From contig CM048848.1 of assembly GCA_026545225.1 (NCBI GenBank), positions 50,265,806-50,329,805 on the forward strand: a DNA stretch of 64,000 nucleotides, read 5' to 3'. Made by a program: the position numbers and the translations under genes. Shown in pieces: positions 1 to 64,000 of this stretch. The notes under the pieces were generated by a model. The model ran no database searches and was not told the origin of the DNA. It saw only the letters and a list, made by a program, of their open reading frames with translations. Numbering within the stretch: position 1 is the stretch's first letter; each line of letters opens with the position of its first letter. The DNA comes from Cornus controversa. Lineage: Eukaryota > Streptophyta > Magnoliopsida > Cornales > Cornaceae.

Positions 1-1
1 T

Positions 2-357
2 GAATTCAAAGTCATGAAATTTCAAACATAAATGAATTGTACGAAAATTCTGATGTGGATATGAAAAATTAACGTTTATTTTATTCAAGTACGCAAAATA
101 CCATTACTATTTTTACAACCAGTGATAAAAAAAAAATCAACTAAATTGTGATCACGAGTTTTGAAAATAGTCTTGCCTACGTGCACAAAATTGGTGATGC
201 AAAAATGGATATCGAGTTTGATAACCTGATCGGCTAAGGATAGTTTATTTAATAAGTAAAATAAAATAAATTGATAAGAAAAGAGAAGGGCAAATAATGA
301 TTGGAGTAGGGAAAATTACAAATACGTGGACTTTTGGAATCAAATTTACAAATGCAT
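2..357 (+). repeat. Monomer type A (example), ~356 bp deletion derivative
   Basis: Type A opens the higher-order repeat. Compared with C, D and E it lacks the roughly 130 bp that normally carry the TATGTATTGGTCATTGAG block and the stretch around it. Its sequence jumps from GATGCAAAAA directly to GGATATCGAGTTTGATAACC. It also carries private changes such as CAAGTACGCAAAATACC and a GATCACGAG segment. An A unit begins nearly every HOR in both HOR domains and is absent from the middle zone between 34.1 and 40.7 kb. Confidence 0.9.
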
Positions 358-699
358 GAAGTCAAAGTCATGAAATTTTAAAAAAATGAATTGTCCTAAA
401 ATGGTGATGTAGATATGAAAAAATACTGTTTATTTTATTCCAGCACACAACCTACTCTAAATATTTTCACAAATAGTGATAAAAAAAAAAAGAGAAAAAA
501 CTAAATTTTGATCATTTATTAGCAAAATTGTCTTCACAAAAAGGGGTACCTCTATTCATAAAAGTGGTGCCGACGTGCAAAAAAATAGTCATTTGATGAT
601 GATAATTTGATCACATTTTCAAAAGAGAAAGGCAAATAATTATTAGAATATATAAAATTACAAATACATGGACTTTTGGAGTCTAATTTACAAATGCAT
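358..699 (+). repeat. Monomer type B (example), ~342 bp deletion derivative
   Basis: Type B always follows A. It carries a different large deletion: sequence passes from GATCATATTTTCAAAA straight to GAGAAAGGCAAATAATT, so the second half of the normal unit, including the GATAACCTGATCGA landmark, is missing. B shares the 'AAAATAGTCTT' variant with A, which suggests the two have a common ancestor or have exchanged sequence. Marker changes include GGGGTACCTCTATTCATAAA and GGTGCCGACGTGC. Confidence 0.9.
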
Positions 700-1204
700 G
701 AAGTCAAATTAATGGAATTTCAAAAAAATCAATTGTCCGATAATGCTGATGTGGATCTAAAAAAATACAGTATATTTTATTCTAGTACACAAACTATTCA
801 TACTATTTTAACCACCTGTAATAAAAAATAAAAAAACCTAAATTTTGAAATATTTTTCACAAAAAGTTGAACCTCTATCCACAAAAGTGGTCCATACTTT
901 CGCAAAACTGGTAATGAGAAATTTGAGTCATCTAATGATGATAATTTGATCACATTCTCAAATCAGATGTATTGGTCATTGAGAGATTACTACTACATGA
1001 GTACTTTAATATATGTTTCATGTTATTACTTTTTTTGTTGTAATAACCCAACGGATATCTGATTTGATAACCTGATCGACTAAGAATTGTTTTTTTCAAA
1101 AAATATAATAAAATAAATTGATATCAAAAGAGAAGGGCAAATAATGATTAGAATACAAAAAATTACAAATACATGGACTTTTGGATTCTAATTTACAAAT
1201 TCAT
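700..1204 (+). repeat. Monomer type C (example), 505 bp full-length unit
   Basis: Type C is the full-length unit against which the others can be described. It contains the 25 bp segment around TTGAAATATTTTTCACAAAAAG that D lacks, and the complete 3' half with TATGTATTGGTCATTGAGAG and GATAACCTGATCGACTAAG. A subtype, here called C2, has GATCGGAAAAAACACAG (or GATCGAAAAAAACACAG) and AGTAGAACCTC, and occurs only directly before E (for example 8286-8790). Confidence 0.9.
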
Positions 1205-1684
1205 GAAGTCAAATTAATGGAATTTCAAAAAAATCAATTATCCGATAATGTTGATGTGGATCTGAAAAAATACAGTATATTTTATTCTAGTACACAAACT
1301 ATTCATACTATTTTAACCACCTGTAATAAAAAATAAAAAAACCTAAATTAACCTCTATCCACAATAAGTGTTCCATACTTTCACAAAACTGGTAATGAGA
1401 AATTTGAGGCATCTAATGATGATAATTTGATCATATTCTCAAAACATATGTATTGGTCATTGAGAGATTACTATTACATGAGTACTTTAATATATGTTTA
1501 ATGTTATTAGTTTTTTTGTTGTAATAACCCAACGGATATCTGATTTGATAACCTGATCGACTAAGGATTGTTTTTTTAAAAAAATATAATAAAATAAATT
1601 GATATCAAAAGAGAAGGCAAATAATGATTAGAATACAAAAAATTACAAATACATGGACTTTTGGATTCTAATTTACAAATTCAT
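1205..1684 (+). repeat. Monomer type D (example), ~481 bp
   Basis: Type D equals C minus 25 bp: CCTAAATT joins directly to AACCTCTATCC. It also has the linked change CAATAAGTGTTCC (left domain) or CAATAAGTGGTCC (right domain). This copy is 480 bp because one G is missing from the GAAGGGC motif near 1617. D alternates with C in the left domain and replaces C altogether in the right domain. Confidence 0.9.
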
Positions 1685-2200
1685 GAAGTCAAATTAACGA
1701 AATTTCAAAAAAATCAATTGTCCGATAATGTTTATGTGGATGTGAAAAAATACGGTTTATTTTATTCTAGTACACAAACTTTTCATATTATTTTGACAGC
1801 CTGTGATAAAAAAAATAAAAATAAAAAAACTAAATTTTTAAATATTTTTCACAAAAAGTTGTACGTCTATCCACAAAAGTGGTGCATACGTGCACAAAAA
1901 AGGTAATGAAAAATTTGAGTCATCTGATGACGATAATTTGATCAGATTCTAAAATAATATTTATTTGTCATTGAGAAATTAGTACTACATGAGTACTTTC
2001 ATATATGTTTAATGTTGTTCCTTTTTTTGATCTAATAACTGAACGGATATTTGATTTGATAACCTGATCGGCAATGGATTATTTTTTTTTTAAATATAAT
2101 AAAATAAAATAAATTGATATCAGAAGAAAAGGGCAAACAATTATTAGAATTGGGAAAATTACAAAAACATGGACTTTTGGAGTTTAATTTACAAATGCAT
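1685..2200 (+). repeat. Monomer type E (example), ~516 bp, closes the HOR
   Basis: Type E closes each higher-order repeat. It is marked by GTTTATGTGGATGTGAAAAA, TTTTGACAGCCTGTG (TTTTGACAACCTGTG in the right domain), ATACGTGCACAAAA, and a 3' end with GTTGTTCC and GATCGRCAATGGATTA. It contains an open frame of 62-96 codons depending on the copy. In the left domain a poly-A insertion shifts that frame, so the predicted ends differ between domains. Confidence 0.9.
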
Positions 2201-4400
2201 GAATTCAAAGTCATGAAATTTCAAACATAAATGAATTGTACGAAAATTCTGATGTGGATATGAAAAATTAACGTTTATTTTATTCAAGTACGCAAAATAC
2301 CATTACTATTTTTACAACCAGTGATAAAAAAAAAATCAACTAAATTGTGATCACGAGTTTTGAAAATAGTCTTGCCTACGTGCACAAAATTGGTGATGCA
2401 AAAATGGATATCGAGTTTGATAACCTGATCGGCTAAGGATAGTTTATTTAATAAGTAAAATAAAATAAATTGATAAGAAAAGAGAAGGGCAAATAATGAT
2501 TGGAGTAGGGAAAATTACAAATACGTGGACTTTTGGAATCAAATTTACAAATGCATGAAGTCAAAGTCATGAAATTTTAAAAAAATGAATTGTCCTAAAA
2601 TGGTGATGTAGATATGAAAAAATACTGTTTATTTTATTCCAGCACACAACCTACTCTAAATATTTTCACAAATAGTGATAAAAAAAAAAAGAGAAAAAAC
2701 TAAATTTTGATCATTTATTAGCAAAATTGTCTTCACAAAAAGGGGTACCTCTATTCATAAAAGTGGTGCCGACGTGCAAAAAAATAGTCATTTGATGATG
2801 ATAATTTGATCACATTTTCAAAAGAGAAAGGCAAATAATTATTAGAATATATAAAATTACAAATACATGGACTTTTGGAGTCTAATTTACAAATGCATGA
2901 AGTCAAATTAATGGAATTTCAAAAAAATCAATTGTCCGATAATGCTGATGTGGATCTAAAAAAATACAGTATATTTTATTCTAGTACACAAACTATTCAT
3001 ACTATTTTAACCACCTGTAATAAAAAATAAAAAAACCTAAATTTTGAAATATTTTTCACAAAAAGTTGAACCTCTATCCACAAAAGTGGTCCATACTTTC
3101 GCAAAACTGGTAATGAGAAATTTGAGTCATCTAATGATGATAATTTGATCACATTCTCAAATCAGATGTATTGGTCATTGAGAGATTACTACTACATGAG
3201 TACTTTAATATATGTTTCATGTTATTACTTTTTTTGTTGTAATAACCCAACGGATATCTGATTTGATAACCTGATCGACTAAGAATTGTTTTCTTCAAAA
3301 AATATAATAAAATAAATTGATATCAAAAGAGAAGGGCAAATAATGATTAGAATACAAAAAATTACAAATACATGGACTTTTGGATTCTAATTTACAAATT
3401 CATGAAGTCAAATTAATGGAATTTCAAAAAAATCAATTATCCGATAATGTTGATGTGGATCTGAAAAAATACAGTATATTTTATTCTAGTACACAAACTA
3501 TTCATACTATTTTAACCACCTGTAATAAAAAATAAAAAAACCTAAATTAACCTCTATCCACAATAAGTGTTCCATACTTTCACAAAACTGGTAATGAGAA
3601 ATTTGAGGCATCTAATGATGATAATTTGATCATATTCTCAAAACATATGTATTGGTCATTGAGAGATTACTATTACATGAGTACTTTAATATATGTTTAA
3701 TGTTATTAGTTTTTTTGTTGTAATAAGCCAACGGATATCTGATTTGATAACCTGATCGACTAAGGATTGTTTTTTTTAAAAAATATAATAAAATAAATTG
3801 ATATCAAAAGAGAAGGGCAAATAATGATTAGAATACAAAAAATTACAAATACATGGACTTTTGGATTCTAATTTACAAATTCATGAAGTCAAATTAATGA
3901 AATTTCAAAAAAATCAATTGTCCGATAATGTTTATGTGGATGTGAAAAAATACGGTTTATTTTATTCTAGTACACAAACTTTTCATATTATTTTGACAGC
4001 CTGTGATAAAAAAAATAAAAATAAAAAAACTAAATTTTTAAATATTTTTCACAAAAAGTTGTACGTCTATCCACAAAAGTGGTGCATACGTGCACAAAAA
4101 AGGTAATGAAAAATTTGAGTCATCTGATGACGATAATTTGATCAGATTCTAAAATAATATTTATTTGTCATTGAGAAATTACTACTACATGAGTACTTTC
4201 ATATATGTTTAATGTTGTTCCTTTTTTTGATCTAATAACTGAACGGATATTTGATTTGATAACCTGATCGGCAATGGATTATTTTTTTTTTAAATATAAT
4301 AAAATAAAATAAATTGATATCAGAAGAAAAGGGCAAACAATTATTAGAATTGGAAAAATTACAAAAACATGGACTTTTGGAGTTTAATTTACAAATGCAT
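2201..4400 (+). repeat. HOR 2: A-B-C-D-E
   Basis: A 2200 bp unit with the same monomer order as HOR 1 and shared private variants, for example CAGCACACAACC in B and AATGCTGATG in C. Confidence 0.92.
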
Positions 4401-6600
4401 GAATTCAAAGTCATGAAATTTCAAACATAAATGAATTGTACGAAAATTCTGATGTGGATAAGAAAAATTAACGTTTATTTTATTCAAGTACGCAAAATAC
4501 CATTACTATTTTTACAACCTGTGATAAAAAAAAAAAATCAACTAAATTGTGATCACGAGTTTTGAAAATAGTCTTGCCTACGTGCACAAAATTGGTGATG
4601 CAAAAATGGATATCGAGTTTGATAACCTGATCGGCTAAGGATAGTTTATTTAATAAGTAAAATAAAATAAATTGATAAGAAAAGACAAGGGCAAATAATG
4701 ATTGGAGTAGGGAAAATTACAAATACGTGGACTTTTGGAATCAAATTTCCAAATGCATGAAGTCAAAGTCATGAAATTTTAAAAAAATGAATTGTCCTAA
4801 AATGGTGATGTAGATATGAAAAAATACTGTTTATTTTATTGCAGTAGACAACCTACTCTAAATATTTTCACAAATAGTGATAAAAAAAAAAGAGAAAAAA
4901 CTAAATTTTGATCATTTGTTAGCAAAATTGTCTTCACAAAAAGGGGTACCTCTATTCATAAAAGTGGTGCCGACGTGCAAAAAAATAGTCATTTGATGAT
5001 GATAATTTGATCACATTTTCAAAAGAGAAAGGCAAATAATTATTAGAATATATAAAATTACAAATACATGGACTTCTGGAGTCTAATTTACAAATGCATG
5101 AAGTCAAATTAATGGAATTTCAAAAAAATCAATTGTCCGATAATGCTGATGTGGATCTGAAAAAATACAGTATATTTTATTCTAGTACACAAACTATTCA
5201 TACTATTTTAACCACCTGTAATAAAAAATAAAAAAACCTAAATTTTGAAATATTTTTCACAAAAAGTTGAACCTCTATCCACAAAAGTGGTTCATACTTT
5301 CACAAAACTGGTAATGAGAAATTTGAGTCATGTAATGATGATAATTTGATCATATTCTCAAATCATATGTATTGGTCATTGAGAGATTACTACTACATGA
5401 GTACTTTAATATATGTTTAATGTTATTACTTTTTTTGTTGTAATAACCCAACGGATATTTGATTTGATAACCTGATCGACTAAGAATTGTTTTTTTCAAA
5501 AAATATAATAAAATAAATTGATATCAAAAGAGAAGGGCAAATAATGATTAGAATACAAAAAATTACAAATACATGGACTTTTGGATTCTAATTTACAAAT
5601 TCATGAAGTCAAATTAATGGAATTTCAAAAAAATCAATTATCCGATAATGTTGATGTGGATCTGAAAAAATACAGTATATTTTATTCTAGTACACAAACT
5701 ATTCATACTATTTTAGCCACCTGTAATAAAAAATAAACAAACCTAAATTAACCTCTATCCACAGTAAGTGTTCCATACTTTCACAAAACTGGTAATGAGA
5801 AATTTGAGTCATTTAACGATGATAATTTGATCATATTCTCAAATCATTTGTATTGGTCATTGAGAGATTACTACTACATGAGTACTTTAATATATGTTTA
5901 ATGTTATTACTTTTTTTGATGTAATAATCCAACGGATATCTGATTTGATAACCTGATCGACTAAGAATTGTTTTTTTCAAAAAATATAATAAAATAAATT
6001 GATATCAAAAGAGAATGGCAAATAATGATTAGAATACAAAAAATTACAAATACATGGACTTTTGGATTCTAATTTACAAATTCATGAAGTCAAATTAATG
6101 GAATTTCAAAAAAATCAATTGTCCGATAATGTTTATGTGGATGTGAAAAAATACGGTCTATTTTATTCTAGTACACAAACTGTTCATGTTATTTTGACAG
6201 CCTGTGATAAAAAAAATAAAAATAAAAAAACTAAATTTTTAAATATTTTTCACAAAAAGTTGTACGTCTATCCACAAAAGTGGTGCATACGTGCACAAAA
6301 AAGGTAATGAAAAATTTGAGTCATCTGATGACGATAATTTGATCAGATTCGAAAATAATATTTATTTGTCATTGAGAAATTACTACTACATGAGTACTTT
6401 CATATATGTTTAATGTCGTTCCTTTTTTTGATCTAATAACTGAACGGATATTTGATTTGATAACCTGATCGACAATGGATTTTTTTTTTTTAAATATAAT
6501 AAAATAAAATAAATTGGTATCAGAAGAAAAGGGCAAATAATCATTAGAATAGGGAAAATTACAAAAACATGGACTTTTGGAGTTTAATTTACAAATGCAT
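4401..6600 (+). repeat. HOR 3: A-B-C-D-E
   Basis: A 2200 bp unit in the same order, but more diverged from HOR 1 and 2 than those are from each other. Examples are GCAGTAGACAACC in B and TTTAGCCACC in D. Confidence 0.92.
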
Positions 6601-9304
6601 GAAGTCAAAATCATGAAATTTCAAACATAAATGAATTGCACGAAAATGCTGATGTGGATATGAAAAATTAACGTTTATTTTATTCAAGTACGCAAAATAC
6701 CAATACTATTTTTACAACCAGTGATAAAAAAAAAAAATCAACTAAATTGTGATCACGGGTTTTGAAAATAGTCTTGCCTACGTGCACAAAATTGGTGATG
6801 CAAAAATGGATATCGAGTTTGATAACCTGATCGGCTAAGGATAGTTTATTTAATAAGTAAAATAAAATAAATTGATAACAAAAGAGAAGGGCAAATAATG
6901 ATTGGAGTAGGGAAAATTACAAAAACGTGGACTTTTGGAATCAAATTTACAAATGCATGAAGTCAAAGTCATGAAATTTTAAAAAAATGAATTGTCCTAA
7001 CATGGTGATGTAGATATGAAAAAATACTGTTTATTTTATTCCAGTACACAAACTACTCTAAATATTTTCACAAATAGTGATAAAAAAAAAAGAGAAAAAA
7101 CTAAATTTTGATCATTTGTTAGCAAAATAGTCTTCACAAAAAGGGGTAACTCTATTCATAAAAGTGGTGCCGACGTGCAAAAAAATAGTCATTTGATGAT
7201 GATAATTTGATCATATTTTCAAAAGAGAAAGGCAAATAATTATTAGAATATATAAAATTACAAATACATGGACTTCTGGAGTCTAATTTACAAATGCATG
7301 AAGTCAAATTAATGGAATTTCAAAAAAATCAATTGTCCGATAATGTTGATGTGGATCTGAAAAATACAGTATATTTTATTCTAGTACACAAACTATTCAT
7401 ACTATTTTAACCACCTGTAATAAAAAATAAAAAAAACCTAAATTTTGAAATATTTTTCACAAAAAGTTGAACCTCTATCCACAAAAGTGGTCCATACTTT
7501 CACAAAACTGGTAATGAGAAATTTGAGTCATCTAATGATGATAATTTGATCATATTCTCAAATCATATGTATTGGTTATTGAGAGATTACTACTACATTA
7601 GTACTTTAATATATGTTTAATGTTATTACTTTTTTTGTTGTAATAACCCAACGGATATATGATTTGATAACCTGATCGACTAAGAATTGTTTTTTTCAAA
7701 AAATATAATGAAATAAATTGATATCAAAAGAGAAGGGCAAATAATGATTAGAATACAAAAAATTACAAATACATGGACTTCTGGATTCTAATTTACAAAT
7801 TCATGAAGTCAAATTAATAGAATTTCAAAAAAATCAATTATCCGATAATGTTGATGTGGATCTGAAAAAATACAGTATATTTTATTCTACTACACAAACT
7901 ATTCATACTATTTTAACCACCTGTAATAAAAAATAAAAAAACCTAAATTAACCTCTATCCATAATAAGTGTTCCATACTTTCACAAAACTGGTAATGAGA
8001 AATTTGAGTCATCTAATGATGATAATTTGATCATATTCTCAAATCATATGTATTGGTCATTGAGAGATTACTACTACATGAGTACTTTAATATATGTTTA
8101 ATGTCATTACTTTTTTTGTTGTAATAACCCAACGGATATCTGATTTGATAACCTGATCGACTAAGAATTGTTTTTTTCAAAAATTATAATAAAATAAATT
8201 GATATCAAAAGAGAAGGGCAAATAATGATTAGAATACAAAAAATTACAAATACATGGACTTTTGGATTCTAATTTACAAATTCATGAAGTCAAATTAATG
8301 GAATTTCAAAAAAATCAATTGTCCGATAATGTTGATGTGGATCGGAAAAAACACAGTATATGTTATTCTAGTACACAAACTATTCATACTATTTTAACCA
8401 CCTGTAATAAAAAATAAAAAAACCTAAATTTTGAAATATTTTTCACAAAAAGTAGAACCTCTATCCACAAAAGTGGTCCATACTTTCACAAAACTGGTAA
8501 TGAGAAATTTAAGTCATCTAACGATGATAATTTGATCACATTCTCAAATCATATGTATTGGTCATTGAGAGATTACTACTACATGAGTACTTTAATATAT
8601 ATTTAATGTTATTACTTTTTTTGTTGTAATAATCCAACGGATATCTGAATTGATAACCTGATCGACTAAGGATTGTTTTTTTCAGAAAATATAATAAAAT
8701 AAATTGATATCAAAAGAGAAGGGCAAATAATGATTAGAATACAAAAAATTACAAATACATGGACTTTTGGATTCTAATTTACAAATTCATGAAGTCAAAT
8801 TAATGGAATTTCAAAAAATCAATTGTCCGATAATGTTTATGTGGATGTGAAAAAATACGGTTTATTTTATTCTAGTACACAAACTATTCATATTATTCTG
8901 ACAGCCTGTGATAAAAAAAATAAAAATAAAAAAACTAAATTTTTAAATATTTTTCACAAAAAGTTGTACGCCTATCCACAAAAGTGGTGCATACGTGCAC
9001 AAAAAAGGTAATGAAAAATTTGAGTCATCTGATGACGATAATTTGATCAGATTCTAAAATAATATTTATTTGTCATTGAGAAATTATTACTACATGAGTA
9101 CTTTCATATATGTTTAATGTTGTTCCTTTTTTTGATCTAATGACTGAACGGATATTTGATTTGATAACCTGATGGACAATGGATTTTTTTTTTTTAAATA
9201 TAATAAAATAAAATAAATTGATATCAGAAAAAAAGGGCAAATAATCATTAGAATAGGGAAAATTACAAAAACATGGACTTTTGGAGTTTAATTTACAAAT
9301 GCAT
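6601..9304 (+). repeat. HOR 4: A-B-C-D-C2-E
   Basis: A 2704 bp unit with one additional 505 bp C2 monomer (8286-8790) between D and E. The following E has one A fewer in the CAAAAAATCAATTG run, so its open frame starts later. Confidence 0.9.
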
Positions 9305-12300
9305 GAATTCAAAGTCATGAAATTTCAAACATAAACGAATTGTACGAAAATGCTGATGTGGATATGAAAAATTAACGTTTTTTTTATTCAAGTACGCAAA
9401 ATACCATTACTATTTTGACAACCAGCGATAAAAAAAAAATCAACTAAATTGTGTTCACGAGTTTTGAAAATAGTCTTGCCTACGTGCACAAAATTGGTGA
9501 TGCAAAAATGGATATCGAGTTTGATAACCTGATCGGCTAAGGATAGTTTATTTAATAAGTAAAATAAAATAAATTGATCACAAAAGAGAAGGGCTAATAA
9601 TGATTGGAGTAGGGAAAATTACAAATACGTGCACTTTTGGAATCAAATTTACAAATGCATGAAGTCAAAGTCATGAAATTTTAAAAAAATGAATTGTCCT
9701 AAAATGGTGATGTAGATATGAAAAAATACTGTTTATTTTATTCCAGTACACAAACTACTCTAAATATTTTCACAAATAGTGATAAAAAAAAAAAAAAGTG
9801 AAAAAACTAAATTTTGATCATTTGTTAGCAAAATAGTATTCACAAAAAGTGGTACCTCTATTCTTAAAAATGGTGCCGACGTGCAAAAAAATAGTCATTT
9901 GATGATGATAATTTGATCATATTTTCAAAAGAGAAAGGCAAATAATTATTAGAATATATAAAATTACAAATACATGGACTTCTGGAGTCTAATTTACAAA
10001 TGCATGAAGTCAAATTAATGGAATTTCAAAAAAATCAATTGTCCGATAATGTTGATGTGGATCTGAAAAATACAGTATATTTTATTCTAGTACACAAACT
10101 ATTCATACTATTTTAACCACCTGTAATAAAAAATAAAAAAACCTAAATTTTGAAATATTTTTCACAAAAAGTAGAACCTCCATCCACAAAAGTGGTCCAT
10201 ACTTTCACAAAACTGTTAATGAGAAATTTAAGTCATCTAACGATGATAATTTGTTCACATTCTGAAATCATATGTATTGGTCATTGAGAGATTACTACTA
10301 CATGAGTACTTTAATATATGTTTAATGTTATTACTTTTTTTGTTGTAATAACCCAACGGATATCTGATTTGATAACCTCATCGACTAAGGATTGTTTTTT
10401 CAAATAATATAATAAAATAAATTGATATCAAAAGAGAAGGGCAAATAACGATTAGAATACAAAAAATTACAAATACATGGACTTTTGGATTCTAATTTAC
10501 AAATTCATGAAGTCAAATTAATGGAATTTCAAAAAAATCAATTATCCGATAATGTTGATGTGGATCTGAAAAAATACAGTATATTTTATTCTACTACACA
10601 AACTATTCATACTATTTTAACCACCTGTAATAAAAAATAAAAAAACCTAAATTAACCTCTATCCACAATAAGTGTTCCATACTTTCACAAAACTGGTAAT
10701 GAGAAATTTGAGGCATCTAATGATGATAATTTGATCATATTCTCAAATCATATGTATTGGTCATTGAGAGATTACTACTACATGAGTACTTTAATATATG
10801 TTTAATGTTATTACTTTTTTTGTTGTAATAACCCAACGGATATTTGATTTGATAACCTGATCGACTAAGAATTGTTTTTTTCAAAAGATATAATAAAATA
10901 AATTGATATCAAAAGAGAAGGGCAAATAATGATTAGAATTCAAAAAATTACAAATACATGGACTTTTGGATTCTAATTTACAAATTCATGAAGTCAAATT
11001 AATGGGATTTCAAAAAAATCAATTATCCGATAATGTTGATGTGGATCTGAAAAAATACAGTATATTTTATTCTAGTACACAAACTATTCATACTATTTTA
11101 GCCACCTGTAATAAAAAATAAACAAACCTAAATTAACCTCTGTCCACAATAAGTGTTCCATACTTTCACAAAACTGGTAATGAGAAATTTGAGTCATTTA
11201 ATGATGATAATTTGATCATATTCTCAAATCATATGTATTGGTCATTGAGAGATTACTACTACATGAGTACTTTAATATATGTTTAATGTTATTACTTTTT
11301 TTGATGTAATAACCCAACGGATATCTGATTTGATAACCTGATCGACTAAGAATTGTTTTTTTCAAAAAATATAATAAAATAAATTGATATCAAAATAGAA
11401 GGGCAAATAATGATTAGAATACAAAAAATTACAAATACATGGACTTTTGGATTCTAATTTACAAATTCATGAAGTCAAATTAATGGAATTTCAAAAAAAT
11501 CAATTGTCCGATAATGTTGATGTGGATCGAAAAAAACACAGTATATTTTATTCTAGTACACAAACTATTCATACTATTTTAACCACCTGTAATAAAAAAT
11601 AAAAAAACCTAAATTTTGAAATATTTTTCACAAAAAGTAGAACCTCTATCCACAAAAGTGGTCCATACTTTCACAAAACTGGTAATGAGAAATTTAAGTC
11701 ATCTAAGGATGATAATTTGATCACATTCTCAAATCATATGTATTGGTCATTGAGAGATTACTACTACATGAGTACTTTAATATATGTTTAATGTTATTAC
11801 TTTTTTTGTTGTAATAACCCAACGGATATCTGATTTGATAACCTGATCGACTAAGGATTGTTTTTTTCAGAAAATAAAATAAAATAAACTGATATCAAAA
11901 GAGAAGGGCAAATAATGATTAGAATACAAAAAATTACAAATACATGGACTTTTGGATTCTAATTTACAAATTCATGAAGTCAAATTAATGGAATTTCAAA
12001 AAATCAATTGTCCGATAATGTTTATGTGGATTTGAAAAAATACGGTTTATTTTATTCTACTACACAAACTATTCATATTATTCTGACAGCCTGTGATAAA
12101 AAAAATAAAAATAAAAAAACTAAATTTTTAAATATTTTTCACAAAAAGTTGTACGCCTATCCACAAAAGTGGTGCATACGTGCACAAAAAAGGTAATGAA
12201 AAATTTGAGTCATCTGATGACGATAATTTGATCAGATTCTAAAATAATATTTATTTGTCATTGAGAAATTACTACTACATGAGTACTTTCATATATGTTT

Positions 12301-12490
12301 AATGTTGTTCCTTTTTTTGATCTAATAACTGAACGGATATTTGATTTGATAACCTGATCGGCAATGGATTATTTTTTTTTTAAATATAATAAAATAAAAT
12401 AAATTGATATCAGAAGAAAAGGGCAAACAATTATTAGAATAGGGAAAATTACAAAAACATGGACTTTTGGAGTTTAATTTACAAATGCAT
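9305..12490 (+). repeat. HOR 5: A-B-C-D-D-C2-E
   Basis: A 3186 bp unit with two consecutive D monomers and then C2. The first C is a mosaic: its 5' half is ordinary C and its 3' half has the C2 markers AAGTCATCTAACGATG. Confidence 0.9.
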
Positions 12491-14208
12491 GAATTCAAAG
12501 TCATGAAATTTCAAACATAAATGAATTGTACGAAAATGCTGATGTGGATATGAAAAATTAACGTTTTTTTTATTCAAGTACGCAAAATACCATTACTATT
12601 TTGACAACCAGTGATAAAAAAAAATCAACTAAATTGTGTTCACGAGTTTTGAAAATAGTCTTGCCTACGTGCGCAAAATTGGTGATGCAAAAATGGATAT
12701 CGAGTTTGATAACCTGATCGGCTAAGGATAGTTTATTTAATAAGTAAAATAAAATAAATTGATAACAAAAGAGAAGGGCTAATATTGATTGGAGTAGGGA
12801 AAATTACAAATACGTGCACTTTTGGAATCAAATTTACAAATGCATGAAGTCAAAGTCATGAAATTTTAAAAAAATGAATTGTCCTAAAATGGTGATGTAG
12901 ATATGAAAAAATACTGTTTATTTTATTCCAGTACACAAACTACTTTAAATATTTTCACAAATAGAGATAAAAAAAAAAAAAGTGAAAAAACTAAATTTTG
13001 ATCATTTGTTAGCAAAATAGTCTTCACAAAAAGGGGTACCTCTATTCTTAAAAATGGTGCTGACGTGCAAAAAAATAGTCATTTGATGATGATAATTTGA
13101 TCATATTTTCAAAAGATAAAGGCAAATAATTATTAGAATATATAAAATTACAAATACATGGACTTCTGGAGTCTAATTTACAAATGCATGAAGTCAAATT
13201 AATGGAATTTCAAAAAAATCAATTGTCCGATAATGTTGATGTGGATCTGAAAAATATAGTATATTTTATTCTAGTACACAAACTATTCATACTATTTTAA
13301 CCACCTGTAATAAAAAATAAAAAAACCTAAATTTTGAAATATTTTTCACAAAAAGTAGAACCTCCATCCACAAAAGTGGTCCATACTTTCACAAAACTGG
13401 TAATGAGAAATTTAAGTCATCTAACGATGATAATTTGATCACATTCTGAAATCATATGTATTGGTCATTGAGAGATTACTACTACATGAGTACTTTAATA
13501 TATGTTTAATGTTATTACTTTTTTTGTTGTAATAACCCAACGGATATCTGATTTGATAACCTGATCGACTAAGAATTGTTTTTTTCAAAAAATATAATAA
13601 AATAAATTGATATCAAAAGAGAAGGGCAAATAATGATTAGAATACAAAAAATTACAAATACATGGACTTTTGGATTCTAATTTACAAATTCATGAAGTCA
13701 AATTAATGGAATTTCAAAAAATCAATTGTCCGATAATGTTTATGTGGATGTGAAAAAATACGGTTTATTTTATTCTAGTACACAAACTATTCATATTATT
13801 TTGACAGCCTGTGATAAAAAAAATAAAAATAAAAAAACTAAATTTTTAAATATTTTTCACAAAAAGTTGTACGCCTATCCACAAAAGTGGTGCATACGTG
13901 CACAAAAAAGGTAATGAAAAATTTGAATCATCTGATGACGATAATTTGATCAGATTCTAAAATAATATTTATTTGTCATTGAGAAATTACTACTACATGA
14001 GTACTTTCATATATGTTTAATGTTGTTCCTTTTTTTGATCTAATAACTGAACGGATATTTGATTTGATAACCTGATCGACAATGGATTATTTTTTTTTTA
14101 AATATAATAAAATAAAATAAATTGATATCAGAAGAAAAGGGCAAATAATCATTAGAATAGGGAAAATTACAAAAACATGGACTTTTGGAGTTTAATTTAC
14201 AAATGCAT
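12491..14208 (+). repeat. HOR 6: A-B-C-E (contracted)
   Basis: A contracted HOR of 1718 bp. The single C is a C/C2 mosaic and is followed by an E of the C2-linked type. This is what unequal exchange between a C and a downstream C2 would leave. Confidence 0.9.
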
Positions 14209-17200
14209 GAATTCAAAGTCATGAAATTTCAAACATAAATGAATTGTACGAAAATGCTGATGTGGATATGAAAAATTAACGTTTATTTTATTCAACTACG
14301 CAAAATACCATTACTATTTTGACAACCAGTGATAAAAGAAAAAAATAAACTAAATTGTGATCACGAGTTTTGAAAATAGTCTTGCCTACGTGCACAAAAT
14401 TGGTGATGCAAAAATGGATATCGAGTTTGATAACCTGATCGGCTAAGGATAGTTTATTTAATAAGTAAAATAAAATAAATTGATAACAAAAGAGAAGGGC
14501 TAATAATGATTGGAGTAGGGAAAATTACAAATACGTGGACTTTTGGAATCAAATTTACAAATGCATGAAGTCAAAGTGATGAAATTTTAAAAAAATGAAT
14601 TGTCCTAAAATGGTGATGTAGATATGAAAAAATACTGTTTATTTTATTACAGTACACAAACTACTCTAAATATTTTCACAAATAGTGATAAAAAAAAAGT
14701 GAAAAAACTAAATTTTGATCATTTGTTAGCAAAATAGTATTCACAAAAAGGGGTACCTCTATTCTTAAAAATGGTGCCGACGTGCAAAAAAATAGTCATT
14801 TGATGATGATAATTTGATCATATTTTCAAAAGAGAAAGGCAAATAATTATTAGAATATATAAAATTACAAATACATGGACTTCTGGAGTCTAATTTACAA
14901 ATGCATGAAGTCAAATTAATGGAATTTCAAAAAAATCAATTGTCCGATAATGTTGATGTGGATCTGAAAAATACAGTATATTTTATTCTAGTACACAAAC
15001 TATTCATACTATCTTAACCACCTGTAATAAAAAATAAAAAAACCTAAATTTTGAAATGTTCTTCACAAAAAGTTGAACCTCTATCCACAAAAGTGGTCCG
15101 TACTTTCACAAAACTGGTAATGGCAAATTTGAGTCATCTAATGATGATAATTTGATCATATTCTCAAATCATATGTATTGGTCATTGAGAGATTACTACT
15201 ACATGAGTACTTTAATATGTGTTTAATGTTATTACTTTTTTTGTTGTAATAACCCAACGGATATATGATTTGATAACCTGATCGACTAAGGATTGTTTTT
15301 TTCAAAAAATATAATAAAATAAATTGATATCAAAAGAGAAGGGCAAATAATGATTAGAATACAAAAAATTACAAATACATGGACTTCTGGATTCTAATTT
15401 ACAAATTCATGAAGTCAAATTAATGGAATTTCAAAAAAATCAATTATCCGATAATATTGATGTGGATCTGAAAAAATACAGTATATTTTATTCTACTACC
15501 CAAACTATTCATACTATTTTAACCACCTGTAATAAAAAATAAAAAAACCTAAATTTTGAAATGTTCTTCACAATAAGTTGAACCTCTATCCACAAAAGTG
15601 GTCCATACTTTCACAAAACTGGTAATGGGAAATTTGAGTCATCTAATGATGATAATTTGATCATATTCTCAAATCATATGTATTGGTCATTGAGAGATTA
15701 CTACTACATGAGTACTTTAATATATGTTTAATGTTATTACTTTTTTTGTTGTAATAACCCAACGGATATATGATTTGATAACCTCATCGACTAAGGATTG
15801 TTTTTTTCAAAAAATATAATAAAATAAATTGATATCAAAAGAGAAGGGCAAATAATGATTAGAATACAAAAAATTACAAATACATGGACTTTTGGATTCT
15901 AATTTACAAATTCATGAAGTCAAATTAATGGAATTTCAAAAAAATCAATTATCCGGTAATGTTGATGTGGATCTGCAAAAATACAGTATATTTTATTCTA
16001 CTACACAAACTATTCATACTATTTTAACCACCTGTAATAAAAAATAAAAAAACCTAAATTAACCTCTATCCACAATAAGTGTTCCATACTTTCACAAAAC
16101 TGGTAATGAGAAATTTGAGGCATCTAATGATGATAATTTGATCATATTCTCAAATCATATGTATTGGTCATTGAGAGATTACTACTAGATGGGTACTTTA
16201 ATATATGTTTAATGTTATTACTTTTTTTGTTGTAATAACCCAACGGATATTTGATTTGATAACCTGATCGACTAAGAATTGTTTTTTTCAAAAGATATAA
16301 TAAAATAAATTGATATCAAAAGAGCAGGGCAAACAAAAAATTACACATACATGGACTTTTGGATTCTAATTTACAAATTCATGAAGTCAAATTAATGGAA
16401 TTTCAAAAAAATCAATTATCCGATAATGTTGATGTGGATCTGAAAAAATACAGTATATTTTATTCTAGTACACAAACTATTCATACTATTTTAGCCACCT
16501 GTAATAAAAAATAAACAAACCTAAATTAACCTCTATCCACAATAAGTGTTCCATACTTTCACAAAACTGGTAATGAGAAATTTGAGTCATTTAATGATGA
16601 TAATTTGATCATATTCTCAAATCATATGTATTGGTCATTGAGAGATTACTACTACATGAGTACTTTAATAAATGTTTAATGTTATTACTTTTTTTGATGT
16701 AATAACCCAACGGATATCTGATTTGATAACCTGATCGACTAAGAATTGTTTTTTTCAAAAAATATAATAAAATAAATTGATATCAAAAGAGAAGGGCAAA
16801 TAATGATTAGAATACAAAAAATTACAAATACATGGACTTTTGGATTCTAATTTACAAATTCATGAAGTCAAATTAATGGAATTTCAAAAAAATCAATTGT
16901 CCGATAATGTTTTTGTGGATGTGAAAAAATACGGTTTATTTTATTCTACTACACAAACTGTTCATATTATTTTGACAGCTTGTGATAAAAAAAATAAAAA
17001 TAAAAAAACTAAATTTTTAAATATTTTTCACAAAAAGTTGTACGCCTATCCACAAAAGTGGTGCATACGTGCACAAAAAAGGTAATGAAAAATTTGAGTC
17101 ATCTGATGACGATAATTTGATCAGATTCTAAAATAATATTTATTTGTCATTGAGAAATTACTACTACATGAGTACTTTCATATATGTTTAATGTTGTTCC

Positions 17201-17378
17201 TTTTTTTGATCTAATAACTGAACGGATATTTGATTTGATAACCTGATCGACAATGAATTTTTTTTTTTTAAATATAATAAAATAAAATAAATTGATATCA
17301 GAAAAAAAGGGCAAATAATCATTAGAATAGGGAAAATTACAAAAACATGGACTTTTGGAGTTTAATTTACAAATGCAT
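14209..17378 (+). repeat. HOR 7: A-B-C-C-D-D-E
   Basis: A 3170 bp unit with C and D each doubled. The second D starts after a short deletion near 16330, where GGGCAAACAAAAAATTACAC replaces the usual longer sequence. Confidence 0.9.
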
Positions 17379-19096
17379 GAATTCAAAGTCATGAAATTTC
17401 AAACATAAATGAATTGTACGAAAATGCTGATGTGGATATGAAAAATTAACGTTTATTTTATTCAAGTACGCAAAATACCATTACTATTTTGACAACCAGT
17501 GATAAAAAAAAAATCAACTAAATTGTGATCACGAGTTTTGAAAATAGTTTTGCCTACGTGCACAAAATTGGTGATGCAAAAATGGATATCGAGTTTGATA
17601 ACCTGATCGGCTAAAGATAGTTTATTTAATAAGTAAAATAAAATAAATTGATAACAAAAGAGAAGGGCAAATAATGATTGGAGTAGGGAAAATTACAAAT
17701 ACGTGGACTTTTGGAATCAAATTTACAAATGCATGAAGTCAAAGTCATGAAATTTTAAAAAAATGAATTGTCCTAAAATGGTGATGTAGATATGAAAAAA
17801 TACTGTTTATTTTATTCCAGTACACAAACTACTCTAAATATTTTCACAAATAGTGATAAAAAAAACAAAGAGAAAAAACTAAATTTTGATCATTTGTTCG
17901 CAAAATAGTCTTCACAAAAAGGGGTACCGCTATTCATAAAAGTGGTGCCGACGTGCAAAAAAATAGTCATTTGATGATGATAATTTGATCATATTTTCAA
18001 AAGAGAAAGGCAAATAATTATTAGAATATATAAAATTACAAATACATGGACTTTTGGAGTCTAATTTACAAATGCATGAAGTCAAATTAATGGAATTTCA
18101 AAAAAATCAATTGTCCGATAATGTTGATGTGGATCTGAAAAAATACAGTATATTTTATTCTAGTACACAAACTATTCATACTATTTTAACCACCTGTAAT
18201 AAAAAATAAAAAAACCTAAATTTTGAAATATTTTTCACAAAAAGTTGAACCTCTATCCACAAAAGTGGTCCATACTTTCACAAAACTGGTAATGAGAAAT
18301 TTAAGTCATCTAACGATGATAATTTGATCACATTCTGAAATCATTTGTATTGGTCATTGAGAGATTACTACTACATGAGTACTTTAATATATGTTTAATG
18401 TTATTACTTTTTTTGTTGTAATAACCCAACGGATATCTGATTTGATAACCTCATCGACTAAGGATTGTTTTTTCAGATAATATAATAAAATAAATTGATA
18501 TCAAAAGAGAAGGGCAAATAATGATTAGAATACAAAAAATTACAAATACATGGACTTTTGGATTCTAATTTACAAATTCATGAAGTCAAATTAATGGAAT
18601 TTCAAAAAATCAATTGTCCGATAATGTTTATGTGGATGTGAAAAAATACGGTTTATTTTATTCTAGTACACAAACTATTCATATTATTTTGACAGCCTGT
18701 GATAAAAAAAATAAAAATAAAAAAACTAAATTTTTAAATATTTTTCACAAAAAGTTGTACGCCTATCCACAAAAGTGGTGCATACGTGCACAAAAAAGGT
18801 AATGAAAAATTTGAGTCATCTGATGACGATAATTTGATCAGATTCTAAAATAATATTTATTTGTCATTGAGAAATTACTACTACATGAGTACTTTCATAT
18901 ATGTTTAATGTTGTTCCTTTTTTTGATCTAATAACTGAACGGATATTTGATTTGATAACCTGATCGACAATGGATTATTTTTTTTTAAAATATAATAAAA
19001 TAAAATAAATTGATATCAGAAGAAAAGGGCAAATAATCATTAGAATAGGGAAAATTACAAAAACATGGACTTTTGGAGTTTAATTTACAAATGCAT
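17379..19096 (+). repeat. HOR 8: A-B-C-E (contracted)
   Basis: A second contracted HOR of 1718 bp. Its C is again a C/C2 mosaic: it starts as C and ends with TAAGTCATCTAACGATG and ACATTCTGAAATC. Confidence 0.9.
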
Positions 19097-21320
19097 GAAG
19101 TCAAAGTCATGAAATTTCATACATAAATGAATTGTACGAAAATGCTGATGTGGATATGAAAAATTAACGTTTATTTTATTCAAGTACGCAAAATACCATT
19201 ACTATTTTGACAACCAGAGATAAAAAAAAAAAATCAACTAAATTGTGATCACGAGTTTTGAAAATAGTCTTGCCTACGTGCACAAAATTGGTGATGCAAA
19301 AATGGATATCGAGTTTGATAACCTGATTGGCTAAGGATAGTTTATTTAATAAGTAAAATAAAATAAATTGATAACAAAAGAGAAGGGCAAATAATGATTG
19401 GAGTAGGGAAAATTACAAATACGTGGACTTTTGGAATCAAATTTACAAATGCATGAAGTCAAAGTGATGAAATTTTAAAAAAATGAATTGTCCTAAAATG
19501 GTGATGTAGATATGAAAAAATACTGTTTATTTTATTACAGTACACAAACTACTCTAAATATTTTCACAAATAGTGATAAAAAAAAAAGAGAGAAAAAACT
19601 AAATTTTGATCATTTGTTAGCAAAATAGTATTCACAAAAAGGGGTACCTCTATTCATAAAAGTGGTGTCGACGTGCAAAAAAATAGTCATTTGATGATGA
19701 TAATTTGATCATATTTTCAAAAGAGAAAGGCAAATAATTATTAGAATATATAAAATTAAAAATACATGGACTTCTGGAGTCTAATTTACAAATGCATGAA
19801 GTCAAATTAATGGAATTTCAAAAAATCAATTGTCCGATAATGTTGATGTGGATCTGAAAAAATACAGTATATTTTATTCTAGTACACAAACTATTCATAC
19901 TATTTTAACCACCTGTAATAAAAAATAAAAAAACCTAAATTTTGAAATGTTCTTCACAAAAAGTTGAACCTCTATCCACAAAAGTGGTCCGTACTTTCAC
20001 AAAACTGGTAATGAGAAATTTGAGTCATCTAATGATGATAATTTGATCATATTCTCAAATCATATGTATTGGTCATTGAGAGATTACTACTACATGAGTA
20101 CTTTAATATATGTTTAATGTTATTACTTTTTTTGTTGTAATAACCCAACGGATATATGATTTGATAACCTCATCGACTAAGGATTGTTTTTTTCAAAAAA
20201 TATAATAAAATAAATTGATATCAAAAGAGAAGGGCAAATAATGATTAGAATACAAAAAATTACAAATACATGGACTTTTGGATTCTAATTTACAAATTCA
20301 TGAAGTCAAATTAATGGAATTTCAAAAAAATCAATTGTCCGATAATGTTGATGTGGATCGAAAAAAACACAGTATATTTTATTCTAGTACACAAACTATT
20401 CATACTATTTTAACCACCTGTAATAAAAAATAAAAAAACCTAAATTTTGAAATATTTTTCACAAAAAGTAGAACCTCTATCCACAAAAGTGGTCCATACT
20501 TTCACAAAACTGGTAATGAGAAATTTAAGTCATCTAACGATGATAATTTGATCACATTCTCAAATCATATGTATTGGTCAGTGAGAGATTACTACTACAT
20601 GAGTACTTTAATATATGTTTAATGTTATTACTTTTTTTGTTGTAATAACCCAACGGATATCTGATTTGATAACCTGATCGACTAAGGATTGTTTTTTTCA
20701 GAAAATATAATAAAATAAATTGATATCAAAAGAGAAGGGCAAATAATGATTAGAATACAAAAAATTACAAATACATGGACTTTTGGATTCTAATTTACAA
20801 ATTCATGAAGTCAAATTAATGGAATTTCAAAAAATCAATTGTCCGATAATGTTTATGTGGATGTGAAAAAATACGGTTTATTTTATTCTAGTACACAAAC
20901 TATTCATATTATTTTGACAGCCTGTGATAAAAAAAATAAAAATAAAAAAACTAAATTTTTAAATATTTTTCACAAAAAGTTGTACGCCTATCCACAAAAG
21001 TGGTGCATACGTGCACAAAAAAGGTAATGAAAAATTTGAGTCATCTGATGACGATAATTTGATCAGATTCTAAAATAATATTTATTTGTCATTGAGAAAT
21101 TACTACTACATGAGTACTTTCATATATGTTTAATGTTGTTCCTTTTTTTGATCTAATAACTGAACGGATATTTGATTTGATAACCTGATCGACAATGGAT
21201 TTTTTTTTTTTAAATATAATAAAATAAAATAAATTGATATCAGAAGAAAAGGGCAAATAATCATTAGAATAGGGAAAATTACAAAAACATGGACTTTTGG
21301 AGTTTAATTTACAAATGCAT
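19097..21320 (+). repeat. HOR 9: A-B-C-C2-E
   Basis: A 2224 bp unit. Its A, B and first C share rare variants with the next HOR: TTTCATACATAAATG, CAGAGATAAAA, CCTGATTGGC and GGTGTCGACG. Confidence 0.9.
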
Positions 21321-24300
21321 GAAGTCAAAGTCATGAAATTTCATACATAAATGAATTGTACGAAAATGCTGATGTGGATATGAAAAATTAACGTTTATTT
21401 TATTCAAGTACGCAAAATACCATTACTATTTTGACAACCAGAGATAAAAAAAAAAAATCAACTAAATTGTGATCACGAGTTTTGAAAATAGTCTTACCTA
21501 CGTGCACAAAATTGGTGATGCAAAAATGGATATCGAGTTTGATAACCTGATTGGCTAAGGATAGTTTATTTAATAAGTAAAATAAAATAAATTGATAACA
21601 AAAGAGAAGGGCAAATAATGATTGGAGTAGGGAAAATTACAAATACGTGGACTTTTGGAATCAAATTTACAAATGCATGAAGTCAAAGTGATGAAATTTT
21701 AAAAAAATGAATTGTCCTAAAATGGTGATGTAGATATGAAAAAATACTGTTTATTTTATTACAGTACACAAACTACTCTAAATATTTTCACAAATAGTGA
21801 TAAAAAAAAAAGAGAGAAAAAACTGAATTTTGATCATTTGTTAGCAAAATAGTATTCACAAAAAGGGGTACCTCTATTCATAAAAGTGGTGTCGACGTGC
21901 AAAAAAATAGTCATTTGATGATGATAATTTGATCATATTTTCAAAAGAGAAAGGCAAATAATTATTAGAATATATAAAATTAAAAATACATGGACTTCTG
22001 GAGTCTAATTTACAAATGCATGAAGTCAAATTAATGGAATTTCAAAAAAATCAATTGTCCGATAATGTTGATGTGGATCTGAAAAAATACAGTATATTTT
22101 ATTCTAGTACACAAACTATTCATACTATTTTAACCACCTGTAATAAAAAATAAAAAAACCTAAATTTTGAAATGTTCTTCACAAAAAGTTGAACCTCTAT
22201 CCACAAAAGTGGTCCGTACTTTCACAAAACTGGTAATGAGAAATTTGAGTCATCTAATGATGATAATTTGATCATATTCTCAAATCATATGTATTGGTCA
22301 TTGAGAGATTACTACTACATGAGTACTTTAATATATGTTTAATGTTATTACTTTTTTTGTTGTAATAACCCAACGGATATATGATTTGATAACCTCATCG
22401 ACTAAGGATTGTTTTTTTCAAAAAATATAATAAAATAAATTGATATCAAAAGAGAAGGGCAAATAATGATTAGAATACAAAAAATTACAAATACATGGAC
22501 TTTTGGATTCTAATTTACAAATTCATGAAGTCAAATTAATGGAATTTCAAAAAAATCAATTATCCGATAATGTTGATGTGGATCTGAAAAAATACAGTAT
22601 ATTTTATTCTACTACACAAACTATTCATACTATTTTAACCACCTGTAATAAAAAATAAAAAAACCTAAATTAACCTCTATCCACAATAAGTGTTCCATAC
22701 TTTCACAAAACTGGTAATGAGAAATTTGAGTCATCTAATGATGATAATTTGATCATATTCTCAAATCATATGTATTGGTCATTGAGAGATTACTACTACA
22801 TGAGTACTTTAATATGTGTTTAATGTTATTACTTTTTTTGTTGTAATAACCCAACGGATATATGATTTGATAACCTGATCGACTAAGGATTGTTTTTTTC
22901 AAAAAATATAATAAAATAAATTGATATCAAAAGAGAAGGGCAAATAATGATTAGAATACAAAAAATTACAAATACATGGACTTCTGGATTCTAATTTACA
23001 AATTCATGAAGTCAAATTAATGGAATTTCAAAAAAATCAATTATCCGATAATGTTGATGTGGATCTGAAAAAATACAGTATATTTTATTCTACTACCCAA
23101 ACTATTCATACTATTTTAACCACCTGTAATAAAAAATAAAAAAACCTAAATTTTGAAATGTTCTTCACAAAAAGTTGAACCTCTATCCACAAAAGTGGTC
23201 CATACTTTCACAAAACTGGTAATGAGAAATTTGAGTCATCTAATGATGATAATTTGATCATATTCTCAAATCATATGTATTGGTCATTGAGAGATTACTA
23301 CTACATGAGTACTTTAATATGTGTTTAATGTTATTACTTTTTTTGTTGTAATAACCCAACGGATATATGATTTGATAACCTGATCGACTAAGGATTGTTT
23401 TTTTCAAAAAATATAATAAAATAAATTGATATCAAAAGAGAAGGGCAAATAATGATTAGAATACAAAAAATTACAAATACATGGACTTCTGGATTCTAAT
23501 TTACAAATTCATGAAGTCAAATTAATGGAATTTCAAAAAAATCAATTATCCGATAATGTTGATGTGGATCTGAAAAAATACAGTATATTTTATTCTACTA
23601 CCCAAACTATTCATACTATTTTAACCACCTGTAATAAAAAATAAAAAAACCTAAATTAACCTCTATCCACAATAAGTGTTCCATACTTTCACAAAACTGG
23701 TAATGAGAAATTTGAGTCATCTAATGATGATAATTTGATCATATTCTCAAATCATTTGTATTGGTCATTGAGAGATTACTACTACATGAGTACTTTAATA
23801 TATGTTTAATGTTATTACTTTTTTTGTTGTAATAACCCAACGGATATCCGATTTGATAACCTGATCGACTAAGAATTGTTTTTTTCAAAAAATATAATAA
23901 AATAAATTGATATCAAGAGAGAAGGGCAAATAATGATTAGAATACAAAAAATTACAAATACATGAACTTCTGGATTCTAATTTACAAATTCATGAAGTCT
24001 AATTAATGGAATTTAAAAAAAATCAATTGTCCGATAATGTTGATGTGGATCGGAAAAAACACAGTATATTTTATTCTAGTACACAAACTATTCATACCAT
24101 TTTAACCACCTGTAATAAAAAATTAAAAAACCTAAATTTTGAAATATTTTTCACAAAAAGTAGAACCTCCATCCACAAAAGTGGTCCATACTTTCACAAA
24201 ACTGGTAATGAGAAATTTAAGTCATCTAACGATGATAATTTGATCACATTCTCAAATCATATGTATTGGTCATTCAGAGATTACTACTACATGAGTACTT

Positions 24301-25011
24301 TAATATATGTTTAATGTTATTACTTTTTTTGTTGTAATAACCCAACGGATATCTGACTTGATAACCTGATCGACTAAGGATTGTTTTTTTCAGAAAATAT
24401 AATAAAATAAATTGATATCAAAAGAGAAGGGCAAATAATGATTAGAATACAAAAAATTACAAATACATGGACTTTTGGATTCTAATTTACAAATTCAAGA
24501 AGTCAAATTAATGGAATTTCAAAAAATCAATTGTCCGATAATGTTTATGTGGATCTTAAAAAATACGGTTTATTTTATTCTAGTACACAAACTATTCATA
24601 TTATTTTGACAGCCTGTGATAAAAAAAATAAAAATAAAAAAACTAAATTTTTAAATATTTTTCACAAAAAGTTGTACGCCTATCCACAAAAGTGGTGCAT
24701 ACGTGCACAAAAAAGGTAATGAAAAATTTGAGTCATTTGATGACGATAATTTGATCAGATTCTAAAATAATATTTATTTGTCATTGAGAAATTACTACTA
24801 CATGAGTACTTTCATATATGTTTAATGTTGTTCCTTTTTTTGATCTAATAACTGAACGGATATTTGATTTGATAACCTGATCGACAATGGATTTTTTTTT
24901 TTAAATATAATAAAATAAAATAAATTGATATCAGAAAAAAAGGGCAAATAATCATTAGAATAGGGAAAATTAGAAAAACATGGACTTTCGGAGTTTAATT
25001 TACAAATGCAT
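21321..25011 (+). repeat. HOR 10: A-B-C-D-C-D-C2-E (longest)
   Basis: The longest HOR, 3691 bp with eight monomers. The first ~1.2 kb is nearly a copy of HOR 9 at an offset of 2224 bp. The repeated C-D pair shows that a dimer was added. Confidence 0.9.
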
Positions 25012-28000
25012 GAATTCAAAGTCATGAAATTTCAAACATAAATGAATTGTACGAAAATTCTGACGTGGATATGAAAAATTAACGTTTATTTTATTCAAGT
25101 ACGCAAAATACCATTACTATTTTGACAACCAGTGATAAAAAAAAAATCAACTAAATTGTGATCACGAGTTTTGAAAATAGTCTTGCCTACGTGCACAAAA
25201 TTGGTGATGCAAAAATGGATATCGAGTTTGATAACCTGATCGGCTAAGGATAGTTTATTTAATAAGTAAAATAAAATAAATTGATAACAAAAGAGAAGGG
25301 CAAATAATGATTGGAGTAGGGAAAATTACAAATACGTGGACTTTTGGAATCAAATTTACAAATGCATGAAGTCAAAGTCATGAAATTTTAAAAAAATGAA
25401 TTGTCCTAAAATGGTGATGTAGATAAGAAAAAATACTGTTTATTTTATTCCAGTACACAAACTACTCTAAATATTTTCACAAATAGTGATAAAAAAAAAA
25501 GAGAAAAAACTAAATTTTGATCATTTGTTCGCAAAATAGTCTTCACAAAAAGGGGTACCTCTATTCATAAAAGTGGTGCCGACGTGCAAAAAAATAGTCA
25601 TTTTATGATGATAATTTGATCATATTTTCAAAAGAGAAAGGCAAATAATTATTAGAATATATAAAATTACAAATACATGGACTTTTGGAGTCTAATTTAC
25701 AAATGCATGAAATCAAATTAATGGAATTTCAAAAAAATCAATTGTCCGATAATGTTGATGTGGATCTGAAAAAATACAGTATATTTTATTCTAGTACAAA
25801 AACTATTCATACTATTTTAACCACCTGTAATAAAAAATAAAAAAACCTAAATTTTGAAATATTTTTCACAAAAAGTTGAACCTCTATCCACAAAAGTGGT
25901 CCATACTTTCACAAAACTGGTAATGAGAAATTTGAGTCATCTAATGATGATAATTTGATCATATTCTCAAATCATATGTATTGGTCATTGAGAGATTACT
26001 ACTACATGAGTACTTTAATATATGTTTAATGTTATTACTTTTTTTGTTGTAATAACCCAACGGATATCTGATTTGATAACCTGATCGACTAAGGATTGTT
26101 TTTTTCAAAAAATATAATAAAATAAATTGATATCAAAAGAGAAGGGCAAATAATGATTAGAATAAAAAAAATTACAAATACATGGACTTTTGGATTCTAA
26201 TTTACAAATTCATGAAGTCAAATTAATGGAATTTCAAAAAAATCAATTATCCGATAATGTTGATGTGGATCTGAAAAAATACAGTATATTTTATTCTACT
26301 ACCCAAACTATTCATACTATTTTAACCACCTGTAATAAAAAATAAAAAAACCTAAATTAACCTCTATCCACAATAAGTGTTCCATACTTTCACAAAACTG
26401 GTAATGAGAAATTTGAGTCATCTAATGATGATAATTTGATCATATTCTCAAATCATTTGTATTGGTCATTGAGAGATTACTACTACATGAGTACTTTAAT
26501 ATATGTTTAATGTTATTACTTTTTTTGTTGTAATAACCCAACGGATATCTGATTTGATAACCTGATCGACTATGGATTGTTTTTTTCAAAAAATATAATA
26601 AAATAAATTGATATCAAAAGAGGAGGTCAAATAATGATTAGAATACAAAGAATTACAAATACATGGACTTTTGGATTCTAATTTACAAATTCATGCAGTC
26701 AAATTAATGGAATTTCAAAAAAATCAATTATCCGATAATGTTGATGTGGATCTGAAAAAATACAGTATATTTTATTCTACTACACAAACTATTCATACTA
26801 TTTTAACCACCTTTAATAAAAAATAAAAAAACCTAAATTAACCTCTATCCACAATAAGTGTTCCATACTTTCACAAAACTGGTAATGAGAAATTTGAGTC
26901 ATCTAATGATGATAATTTGATCATATTCTCAAATCATATGTATTGGTCATTGAGAGATTACTACTACATGAGTACTTTAATATATGTTTAATGTTATTAC
27001 TTTTTTTGTTGTAATAACGCAACGGATATCTGATTTGAAAACCTGATCGACTAAGGATTATTTTTTTCAAAAAATATAATAAAATAAATTGATATCAAAA
27101 GAGAAGGGAAAATAATGATTAGAATACAAAAAATTACAAATACATGGACTTTTGGATTCTAAATTACAAATTCATGAAGTCAAATTAATGGAATTTCAAA
27201 AAAATCAATTGTCCGATAATGTTGATGTGGATCGGAAAAAACACAGTATATTTTATTCTAGTACACAAACTATTCATACTATTTTAACCACCTGTAATAA
27301 AAAATAAAAAAACCTAAATTTTGAAATATTTTTCATAGAAAGTAGAACCTCTATCCACAAAAGTGGTCCATACTTTCACAAAACTGGTAATGAGAAATTT
27401 AAGTCATCTAACGATGATAATTTGATCACATTCTCAAATCATATGTATTGGTCATTGAGAGATTACTACTACATGAGTACTTTAATATATGTTTAATGTT
27501 ATTATTTTTTTTGTTGTAATAACCCAACGGATATCTGATTTGATAACCTGATCGACTAAGGATTGTTTTTCTCAGAAAATATAATAAAATAAATTGATAT
27601 CAAAAGAGAAGGGCAAATAATGATTAGAGTACAAAAAATTACAAATACATGGACTTTTGGATTCTAATTTACAAATTCATGAAGTCAAATTAATGGAATT
27701 TCAAAAAATCAATTGTCCGATAATGTTTATGTGGATGTGAAAAAATATGGTTTATTTTATTCTAGTATACAAACTATTCATATTATTTTGACAGCCTGTG
27801 ATAAAAAAAATAAAAATAAAAAAACTAAATTTTTAAATATTTTTCACAAAAAGTTGTACGCCTATCCACAAAAGTGGTGCATACGTGCACAAAAAAGGTA
27901 ATGAAAAATTTGAGTCATCTGATGACGATAATTTGATCAGATTCTAAAATAATATTTATTTGTCATTGAGAAATTACTACTACATGAGTACTTTCATATA

Positions 28001-28193
28001 TGTTTAATGTTGTTCCTTTTTTTGATCTAATAACTGAACGGATATTTGATTTGATAACCTGATCGACAATGGATTTTTTTTTTTAAATATAATAAAATAA
28101 AATAAATTGATATCAGAAGAAAAGGGCAAATAATCATTAGAATAGGGAAAATTACAAAAACATGGACTTTCGGAGTTTAATTTACAAATGCAT
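25012..28193 (+). repeat. HOR 11: A-B-C-D-D-C2-E
   Basis: A 3182 bp unit with the same monomer order as HOR 5, but with different private variants, for example TCCGTATTTC missing and GAGGAGGTC near 26630. Confidence 0.9.
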
Positions 28194-30394
28194 GAAGTCA
28201 AAGCCATGAAATTTCAAACATAAATGAATTGTACGAAAATTCTGATGTGGATATGAAAAATTAACGTTTATTTTATTCAAGTACGCAAAATACCATTACT
28301 ATTTTGACAACCAGTGATAAAAAAAAAAAATCAACTAAATTGTGATCACGAGTTTTGAAAATAGTCTTGCCTACGTGCACAAAATTGGTGATGCAAAAAT
28401 GGATATCGAGTTTGATAACCTGATTGGCTAAGGATAGTTTATTTAATAAGTAAAATAAAATAAATTGATAACAAAAGAGAAGGGCAAATAATGATTGGAG
28501 TAGGGAAAATTACAAATACGTGGACTTTTGGAATCAAATTTACAAATGCATGAAGTCAAAGTGATGAAATTTTAAAAAAATGAATTGTCCTAAAATGGTG
28601 ATGTAGATATGAAAAAATACTGTTTATTTTATTACAGTACACAAACTACTCTAAATATTTTCACAAATAGTGACAAAAAAAAAAGAGAGAAAAAACTAAA
28701 TTTTGATCATTTGTTAGCAAAATAGTATTCACAAAAAGGGGTACCTCTATTCATAAAAGTGGTGTCGACGTGCAAAAAAATAGTCATTTGATGATGATAA
28801 TTTGATCATATTTTCAAAAGAGAAAGGCAAATAATTATTAGAATATATAAAATTAAAAATACATGGACTTCTGGAGTCTAATTTACAAATGCATGAAGTC
28901 AAATTAATGGAATTTCAAAAAATCAATTGTCCGATAATGTTGATGTGGATCTGAAAAAATACAGTATATTTTATTCTAGTACACAAACTATTCATACTAT
29001 TTTAACCACCTGTAATAAAAAATAAAAAAACCTAAATTTTGAAATGTTCTTCACAAAAAGTTGAACCTCTATCCACAAAAGTGGTCCGTATTTCACAAAA
29101 CTGGTAATGAGAAATTTGAGTCATCTAATGATGATAATTTGATCATATTCTCAAATCATATGTATTGGTCATTGAGAGATTACTACTACATGAGTACTTT
29201 AATATATGTTTAATGTTATTACTTTTTTTGTTGTAATAACCCAACGGATATATGATTTGATAACCTGATCGACTAAGGATTGTTTTTTTCAAAAAATATA
29301 ATAAAATAAATTGATATCAAAAGAGAAGGGCAAATAATGATTAGAATACAAAAAATTACAAATACATGGACTTTTGGATTCTAATTTACAAATTCATGAA
29401 GTCAAATTAATGGAATTTCAAAAAAATCAATTATCCGATAATGTTGATGTGGATCTGAAAAAATACAGTATATTTTATTCTACTACACAAACTATTCATA
29501 CTATTTTAACCACCTGTAATAAAAAATAAAAAAACCTAAATTAACCTCTATCCACAATAAGTGTTCCATACTTTCACAAAACTGGTAATGAGAAATTTGA
29601 GGCATCTAATGATGATAATTTGATCATATTCTCAAATCATATGTATTGGTCATTGAGAGATTACTACTACATGAGTACTTTAATATATGTTTAATGTTAT
29701 TACTTTTTTTGTTGTAATAACCCAACGGATATCCGATTTGATAACCTGATCGACTAAGAATTGTTTTTTTCAAAAAATATAATAAAATAAATTGATATCA
29801 AAAGAGAAGGGCAAATAATGATTAGAATACAAAAAATTACAAATACATGGACTTTTGGATTCTAATTTACAAATTCATGAAGTCAAATTAATGGAATTTC
29901 AAAAAAATAAATTGTCCGATAATGTTTATGTGGATGTGAAAAAATACGGTTTATTTTATTCTAGTACACAAACTGTTCAAATTATTTTGACAGCTTGTGA
30001 TAAAAAAAATAAAAATAAAAAAACTAAATTTTTAAATATTTTTCACAAAAAGTTGTACGTCTATCCACAAAAGTGGTGGATACGTACACAAAAAAGGTAA
30101 TGAAAAATTTGAGTCATCTGATGACGATAATTTGATCAGATTCTAAAATAATATTTATTTGTCATTGAGAAATTACTACTACATGAGTACTTTCATATAT
30201 GTTTAATGTTGTTCCTTTTTTTGATCTAATAACTGAACGAATATTTGATTTGATAACCTGATCGACAATGGATTATTTTTTTTTTAAATATAATAAAATA
30301 AAATAAATTGATATCAGAAGAAAAGGGCAAATAATCATTAGAATAGGAAAAATTACAAAAACATGGACTTTTGGGGTCTAATTTACAAATGCAT
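28194..30394 (+). repeat. HOR 12: A-B-C-D-E, last regular left-domain unit
   Basis: A 2201 bp unit. Its A-B-C part carries the CCTGATTGGC, GGTGTCGACG and ATTAAAAATAC variants of HOR 9 and HOR 10. The following unit is a C, not an A, so regular HOR order ends here. Confidence 0.9.
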
Positions 30395-32402
30395 GAAGTC
30401 AAATTAATGGAATTTCAAAAAAATCAATTGTCCGATAATGTTGATGTGGATCTGAAAAAATACAGTATATTTTATTCTAGTACACAAACTATTCATACTA
30501 TTTTAACCACCTGTAATAAAAAATAAAAAAACCTAAATTTTGAAATGTTCTTCACAAAAAGTTGAACCTCTATCCACAAAAGTGGTCCGTACTTTCACAA
30601 AACTGGTAATGAGAAATTTGAGTCATCTAATGATGATAATTTGATCATATTCTCAAATCATATGTATTGGTCATTGAGAGATTACTACTACATGAGTACT
30701 TTAATATATGTTTAATGTTATTACTTTTTTTGTTGTAATAACCCAACGGATATATGATTTGATAACCTGATCGACTAAGGATTGTTTTTTTCAAAAAATA
30801 TAATAAAATAAATTGATATCAAAAGAGAAGGGCAAATAATGATTAGAATACAAAAAATTACAAATACATGGACTTTTGGATTCTAATTTACAAATTCATG
30901 AAGTCAAATTAATGGAATTTCAAAAAAATCAATTATCCGATAATGTTGATGTGGATCTGAAAAAATACAGTATATTTTATTCTACTACACAAACTATTCA
31001 TACTATTTTAACCACCTGTAATAAAAAATAAAAAAACCTAAATTAACCTCTATCCACAATAAGTGTTCCATACTTTCACAAAACTGGTAATGAGAAATTT
31101 GAGTCATCTAATGATGATAATTTGATCATATTCTCAAATCATATGTATTGGTCATTGAGAGATTACTACTACATGAGTACTTTAATATGTGTTTAATGTT
31201 ATTACTTTTTTTGTTGTAATAACCCAACGGATATATGATTTGATAACCTGATCGACTAAGGATTGTTTTTTTCAAAAAATATAATAAAATAAATTGATAT
31301 CAAAAGAGAAGGGCAAATAATGATTAGAATACAAAAAATTACAAATACATGGACTTCTGGATTCTAATTTACAAATTCATGAAGTCAAATTAATGGAATT
31401 TCAAAAAAATCAATTATCCGATAATGTTGATGTGGATCTGAAAAAATACAGTATATTTTATTCTTCTACCCAAACTATTCATACTATTTTAACCACCTGT
31501 AATAAAAAATAAAAAAACCTAAATTTTGAAATGTTCTTCACAAAAAGTTGAACCTCTATCCACAAAAGTGGTCCATACTTTCACAAAACTGGTAATGAGA
31601 AATTTGAGTCATCTAATGATGATAATTTGATCATATTCTCAAATCATATGTATTGGTCATTGAGAGATTACTACTACATGAGTACTTTAATAAATGTTTA
31701 ATGTTATTACTTTTTTTGTTGTAATAACCCAACGGATATCTGATTTGATAACCTGATCGACTAAGGATTGTTTTTTTAAAAAAATACAACAAAATAAATT
31801 GATATCAAAAGAGTAGGGCAAATAATGATTAGAATACAAAAAATTACAAATACATGGACTTCTGGATTCTGATTTACAAATTCGTGAAGTCAAATTAATG
31901 GAATTTCAAAAAAATCAATTGTCCGATAATGTTTATGTGGATGTGAAAAAATACGGTTTATTTTATTCTAGCACACAAACTATTCATATTATTTTGACAA
32001 CCTGTGATAAAAAAAGAAAAATAAAAAAACTAAATTTTAAAATATTTTTCACAAAAAGTTGTACCTCTATCCACAAAAGTGGTGCATACGTGCACAAAAT
32101 AGGTAATGAAAAATTTGAGTCATCTGATGACGATAATTTGATCAAATTCTAAAATAATACTTATTTGTCATTGAGAAAGTACTACTACGTGAGTACTTTC
32201 ATATATGTTTAATGTTGTTCCTTTTTTTTTTATCTAATAACTGAACGGATATTTGATTTGATAACCTAATCGACAATGGATTAATTTTTTTTTAAATATA
32301 ATAAAATAGAATAAATTGATATCAGAAGAAAAGAGCAAATAATTATTAGAATAGGGAAAATTAAAAAAACATGGACTTTTGGAGTTTAATTTACAAATGC
32401 AT
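30395..32402 (+). repeat. Irregular block C-D-C-E without A-B
   Basis: Units are C 30395-30899, D 30900-31380, C 31381-31885 and E 31886-32402. The A-B pair is missing. The E is the right-domain kind (TTTTGACAACCTGTG and an uninterrupted poly-A segment). The 3' part from about 31570 belongs to the segment duplicated 10.52 kb downstream. Confidence 0.85.
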
Positions 32403-33897
32403 AAAGTCAAAGTCATGAAATTTCAAACATAAATGAATTGTACGAAAATGCTTATGTGGATATGAGAAATTAACGTTTATTATATTCAAGTACGCAAAAT
32501 ACCATTACTATTTTGACAACCAGTGATAAGAAAAAAAAATTCAACTAAATTGTGATCACGAGTTTTCAAAATAGTCTTGCCTACGTGCACAAAATTGGTG
32601 ATGCAAAAATGGATATCCAGTTTGATAACCTGATCGGCTAAGGATAGTTTATTTAATAAGTAAAATAAAATAAATTGATAACAAAAGTGAAGGGCAAATA
32701 ATGATTGGAGTTGGGAAAATTACAAATACGTGGACTTTTGGAATCAAATTTACAAATGCATGAAGTCAAGGTCATGAAATTTTAAAAAAATGAATTGTCC
32801 TAAAATGGTGATGTAGATATGAAAAAATACTGTTTATCTTATTCAAGTACACAAACTACTATAAATATTTCCACAAATAGTGATAAAAAAAAAGAGAAAA
32901 AACTAAATTTTGATCATTTGTTAGCAAAATAGTCTTCACAAAAAGGGTACATCTATTCATAAAAGTGGTGCCGACGTGCAAAAAAATAGTCATCTGATGA
33001 TGATAATATGATCATATTTTCAAAAGAGAGAGGCAAATAATTATTAGAATATATAAAATTACAAATACATGGACTTTTGGAGTCTAATTTACAAATGCAT
33101 GAAGTCAAACTAATGGAATTTCAAAAAAATCAATTGTCCGATAATGTTGATGTGGATCTAAAAAAGTACAGTATACTTTAATCTACTACACAAACTACTC
33201 ATACTATTTTAACCACCTGTAATAAAAAATAAAAAAAACCTAAATTAACCTCTATCCACAATAAGTGGTCCATACTTTCACAAAACTGGTAATGAGAATT
33301 TTGAGTCATCTAATGATGACAATTTGATCATATTCTCAAATCATATGTATTTGTCATTGAGAGATTACTACTACATGAGTACTTTAATATATGTTTAATG
33401 TTATTACTTTTTTTGTTCTAATAACCCAACGGATATATGATTTGATAACCTGATCGACTAAGGATTGTTTTTTTTTAAAAATATAACAAAATAAATTGAT
33501 ATCAAAAGAAAAGGGCAAATAATGATTAGAAAACAAAAAATTACAAATACATGGACTTTTGGATTCTGATTTACAAATTCATGAAGTCAAATTAATGGAA
33601 TTTCAAAAAAATCAATTGTCCGATAATGTTTATCTGGATGTGAAAAAATACGGTTTATTTTATTCTGTTACACAAACTATTCATACTATTTTGACAACCT
33701 GTGATAAAAAAAGAAAAATAAAAAAACTAAATTTTGAAATATTTTTCACAAAAAGTTGTACCTCTATCCACAAAAGTGGTGCATACGTGCACAAAACAGG
33801 TAATGAAAAATTTGAGTCATCTGATGACGATAATTTGATCAGATTCTAAAATAATATTTATTTGTCATTGAGAAATTACTACTACATGAGTACTTTC
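31570..33897 (+). repeat. 2.3-kb duplicated segment, copy 1
   Basis: This segment spans the end of a C, an E, A, B, D and most of an E. It matches 42090-44418 at an offset of 10,520-10,521 bp, with only about nine differences seen by eye. Rare markers in both copies include TAATAAATGTTTAATG, AAATACAACAAAATAAATTG, GAGTAGGGC and TTATTATATTCAAG. Confidence 0.88.
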
Positions 33898-34092
33898 ATA
33901 AATGTTTAATGTTGTTCCTTTTTTTATCTAATAACTGAACGGATATTTGATTTGATAACCTGATCGACTAAGGATTGTTTTTTTCAAAAAATATAATAAA
34001 ATAAATTGATATCAAAAAAGAAGGGCAAATAATGATTAGAATACAAAAAATTACAAATACAAGGAGTTTTGGATTCTAATTTACAAATTCAT
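32403..34092 (+). repeat. HOR 13: A-B-D-E with chimeric E
   Basis: A isolated A-B-D-E unit of right-domain type (A 32403-32761, B 32762-33100, D 33101-33582). The last unit, 33583-34092, is E up to GATAACCTGATCGA and C/D-like (CTAAGGATTG) afterwards, so it is a fusion of two monomer classes. Confidence 0.85.
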
Positions 34093-37000
34093 GAAGTCAA
34101 ATTAATGGAATTTCAAAAAAATCAATTATCCGATAATGTAGATGTGGATCACAAAAAATACAGTATATTTTATTCCAGTACACAAACTAATCATACTATT
34201 TTAGCCACCTATAATAAAAAATAAAAAAACCTAAATTTTGAAATATTTTTCACAAAAAGTTGAACCTCTATCCACAAAAGTGGTCCATACTTTCACAAAA
34301 CTGGTAATGAGAAATTTGAGTCATCTAATGATGATAATTTGATCACATTCTCAAATCATATGTATTGGTCATTGAGAGATTACTACTACATGAGTACTTT
34401 AATATATGTTTAATGTTATTACTTTTTTTGTTGTAATAACCAAACGGGTATCTGATTTGATAACCTGATCGGCTAAGGATTGTTTTTTTCAAAAAATATA
34501 ATAAAATAAATTGATATCAAAAGAGAAGGGCAAATAATGATTAGAATACAAAAAATTACAAATACATGGACTTTTGGATTCTAATTTACAAATTCATGAA
34601 GTCAAATTAATGGCATTGCAAAAAAATCAATTGTCCGATAATGTTGATGTGGATCTGAAAAAATACAGTATATTTTATTCTAGTACACAAACTATTCATA
34701 CTATTTTAACCACCTGTAATAAAAAATAAAAAAACCTAAATTAACCTCTATCCACAAGAAGTTAAAAAATCCTAAATTAACCTCTATCCACAATAAGTGT
34801 TCCATACTTTCACAAAACTGGTAATGAAAAATTTGAGTCATCTAATGATGATAATTTGATCATATTCTCAAATCATATGTATTGGTCATTGAGAGATTAC
34901 TACTACATGAGTACTTTAATATATGTTTAATGTTATTAATTTTTTTGTTGTAATAACCCAACGGATATCTGATTTGATAACCTGATCGACTAAGGATTGT
35001 TTTTTTCAAAAAATATAATAAAATAAATTGATATCAAAAGAGAAGGCAAATAATGATTAGAATACAAAAAATTACAAATACATGGAGTTTTGGATTCTAA
35101 TTTACAAATTCATGAAGTCAAATTAACGGAATTTCAAAAAAATCAATTATCCGATAATGTTGATGTGGATCTGAAAAAATACAGTATATTTTTATTCCAG
35201 TACACAAACTAATAATACTATTTTAACCACCTATAATAAAAAATAAAAAAACCTAAATTTTGAAATATTTTTCACAAAAAGTTGAACCTCTATCCACAAA
35301 AGTGGTCCATACTTTCACAAAACTGGTAATGAGAAATTTTAGTCATTTATTGATGATAATTTGATCACATTCACAAATCATATGTATTGGTCAATGAGAG
35401 ATTACTACTACATGAGTACTTTAATATATGTTTAATGTTATTACTTTTTTTGTTATAATAACCAAACGGGTATCTGATTTGATAACCTGATCGACTAAGG
35501 ATTGTTTTTTTCAAAAAATATAATAAAATAAATAGATATCAAAAGAGAAGGGTAAATAATGATTAGAATACAAAAAATTACAAATACATGGACTTTTGGA
35601 TTCTAATTTACAAATTCATGAAGTCAAATTAACGGCATTTCAAAAAAATCAATTGTCCGATAATGTTCCTGTCGATCGGAAAAAATATAGTTTATTTTAT
35701 TCTAGTACACAAACTATTCATACTATTTTAACCACCAGTAATAAAAAATAAAAAAACCTAAATTAACCTCTATCCACAATAAGTGTTCCATACTTTCACA
35801 AAACTGGTAATGAGAAATTTGAGTCATCTAATGATGATAATTTGATCATATTCTCAAATCATATGTATTGGTCATTGAGAGATTACTACTACATGAGTAC
35901 TTTAATATATGTTTAATGTTATTACTCTGTTTGTTGTAATAACCCAACGAATATATGATTTTATAACCTGATCGACTAAGGATTGGTTTTTTCAAAAAAT
36001 ATAATAAAATCAATTGATATCAAAAGAGAAGGGCAAATAATGATTAAAATACAAAAAATTACAAATACATGGACTTTTGGATTCTACTTTACAAATTCAT
36101 GAAGTCAAATTAATGGAATTTCAAAAAAATCAATTGTCCGATAATGTTGATGTGGATCTGAAAAACTACAGTATATTTTATTCTGGTACACAAACTATTC
36201 ATACTATTTTAACCACCTGTAATAAAAAATAAAAAAACCTAAATTAACCTCTATCCACAATAAGTGTTCCATACTTTCACAAAACTGGTAATGAGAAATT
36301 TGAGTCATCTAATGATGATAATTTGATCATATTCTCAAATCATATGTATTGGTCATTGAGAGATTACTACTACATGAGTACTTTAATATATGTTTAATGT
36401 TATTACTCTGTTTGTTGTAATAACCCAACGAATATATGATTTTATAACCTGATCGACTAAGGATTGTTTTTTTCAAAAAATATAATAAAATCAATTGATA
36501 TCAAAAGAGAAGGGCAAATAATGATTAGAATACAAAAAATTACAAATACATGGACTTTTGGATTCTAATTTACAAATTTATGAAGTCAAATTAATGGAAT
36601 TTCAAAAAAATCAATTATCCGATAATGTTGATGTGGATCTGAAAAAATACAGTATATTTTATTCTAGTACAGAAACTATTCATACTATTTTAACCAAATG
36701 TAATAAAAAATAAAAAAACCTAAATTTTGAAATATTTTTCACAAAAAGTTGAACCTCTATCCACAAAAGTAGTCCATACTTTCACAAAACTGGTAATGAG
36801 AAATTTGAGTCATCTAATGATGATAATTTGATCAGAATCTCAAATCATATGTATTGGTCATTGAGAGATTACTACTACATGAGTACTTTAATATATGTTT
36901 AATGTTATTAATTTTTTTGTTGTAATAACCGAATGGATAACTGATTTGATAACCTGATCGACAAAGGATTGTTTTTTTCAAAAAATATAATAAAATAAAT

Positions 37001-39449
37001 TGATATCAAAAGAAAAGGGCAAATAATGATTAGAATACAAAAAATTACAATTACATGGACTTTTGGATTCTAATTTACAAATTCATGAAGTCAAATTAAT
37101 GAAATTTCAAAAAAATCAATTGTCCGATAATGTTTATGTGGATGTGAAAAAATACGGTTTACTTTATTCTAGTACACAAACTATTCATATTATTTTGACA
37201 ACCTGTGATAAAAAATAAAAAAACCTAAATTTTGAAATATTTTTCACAAAAAGTTGAACCTCTATCCACAAAAGTGGTCCATACTTTCACAAAACTGGTA
37301 ATGAACAATTTGAGTCATCTAATGATGATAATTTGATCACATTCTCAAATCATATGTATTGGTCATTGAGAGATTACTACTATATGAGTACTTTAATATA
37401 TGTTTAATGTTATTACTTTTTTTGTTGTAATAAACCAACGGATATCTGATTTGATAACCTGATCGACTAAGGATTGTTTTTTTCAAAAAATATAATAAAA
37501 TAAATTGATATCAAAAGAGAAGGCCAAATAGTGATTAAAATACTAAAAATTACAAATACATCAACTTTTCGATTCTAATTTACAAATTCATGAAGTCAAA
37601 TTAATGGAATTTCAAAAAAATCAATTGTCCGATAATGTTGATGTGGATCTGAAAAAATACAGTATATTTTATTCTAGTACACAAACTATTCATACTATTT
37701 TAACCACCTGTAATAAAAAATAAAAAAACCTAAATGTTGAAATATTTTTCACAAAAAGTTGAACCTCTATCCAAAAAAGTGGTCCATACTTTCACAAAAC
37801 TGGTAATGAACAATTTGAGTCATCTAATGATGATAATTTGATCACATTCTCAAATCATATGTATTGGTCATTGAGAGATTACTACTATATGAGTACTTTA
37901 ATATATGTTTAATGTTATTACTTTTTTTGTTGTAATAAACCAACGGATATCTGATTTGATAACCTGATCGACTAAGGATTGTTTTTTTCAAAAAATATAA
38001 TAAAATAAATTGATATCAAAAGAGAAGGCCAAATAGTGATTAAAATACTAAAAATTACAAATACATCAACTTTTCGATTCTAATTTACAAATTCATGAAG
38101 TCAAATTAATGGAATTTCAAAAAAATCAATTGTCCGATAATGTTGATGTGGATCTGAAAAAATACAGTATATTTTATTCTAGTACACAAACTATTCATAC
38201 TATTTTAACCACATGTAATAAAAAATAAAAAAACCTAAATTTTGAAATATTTTTCTCAAAACGTTGAACCTCTATCCACAAAAGTGGTCCATACTTTCAC
38301 AAAACTGGTAATCAGAAATTTGAGTCATCTAATGATGATAATTTGATCATATTCTCAAATCATATGTATTGGTCATTGAGAGATTACTACTAAATGAGTA
38401 CTTTAATATATGTTTAATGTTATTACTTTTTTTGTTGTAATAACCCAACGGATATCTTATTTCATAACCTGATCGACTAAGGATTGTTTTTTTCAAAAAA
38501 TATAATAAAATAAATTGATATCAAAATAGAAGGGCAAATAATGATTAGAATACAAAAAATTACAAATACATAGACTTTTGGATTCTAATTTACAAATTCA
38601 TGAAGTCAAATTAATGGTATTTCAAAAAAATCAATTGTCCGATAATGTTGATGTGGATCTGTAAAAATACAGTATATTTTATTCTAGTACACAAACTATT
38701 CATACTATTTTAACTACCTGTAATAAAAAATAAAAAAACCTTAATTAACCTCTCTCCACAATAAGTGTTCCATACTTTCACAAAACTGGTACTGAGAAAT
38801 TTGTGTCATCTAATGATGATAATTTGATCATATTCTCAAATCATATGTATTGGTCATTGAGAGATTACTACTACATGAGTACTTTAATATATGTTTATTG
38901 TTATTACTTTTTTTGTTGTAAGAAACCAACGGATATCTGATTTGATAACCTGATCGACTAAGGATTGTATTTTTAAAAAAATATAATAAAATAAATTGAT
39001 ATCAAAAGAAAAGGGCAAATAATGATTAGAATACAAAAAATTACAAATACATGGACTTTTGGATTCTAATTTACAAATTCATTAAGTCAAATTAATGGAA
39101 TTTCAAAAAAATCAATTGTCCGATAATGTTGATGTGGATCTGAAAAAATACAGTATATTTTATTCTAGTACACAAACTATTCATACGATTTTAACCACTT
39201 GTAACAAAAAATAAAAAAACCTAAATTTTCAAATATTTTTCACAAAAAGTTGAACCTCTATCCAAAAAAGTGGTCCATACTTTCACAAAACTGGTAATGA
39301 GAAATTTGAGTCATCTAATGATGATAATTTGATCACATTCTCAAATCATATGTATTGGTCATTGAGAGATTACTACTACATGATTACTTTAATATATGTT
39401 TAATGTTATTACTTTTTTTGTTGTAATAACCCAACGGATATCTGATTTA
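34093..39449 (+). repeat. Monomeric C/D zone without HOR order
   Basis: Eleven units follow without A or B: C 34093, D 34598 (with an internal 35 bp duplication), C 35114, D 35620, D 36101, C 36582, an E/C chimera 37087, C 37592, C 38097, D 38602 and a truncated C 39083-39449. Many units carry private point changes, but two adjacent pairs share theirs and are recent local duplicates. Confidence 0.85.
34735..34805 (+). repeat. 35-bp tandem duplication inside a D monomer
   Basis: The segment containing CCTAAATTAACCTCTATCCAC occurs twice in a row, with one or two base differences. This lengthens the D unit at 34598-35113 to 516 bp. It lies at the same place as the 25 bp C/D length difference. 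Confidence 0.85.
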
Positions 39450-40745
39450 ATAAATACTGTTTATGAAAAAATACTGTTTATTTTATTCCAGTACACAAAC
39501 TACTCTAAATATTTTCACAACTAGTGATAAAAAAAAAAGAGAGAAAAAACTAAATTTTGATCAATTGTTAGCAAAATAGTTTTCACAAAATGGGGTACCT
39601 CTATTCATAAAAGTGGTGCCGACTTGCAAAAAAATAGTCATTTGATGATGATAATTTTATCATATTTTCAAAAGAGAAAGGCAAATAATTATTAGAATAT
39701 AGAAAATTACAAATACATGGACTTTTGGAGTTTAATTTACAAATGCATGAAGTCAAATTAATGGAATTCCAAAAAAAACAATTGTCCGATAATGTTGATG
39801 TGGATCAGAAAAAATACAGTATATGTTATTCTAGTACACAAACTACTCATACTATTTTAACCACCTGTAATAAAAAATAAAAAAACCTAAATTAACCTCT
39901 ATCCACAATAAGTGGTCCGTACTTTCACAAAACTGGTAATGAGAAATTTGAGTGATCTAATGATGATAATTTGATCATATTCTCAAATCATATGTATTGG
40001 TCATTAAGAGATTACTACTACATAAGTACTTTAATATATGTTTAATGTTATTACTTTTTTTATTGTAATAATCCAACGGATATCTGATTTGATAACCTGA
40101 TCGACTAAGGATTTTTTTTTGAAAAAAATATAAAAAAATAAATTGATATCAAAAGAAAAGGGCAAATAATGATTAGAATACAAAAAATTACAAATACATG
40201 GACTTTTGGATTCTAATTTACAAATTCGTGAAGTCAAATTAATGGAATTTCAAAAAAATCAATTGTCCGATAATGTTTATGTGGATGTGAAAAAATACGG
40301 TTTATTTAATTATATTACACAAACTATTCATATTATTTTCACAACCTGTGATAAAAAAATAAAAATAAAAAACCTAAATTTTCAAATATTTTTCACAAAA
40401 AGTTGTACCTCTATCCACAAAAGTGGTGCATACGTGCACAAAACAGGTAATGAAAAATTTGAGTCATCTGATGACGATAATTTGATCAGATTCTAAAATA
40501 ATATTTATTTGTCATTGAGAAATTACTACTAAATGAGTACTTTCATATATGTTTAATGTTGTTCCTTTTTTTTGATCGAATAACTGAACGAATATTTGAT
40601 TTGATAACCTGATCGACAATGGATTATTTTTTTTTTAAATATAATAAAATAAAATAAATTGATATCAGAAGAAAAGAGCAAATAATTATTAGAATAGGAA
40701 AAATTAAAAAAACATGGACTTTTGGAGTTTAATTTACAAATGCAT
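39450..40745 (+). repeat. C-to-B fusion, then B fragment, D and E
   Basis: At about 39449 the C unit breaks off after GGATATCTGATTTA and continues inside a B monomer (ATGAAAAAATACTG). The B copy therefore lacks its first ~55 bp. A short local repeat of AATACTGTTTA sits at the join. D occupies 39749-40229 and E 40230-40745. This fusion marks the start of the right HOR domain. Confidence 0.82.
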
Positions 40746-42922
40746 GAAGTCAAAGTCATGAAATTTCAAACATAATTGAATTGTACGAAAATGCTGATGT
40801 GCATATGAAAAATTAATGTTTATTTTATTCAAGTACGCAAAATACCATTACTATTTTGACAACCAGTGATAAAAAAAAAATCAACTAAATTGTGATCACG
40901 AGTTTTCAAAATAATCTTGCCTACGTGCACAAAATTGGTGATGCAAAAATGGATATCCAGTTTGATAACCTGATCGGCTAAGGATAATTTATTTAATAAG
41001 TAAAATAAAATAAATTGATAACAAAAGAGAAGGGCAAATAATGATTGGTGTAGGGAAATTACAAATACGTGGACTTTTGGAATAAAATTTACAAATGCAT
41101 GAAGTCAAAGTCATGAAATTTTAAAAAAATGAATTGTCCTAATATGGTGATGTAGATAAGAAAAAATACTGTGTATTTTATTCCAGTACACAAACTACTC
41201 TAAATATTTTCACAAATAGTGATAAAAAAAAAAAGAGAAAAAACTAAATTTTGATCATTTGTTAGCAAAATAGTCTTCACAAAAAGGGGTACCTCTATTC
41301 ATAAAAGTGGTGCCGACGTGCAAAAAAATAGTCATCTGATGATGATAATTTGATCATATTTTCAAAAGAGAAAGGTAGATAATTATTAGAATATATAAAA
41401 TTACAATACATGGACTTTTGGAGTCTAATTTACAAATGCATGAAGTCAAATTAATGGAATTTCAAAACAATCAAATGTCCGATAATGTTGATGTGGATCT
41501 GAAAAAGTACAGTATACTTTATTCTAGTACACAAACTACTCATACTATTTTAACCACCTGTAATAAAAAATAAAAAAAACCTAAATTAAACTCTATCCAC
41601 AATAAGTGGTCCATACTTTCACAAAACTGGTAATAAGAATTTTGAGTCATCTAATGATGACAATTTGATCATATTCTCAAATCATATGTATTGGTCATTG
41701 AGATATTACTACTACATGAGTACTTTAATATATGTTTAATGTTATTACTTTTTTTGTTGTAATAACCCGACGGATATCTGATTTGATAACCTGATCGACT
41801 AAGGATTGTTTTTTTAAAAAAAATATAATAAAATAAATTGATATCAAAAGAGAAGGGAAAATAATGATTAGAATACAAAAAATTACAAATACATGGACTT
41901 TTGGATTCTAATTTACAAATTCATGAAGTCAAATTAATGGAATTTCAAAAAAATCAATTGTCCAATAATGTTGATGTGGATCTGTAAAAATACAGTATAT
42001 GTTATTCTAGTACACAAACTACTCATACTATTTTAACCACCTGTAATAAAAAATAAAAAAACCTAAATTAACCTCTATCCACAATAAGTGGTCCATACTT
42101 TCACAAAACTGGTAATGAGAAATTTGAGTCATCTAATGATGATAATTTGATCATATTCTCAAATCATATGTATTGGTCATTGAGAGATTACTACTACATG
42201 AGTACTTTAATAAATGTTTAATGTTATTACTTTTTTTGTTGTAATAACCCAACGGATATCTGATTTGATAACCTGATCGACTAAGGATTGTTTTTTTAAA
42301 AAAATACAACAAAATAAATTGATATCAAAAGAGTAGGGCAAATAATGATTAGAATACAAAAAATTACAAATACATGGACTTCTGGATTCTGATTTACAAA
42401 TTCGTGAAGTCAAATTAATGGAATTTCAAAAAAATCAATTGTCCGATAATGTTTATGTGGATGTGAAAAAATACGGTTTATTTTATTCTAGCACACAAAC
42501 TATTCATATTATTTTGACAACCTGTGATAAAAAAAGAAAAATAAAAAAACTAAATTTTAAAATATTTTTCACAAAAAGTTGTACCTCTATCCACAAAAGT
42601 GGTGCATACGTGCACAAAATAGGTAATGAAAAATTTGAGTCATCTGATGACGATAATTTGATCAAATTCTAAAATAATACTTATTTGTCATTGAGAAAGT
42701 ACTACTACGTGAGTACTTTCATATATGTTTAATGTTGTTCCTTTTTTTTTTATCTAATAACTGAACGGATATTTGATTTGATAACCTAATCGACAATGGA
42801 TTATTTTTTTTTTAAATATAATAAAATAGAATAAATTGATATCAGAAGAAAAGAGCAAATAATTATTAGAATAGGGAAAATTAAAAAAACATGGACTTTT
42901 GGAGTTTAATTTACAAATGCAT
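40746..42922 (+). repeat. Right HOR 1: A-B-D-D-E
   Basis: Units are A 40746-41100, B 41101-41441, D 41442-41924, D 41925-42405 and E 42406-42922. This is the only right-domain HOR with two D units. Confidence 0.88.
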
Positions 42923-44418
42923 AAAGTCAAAGTCATGAAATTTCAAACATAAATGAATTGTACGAAAATGCTTATGTGGATATGAAAAATTAACGTTTAT
43001 TATATTCAAGTACGCAAAATACCATTACTATTTTGACAACCAGTGATAAGAAAAAAAAATTCAACTAAATTGTGATCACGAGTTTTCAAAATAGTCTTGC
43101 CTACGTGCACAAAATTGGTGATGCAAAAATGGATATCCAGTTTGATAACCTGATCGGCTAAGGATAGTTTATTTAATAAGTAAAATAAAATAAATTGATA
43201 ACAAAAGTGAAGGGCAAATAATGATTGGAGTTGGGAAAATTACAAATACGTGGACTTTTGGAATCAAATTTACAAATGCATGAAGTCAAGGTCATGAAAT
43301 TTTAAAAAAATGAATTGTCCTAAAATGGTGATGTAGATATGAAAAAATACTGTTTATCTTATTCAAGTACACAAACTACTATAAATATTTCCACAAATAG
43401 TGATAAAAAAAAAAGAGAAAAAACTAAATTTTGATCATTTGTTAGCAAAATAGTCTTCACAAAAAGGGTACATCTATTCATAAAAGTGGTGCCGACGTGC
43501 AAAAAAATAGTCATCTGATGATGATAATATGATCATATTTTCAAAAGAGAGAGGCAAATAATTATTAGAATATATATAATTACAAATACATGGACTTTTG
43601 GAGTCTAATTTACAAATGCATGAAGTCAAATTAATGGAATTTCAAAAAAATCAATTGTCCGATAATGTTGATGTGGATCTAAAAAAGTACAGTATACTTT
43701 AATCTACTACACAAACTACTCATACTATTTTAACCACCTGTAATAAAAAATAAAAAAAACCTAAATTAACCTCTATCCACAATAAGTGGTCCATACTTTC
43801 ACAAAACTGGTAATGAGAATTTTGAGTCATCTAATGATGACAATTTGATCATATTCTCAAATCATATGTATTTGTCATTGAGAGATTACTACTACATGAG
43901 TACTTTAATATATGTTTAATGTAATTACTTTTTTTGTTGTAATAACCCAACGGATATATGATTTGATAACCTGATCGACTAAGGATTGTTTTTTTTAAAA
44001 AATATAACAAAATAAATTGATATCAAAAGAAAAGGGCAAATAATGATTAGAAAACAAAAAATTACAAATACATGGACTTTTGGATTCTGATTTACAAATT
44101 CATGAAGTCAAATTAATGGAATTTCAAAAAAATCAATTGTCCGATAATGTTTATCTGGATGTGAAAAAATACGGTTTATTTTATTCTGTTACACAAACTA
44201 TTCATACTATTTTGACAACCTGTGATAAAAAAAGAAAAATAAAAAAACTAAATTTTGAAATATTTTTCACAAAAAGTTGTACCTCTATCCACAAAAGTGG
44301 TGCATACGTGCACAAAACAGGTAATGAAAAATTTGAGTCATCTGATGACGATAATTTGATCAGATTCTAAAATAATATTTATTTGTCATTGAGAAATTAC
44401 TACTACATGAGTACTTTC
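42090..44418 (+). repeat. 2.3-kb duplicated segment, copy 2
   Basis: Second copy of the segment at 31570-33897. Upstream the flanks differ (here a D unit, there a C unit). Downstream copy 2 continues as an ordinary E, while copy 1 becomes a chimera. Confidence 0.88.
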
Positions 44419-44617
44419 ATATATGTTTAATGTTGTTCCTTTTTTTGATCTAATAACTGAACGGATATTTGATTTGATAACCTGATCGACAATGGATTAT
44501 TTTTTTTTAAATATAATAAAATAAAATAAATTGATATCAGAAGAAAAGAGCAAATAATTATTAGAATAGGGAAAATTACAAAAACATGGACTTTTGGAGT
44601 TTAATTTAAAAATGCAT
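42923..44617 (+). repeat. Right HOR 2: A-B-D-E
   Basis: A 1695 bp unit that is almost a copy of 32403 to about 33897 at an offset of 10.52 kb. Confidence 0.9.
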
Positions 44618-46314
44618 GAAGTCAAAGTCATGAAATTTCAAATATAAATGAATTGCACGAAAATGCTGATGTGGATAGGAAAAATTAACGTTTATTTTAT
44701 TCAAGTACGCAAAATACCATTTTTATTTTAACAACCAGTGATAAAAAAAAAAATCAACTAAATTGTGATCACGAGTTTTCAAAATAGTCTTGCCTACGTG
44801 CACAAAATTGGCGATGAAAAAATGGATATCGAGTTTGATAACCTGATCGACTAAGGATAGTTTATTTAATAAGTAAAATAAAATAAATTGATAACAAAAG
44901 AGAAGGGCAAATAATGATTTGAGTAGGGAAAATTACAAATACATGGACTTTTGGAATCAAATTTACAAATGCATGAATTCAAAGTCATGAAATTTAAAAA
45001 AAAATGAATTGTCCTAAAATGGTGATGTAGATATGAAAAAATACTGTGTCTTTTATTCCAGTACACAAACTACTATAAATATTTTCACAAATAGTGATAA
45101 AAAAAAAAAGAGAAAAAACTAATTTTTGATCATTTGATAGCAATATAGTCTTCACAAAAAGGGGTACCTCTATCCATAAAAGTGGTGCCGAGATGCAAAA
45201 AAATAGTCATCTGATGATAATAATTTGATCATATTTTCAAAAGAGAAAGGAAAATAATTATTAGAATATATAAAATTACAAATACATGGACTTTAGAAGT
45301 CTAATTTACAAATGCATGAAGTCAAATTAATGGAATTTCAAAAAAATCAATTGTCCGATAACGTTGATGTGGATCTGAAAAAATACAGTATATTTTATTC
45401 TAGTACACAAACTATTCATACTATTTTAACCACCTGTAATAAAAAATAAAAAAACCTAAATTAACCTCTATCCACAATAAGTGGTCCATACTTTCACAAA
45501 ACTGGTAATGAGAATTTTGAGTCATCTAATGATGATAATTTGATCATATTCTCAAATCATATGTATTGGTCATTGAGAGATTACTACTACATGAGTACTT
45601 TAATATATGTTTAATGTTATTACTTTTTTTGTTGTAATAACCCAACGGATATCTGATTTGATAACCTGATCGACTAAGGATTGTTTTTAAAAAAATATAT
45701 AATAAAATAAATTGATATCAAAAGAAAACGGGAAATAATGATTAGAATACAAAAAATTACAAATACGTGGACTTTTGGATTGTAATTTACAAATTCATGA
45801 AGTCAAATTAATGGAATTTCAAAAAAATCAATTGTCCGATAATGTTTATGTGGATGTGAAAAAATACGGTTTACTTTATTCTAGCACACAAACTATTCAT
45901 ATTATTTTGACAACTTGTGATAAAAAAAAGAAAAATAAAAAAACTAAATTTTGAAATATTTTTCACAAAAAGTTGTACCTCTATCCACAAAAGTGGTGCA
46001 TACGTGCACAAAACAGGTAATGAAAAATTTGAGTCATCTGATGACGATAATTTGATCAGATTCTAAAATAATATTTATTTGTCATTGAGAAATTACTACT
46101 ACATGAGTACTTTCATATATGTTTAATGTTGTTCCTTTTTTTGATCTAATAACTGAACGGATATTTGATTTGATAACCTGATCGACAATGGATTATTATT
46201 TTTTTAAATATAATAAAATAAAATAAATTGATATCAGAAGAAAAGGGCAAATAATTATTAGAATAGGGAAAATTAAAAAAACATGGACTTTCGGAGTTTA
46301 ATTTAAAAATGCAT
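44618..46314 (+). repeat. Right HOR 3: A-B-D-E
   Basis: A 1697 bp unit. Its B carries ACTGTGTCTTTTATTCC and GATAGCAATATAGTC, variants shared only with the next two HORs. Confidence 0.9.
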
Positions 46315-48010
46315 GAAGTCAAAGTCATGAAATTTCAAACATAAATGAATTGCACGAAAATGCTGATCTGGATATGAAAAATTAACGTTTATTTTATTCA
46401 AGTACGCAAAATACCATTACTATTTTGACAACCAGTGATAAAAAAAAAAAATCAACTAAATTGTGATCACGAGTTTTCAAAATAGTCTTACCTACGTGCA
46501 CAAAATTGGCGATGAAAAAATGGATATCGAGTTTGATAACCTGATCGACTAAGGATAGTTTATTTAATAAGTAAAATAAAATAAATTGATAACAAAAGAG
46601 AAGGGCAAATAATGATTGGAGTAGGGAAAATTACAAATACATGGACTTTTGGAATCAAATTTACAAATGCATGAATTCATAGTCATGAAATTTAAAAAAA
46701 ATGAATTGTCCTAAAATGGTGATGTAGATATGAAAAAATACTGTGTCTTTTATTCCAGTACACAAACTACTATAAATATTTTCACAAATAGTGATAAAAA
46801 AAAAAAGAGAAAAAACTAATTTTTGATCATTTGATAGCAATATAGTCTTCACAAAAAGGGGTACCTCTATCCATAAAAGTGGTGCCGACATGCAAAAAAA
46901 TAGTCATCTGATGATAATAATTTGATCATATTTTCAAAAGAGAAAGGCAAATAATTATTAGAATATATAAAATTACAAATACATGGACTTTAGAAGTCTA
47001 ATTTACAAATGCAGGAAGTCAAATTAATGGAATTTCAAAAAAATCAATTGTCCGATAACGTTGATGTGGATCTGAAAAAATACAGTATATTTTATTCTAG
47101 TACACAAACTATTCATACTATTTTAACCACCTGTAATAAAAAATAAAAAAACCTAAATTAACCTCTATCCACAATAAGTGGTCCATACTTTCACAAAACT
47201 GGTAATGAGAATTTTGAGTCATCTAATGATGATAATTTGATCATATTCTCAAATCATATGTATTGGACATTGAGAGATTACTACTACATGAGTATTTTAA
47301 TATTTTTTAATGTTATTACTTTTTTTGTTGTAATAACCCAACGGATATCTGATTTGATAACCTGATCGACTAAGGATTGTTTTTTTTTTAAAATATAATA
47401 AAATAAATTGATATCAAAAGAGAAGGGCAAAGAATGATTAGAATACAAAAAATTACAAATACGTGGACTTTTGGATTCTAATTTACAAATTCATGAAGTC
47501 AAATTAATGGAATTTCAAAAAATCAATTGTCCGATAATGTTTATGTGGATGTGAAAAAATACGGTTTATTTTATTCAAGCACACAAACTATTCATATTAT
47601 TTTGACAACTTGTGATAAAAAAAAGAAAAATAAAAAAACTAAATTTTGAAATACTTTTCTCTAAAAGTTGTACCTCTATCCACAAAAGTGGTGCATACGT
47701 GCACAAAACAAGTAATGAAAAATTTGATCATATGATGATGATAATTTGATCAAATTCTAAAATAATACTTATTTGTCATTGAGAAATTACTACTACGTGA
47801 GTACTTTCATATATGTTTAATGTTGCTCCTTTTTTTTTGATCTAATAACTGAACGGATATTTGATTTGATAACCTGATCGACAATGGATTATTTTTTTTT
47901 TAAATATAATAAAATAAAATAAATTGATATCAGAAGAAAAGAGCAAATAATTATTAGAATAGGGAAAATTAAAAAAACATGGACTTTCGGAGTTTAATTT
48001 AAAAATGCAT
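46315..48010 (+). repeat. Right HOR 4: A-B-D-E
   Basis: A 1696 bp unit that shares the B variants of its neighbours. Its E ends with a more altered region near 47650-47740 (CTTTTCTCTAAAAG, TTTGATCATATGATG). Confidence 0.9.
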
Positions 48011-49709
48011 GAAGTCAAAGTCATGAAATTTCAAACATAAATGAATTGCACGAAAATGCTGATCTGGATATGAAAAATTAACGTTTATTTTATTCAAGTA
48101 CGCAAAATACCATTACTATTTTGACAACCAGTGATAAAAAAAAAAAATCAACTAAATTGTGATCACGAGTTTTCAAAATAGTCTTGCCTACGTGCACAAA
48201 ATTGGCAATGAAAAAATGGATATCGAGTTTGATAACCTGATCGGATAAGGATAGTTTATTTAATAAGTAAAATAAAATAAATTGATAACAAAAGAGAAGG
48301 GCAAATAATGATTGGAGTAGGGAAAATTACAAATACGTGGACTTTTGGAATCAAATTTACAAATGCATGAATTCAAAGTCATGAAATTTAAAAAAAAATG
48401 AATTATCCTAAAATGGTGATGTAGATATGAAAAAATACTGTGTCTTTTATTCCAGTACACAAACTACTATAAATATTTTCACAAATAGTGATAAAAAAAA
48501 AAAGAGAAAAAACTAATTTTTGATCATTTGATAGCAATATAGTCTTCACAAAAAGGGGTACCTCTATCCATAAAAGTGGTGCCGACATGCAAAAAAATAG
48601 TCATCTGATGATAATAATTTGATCAAATTTTCAAAAGAGAAAGGCAAATAATTATTAGAATATATAAAATTACAAATACATGGACTTTTGAAGTCTAATT
48701 TACAAATGCATGAAGTCAAATTAATGGAATTTCAAAAAAATCAATTGTCCGATAACGTTGATGTGGATCTGAAAAAATACAGTATATTTTATTCTAGTAC
48801 ACAAACTATTCATACTATTTTAACCACCTGTAATAAAAAATTAAAAAACCTAAATTAACCTCTATACACAATAAGTGGTCCATACTTTCACAAAACTAGT
48901 AATGAGAATTTTGAGTCATCTAATGATGATAATTTGATCATATTCTCAAATCATATGTATTGGTCATTGAGAGATTACTACTACATGAGTACTTTAATAT
49001 ATGTTTAATGTTATTATTTTTTTTGTTGTAATAACCCAACGGATATCTGATTTGATAACCTGATCGACTAAGGATTGTTTTTTTAAAAAAATATAATAAA
49101 ATAAATTGATATCAAAAGAGAAGGGCAAATAATGATTAGAATACAAAAAATTACAAATACGTAGACTTTTGGATTCTAATTTATAAATTCATGAAGTCAA
49201 ATTAATGGAATTTCAAAAAAATCAATTGTCCGATAATGCTTATGTGGATGTGAAAAAATACGGTTTATTTTATTCTAGTACACAAACTATTCATATTATT
49301 TTGACAACCTGTGATAAAAAAAGAAAAATAAAAAAACTAAATTTAGAAATATTTTTCACAAAAAGTTGTACCTCTATCCACAAAAGTGGCGCATACGTGC
49401 ACAAAACAGGTAATGAAAAATTTGAGTCATCTGATGACGATAATTTGATCAGATTCTAAAATAATACTTATTTGTCATTGAGAAATTACTACTACGTGAG
49501 TACTTTCATATATGTTTAATGTTGTTCCTTTTTTTTTTATCTAATAACTGAACGGATATTTGATTTGATAACCTGATCGACAATGGATTATTTTTTTTTT
49601 AAATATAATAAAATAAAATAAATTGATATCAGAAGAAAAGAGCAAATAATTATTAGAATAGGGAAAATTACAAAAACATGGACTTTTGGAGTTTAATTTA
49701 CAAATGCAT
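48011..49709 (+). repeat. Right HOR 5: A-B-D-E
   Basis: A 1699 bp unit with the last copy of the ACTGTGTCTTTTATTCC B variant. Its D has a T in the poly-A block (AAAAAATTAAAAAACC). Confidence 0.9.
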
Positions 49710-51407
49710 GAAGTCAAAGTCATGAAATTTCAAACATAAATGAATTGCACGAAAATGCTGATGTGGATATGAAAAATTAACGTTTATTTTATTCAATTAC
49801 GCAAAATACCATTACTATTTTGACAACCAGTGATAAAAAAAAAAATCAACTAAATTGTGATCACGAGTTTTCAAAATAGTCTTGCCTACGTGCACAAAAT
49901 TGGTGATGCAAAAATGGATATCCAGTTTGATAACCTGATCGGCTAAGGATAGTTTATTTAATAAGTAAAATAAAATAAATTGATAACAAAAGAGAAGGGC
50001 AAATAATGATTGGAGTAGGGAAAATTACAAATACGTGGACTTTTGGAATCAAATTTACAAATGCATGAAGTCAAAGTCATGAAATTTAAAAAAAAATGAA
50101 TTGTCCTAAAATGGTGATGTAGATATGAAAAAATACTGTGTATTTTATTCCAGTACACAAACTACTCTAAATATTTTCACAAATAGTGATAAAAAAAAAG
50201 AGAAAAAAAACTAAAATTTGATCATTTGTTAGCAAAATAGTCATCACAAAAAGGGGTACCTCTATTCATAAAAGTGGTGCCGACGTGCAAAAAAATAGTC
50301 ATCTGATGATGATAATTTGATCATATTTTCAAAAGAGAAAGGAAAATAATTATTAGAATATATGAAATTACAAATACATGGACTTTTAGAGTCTAATTTA
50401 CAAATGCGTGAAGTCAAATTAATGGAACTTCAAAAAAATCAATTGTCCGATAATGTTGATGTGGATCTGAAAAAATACAGTATATTTTATTCTAGTACAC
50501 AAACTATTCATACTATTTTAACCACCTGTCATAAAGAATAAAAAAACCTAAATTAACCTCTATCCACAATAAGTGGTCCATACTTTCACAAAACTGGTAA
50601 TGAGAATTTTGAGTCATCTAATGATGATAATTTGATCATATTCTCAAATCATATGTATTGGTCATTGAGAGATTACTACTACATGAGTACTTTAATATAT
50701 GTTTAATATTATTACTTTTTTTGTTGTAATAACCCAACGGATATCTGATTTGATAACCTGATCGACTAAGGATTATTTTTTTAAAAAAATATAATAAAAT
50801 AAATTGATATCAAAAGAAAACGGCAAATAATGATTAGAATACAAAAAATTACAAATACGTGGACTTTTGGATTCTAATTTACAAATTCATGAAGTCAAAT
50901 TAATGGAATTTCAAAAAAATCAATTGTCCGATAATGTTTATGTGGATGTGAAAAATACGGTTTATTTTATTCTAGCACACAAACTATTCATATTATTTTG
51001 ACAACTTGTGATAAAAAAAAGAAAAATAAAAAAACTAAATTTTGAAATATTTTTCACAAAAAGTTGTACCTCTATCCACAAAAGTGGTGCATACGTGCAC
51101 AAAACAGGTAATGAAAAATTTGAGTCATCTGATGACGATAATTTGATCAGATTCTAAAATAATATTTATTTTTCATTGAGAAATTAATACTACGTGAGTA
51201 CTTTCATATATGTTTAATGTTGTTCCTTTTTTTTTTATCTAATAACTGAACGGATATTTGATTTGATAACCTGATCGACAATGAATTATTATTTTTTTAA
51301 ATATAATAAAATAAAATAAATTGATATCAGAAGAAAAGAGCAAATAATTATTAGAATAGGGAAAATTACAAAAACATGGACTTTTGGAGTTTAATTTACA
51401 AATGCAT
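49710..51407 (+). repeat. Right HOR 6: A-B-D-E
   Basis: A 1698 bp unit. B has ACTGTGTATTTTATTCC and CTAAAATTTGATC, shared with the next HOR. Confidence 0.9.
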
Positions 51408-52975
51408 GAAGTCAAAGTCATGAAATTTCAAACATAAATGAATTGCACGAAAATGCTGATGTGGATATGAAAAATTAACGTTTATTTTATTCAAGTACGC
51501 AAAATACCATTACTATTTTGACAACCAGTGATAAAAAAAAAAATCAACTAAATTGTGATCACGAGTTTTCAAAATAGTCTTGCCTACGTGCACAAAATTG
51601 GTGATGCAAAAATGGATATCCAGTTTGATAACCTGATCGGCTAAGGATAGTTTATTTAATAAGTAAAATAAAATAAATTGATAACAAAAGAGAAGGTCAA
51701 ATAATGATTGGTGCAGGGAAAATTACAAATACGTGGACTTTTGGAATCAAATTTACAAATGCATGAAGTCAAAGTCATGAAATTTAAAAAAAAATGAATT
51801 GTCCTAAAATGGTGATGTAGATATGAAAAAATACTGTGTATTTTATTCCAGTACACAAACTACTCTAAATATTTTCACAAATAGTGATAAAAAAAAAAAG
51901 AGAAAAAACTAAAATTTGATCATTTGTTAGCAAAATAGTCTTCACAAAAAGGGGTACCTCTATTCATAAAAGTTGTGCCGACGTGCAAAAAAATAGTCAT
52001 CTGATGATGATAATTTGATCATATTTTCAAAAGAGAAAGGAAAATAATTATTAGAATTTATAAAATTACAAATACATGGACTTTTGGAGTCTAATTTACA
52101 AATGCATGAAGTCAAATTAATGGAATTTCAAAAAAATCAATTGTCCGATAATGTTGATGTGGATCTGAAAAAATACAGTATATGTTATTCTAGTACACAA
52201 ACTACTCATACTATTTTAACCACCTGTAATAAAAAATAAAAAAACCTAAATTAACCTCTATCCACAATAAGTGGTCCATACTTTCACAAAACTGGTAATG
52301 AGAATTTTGAGTCATCTAATGATGATAATTTGATCATATTCTCAAATCATATGTATTGGTCATTGAGAGATTACTACTACATGAGTACTTTAATATATGT
52401 TTAATGTTATTACTTTTTTTGTTGTAATAACCCAACGGATATCTGATTTGATAACCTGATCGACTAAGGATTGTTTTTTTAAAAAAATATAATAAAATAA
52501 ATTGATATCAAAAGAGAAGGGCAAATAATGATTAGAATACAAAAAATTACAAATACGTGGACTTTTGGATTCTAATTTACAAATTCATGAAGTCAAATTA
52601 ATGAAATTTCAAAAAAATCAATTGTCCGATAATGTTTATGTGGATGTGAAAAAATACGGTTTATTTTATTCTAGTACACAAACTATTCATATTATTTTGA
52701 CAACCTGTGATAAAAAAATAAAAATAAAAAAACTAAATTTTGAAATATTTTTCACAAAATGTTGTACCTCTATCCACAAAAGTGGCGCATACGTGCACAA
52801 AACAGGTAATGAAAAATTTGAGTCATCTGATGACGATAATTTGATCAGATTCTAAAATAATATTTATTTGTCATTGAGAAATTACTACTACATGAGTACT
52901 TTCATATATGTTTAATGCTGTTCCTTTTTTTTGATCTAATAACTGAACGGATATTTGATTTGATAACCTGATCGA
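51408..52975 (+). repeat. Right HOR 7: A-B-D-E, truncated by array end
   Basis: The last HOR. Its E starts at 52589 and stops at 52975, directly after GATAACCTGATCGA, leaving about 387 of the usual ~516 bp. The following sequence has no similarity to the satellite that I can see. Confidence 0.9.
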
Positions 52976-53286
52976 ATTGGGAATTGATGAATTTTAAGGA
53001 AGCCAGCCAGATTATATAGAAGATTTCTTCTCAAACAGGTTGTCTGTTACTTGTACGGGTTTCCATTTAGAAAGGGTTTGATTAAGAGACTTTTATTGGA
53101 TTGCATTGTCTCATTCACTATTTGTAATCCATGTATAAGGATACCTGGACAAGGGAAGTGTATTGAGAGTTTGGTAAGAAGGAGCTCAAAAGTTCTTCAT
53201 TCTAATTTTGGTAAATTCTTACTATTTGGAACAAATTGTAATATATATCTAACAGTGTTTGCAAGTTTATGGTGTTTGGAATGTTA
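52976..53286. other. Unrecognised unique sequence at the array edge
   Basis: About 310 bp between the satellite and the first transposon. A frame on the plus strand is open from about 53030 to the TAG at 53294-53296 and reads YGFPFRKGLIKRLLLDC and so on, but it has no ATG start and matches no family I recognise. A pyrimidine-rich stretch ending in CAAACAG near 53036 could be a 3' splice site, so this may be a lone exon or the remains of a gene cut by the satellite. The evidence for either is weak. Confidence 0.3.
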
Positions 53287-53295
53287 TTTGAAATA

Positions 53296-53766
53296 GGGTT
53301 AAGTGCATTAAACCCCTTTTAACTATCTTCTCTCTCTCAAAAAACTCCCATCAACTATCATTTAAACAGCACTATCTTTCTCTTTAAAAAAAACCTCCCT
53401 CAACTATCATTTGGACACTAAACCCCCTGAACTATCTTCTCTTTCTACAATAAACTCCAAATCATTAAATTACTGTCCAAAATCTAACCTTAGTTGACAC
53501 ACGTGACTTACTCCAAATTTAGAATGCCAAAAATACCCTTATGACTGCTAGACCCATTATATATATAAATACACCCTATATCTCAACCTCTACAACCAAC
53601 ATATCTTATTTTATTATATTTTCTTCTTATATATCTCTTTATATGTATTTATTTATTTTTATTGTATTTTATAAAAAAACATTTATTCTTATTGACTTAT
53701 AATTTTGTATTTATTATATTATATATAATTGTATTTATATATGTCTCTTATTTTATTGTATTTTCT

Positions 53767-53819
<53 letters not shown>

Positions 53820-54433
53820 TTATTTATTTATTTATTATTATATATATCTTATATTTATATATATATTATTTATTATATTATATTATATTTTTGAGCAAGA
53901 AAATTTTTATTTATTCTATTTTATAAAAAAAATTATAAATGAAAACTTGAACTGAAAAATGAAATCTAAAATTAAAAGAAGCTTTCAAATTATGCCTAAG
54001 GATTGTCAAAATTTTGACATCACTTTCATTTTTTCAAAAATGAAAACTGTATTATCAATTACGATTTTTGCTGTGACTTTCAAAAAAAATGAAATTGAAA
54101 GCTGAAATCTGGAATTGGAAGTGCTACCAAACAGGGCTTTAATCTATTTCACCAATAATCATACATATTAACTAAGGACAAAAAAGTAATTTGAATTTTT
54201 CATTAAATCTAGTTGACGATTTGTCCTTAAGTGTGTGTTTCTTATAGTTCAAGAGAGTTTCTTGTAATGGTAATAGTTCAAGGGGTCAATTTGTAGTTCG
54301 GGGAGATTTCTTACAAACTGTGATAGTTTAGTGGCGTTCTTGCAATCTAGTGATAGTTCAGGGGGCCAATTTGTAGTTCAGGAAGGTTTTTTGCAATATG
54401 GTGATAGTTCGGGGGGCTTAATGCACTTAACCC
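53296..54433. mobile_element. Non-autonomous Mutator-like element, 1138 bp
   Basis: Both ends read GGGTTAAGTGCATTAA inward, followed by an imperfect inverted CCCC..AACTATC tract. The flanking 9 bp are TTTGAAATA (53287-53295) and TTTGCAATA (54434-54442), a target-site duplication with one mismatch. A 9 bp duplication and long inverted ends are typical of Mutator-like elements. Near each end, short motifs of the type CCCTGAACTATC are repeated several times in inverted orientation. The interior is A/T-rich, contains a TA microsatellite, and has no transposase frame, so the element is non-autonomous. The region around 53930-54140 ends in GTGCTACCAAACAGGGC, which looks like the end of another element nested inside. 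Confidence 0.78.
53772..53814. repeat. (TA)n microsatellite
   Basis: An uninterrupted alternating TA run of about 43 bp inside the Mutator-like element. Two frames read through it as tyrosine/isoleucine repeats, which is not evidence of coding. Confidence 0.95.
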
Positions 54434-54442
54434 TTTGCAATA

Positions 54443-54890
54443 TATATTTAGAATTTTGCAGTGTTGATTTATGAAAATAACAGAATTGCACAAGGCTTTG
54501 TCCATTTTTATAAAAAAATATATATATATAACAAGGTTTGTCAATTTTTTTAAAAAATTATAACAATACTTTGTCAATTTTTTATAAAAATATTAATAAG
54601 ACTTGTCAAAAATAGTTGGCAACAGTTGAAGCAACCAAACATGTTTTCAATGTTTTGATTTCAAATTTCTCAAAACATATTGACGTTACCAAACACGTTA
54701 TGCATTTTCTGTTTTCATAAATTATAAAGCACAACAATGTTACCTAACGCATTTTTAATTAATATTCAAAATACTAATATAACATAACACGTATTATGTT
54801 CTAGACTAAAATAAAAACAATATTAAAACAATCATCCAAACGAGCCCTATGAAAACTTGTAACCGTTGGACAGTTACAAGATTTTATGGG
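54443..54890. other. Intergenic, degenerate transposon-like motifs
   Basis: No gene is visible. Several copies of an ACCAAACACGTT-type motif occur (near 54635, 54693 and 54748), and CATCCAAACGAGCCC lies near 54835. Motifs like the last are common at the ends of small plant DNA transposons, but I could not find the matching opposite end. Confidence 0.4.
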
Positions 54891-54899
54891 GGCTTTAAA

Positions 54900-55024
54900 G
54901 GCCCAACCTTTACTTTTAGATTTATTGTGCTTTACGGCTTTTAATTTTTCGACTGATTTGGACTTCATTACAAATATAGACATTGGGCTTTCTTGTTTAT
55001 AAATATTTATTTCTCTCTCTCTCA
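54900..55024 (+). promoter_or_regulatory. Promoter-like patch: GGCCCA, TATA box, CT-rich run
   Basis: GGCCCAA (54900-54906) and GGGCTT (near 54985) are followed by TATAAATA at 54998-55005 and a TTCTCTCTCTCTC run at 55011-55024. This order, a GCCCA motif, a TATA box and then a pyrimidine patch, is usual for plant core promoters. No start codon with a convincing reading frame follows, so it may be an orphan or decayed promoter, or chance. Confidence 0.35.
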
Positions 55025-55331
55025 AATTTCACAATCTTTCTTAAGTTCTATTTCCCATAGGCCGGAAAAATACGGACGGCTCATACTTGCACGTTAACAG
55101 AACGTGATTTATTTACACCAGTTATTTCTAATTTATTATTTTGTATTTCATATTAAACATTCATTTCTTTTTGCAAATTTATAAATTTTAATTATGTATA
55201 AGAAATAAAAAAATTCCTTAATATTAATGATTCATTTGGTTAAATATTTATCCCTATTATATTACTCATTAGTTTATTAATAATTTTATTACATATTTTT
55301 TCAAAATCACAAATATTAGTAATTTTAATTT
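55025..55331. other. Intergenic, nothing recognised
   Basis: The DNA downstream of the promoter-like patch starts with a more balanced composition (GGCCGGAAAAATACGGACGG near 55062) and then becomes A/T-rich. No frame, repeat or RNA gene could be supported. Confidence 0.5.
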
Positions 55332-55734
55332 TATGGACACAAAATTAGTCTGGTACTCCCGTTGTTTTTTTAGAAGAAAAGAAATAACATAATTGTTCAA
55401 AAGTACTCACACACTATACAACTGCCTCGAAAACAATTTCCGCGTCAGAATACTTTTGTGTCATGCAAGAGTAGTTGTATGCAATGCTAATATTGCATCC
55501 ATTAGTAAAATGCTGTAAGCCCTCCCATACTATAAAGTTGATCATGCAATATTTATGCTCGAAGTCTAGTTTGTATTTTGATATGATTTTATCCTTTAAA
55601 TAGACTTCAGCTCGAAGCAAAGTTTCATATTTCTAAGCTTTCAACAAAATTGAAATTTTAAATGTTAGATTCAACTATACATTACATTTTCAGAGTTAAA
55701 TACTAGAAGTTTGAGATGTTGGTGTAAACCGATT
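55332..55734 (+). repeat. Dispersed ~400-bp duplication, copy 1
   Basis: This segment is homologous, in the same orientation, to 60807-61238. Shared blocks in the same order are TATGGACACA, CATGCAAGAG, GTATGCAATGC, GCTCGAAGTCTAGTTTGTA, ACAAAATTG and TGTAAACCGATT or its one-base variant. The copies are clearly diverged, with many substitutions and indels, so the duplication is old. It could be a transposon fragment or the non-coding flank of a duplicated gene; no coding potential is seen. Confidence 0.75.
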
Positions 55735-56422
55735 GAGAAGGTCAGCCTTGTCCATCAACACTAGTGCAAATCACCAATGTAACGTTACACATGTAAATAA
55801 AATTATCATCTATTTTTTCTATAGAGGTCTAACTGAAACAGAATCTATCTCACATCACACACATCTTTCAAATGAACACCTTATGTAGAGGTGACGCCTT
55901 TAACTGAGACACCATAAAAAACAATACCACTTTTGAAGCTATCTCAAATCACACACAACTTTGTAATAACTTCCACCCCGAGTATATATCGAATTCATTG
56001 TATATGTCGAATTTATCTTTTATCAATTGATATAGTTTTAAGTAGTAGTCTTTCAATCTACTTTTAAGTAGTGGTTTTGTTTCATCTAGTTTTAAGTGCT
56101 AGTAGTCTTTTAATCTATTTTAAACAATAGTTTTGTTAAAAATATTTACACACACGCCCTGTAATACTATTATTCTTAAACTTTGACGAGTTATTTTAAT
56201 TTGTATAGATCTGAAAATATTTGAGCTGACTTTCAAATTGATATATCAGGTTGATTATATTTACAAGAAACTCCATATCAAAACAAATATTATCAAGTTG
56301 GTCAACAATTATGTTTTCACTCGCTAATAAAGGAGTCAAACTTTTTTAATATTAAATTTGAATATAATAATACTAAAACATAAAATTTAAATAAAAAAAT
56401 TTAAATTAACAAATTGAAATAT
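55735..56422. other. Intergenic, weak internal repeats only
   Basis: No gene is visible. Short imperfect repeats occur around ATCTCAMATCACACACA (near 55846 and 55944) and TTTTAAGTAGTRGT (near 56036-56130). The rest is A/T-rich without recognisable structure. Confidence 0.45.
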
Positions 56423-56794
56423 TTTTTATTATGGAGGCGATATCATGACTCCTTTTTTCTGCAATTGCACTTCACTTTTTTTCTTTTTAAAATACATGAC
56501 AAAAATTTCCTTAACCTCGTTATATTTTATAATACCGTACTATCATTCTCACTAAATACTTCTTAACTTTTTTTTACTGGCATATTTAAGTTCCAAAACC
56601 ATTATTGGAAACAAATACTTGTAACAAAGAAGAAGAAAAAAAAACTAAAAATAAAAGTTCTTAGGCACACCAAAAATAGAGTGTCACATAACCCAATAGA
56701 AAAGAATGTACTAAAATAGGAAGAACACAAATAGAATTAGCCTCCAATTAAATGATTTTCTTCTTTCTTATTTTCATTCTTCTCTTAAATAGCA

Positions 56795-56916
56795 AATATC
56801 AGTGATAATTAAATAATTTTCTCACTTAGATTCTGTTGAAATTTATATAAACACCAATATCAGTGATAATTAAATAATTTTCTCACTCAGATTCTATTGA
56901 AATTTATATAAACACC
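56795..56916. repeat. 61-bp tandem duplication (two copies)
   Basis: Two adjacent copies begin AATATCAGTGATAATTAAAT at 56795 and 56856, and differ at only two positions that I could see (ACTTAG/ACTCAG and CTGTTG/CTATTG). The duplication is young relative to the element containing it. Confidence 0.92.
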
Positions 56917-57108
56917 ATTTTCTAGACAGACATGAATGCTAAATGAAAAAATAAAAATAAGAAAAACAGTAACCCAATTAAACATATTATTACGATGTTC
57001 TAAAATTTTCAACGCATCAAAACAATATAAATATCTTAGATGCTTCTTCTTTGAAAATATAATGCAAAATTAAACGTAAAGAACTCCAAAAGACGCTACT
57101 AAATTACA

Positions 57109-57124
57109 AACACACACACACACA
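57109..57124. repeat. (CA)n microsatellite
   Basis: A short CACACA run of about 16 bp in the inverted-end element. Confidence 0.85.
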
Positions 57125-57730
57125 TATGCAATGATCACGATTTCTGATTTTAAACTAATGCCAGAAGAAAAAGAAAAGAAGAGAGAATCCCAGAAGCAAT
57201 CAACGATAATTGATATGATCAATTCTTAATTTTGAGAAGCAAAAAAAATAGAGGGTTAAATGTTAACCGGAGAGAGAGGTGGAAACAAAAAAAATTCCAT
57301 AATTGAAAGGGTAGTTATGATATTTGAGAAAAAATAATCAATTATTTATGAAGTTATGGTTAGAAGTGTCATTTCTTTTAAATTGGAGTGCAATAGTAGA
57401 AAAGGGGGTGCCAATATCGCTTCCGTTATATTATTATACGCTATAGATGTCACTGTTATTTTTAATTTTTTAAATTCAATTTTGAATAAATATAATATAT
57501 ATTAGTTAGTTTATACTATATAATTTTAATAAACAGAGTTCACTTTTAATTCAATTTGCAATAAACATAGTTCACTTTTAAAATAATTACTGTTGTACTT
57601 AACTTCATAAATAAGATAGTTAAGCATTAATAAGTTTAACACATTTTAAATTATATATTCGTATCTAATATAAACATATATCAATGAATGTGGGACACAC
57701 TCATCCAAATTGTTGCATGCATATTATTAA

Positions 57731-58168
57731 GTGTAAATTACTCTTCCCTCTTTCTTAAGATTTTGCCTAATTACTCGAATTAAAATTTTTAAAATATGGT
57801 GGTCATCCTCCCCGAGGTTTGGTTGACTTTATTACAAATACTCCTCCCGTTAATTGACAATTAGTTCCTTGAAGTCAAGTAGCATAAAAAAACTCAAAAT
57901 GTCAAAACTACCCTTGGTGGCAGTAGTTTTGTGGTGCCATTGATAGAGAAAATATGTATATAAAATATGTAATCTTAGTCAAAGGATTAGAAATTAAGGT
58001 TATTATTGCACAAAAACACTATAACTTTAGGGTACTTTTGTAATTGTATATTAGATGTAATTTTTTTAACGGATCGTTAGTTTGACACGGGTGTCAGAGT
58101 AATTTTGAAAAAAAATTAATTTGATGGTAATTAAACCAAATTTCAGGGAAGGTCAGAGTAATTTATCC
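57731..58168. mobile_element. Small inverted-end element, ~438 bp
   Basis: The left end reads GTGTAAATTACTCTTCCCT and the reverse complement of the right end GGATAAATTACTCTGACCT. Further inward both have a GRRRTTTGGTT block (near 57812 and 58130). Ends of this AAATTACTCTGACC kind recur in many plant genomes. A TTAA occurs at both outer edges, but I could not establish a convincing longer target duplication. No coding sequence is present. Confidence 0.6.
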
Positions 58169-58185
58169 TTAATATACATAAGAAA

Positions 58186-59075
58186 GAGGACTGCTAGCGA
58201 CAGTCGCTCAAGCTAGTGTCCTTACATAGTTGCTGTAGAAATCACTTCCAAAAATTAAATGTTTTCTTGCAATAAATGTCCTACTTTTTCATCAATCAAT
58301 ATACCTTCTAATTCTAAAGTATTTACACTGGTACCATCAACAAACAAATAAAATTATACACATAAAGTATTAAAATATTTTTATTAATATTTTTTTTATA
58401 TTGTCCTACTTTTAAATATTTTTAATAATCTATATACTTATTATAATCATTTCCTATATAATTTTTAAAATTTTGTAATTATGGTTAATTGAATAAGTAT
58501 ATAGATTATTAAAAATATTAATAAAAATAAAATTATAAACATAAAGTATATAGATTAATTGAATAAGTATATAGATTATTAAAAATATTAATAAAAAATA
58601 AAATTATAAACATAAAGTATATAGATGAATTGAATAAGTATATAGATTATTATTGTTAATGGAATAAGTATATAGATTATTAAAAATATTTAAAAGCTGG
58701 AAAATATAAAAAAAAATATTAATAAAATTATTTTAATACTTTAAAAATATGTTCTTTAATTCAATTAACCATAATTACAAAATTTTAAAAATTATATAGG
58801 AAATGATTATAATAAGTATATAGATTATTAAAAATATTTAAAAGTAGGACAATATAAAAAAAAATATTAATAAAAATATTTTAATACTTTATGTTTATAA
58901 TTTTATTTGTTTATTGATGGCACCAGTGTAAATAATTAGAAGGTATATTCATTGATGAAAAAGTATAACATTTATTACAGAAAAACACTTAATTTTTGGA
59001 ATTGATTTTCATCAATCAGTGAAGCGAGTGACTGTGCAAGAACACTCGCTTGAGCGACTGTCGCTAGCACTCCTC
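58186..59075. mobile_element. Foldback element with ~310-bp inverted arms, 890 bp
   Basis: The left arm (58186 to about 58494) and right arm (about 58759 to 59075) are inverted copies. Outer ends are GAGGACTGCTAGCGACAGTC and, reversed, GAGGAGTGCTAGCGACAGTC. Flanks ACATAAGAAA (58176-58185) and GTATAAGAAA (59076-59085) match at eight of ten positions, consistent with a 10 bp target duplication. The centre is made of ~70 bp tandem repeats. There is no transposase. Long arms plus a 9-11 bp duplication point to a Mutator-like or foldback element. It lies 17 bp from the preceding element. Confidence 0.78.
58491..58680. repeat. ~70-bp tandem repeats inside the foldback element
   Basis: Copies starting GAATAAGTATATAGATTATT begin at 58491, 58561 and 58632, the third partial. 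A further partial copy of right-arm sequence (TTAAAAATATTTAAAAG) follows at about 58680-58750, so the centre grew by duplication of arm material. Confidence 0.85.
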
Positions 59076-59189
59076 GTATAAGAAAAAGTGCTAACACAAT
59101 AAATCTAACTTGCTGAGTGACACTCACGTGTGGCAGCAATTCACATACATTTGAGCCGCATGCGCCCAATTTGTGGATACGCACACAGT

Positions 59190-59260
59190 GCGCAAGTCGT
59201 CAATATAAAGTGCGGATACGCGCGCGGGGTGGAGTTGCCAATATAAAGTATAAACTTGGA
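59190..59260 (+). promoter_or_regulatory. Candidate promoter of the F-box pseudogene
   Basis: The motif CAATATAAAGT occurs twice, near 59199 and 59240, separated by a GC-rich stretch (GGATACGCGCGCGGGG). Either could have served as the TATA box for the F-box reading frame that starts at 59330. The duplication of the motif is seen; its function is inferred. Confidence 0.35.
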
Positions 59261-59329
59261 CAGTGTGTGTCTTCCATTCTCACTTTCGGTGTTATTTCTG
59301 AGTCTCCACATCCAGAGCAAGTAAGAGAG

Positions 59330-59758
59330 ATGATGAATAACCTTCCTGACAACATCGTGATCAACATTCTCTCAAGACTACCCATCAAAACCCTCATGTG
59401 TTGCAGGTGCGTATGCAAACTCTAGTGTGATTTAGCACACGGCCCTCGATTGATTCAGTCGCACCTCAACAATTGATCGTCTCAGAAAAACTCTAGTTTC
59501 ATTCTCAACAGTAGCATCTGCTTCGATCACGACTCTTTTCGCAGCTAAATCTATTTCCTTGAACACAATGAAACCCTCGGCGGTTACACTTGTGAAGAGG
59601 TCAGTTTTGCACTACCGAATCTCCAAAAGTTCCGAGTAGTCAATTCTTGTAACGGTCTGCTTTGTTTGGTCCATGCATGAACAGAAATACAATTTATGTA
59701 TGATTGTGTCCCTAACAGTAGTGACGGGTTAGGCAGTTTCTATGATCCGAAGAGATGA
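59330..59758 (+). pseudogene. F-box protein pseudogene (F-box plus start of associated domain)
   Basis: The frame opens with ATG-ATG at 59330 and reads MMNNLPDNIVINILSRLPIK, a typical N-terminal F-box, the part that binds SKP1 in SCF ubiquitin ligases. It continues CCRCVCKL, then a TAG (59423-59425) where plant F-box proteins have tryptophan. Beyond it the same frame reads CDLAHGPRLIQSHL and later FRVVNSCNGLLCL, the conserved motif at the start of the F-box-associated domain. Further stops lie at 59474 (TGA), 59546 (TAA), 59678 (TGA) and 59756 (TGA), with no frameshift between them. Intact members are about 350-400 residues; here only the first ~140 codons are recognisable. The gene is dead as read, unless an undetected intron removes the stops. 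Confidence 0.85.
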
Positions 59759-60806
59759 ACTATATATGGTAGTCTCGCGATTGTCGGTACTCGAAGACAT
59801 CACAAAACATAAAAAAATACGTCGGTAAAGTTAAGTCATACCAGAAAACTCAAAAGAAATGAATCTGAAAGAGAAGATAAGCAGTTGCAGAGAATTTGTG
59901 ACGAAGTGTCAAGACAAAAAACACAAATGTAGCGTCCTCGGCAGGGTCCTCGATACAAGCAACAAAATAATACTATCATCTATAAAAATTCCCTCCAGTT
60001 TGGACAACCTATAAAAATTTCCTCTAGTTTGAGCAAACTCATACTGAAGAGACTGGGCCAAAGTGTAGAAAAATCCTCCAGTCACTCACATAGACTAACT
60101 GATATGCAAACGGCCAAACCCAAGAGGAATCAAGCCCAATGTTCAACAAAAGTCCCAAAAAATGATTTCAAAAGGAAGAATGGGCTCAATCGCCCTTTTA
60201 AAGGCCAAAACAACCGAACATATACATCAGTCCAAGCTCTATTAGGAATCTATGTGCTTGAGAGAAAAGATAACTGCAAATAAATACATTTGAGTCCTAA
60301 AAGATTCAAATTTTAACTTGTATAGATATCTGAAAAGATGAATGAAAAAAATCCTAATTCTGACGTTTCTTTCTCTAAAAAAATAGTGTTATTAATTTTT
60401 GAGTGTGTGCAACAAATTAATTGGCAAAAAATTAGCTAAGCAATTTTTTATACCAACAATATGAATTAAGCTTTTAATTTACTTTTCAATTCTTGTAGTT
60501 AATTTCAATCGATTAGTTTATTGATATTGTTTTTTACATGTTATTATGTTCTATGTTCTAGTATCTCGAATCTCCTATGAGTTTTCATGTTTAGTCGTCC
60601 ACATTAAAATCATAATTTAACATAATCATTCCAAGTATATTAGGATGAGATGTTGACAATCCCCTTTCGTTTTATATGACTTTTTTGTGTGTTACTAATT
60701 TGATGGCTGTGAAGATGCATGATCAAAAATTACATAAAAAATTATGGTACATTCATGTCATTTTTCATGGTATCGTATGCCTCAAATTGTATTAAGTTGG
60801 CCTGTT
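59759..60806. other. Region without a recognised gene
   Basis: This stretch follows the F-box remnant. A frame of 84 codons from TTG 60029 to 60286 (SKLILKRLGQSVEKSSSHSH and onward) is open but has no ATG at its start and no recognisable domain; its basic, serine-rich composition suggests chance. A 29 bp tandem duplication occupies 59980-60038. From 60300 the sequence is A/T-rich and featureless. Confidence 0.5.
59980..60038. repeat. 29-bp imperfect tandem duplication
   Basis: Two copies start CTATAAAAATT at 59980 and 60009, and continue CCCTCCAGTTTG and TCCTCTAGTTTG respectively. Confidence 0.8.
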
Positions 60807-61238
60807 TATGGACACACGTAAAGTTATTCTGACACTCCAGTAAAAAAATTTCTGAAACATTATTTTTCAGAGATAATTATGTTATTTTTGTATTGGAAAA
60901 ATCAATGAAGTGTGTTAGTACTTTTGCGCCATGCAAGAGTGGACTGTATGCAATGCGAATATAGCATCATTTGTGTTAGTAAAACGCTCATTATTGCTCT
61001 TAGTAAAATCGTGAAATTGCTTTCACACTCTTCTGCCTCTCATTATTTATGTGCCTTAAGACAACTTATCATGCTCGAAGTCTAGTTTGTATTTTAAATA
61101 TGCTACATTGTTTCATATCTCTAGGTTTTATGATTACTTCTACTTCTAACAAAATTGGGATTTTAGATATCAAATTGAATGATAGAATAAATTTTCAAAG
61201 TTAAATAATAAATTTCAAGATGTTGGCGTAAACCGATT
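60807..61238 (+). repeat. Dispersed ~400-bp duplication, copy 2
   Basis: Homologous to 55332-55734 in the same orientation and block order. It is slightly longer owing to insertions (near 60990-61060). It lies about 1 kb downstream of the F-box remnant, but nothing ties it to that gene. Confidence 0.75.
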
Positions 61239-61376
61239 TATGTTACAAATAAAGTAAAAATTATGTTTGAATCCATTCTGGCCACGGCGTACTCATTCGC
61301 TGGACAGATCATATACGCGTTCGTTCACAAGTAATGTAAGTTAAGCATGCAAAAGCCTTAAGTCATAAATATGCAA

Positions 61377-61490
61377 CTTGGTAGTTTTAAAACAAAAAAA
61401 AATGTATTGATGTTGTTATATGTAATATGTTATAAACATGTTACTTGGTAGTTCTAAAACAATAAAAATTTATTGATGGTGTTATGTGTA
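61377..61490. repeat. 67-bp imperfect tandem pair
   Basis: CTTGGTAGTTTTAAAAC at 61377 and CTTGGTAGTTCTAAAAC at 61444 are followed by similar TATTGATG..GTTATRTGTA segments. Confidence 0.75.
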
Positions 61491-61570
61491 GAAACACAAT
61501 GTTGATTATAGTTTTTTGGTTTTTATTATTTACAATTTTAACTGATAATAAGGTAATGATGTATTGCTAG

Positions 61571-61714
61571 TAGGGGTGACAAATTAGGTGCAAACCCGTC
61601 AACCTGTCCATGTTCACCTAGTCAAAAATGGATATGGATAAATATAAATCAATTAATTGACGGGTTAATTGGGTTGAATATGGTACCCATATTTAATCCA
61701 TCTTCCATCACCTA
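61571..61714. mobile_element. Possible hAT-like fragment
   Basis: TAGGGGTGACAAAT at 61571 resembles the ends of plant hAT elements of the TAGGGGTGTCAA type. The reverse complement of the sequence ending near 61714 begins TAGGTGATGG, a weak partner. No 8 bp target duplication is present, so this is at best a fragment. Confidence 0.25.
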
Positions 61715-61951
61715 TAGAACAAAACGTGGACTAAAGTTTCTCTCTTCGATCACACCTCTCTCTCTCTTTTCCTCTTTCTCTCTCTTCGATCCCACCCTCA
61801 CTCTCATCGATTTGCCTTTCTCTACTCTTTAATTCCGCCCCTCACTCTTCTATATGCCTCTATCGCTCTTTCTCTCTCCGTGTATGTATATATATATATG
61901 TGGGCAAATTATTTATAGTACTTTTTTAGATATATATATATATATATATAG

Positions 61952-61990
61952 GGGTATGTTCTCTTTTCCACCCAATGGAAGAACATACCC
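61952..61990. other. Perfect 11-bp stem hairpin
   Basis: GGGTATGTTCT (61952-61962) and AGAACATACCC (61980-61990) are exact reverse complements, separated by 17 bases that can themselves pair as TCCA/TGGA. It follows a TA microsatellite. It could be a transposon end; no partner end was found. Confidence 0.8.
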
Positions 61991-62102
61991 ATATTTTACT
62001 TCCAGTAAAAAATTTTAAAAAATTCACAAAAATATAAAATGTTAAATTTATTTTATTTTTAAGTTTAAGCAAATTGTCAAGTTGTATTGAATGTGTAAAA
62101 TA

Positions 62103-62164
62103 GAAAGTTAATATTGTTTACAATTTAAATAGGGAAAGTTAATATTATTTACAATTTAAATAGG
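62103..62164. repeat. 31-bp tandem duplication
   Basis: Two copies of GAAAGTTAATATTRTTTACA plus AATTTAAATAGG begin at 62103 and 62134, with one base difference. Confidence 0.88.
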
Positions 62165-62640
62165 GAGCTGATATTCCTCTTTCCTTTACAATCAAATTAC
62201 ACAAGAGTCCTTATACAATAGAATGATTGGTTCTTATACTTATAATGACATAATTGCACTTCTATTTAACATTTAACATATTGGTAGTTACATACTATAG
62301 GAATCTTACTTTTAAGGATAAAAAAAAATGTGATTAAGATAAAAACTATTTGAGTTGGATGAAAATTTTATATCAAAGTATTTGAGAGAAAACATTAAAT
62401 TGAAAGTAAATCAATCTATACAATAAACCGTAATCTTTAATTATTTTTTTTTATCTTTTTTGTGCAAAAGATATGTTAAATTGAATTTAAAATCAAAGAA
62501 AATCCTAGTTTTCCTTAAATAGAAATTATGTAGTATAGTTTAATAAACGAGCCAAGGAAAGCTTGTTTGATTTAAAAAAAGACTTTTCAAAAATACATAA
62601 TTATTAATTTAAAATTGTAATTAAACTCGATAAATTTGAT

Positions 62641-62802
62641 CTTGTTGTTGGAAAATATAAGAACGTGAATCAGCTGAATCAATTTCATGCACAATTAATC
62701 ACATGTGGGCTTGGAACCAATAGCTTTACCCACAACAGATTATTGGCGTTCTACTCAAACCCATATCATGGTAGTTGTAACAGGTCAGACGCTTATCGAT
62801 GA
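62641..62802 (+). pseudogene. PPR protein pseudogene, N-terminal part
   Basis: The frame reads KYKNVNQLNQFHAQLITCGL, then GTNSFTHNRLLAFYS, ending in a TGA at 62800-62802. 'QLNQFHAQLITCGL..N.F..NRLLAFYS' is the usual opening of plant PLS-type PPR proteins, which are imported into chloroplasts or mitochondria and act in RNA editing or processing. There is no ATG in frame just upstream. The next PPR block is in a different frame, so there is an indel or lost sequence between them. The similarity is unmistakable, but the fragment cannot be assigned to a named gene. Confidence 0.75.
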
Positions 62803-62951
62803 CTAAAAATTTTAAGTTATTAGGTACTGTTATTTACCCGCCCATTTATTCCCATTCGGATCCGATTTGAAAAAAAGAAAACCCTTCTAACAATAGCATA
62901 TCTTATAGGTGGAAATTCTCTGAATAGATTGAGCAGTCCACCATTTGCATA

Positions 62952-63192
62952 TGTAACACAATGATAAAATATTTCCTTTTCAAGGAGGAATTAATCAAAA
63001 CCATAGAAGTATAGGCCCAAATGTTGAGAAATAAAATGTACCCTGATAATTACACTCTTCCTTATGTGTTGAGGGTTTGTACAACAATGCAAAATTGTAA
63101 TCTAGGTGAATTAATTCATAGGCACAGTTTGAAACTTGGTTTTTTGTTTGATGTTTTTGTGGGTAATACTTTGATTTCCAAGTACTCTGCAT
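62952..63192 (+). pseudogene. PPR protein pseudogene, middle part
   Basis: The frame reads CNTMIKYFLFKEELIKTIEV, a TAG at 63012-63014, then AQMLRNKMYPDNYTLPYVLR and HRHSLKLGFLFDVFVGNTLI up to SKYSA. These match consecutive PPR motifs ('WNTMI', 'PDNYTLPYVLRVC', 'GxxIHxxxLKxGF..DVFVGNTLISMYS'). The block is cut at 63192 by a hAT-like element and resumes in the same reading phase after it. One in-frame stop and the insertion make it a pseudogene. Confidence 0.85.
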
Positions 63193-63637
63193 TAGGGATG
63201 TCAATGGGACGGGTTCGGGATAGGGTACCCTATCCCAAACCCATCCCATGAATAATTATTTTTTCACACCCGCTTCAGGGTGCTCCTCTTTGGAGTCGGG
63301 GTGGGTTTGGGCGTCCTGATATGCATATTTTTTAAGAAATATGATGCAAAATTTAATGAATTTATGATAAATTTTGTAAAAAAAATTAAATATAGACAAA
63401 TACTTAAAAATGATAATAATAAAAATGTTGTTAAAGTTTAAAATTATCATAAAAAATGAAGAAAAAAAATTATAACTAATCAGATAATATTTATTTATAT
63501 ATTTATTAATAATCGGGACAGGTTTGGAACTTGGCAAGTTTTAAACTCTTTTCCTAAACCCGCCCCTAACCTGAGTAGTATGATCCCAAACCCGTCCCAT
63601 TAGGGGTGAGACTGGGTGGGTTAAATTAACATCCTTC
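63193..63637. mobile_element. Non-autonomous hAT-like element inserted in the PPR gene, 445 bp
   Basis: The flanks CTCTGCAT (63185-63192) and CTCTGTAT (63638-63645) form an 8 bp target duplication with one mismatch, the size typical of hAT elements. The left end TAGGGATGTCAATGG and the reverse complement of the right end GAAGGATGTTAATTT match at 10 of 12 core positions. Farther in, CAATGGGACGGGTTCGGGA (left) is repeated inverted as TAATGGGACGGGTTTGGGA (right). The interior is A/T-rich without a transposase frame. Removing the element and one target copy joins the PPR reading frame without a break, which independently supports the borders. Confidence 0.85.
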
Positions 63638-63717
63638 CTCTGTATTTGATAATATGGTTGCAGCGAGCCATGTTTTTAATGAAATTTCTTAGCAAAAGGT
63701 TGTCATTGTTTGCACCC
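63638..63717 (+). pseudogene. PPR protein pseudogene, part after the hAT insertion
   Basis: The frame reads VFDNMVAASHVFNEIS, a TAG at 63690-63692, then QKVVIVCT. This corresponds to the 'D.VAARHVFDEM.E.DVVSWT' region that follows 'MYS' in plant PPR proteins. Similarity fades after about 63717. Confidence 0.75.
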
Positions 63718-64000
63718 AAATTGGACATTTGGTCCACGTCGGTGTTACTGGAGCCCACTACGAGTTATATTAGCATCTCACCCTGTCATGTCCAACCTGC
63801 TGCCTCATTTTGATATGGTATGTTTCAGTTCATTTGGCCAGGCATCTTAAATATCTAGAGTTAAAGTGTGAGCCAGGTAATGTAGTTGAATATCAACGAA
63901 TGGAGGTGCCTGCTCTTGTCCCATCAACTCACAAGGGTATAGACTAAAAATATCGGGATGAGAAAAGTACTCAAGTGTCTAAAGTCAAAACACTAGAATG
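63718..64000. other. Window end, no gene recognised
   Basis: The sequence has a more balanced base composition than the A/T-rich flank, with stretches such as GGTCCACGTCGGTGTTACTGG, but frames are interrupted and I recognise no family. It could be a further decayed part of the PPR locus. Confidence 0.4.

Follow-up and report, generated by a model that had tools for sequence, protein, structure and literature searches.

A satellite array of length-variant monomers in higher-order units, probably shaped by homology-gated unequal exchange

Results

Positions 1–52,975 of the window, the 64,000-nucleotide stretch of DNA analysed here, consist of a single AT-rich satellite running head-to-tail on the forward strand, with 117 monomers preceded by a partial one. 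Monomers were located with a 26-base anchor, with up to seven mismatches tolerated, which matches 117 times on the forward strand (first at 313, last at 52,544). Its reverse complement matches once only, with seven mismatches, at position 55,300 in the flank. Positions 1–312 are the remainder of a class A monomer and match the A at 2156 without a single difference over all 312 bases. The array continues past the left end of the window and is at least 52,975 bp long, as befits a higher-order satellite in a long array of one orientation. The right edge near 52,975 is abrupt, and the break falls inside the final E monomer (52,544–52,975, forward strand), which is cut after GATAACCTGATCGA at the junction with the flank.

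Clustering at both 6% and 9% divergence gave five groups: 19 A, 20 B, 55 C/D and 22 E monomers, the final E being cut, plus a single aberrant monomer of 666 bp. Median lengths are 358 bp for A, 342.5 bp for B and 515 bp for E with the cut copy excluded; sorted by the indel itself, the C/D monomers comprise C (median 505 bp, n=27) and D (median 481 bp, n=28). Consecutive forward-strand examples are found at 2156–2511 (A, ~358 bp), 2512–2853 (B, ~342 bp), 2854–3358 (C, 505 bp), 3359–3839 (D, 481 bp) and 3840–4355 (E, ~515 bp). Monomer 76 (516 bp) is a D bearing a 36-bp duplication.

The first-pass annotation had described one satellite family with discrete length variants, which is borne out, but also five classes, which are not supported as equals. 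D lacks 25 bp of C and invariably carries a linked 1-bp insertion, and outside the indel region mean identity between C and D (0.957) is about that within C (0.962) or within D (0.958), so that we regard them as two haplotypes of one class. Even so, the nearest neighbour is of the same C or D type in 50 of 55 monomers, where 26.5 would be expected. Across 248 shared columns, A, B, E and C/D each fall on one side of a branch, with monomers 66, 67, 74, 85 and 116 (5/117) excluded and the hybrid 81 retained. The classes separable on shared sequence are thus four, not five, and identity is 0.80–0.88 between classes and 0.96–0.97 within them.

A and B are about 30% shorter than C (358 and 342 bp against 505 bp) and stand at the heads of units, in keeping with the earlier reading that they are reduced by about a third. 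In one alignment to the E consensus, two blocks (32 and 129 bp) are missing from A, which has 12 extra bases elsewhere, and two (16 and ~170 bp) from B, which has 14. The two length variants are most readily taken as staggered deletions, and because the gaps of A and B overlap only partly, a full-length ancestor would be the simplest starting point.

Monomers follow the order A-B-(C/D)n-E across the array. B follows A in 19 of 19 transitions, C or D follows B in 20 of 20, and A follows E in 19 of 21; the order has a conditional entropy of 0.98 bit, where 2000 shuffles give 2.21 ± 0.04, and the fixed higher-order arrangement noticed at first pass thus holds. Counting the 19 units that start with a whole A inside the window, the last of them cut inside E, 17 are intact and carry one to five C/D copies while A and B remain single and in place. 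Of the other two, which are irregular, one reads ABCDECDCE and one contains a disordered stretch. The left block (1–31,840, forward strand) is built of ABC(C/D)nE units of 1.7–4.2 kb with a mean nearest-neighbour identity of ~0.99; the right block (40,701–52,975, forward strand) holds an ABDDE followed by six ABDE units of ~1,697 bp, the last one shortened. On A+B+E, adjacent units are 0.95–0.99 identical, more alike than are the neighbouring, diverged monomers within them, and identity drops with distance (Spearman −0.51). A segment at 30,819–34,117 (forward strand) is duplicated at 41,362–44,642, with 3206 identities, 67 mismatches and 34 gap bases.

Clear between-class hybrids are rare (3 of 117 monomers) and confined to 33.5–39.7 kb, where all three lie inside or border one disordered, more diverged stretch of C/D (34,048–39,453) that has no whole A, B or E. 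Monomer 74 (33,538–34,047), at its left border, is E over 410 bp with a C/D tail; monomer 81 (37,042–37,546) is E-like over 182 bp and C thereafter; and the 666-bp monomer 85 (39,038–39,703), at the right border, is C over 416 bp followed by the 3′ part of B, all on the forward strand. Mean nearest-neighbour identity is 0.971 for the 10 whole monomers of the stretch and 0.989 for the 105 others. An aberrant junction at 30,350–30,854 (forward strand) places a C body with an A-type head (AAAAAC, GG) straight after E, with A and B missing. In all 117 monomers the head marker can be predicted from the class of the upstream tail; for hybrids 74 and 85, the tail class was read from the hybrid's own sequence.

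The left block, with 35 of the 55 C/D monomers, also retains positional signal. A tail haplotype, defined by A at one marker column and C at another, is found in five of six last C copies and one of ten first C copies (Fisher p 0.008). Both single C copies (2/2) carry it together with a first-position head, and so look like fusions in which the head of a first C has been joined to the tail of a last C. It occurs in none of five last D copies and none of 12 middle copies, indicating that it is the signature of a C lineage rather than of final position as such. Clustering of C/D by overall distance did not separate positions; the marker columns alone did so. Four-gamete pairs number 100/435 in C/D, 12/55 in A, 11/190 in B (low) and 52/136 in E (high), counts that do not tell C/D from A.

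We simulated divergence-dependent exchange with a model designed after the pattern had been seen and with k freely chosen. At k=50, 97% of units stayed intact with a mean C/D run of 2.1, and at k=25, 70% with a mean run of 2.3; when homology was ignored, 5% were intact. The observed array has 17/19 units intact, a fraction (0.89) that falls between the k=25 and k=50 values, with a mean C/D run of 2.1. Its order entropy of 0.98 lies between those at k=10 (1.50) and k=25 (0.86), and its C/D run standard deviation of 1.3 is below the simulated 2.5–3.6. The simple simulation is broadly compatible with the array, yet its spread of C/D counts is too wide and no single k fits everything.

In other scans, two reading frames of the array gave no protein domain above curated cut-offs (one weak match, E 0.036). 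RNA families reached no gathering score, a tRNA search with bacterial settings found no gene, and a 23-base pattern from the unit had no exact match among viral and prokaryote collections. No pair of the telomere repeat TTTAGGG occurs on either strand of the window, in which the flank covers only 11 kb. The flank contains an F-box domain above the Pfam cut-off, and its mobile elements are, we presume, plant-like in appearance; both features make a plant likely as the host.

Discussion

The array is well preserved but, as satellite DNA goes, essentially ordinary, and probably lies in the heterochromatin of a plant chromosome. We consider it likely that this is a conventional long-unit satellite in which unequal exchange, by crossing over or conversion of misaligned copies, has driven both growth and homogenisation, with sequence divergence gating exchange between classes. 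A full-length ancestral unit would have given rise to A and B by deletion. Once the classes differed by ~12–20%, misaligned copies of different classes would seldom exchange, whereas C and D, ~96% alike, would still do so with each other. C/D copies would thus expand and contract, with A-B and E serving as register marks, and whole units would be amplified jointly. A, B and E would hold the register because exchange works among near-identical C/D copies and is rare among diverged classes. Crossing over, conversion and break-induced replication are not distinguishable here, and the array represents a single locus.

This pattern can be explained without any protein-binding or centromere role, though such a role may exist. 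In one alternative, the A-B pair would be a functional module kept by selection, for example as two units of dinucleosome length on which CENH3 chromatin sits, C/D acting as spacer. A and B are indeed near dinucleosome length, B follows A without exception (19/19), and AA/TT power at 10 bp exceeds that of shuffles in the joined unit (p 0.015) and in A+B (p 0.02). However, C (p 0.32) and E (p 0.53) show no such periodicity, the A+B peak sits at the edge of the searched range, and the positives are two of five tests. A CENP-B-like box was not found on either strand of the window at up to four mismatches. Comparison of the class consensuses shows no conserved block, neither the longest invariant run (p 0.89) nor the lowest 30-column window (p 0.63) being exceptional. 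Since simulated homology-gated exchange preserves A-B without selection, we judge a selected pair unlikely. The fuller proposal, in which A-B sets the register and also serves as the seat of a centromeric or heterochromatin complex, and C/D is a spacer free to expand, is more doubtful still; were it true, this would be a two-part satellite of a kind undescribed in plants in the portions of the literature compared here.

A tandem expansion from a transposable element, similar to the Ogre-derived satellites already published for Lathyrus in the sections of the report drawn on here (PMC7004042), also seems improbable, only slightly more so than a selected A-B pair. The first 16 bases of the unit do recur 30 bp onward with 14/16 matches, which could be chance. 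But Pfam mobile-element domains are absent from the two array frames and from 14 of the 27 listed flank frames scanned, and we recognised no retroelement adjoining the array edge, which argues weakly in the same direction.

Lengths of 505, 516 and 342 bp are close to multiples of ~170, so the unit might be imagined as a hidden multimer of a ~170-bp nucleosomal repeat, with C and E as trimers and A and B as dimers. We rejected an internal trimer, and give the idea very little credence, because the best internal self-alignments score no better than shuffles (matched by 54/100 dinucleotide shuffles for C and 32/100 for E), none of the best eight ungapped offsets for C, D and E lies at 160–180, and deletions relative to the long form account for A and B. 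It is equally hard to credit that the regular order is an assembly artefact: such arrays are hard to assemble and a ~3.3 kb segment is repeated 10.5 kb away, but its copies have diverged at the positions counted above and unit lengths vary irregularly, unlike the outcome of a simple mis-join.

Under the preferred reading of homology-gated exchange, the array serves as a compact natural experiment on the gating of unequal satellite exchange by divergence, since the exchanging parts (C/D) are separate from the rarely exchanging A, B and E, and hybrids appear at the exceptions. General knowledge of satellites is unchanged by it. If the family is undescribed, it could provide a chromosome marker for its host.

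Several known satellites resemble the array in part, as far as the portions of the cited reports compared here describe them. The subtelomeric FabTR-53 of Lathyrus sativus, with subfamilies of 660, 368 and 565 bp and ~76% AT (PMC7004042), shares its AT-richness, long units, strong length variants and long arrays. The length polymorphism that the first-pass annotation thought unusual is strong here, but has published plant precedents in FabTR-53 and in the Vicia faba satellites described below. In the text compared, higher-order repeats are not reported for FabTR-53, whose units are read as former higher-order repeats of shorter ones (PMC7004042), whereas our array has a clear higher-order structure and no internal repeat was found. 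Khipu of Phaseolus vulgaris, a species that also has CentPv1 and CentPv2, likewise forms plant arrays of a ~500-bp unit (528 bp; PMC3797529, PMC4825637).

Short printed probes and primers for FabTR-53, khipu, CentPv1 and CentPv2 gave no close match to the class consensuses. The two FabTR-53 primers had 10/23 and 9/24 mismatches, equalled by 38/40 and 20/40 shuffles. The fewest mismatches were 9/25 for CentPv1, 10/25 for CentPv2, 8/25 for CentPv1_A, and 8/20 and 6/20 for khipu; CentPv1_A did better than 40/40 shuffled probes and one khipu primer than 38/40, but neither 8 nor 6 mismatches comes close to a match. Text searches of the literature by unit length and sequence words found no fitting plant satellite. 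In one of them the sole unit-length match, going by the excerpt, was pDo500 of cave crickets (463–505 bp), and an Arabidopsis match was dismissed as unrelated numbers.

The cowpea 455-bp centromeric tandem repeat, compared by description only, also combines a long unit with large plant arrays, but the portion of its report used here does not mention higher-order repeats (PMC4856725). The full unit here (1.7–2.2 kb and more) would resemble one of the mostly AT-rich, long-monomer satellites of Vicia faba (687–2033 bp); in the part of that report compared, internal subrepeats are described only for VfSat8 (PMC5895790), whereas our long period is plainly made of related monomers. Human alpha-satellite, in the sections of the report considered, differs in having monomers of ~171 bp, one type of which bears CENP-B boxes (PMC8997354), while ours, at 342–516 bp, vary strongly in length and showed no CENP-B-like box. 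In its organisation, however, the array is much like the human higher-order repeats described there, with ordered diverged monomers, near-identical multimers and disordered monomeric edges (PMC8997354).

Results

A 26-base anchor search placed 117 monomers on the plus strand from 313 to 52,976, with the remainder of an A monomer at bases 1-312; GC content was 24.7-26.2% in 2-kb steps entirely inside the array. Alignment and clustering sorted the monomers into A (19), B (20), E (22) and C/D (55), plus a single 666-bp monomer. On a class tree built from 248 columns occupied in almost every monomer (quick search, no bootstrap), A, B, E and C/D each fell on one side of a branch with SH-aLRT values of 99, 99, 88 and 96, respectively; the tree included hybrid 81 and excluded the cut monomer 116 and four monomers lying in or next to an aberrant junction (66, 67, 74, 85). 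The fixed class order described in the first-pass annotation is borne out both by succession (A then B, 19/19; B then C or D, 20/20; E then A, 19/21) and by a conditional entropy of 0.98 bit, below the 2.21 ± 0.04 of shuffles (n=2000). A and B also keep their proposed place in the unit, both staying single, and C/D copies number one to five in the intact units, which are 17 of the 19.

The same annotation counted five classes; A, B, E and C/D do separate, but overall identity does not split C from D (C-C 0.962, D-D 0.958 and C-D 0.957 outside the indel region), and we rejected them as separate classes. What distinguishes D is 25 missing bp and one extra base 16 bp beyond, found in 28/28 D and 0/27 C copies. 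The nearest neighbour is of the same type in 50 of 55 C/D monomers, against 26.5 expected, which counts against a full C/D merger; recent copying of neighbouring units may be the source. The D monomer at 34553-35068 is 516 bp long because of a 36-bp direct duplication (94%) at 34727-34798, across the D deletion junction.

Relative to E, in one alignment, A lacks 32 and 129 bp in two gaps but has 12 extra bases, and B lacks 16, 135 and 35 bp in three gaps but has 14 extra bases, the exact gap ends varying with the aligner; the 135- and 35-bp gaps are probably a single deletion. Part of the missing sequence is absent from A only, part from B only and part from both. Since this overlap is incomplete, the simplest reading of the sequences is that A and B derive from one full-length ancestor via independent deletions, although the C/D/E line could instead have gained the segment absent from both.

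Marker sites point to two lineages in the array. Right of 31.8 kb, diagnostic sites are uniform in A (one site, 8/8), B (one site, 8/8) and E (two sites, 9/9), and left copies mostly differ at them. A marker-column base occurs in 8/8 D copies after B, which lie from 33.1 kb on, and in 0/47 other C/D copies. Mean unit identity on A+B+E is 0.980 in the more homogeneous left block (1-31840) versus 0.965 in the right block (40701-52975). The disordered C/D-only stretch (34048-39453) is the most diverged, with a mean nearest-neighbour identity of 0.971 (n=10) versus 0.989 for the others (n=105; 666-bp and cut monomers left out). Judged from the single array edge in the window, this pattern is compatible with copies being amplified away from the flank and growing older toward it.

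We found no CENP-B-like box at ≤4 mismatches and no internal trimer of the monomer; no block was more conserved between class consensuses than chance would give, and the window contains no pair of telomere repeats. AA/TT periodicity was weak and inconsistent.

Near 52,975 the array breaks off sharply and gives way to 11 kb of other DNA. An element of 1,138 bp at 53296-54433, which we take to be MULE-like, has inverted ends (GGGTTAAGTGCATTAA...) and 9-base flanks, TTTGAAATA and TTTGCAATA, alike at 8/9 positions. A second inverted-repeat element (58186-59075), whose inverted ends span 45 bp (89%) and enclose long inverted repeats nested in one another, has the look of a fold-back type mobile element. 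At 59336-59419 lies an F-box domain fragment (Pfam E 1.3e-07, positions 2-29 of 43); its frame ends with a stop at 59425 and therefore looks like a pseudogene. Together, the two elements and the F-box fragment point to a plant as the source of the DNA. An open frame at 63015-63200 resembles a PPR protein by eye, with no Pfam match up to E 1. The direct repeat at 55638-55705 and 61143-61210, 5.5 kb apart and 76% alike, with similar words nearby by eye, probably represents a dispersed repeat without a name, present here twice.

Discussion

We consider it likely that the array was shaped by unequal exchange gated by divergence: exchange would drop as divergence grows, so that misaligned C/D copies recombine and A, B and E rarely do. 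In the left block, which holds 35 of the 55 C/D monomers, a tail haplotype occurs in 5/6 last C versus 1/10 first C copies (Fisher p 0.008). It is missing in 5/5 last D and 12/12 middle copies and therefore marks a C lineage, not position alone. Both single-C units join a first-position head to this tail, the combination that deletion by misaligned exchange would leave. The upstream tail class predicts monomer head state in 117/117 cases, the tails of 74 and 85 being assigned from their own sequence. Clear between-class hybrids number 3/117 in a test blind to exchange among C/D copies: 74 and 81 (both E/C) and 85 (C/B), all within 33.5-39.7 kb, with 74 and 85 bordering the disordered stretch. 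Monomer 67, a C after E, carries an A-type head on the basis of very few bases.

In a simulation designed after the pattern was seen (150 exchanges; 30 runs for each setting), 97%, 70% and 23% of units stayed intact at k values of 50, 25 and 10, respectively, against 5% with homology ignored, k being the steepness with which exchange drops as divergence grows. No single k fitted intact fraction, entropy and C/D-run spread together, and the observed C/D-run standard deviation was 1.3 versus 2.5-3.6 simulated at k=50 and 25. This misfit slightly reduced our confidence in gated exchange, for which the simulation shows rough sufficiency, not proof.

Our comparison literature comprised PMC8997354, PMC8122249, PMC7290377, PMC7004042, PMC5895790, PMC3797529, PMC4825637, PMC4856725, PMC2808323 and PMC5053417. 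Word searches of open-licence literature, in the parts consulted, did not meet higher-order repeats, a long monomer and length variants combined. Each is known singly from plants in print: higher-order repeats in Vaccinium satellites, long satellite monomers (PMC5895790) and satellite length variants (PMC7004042).
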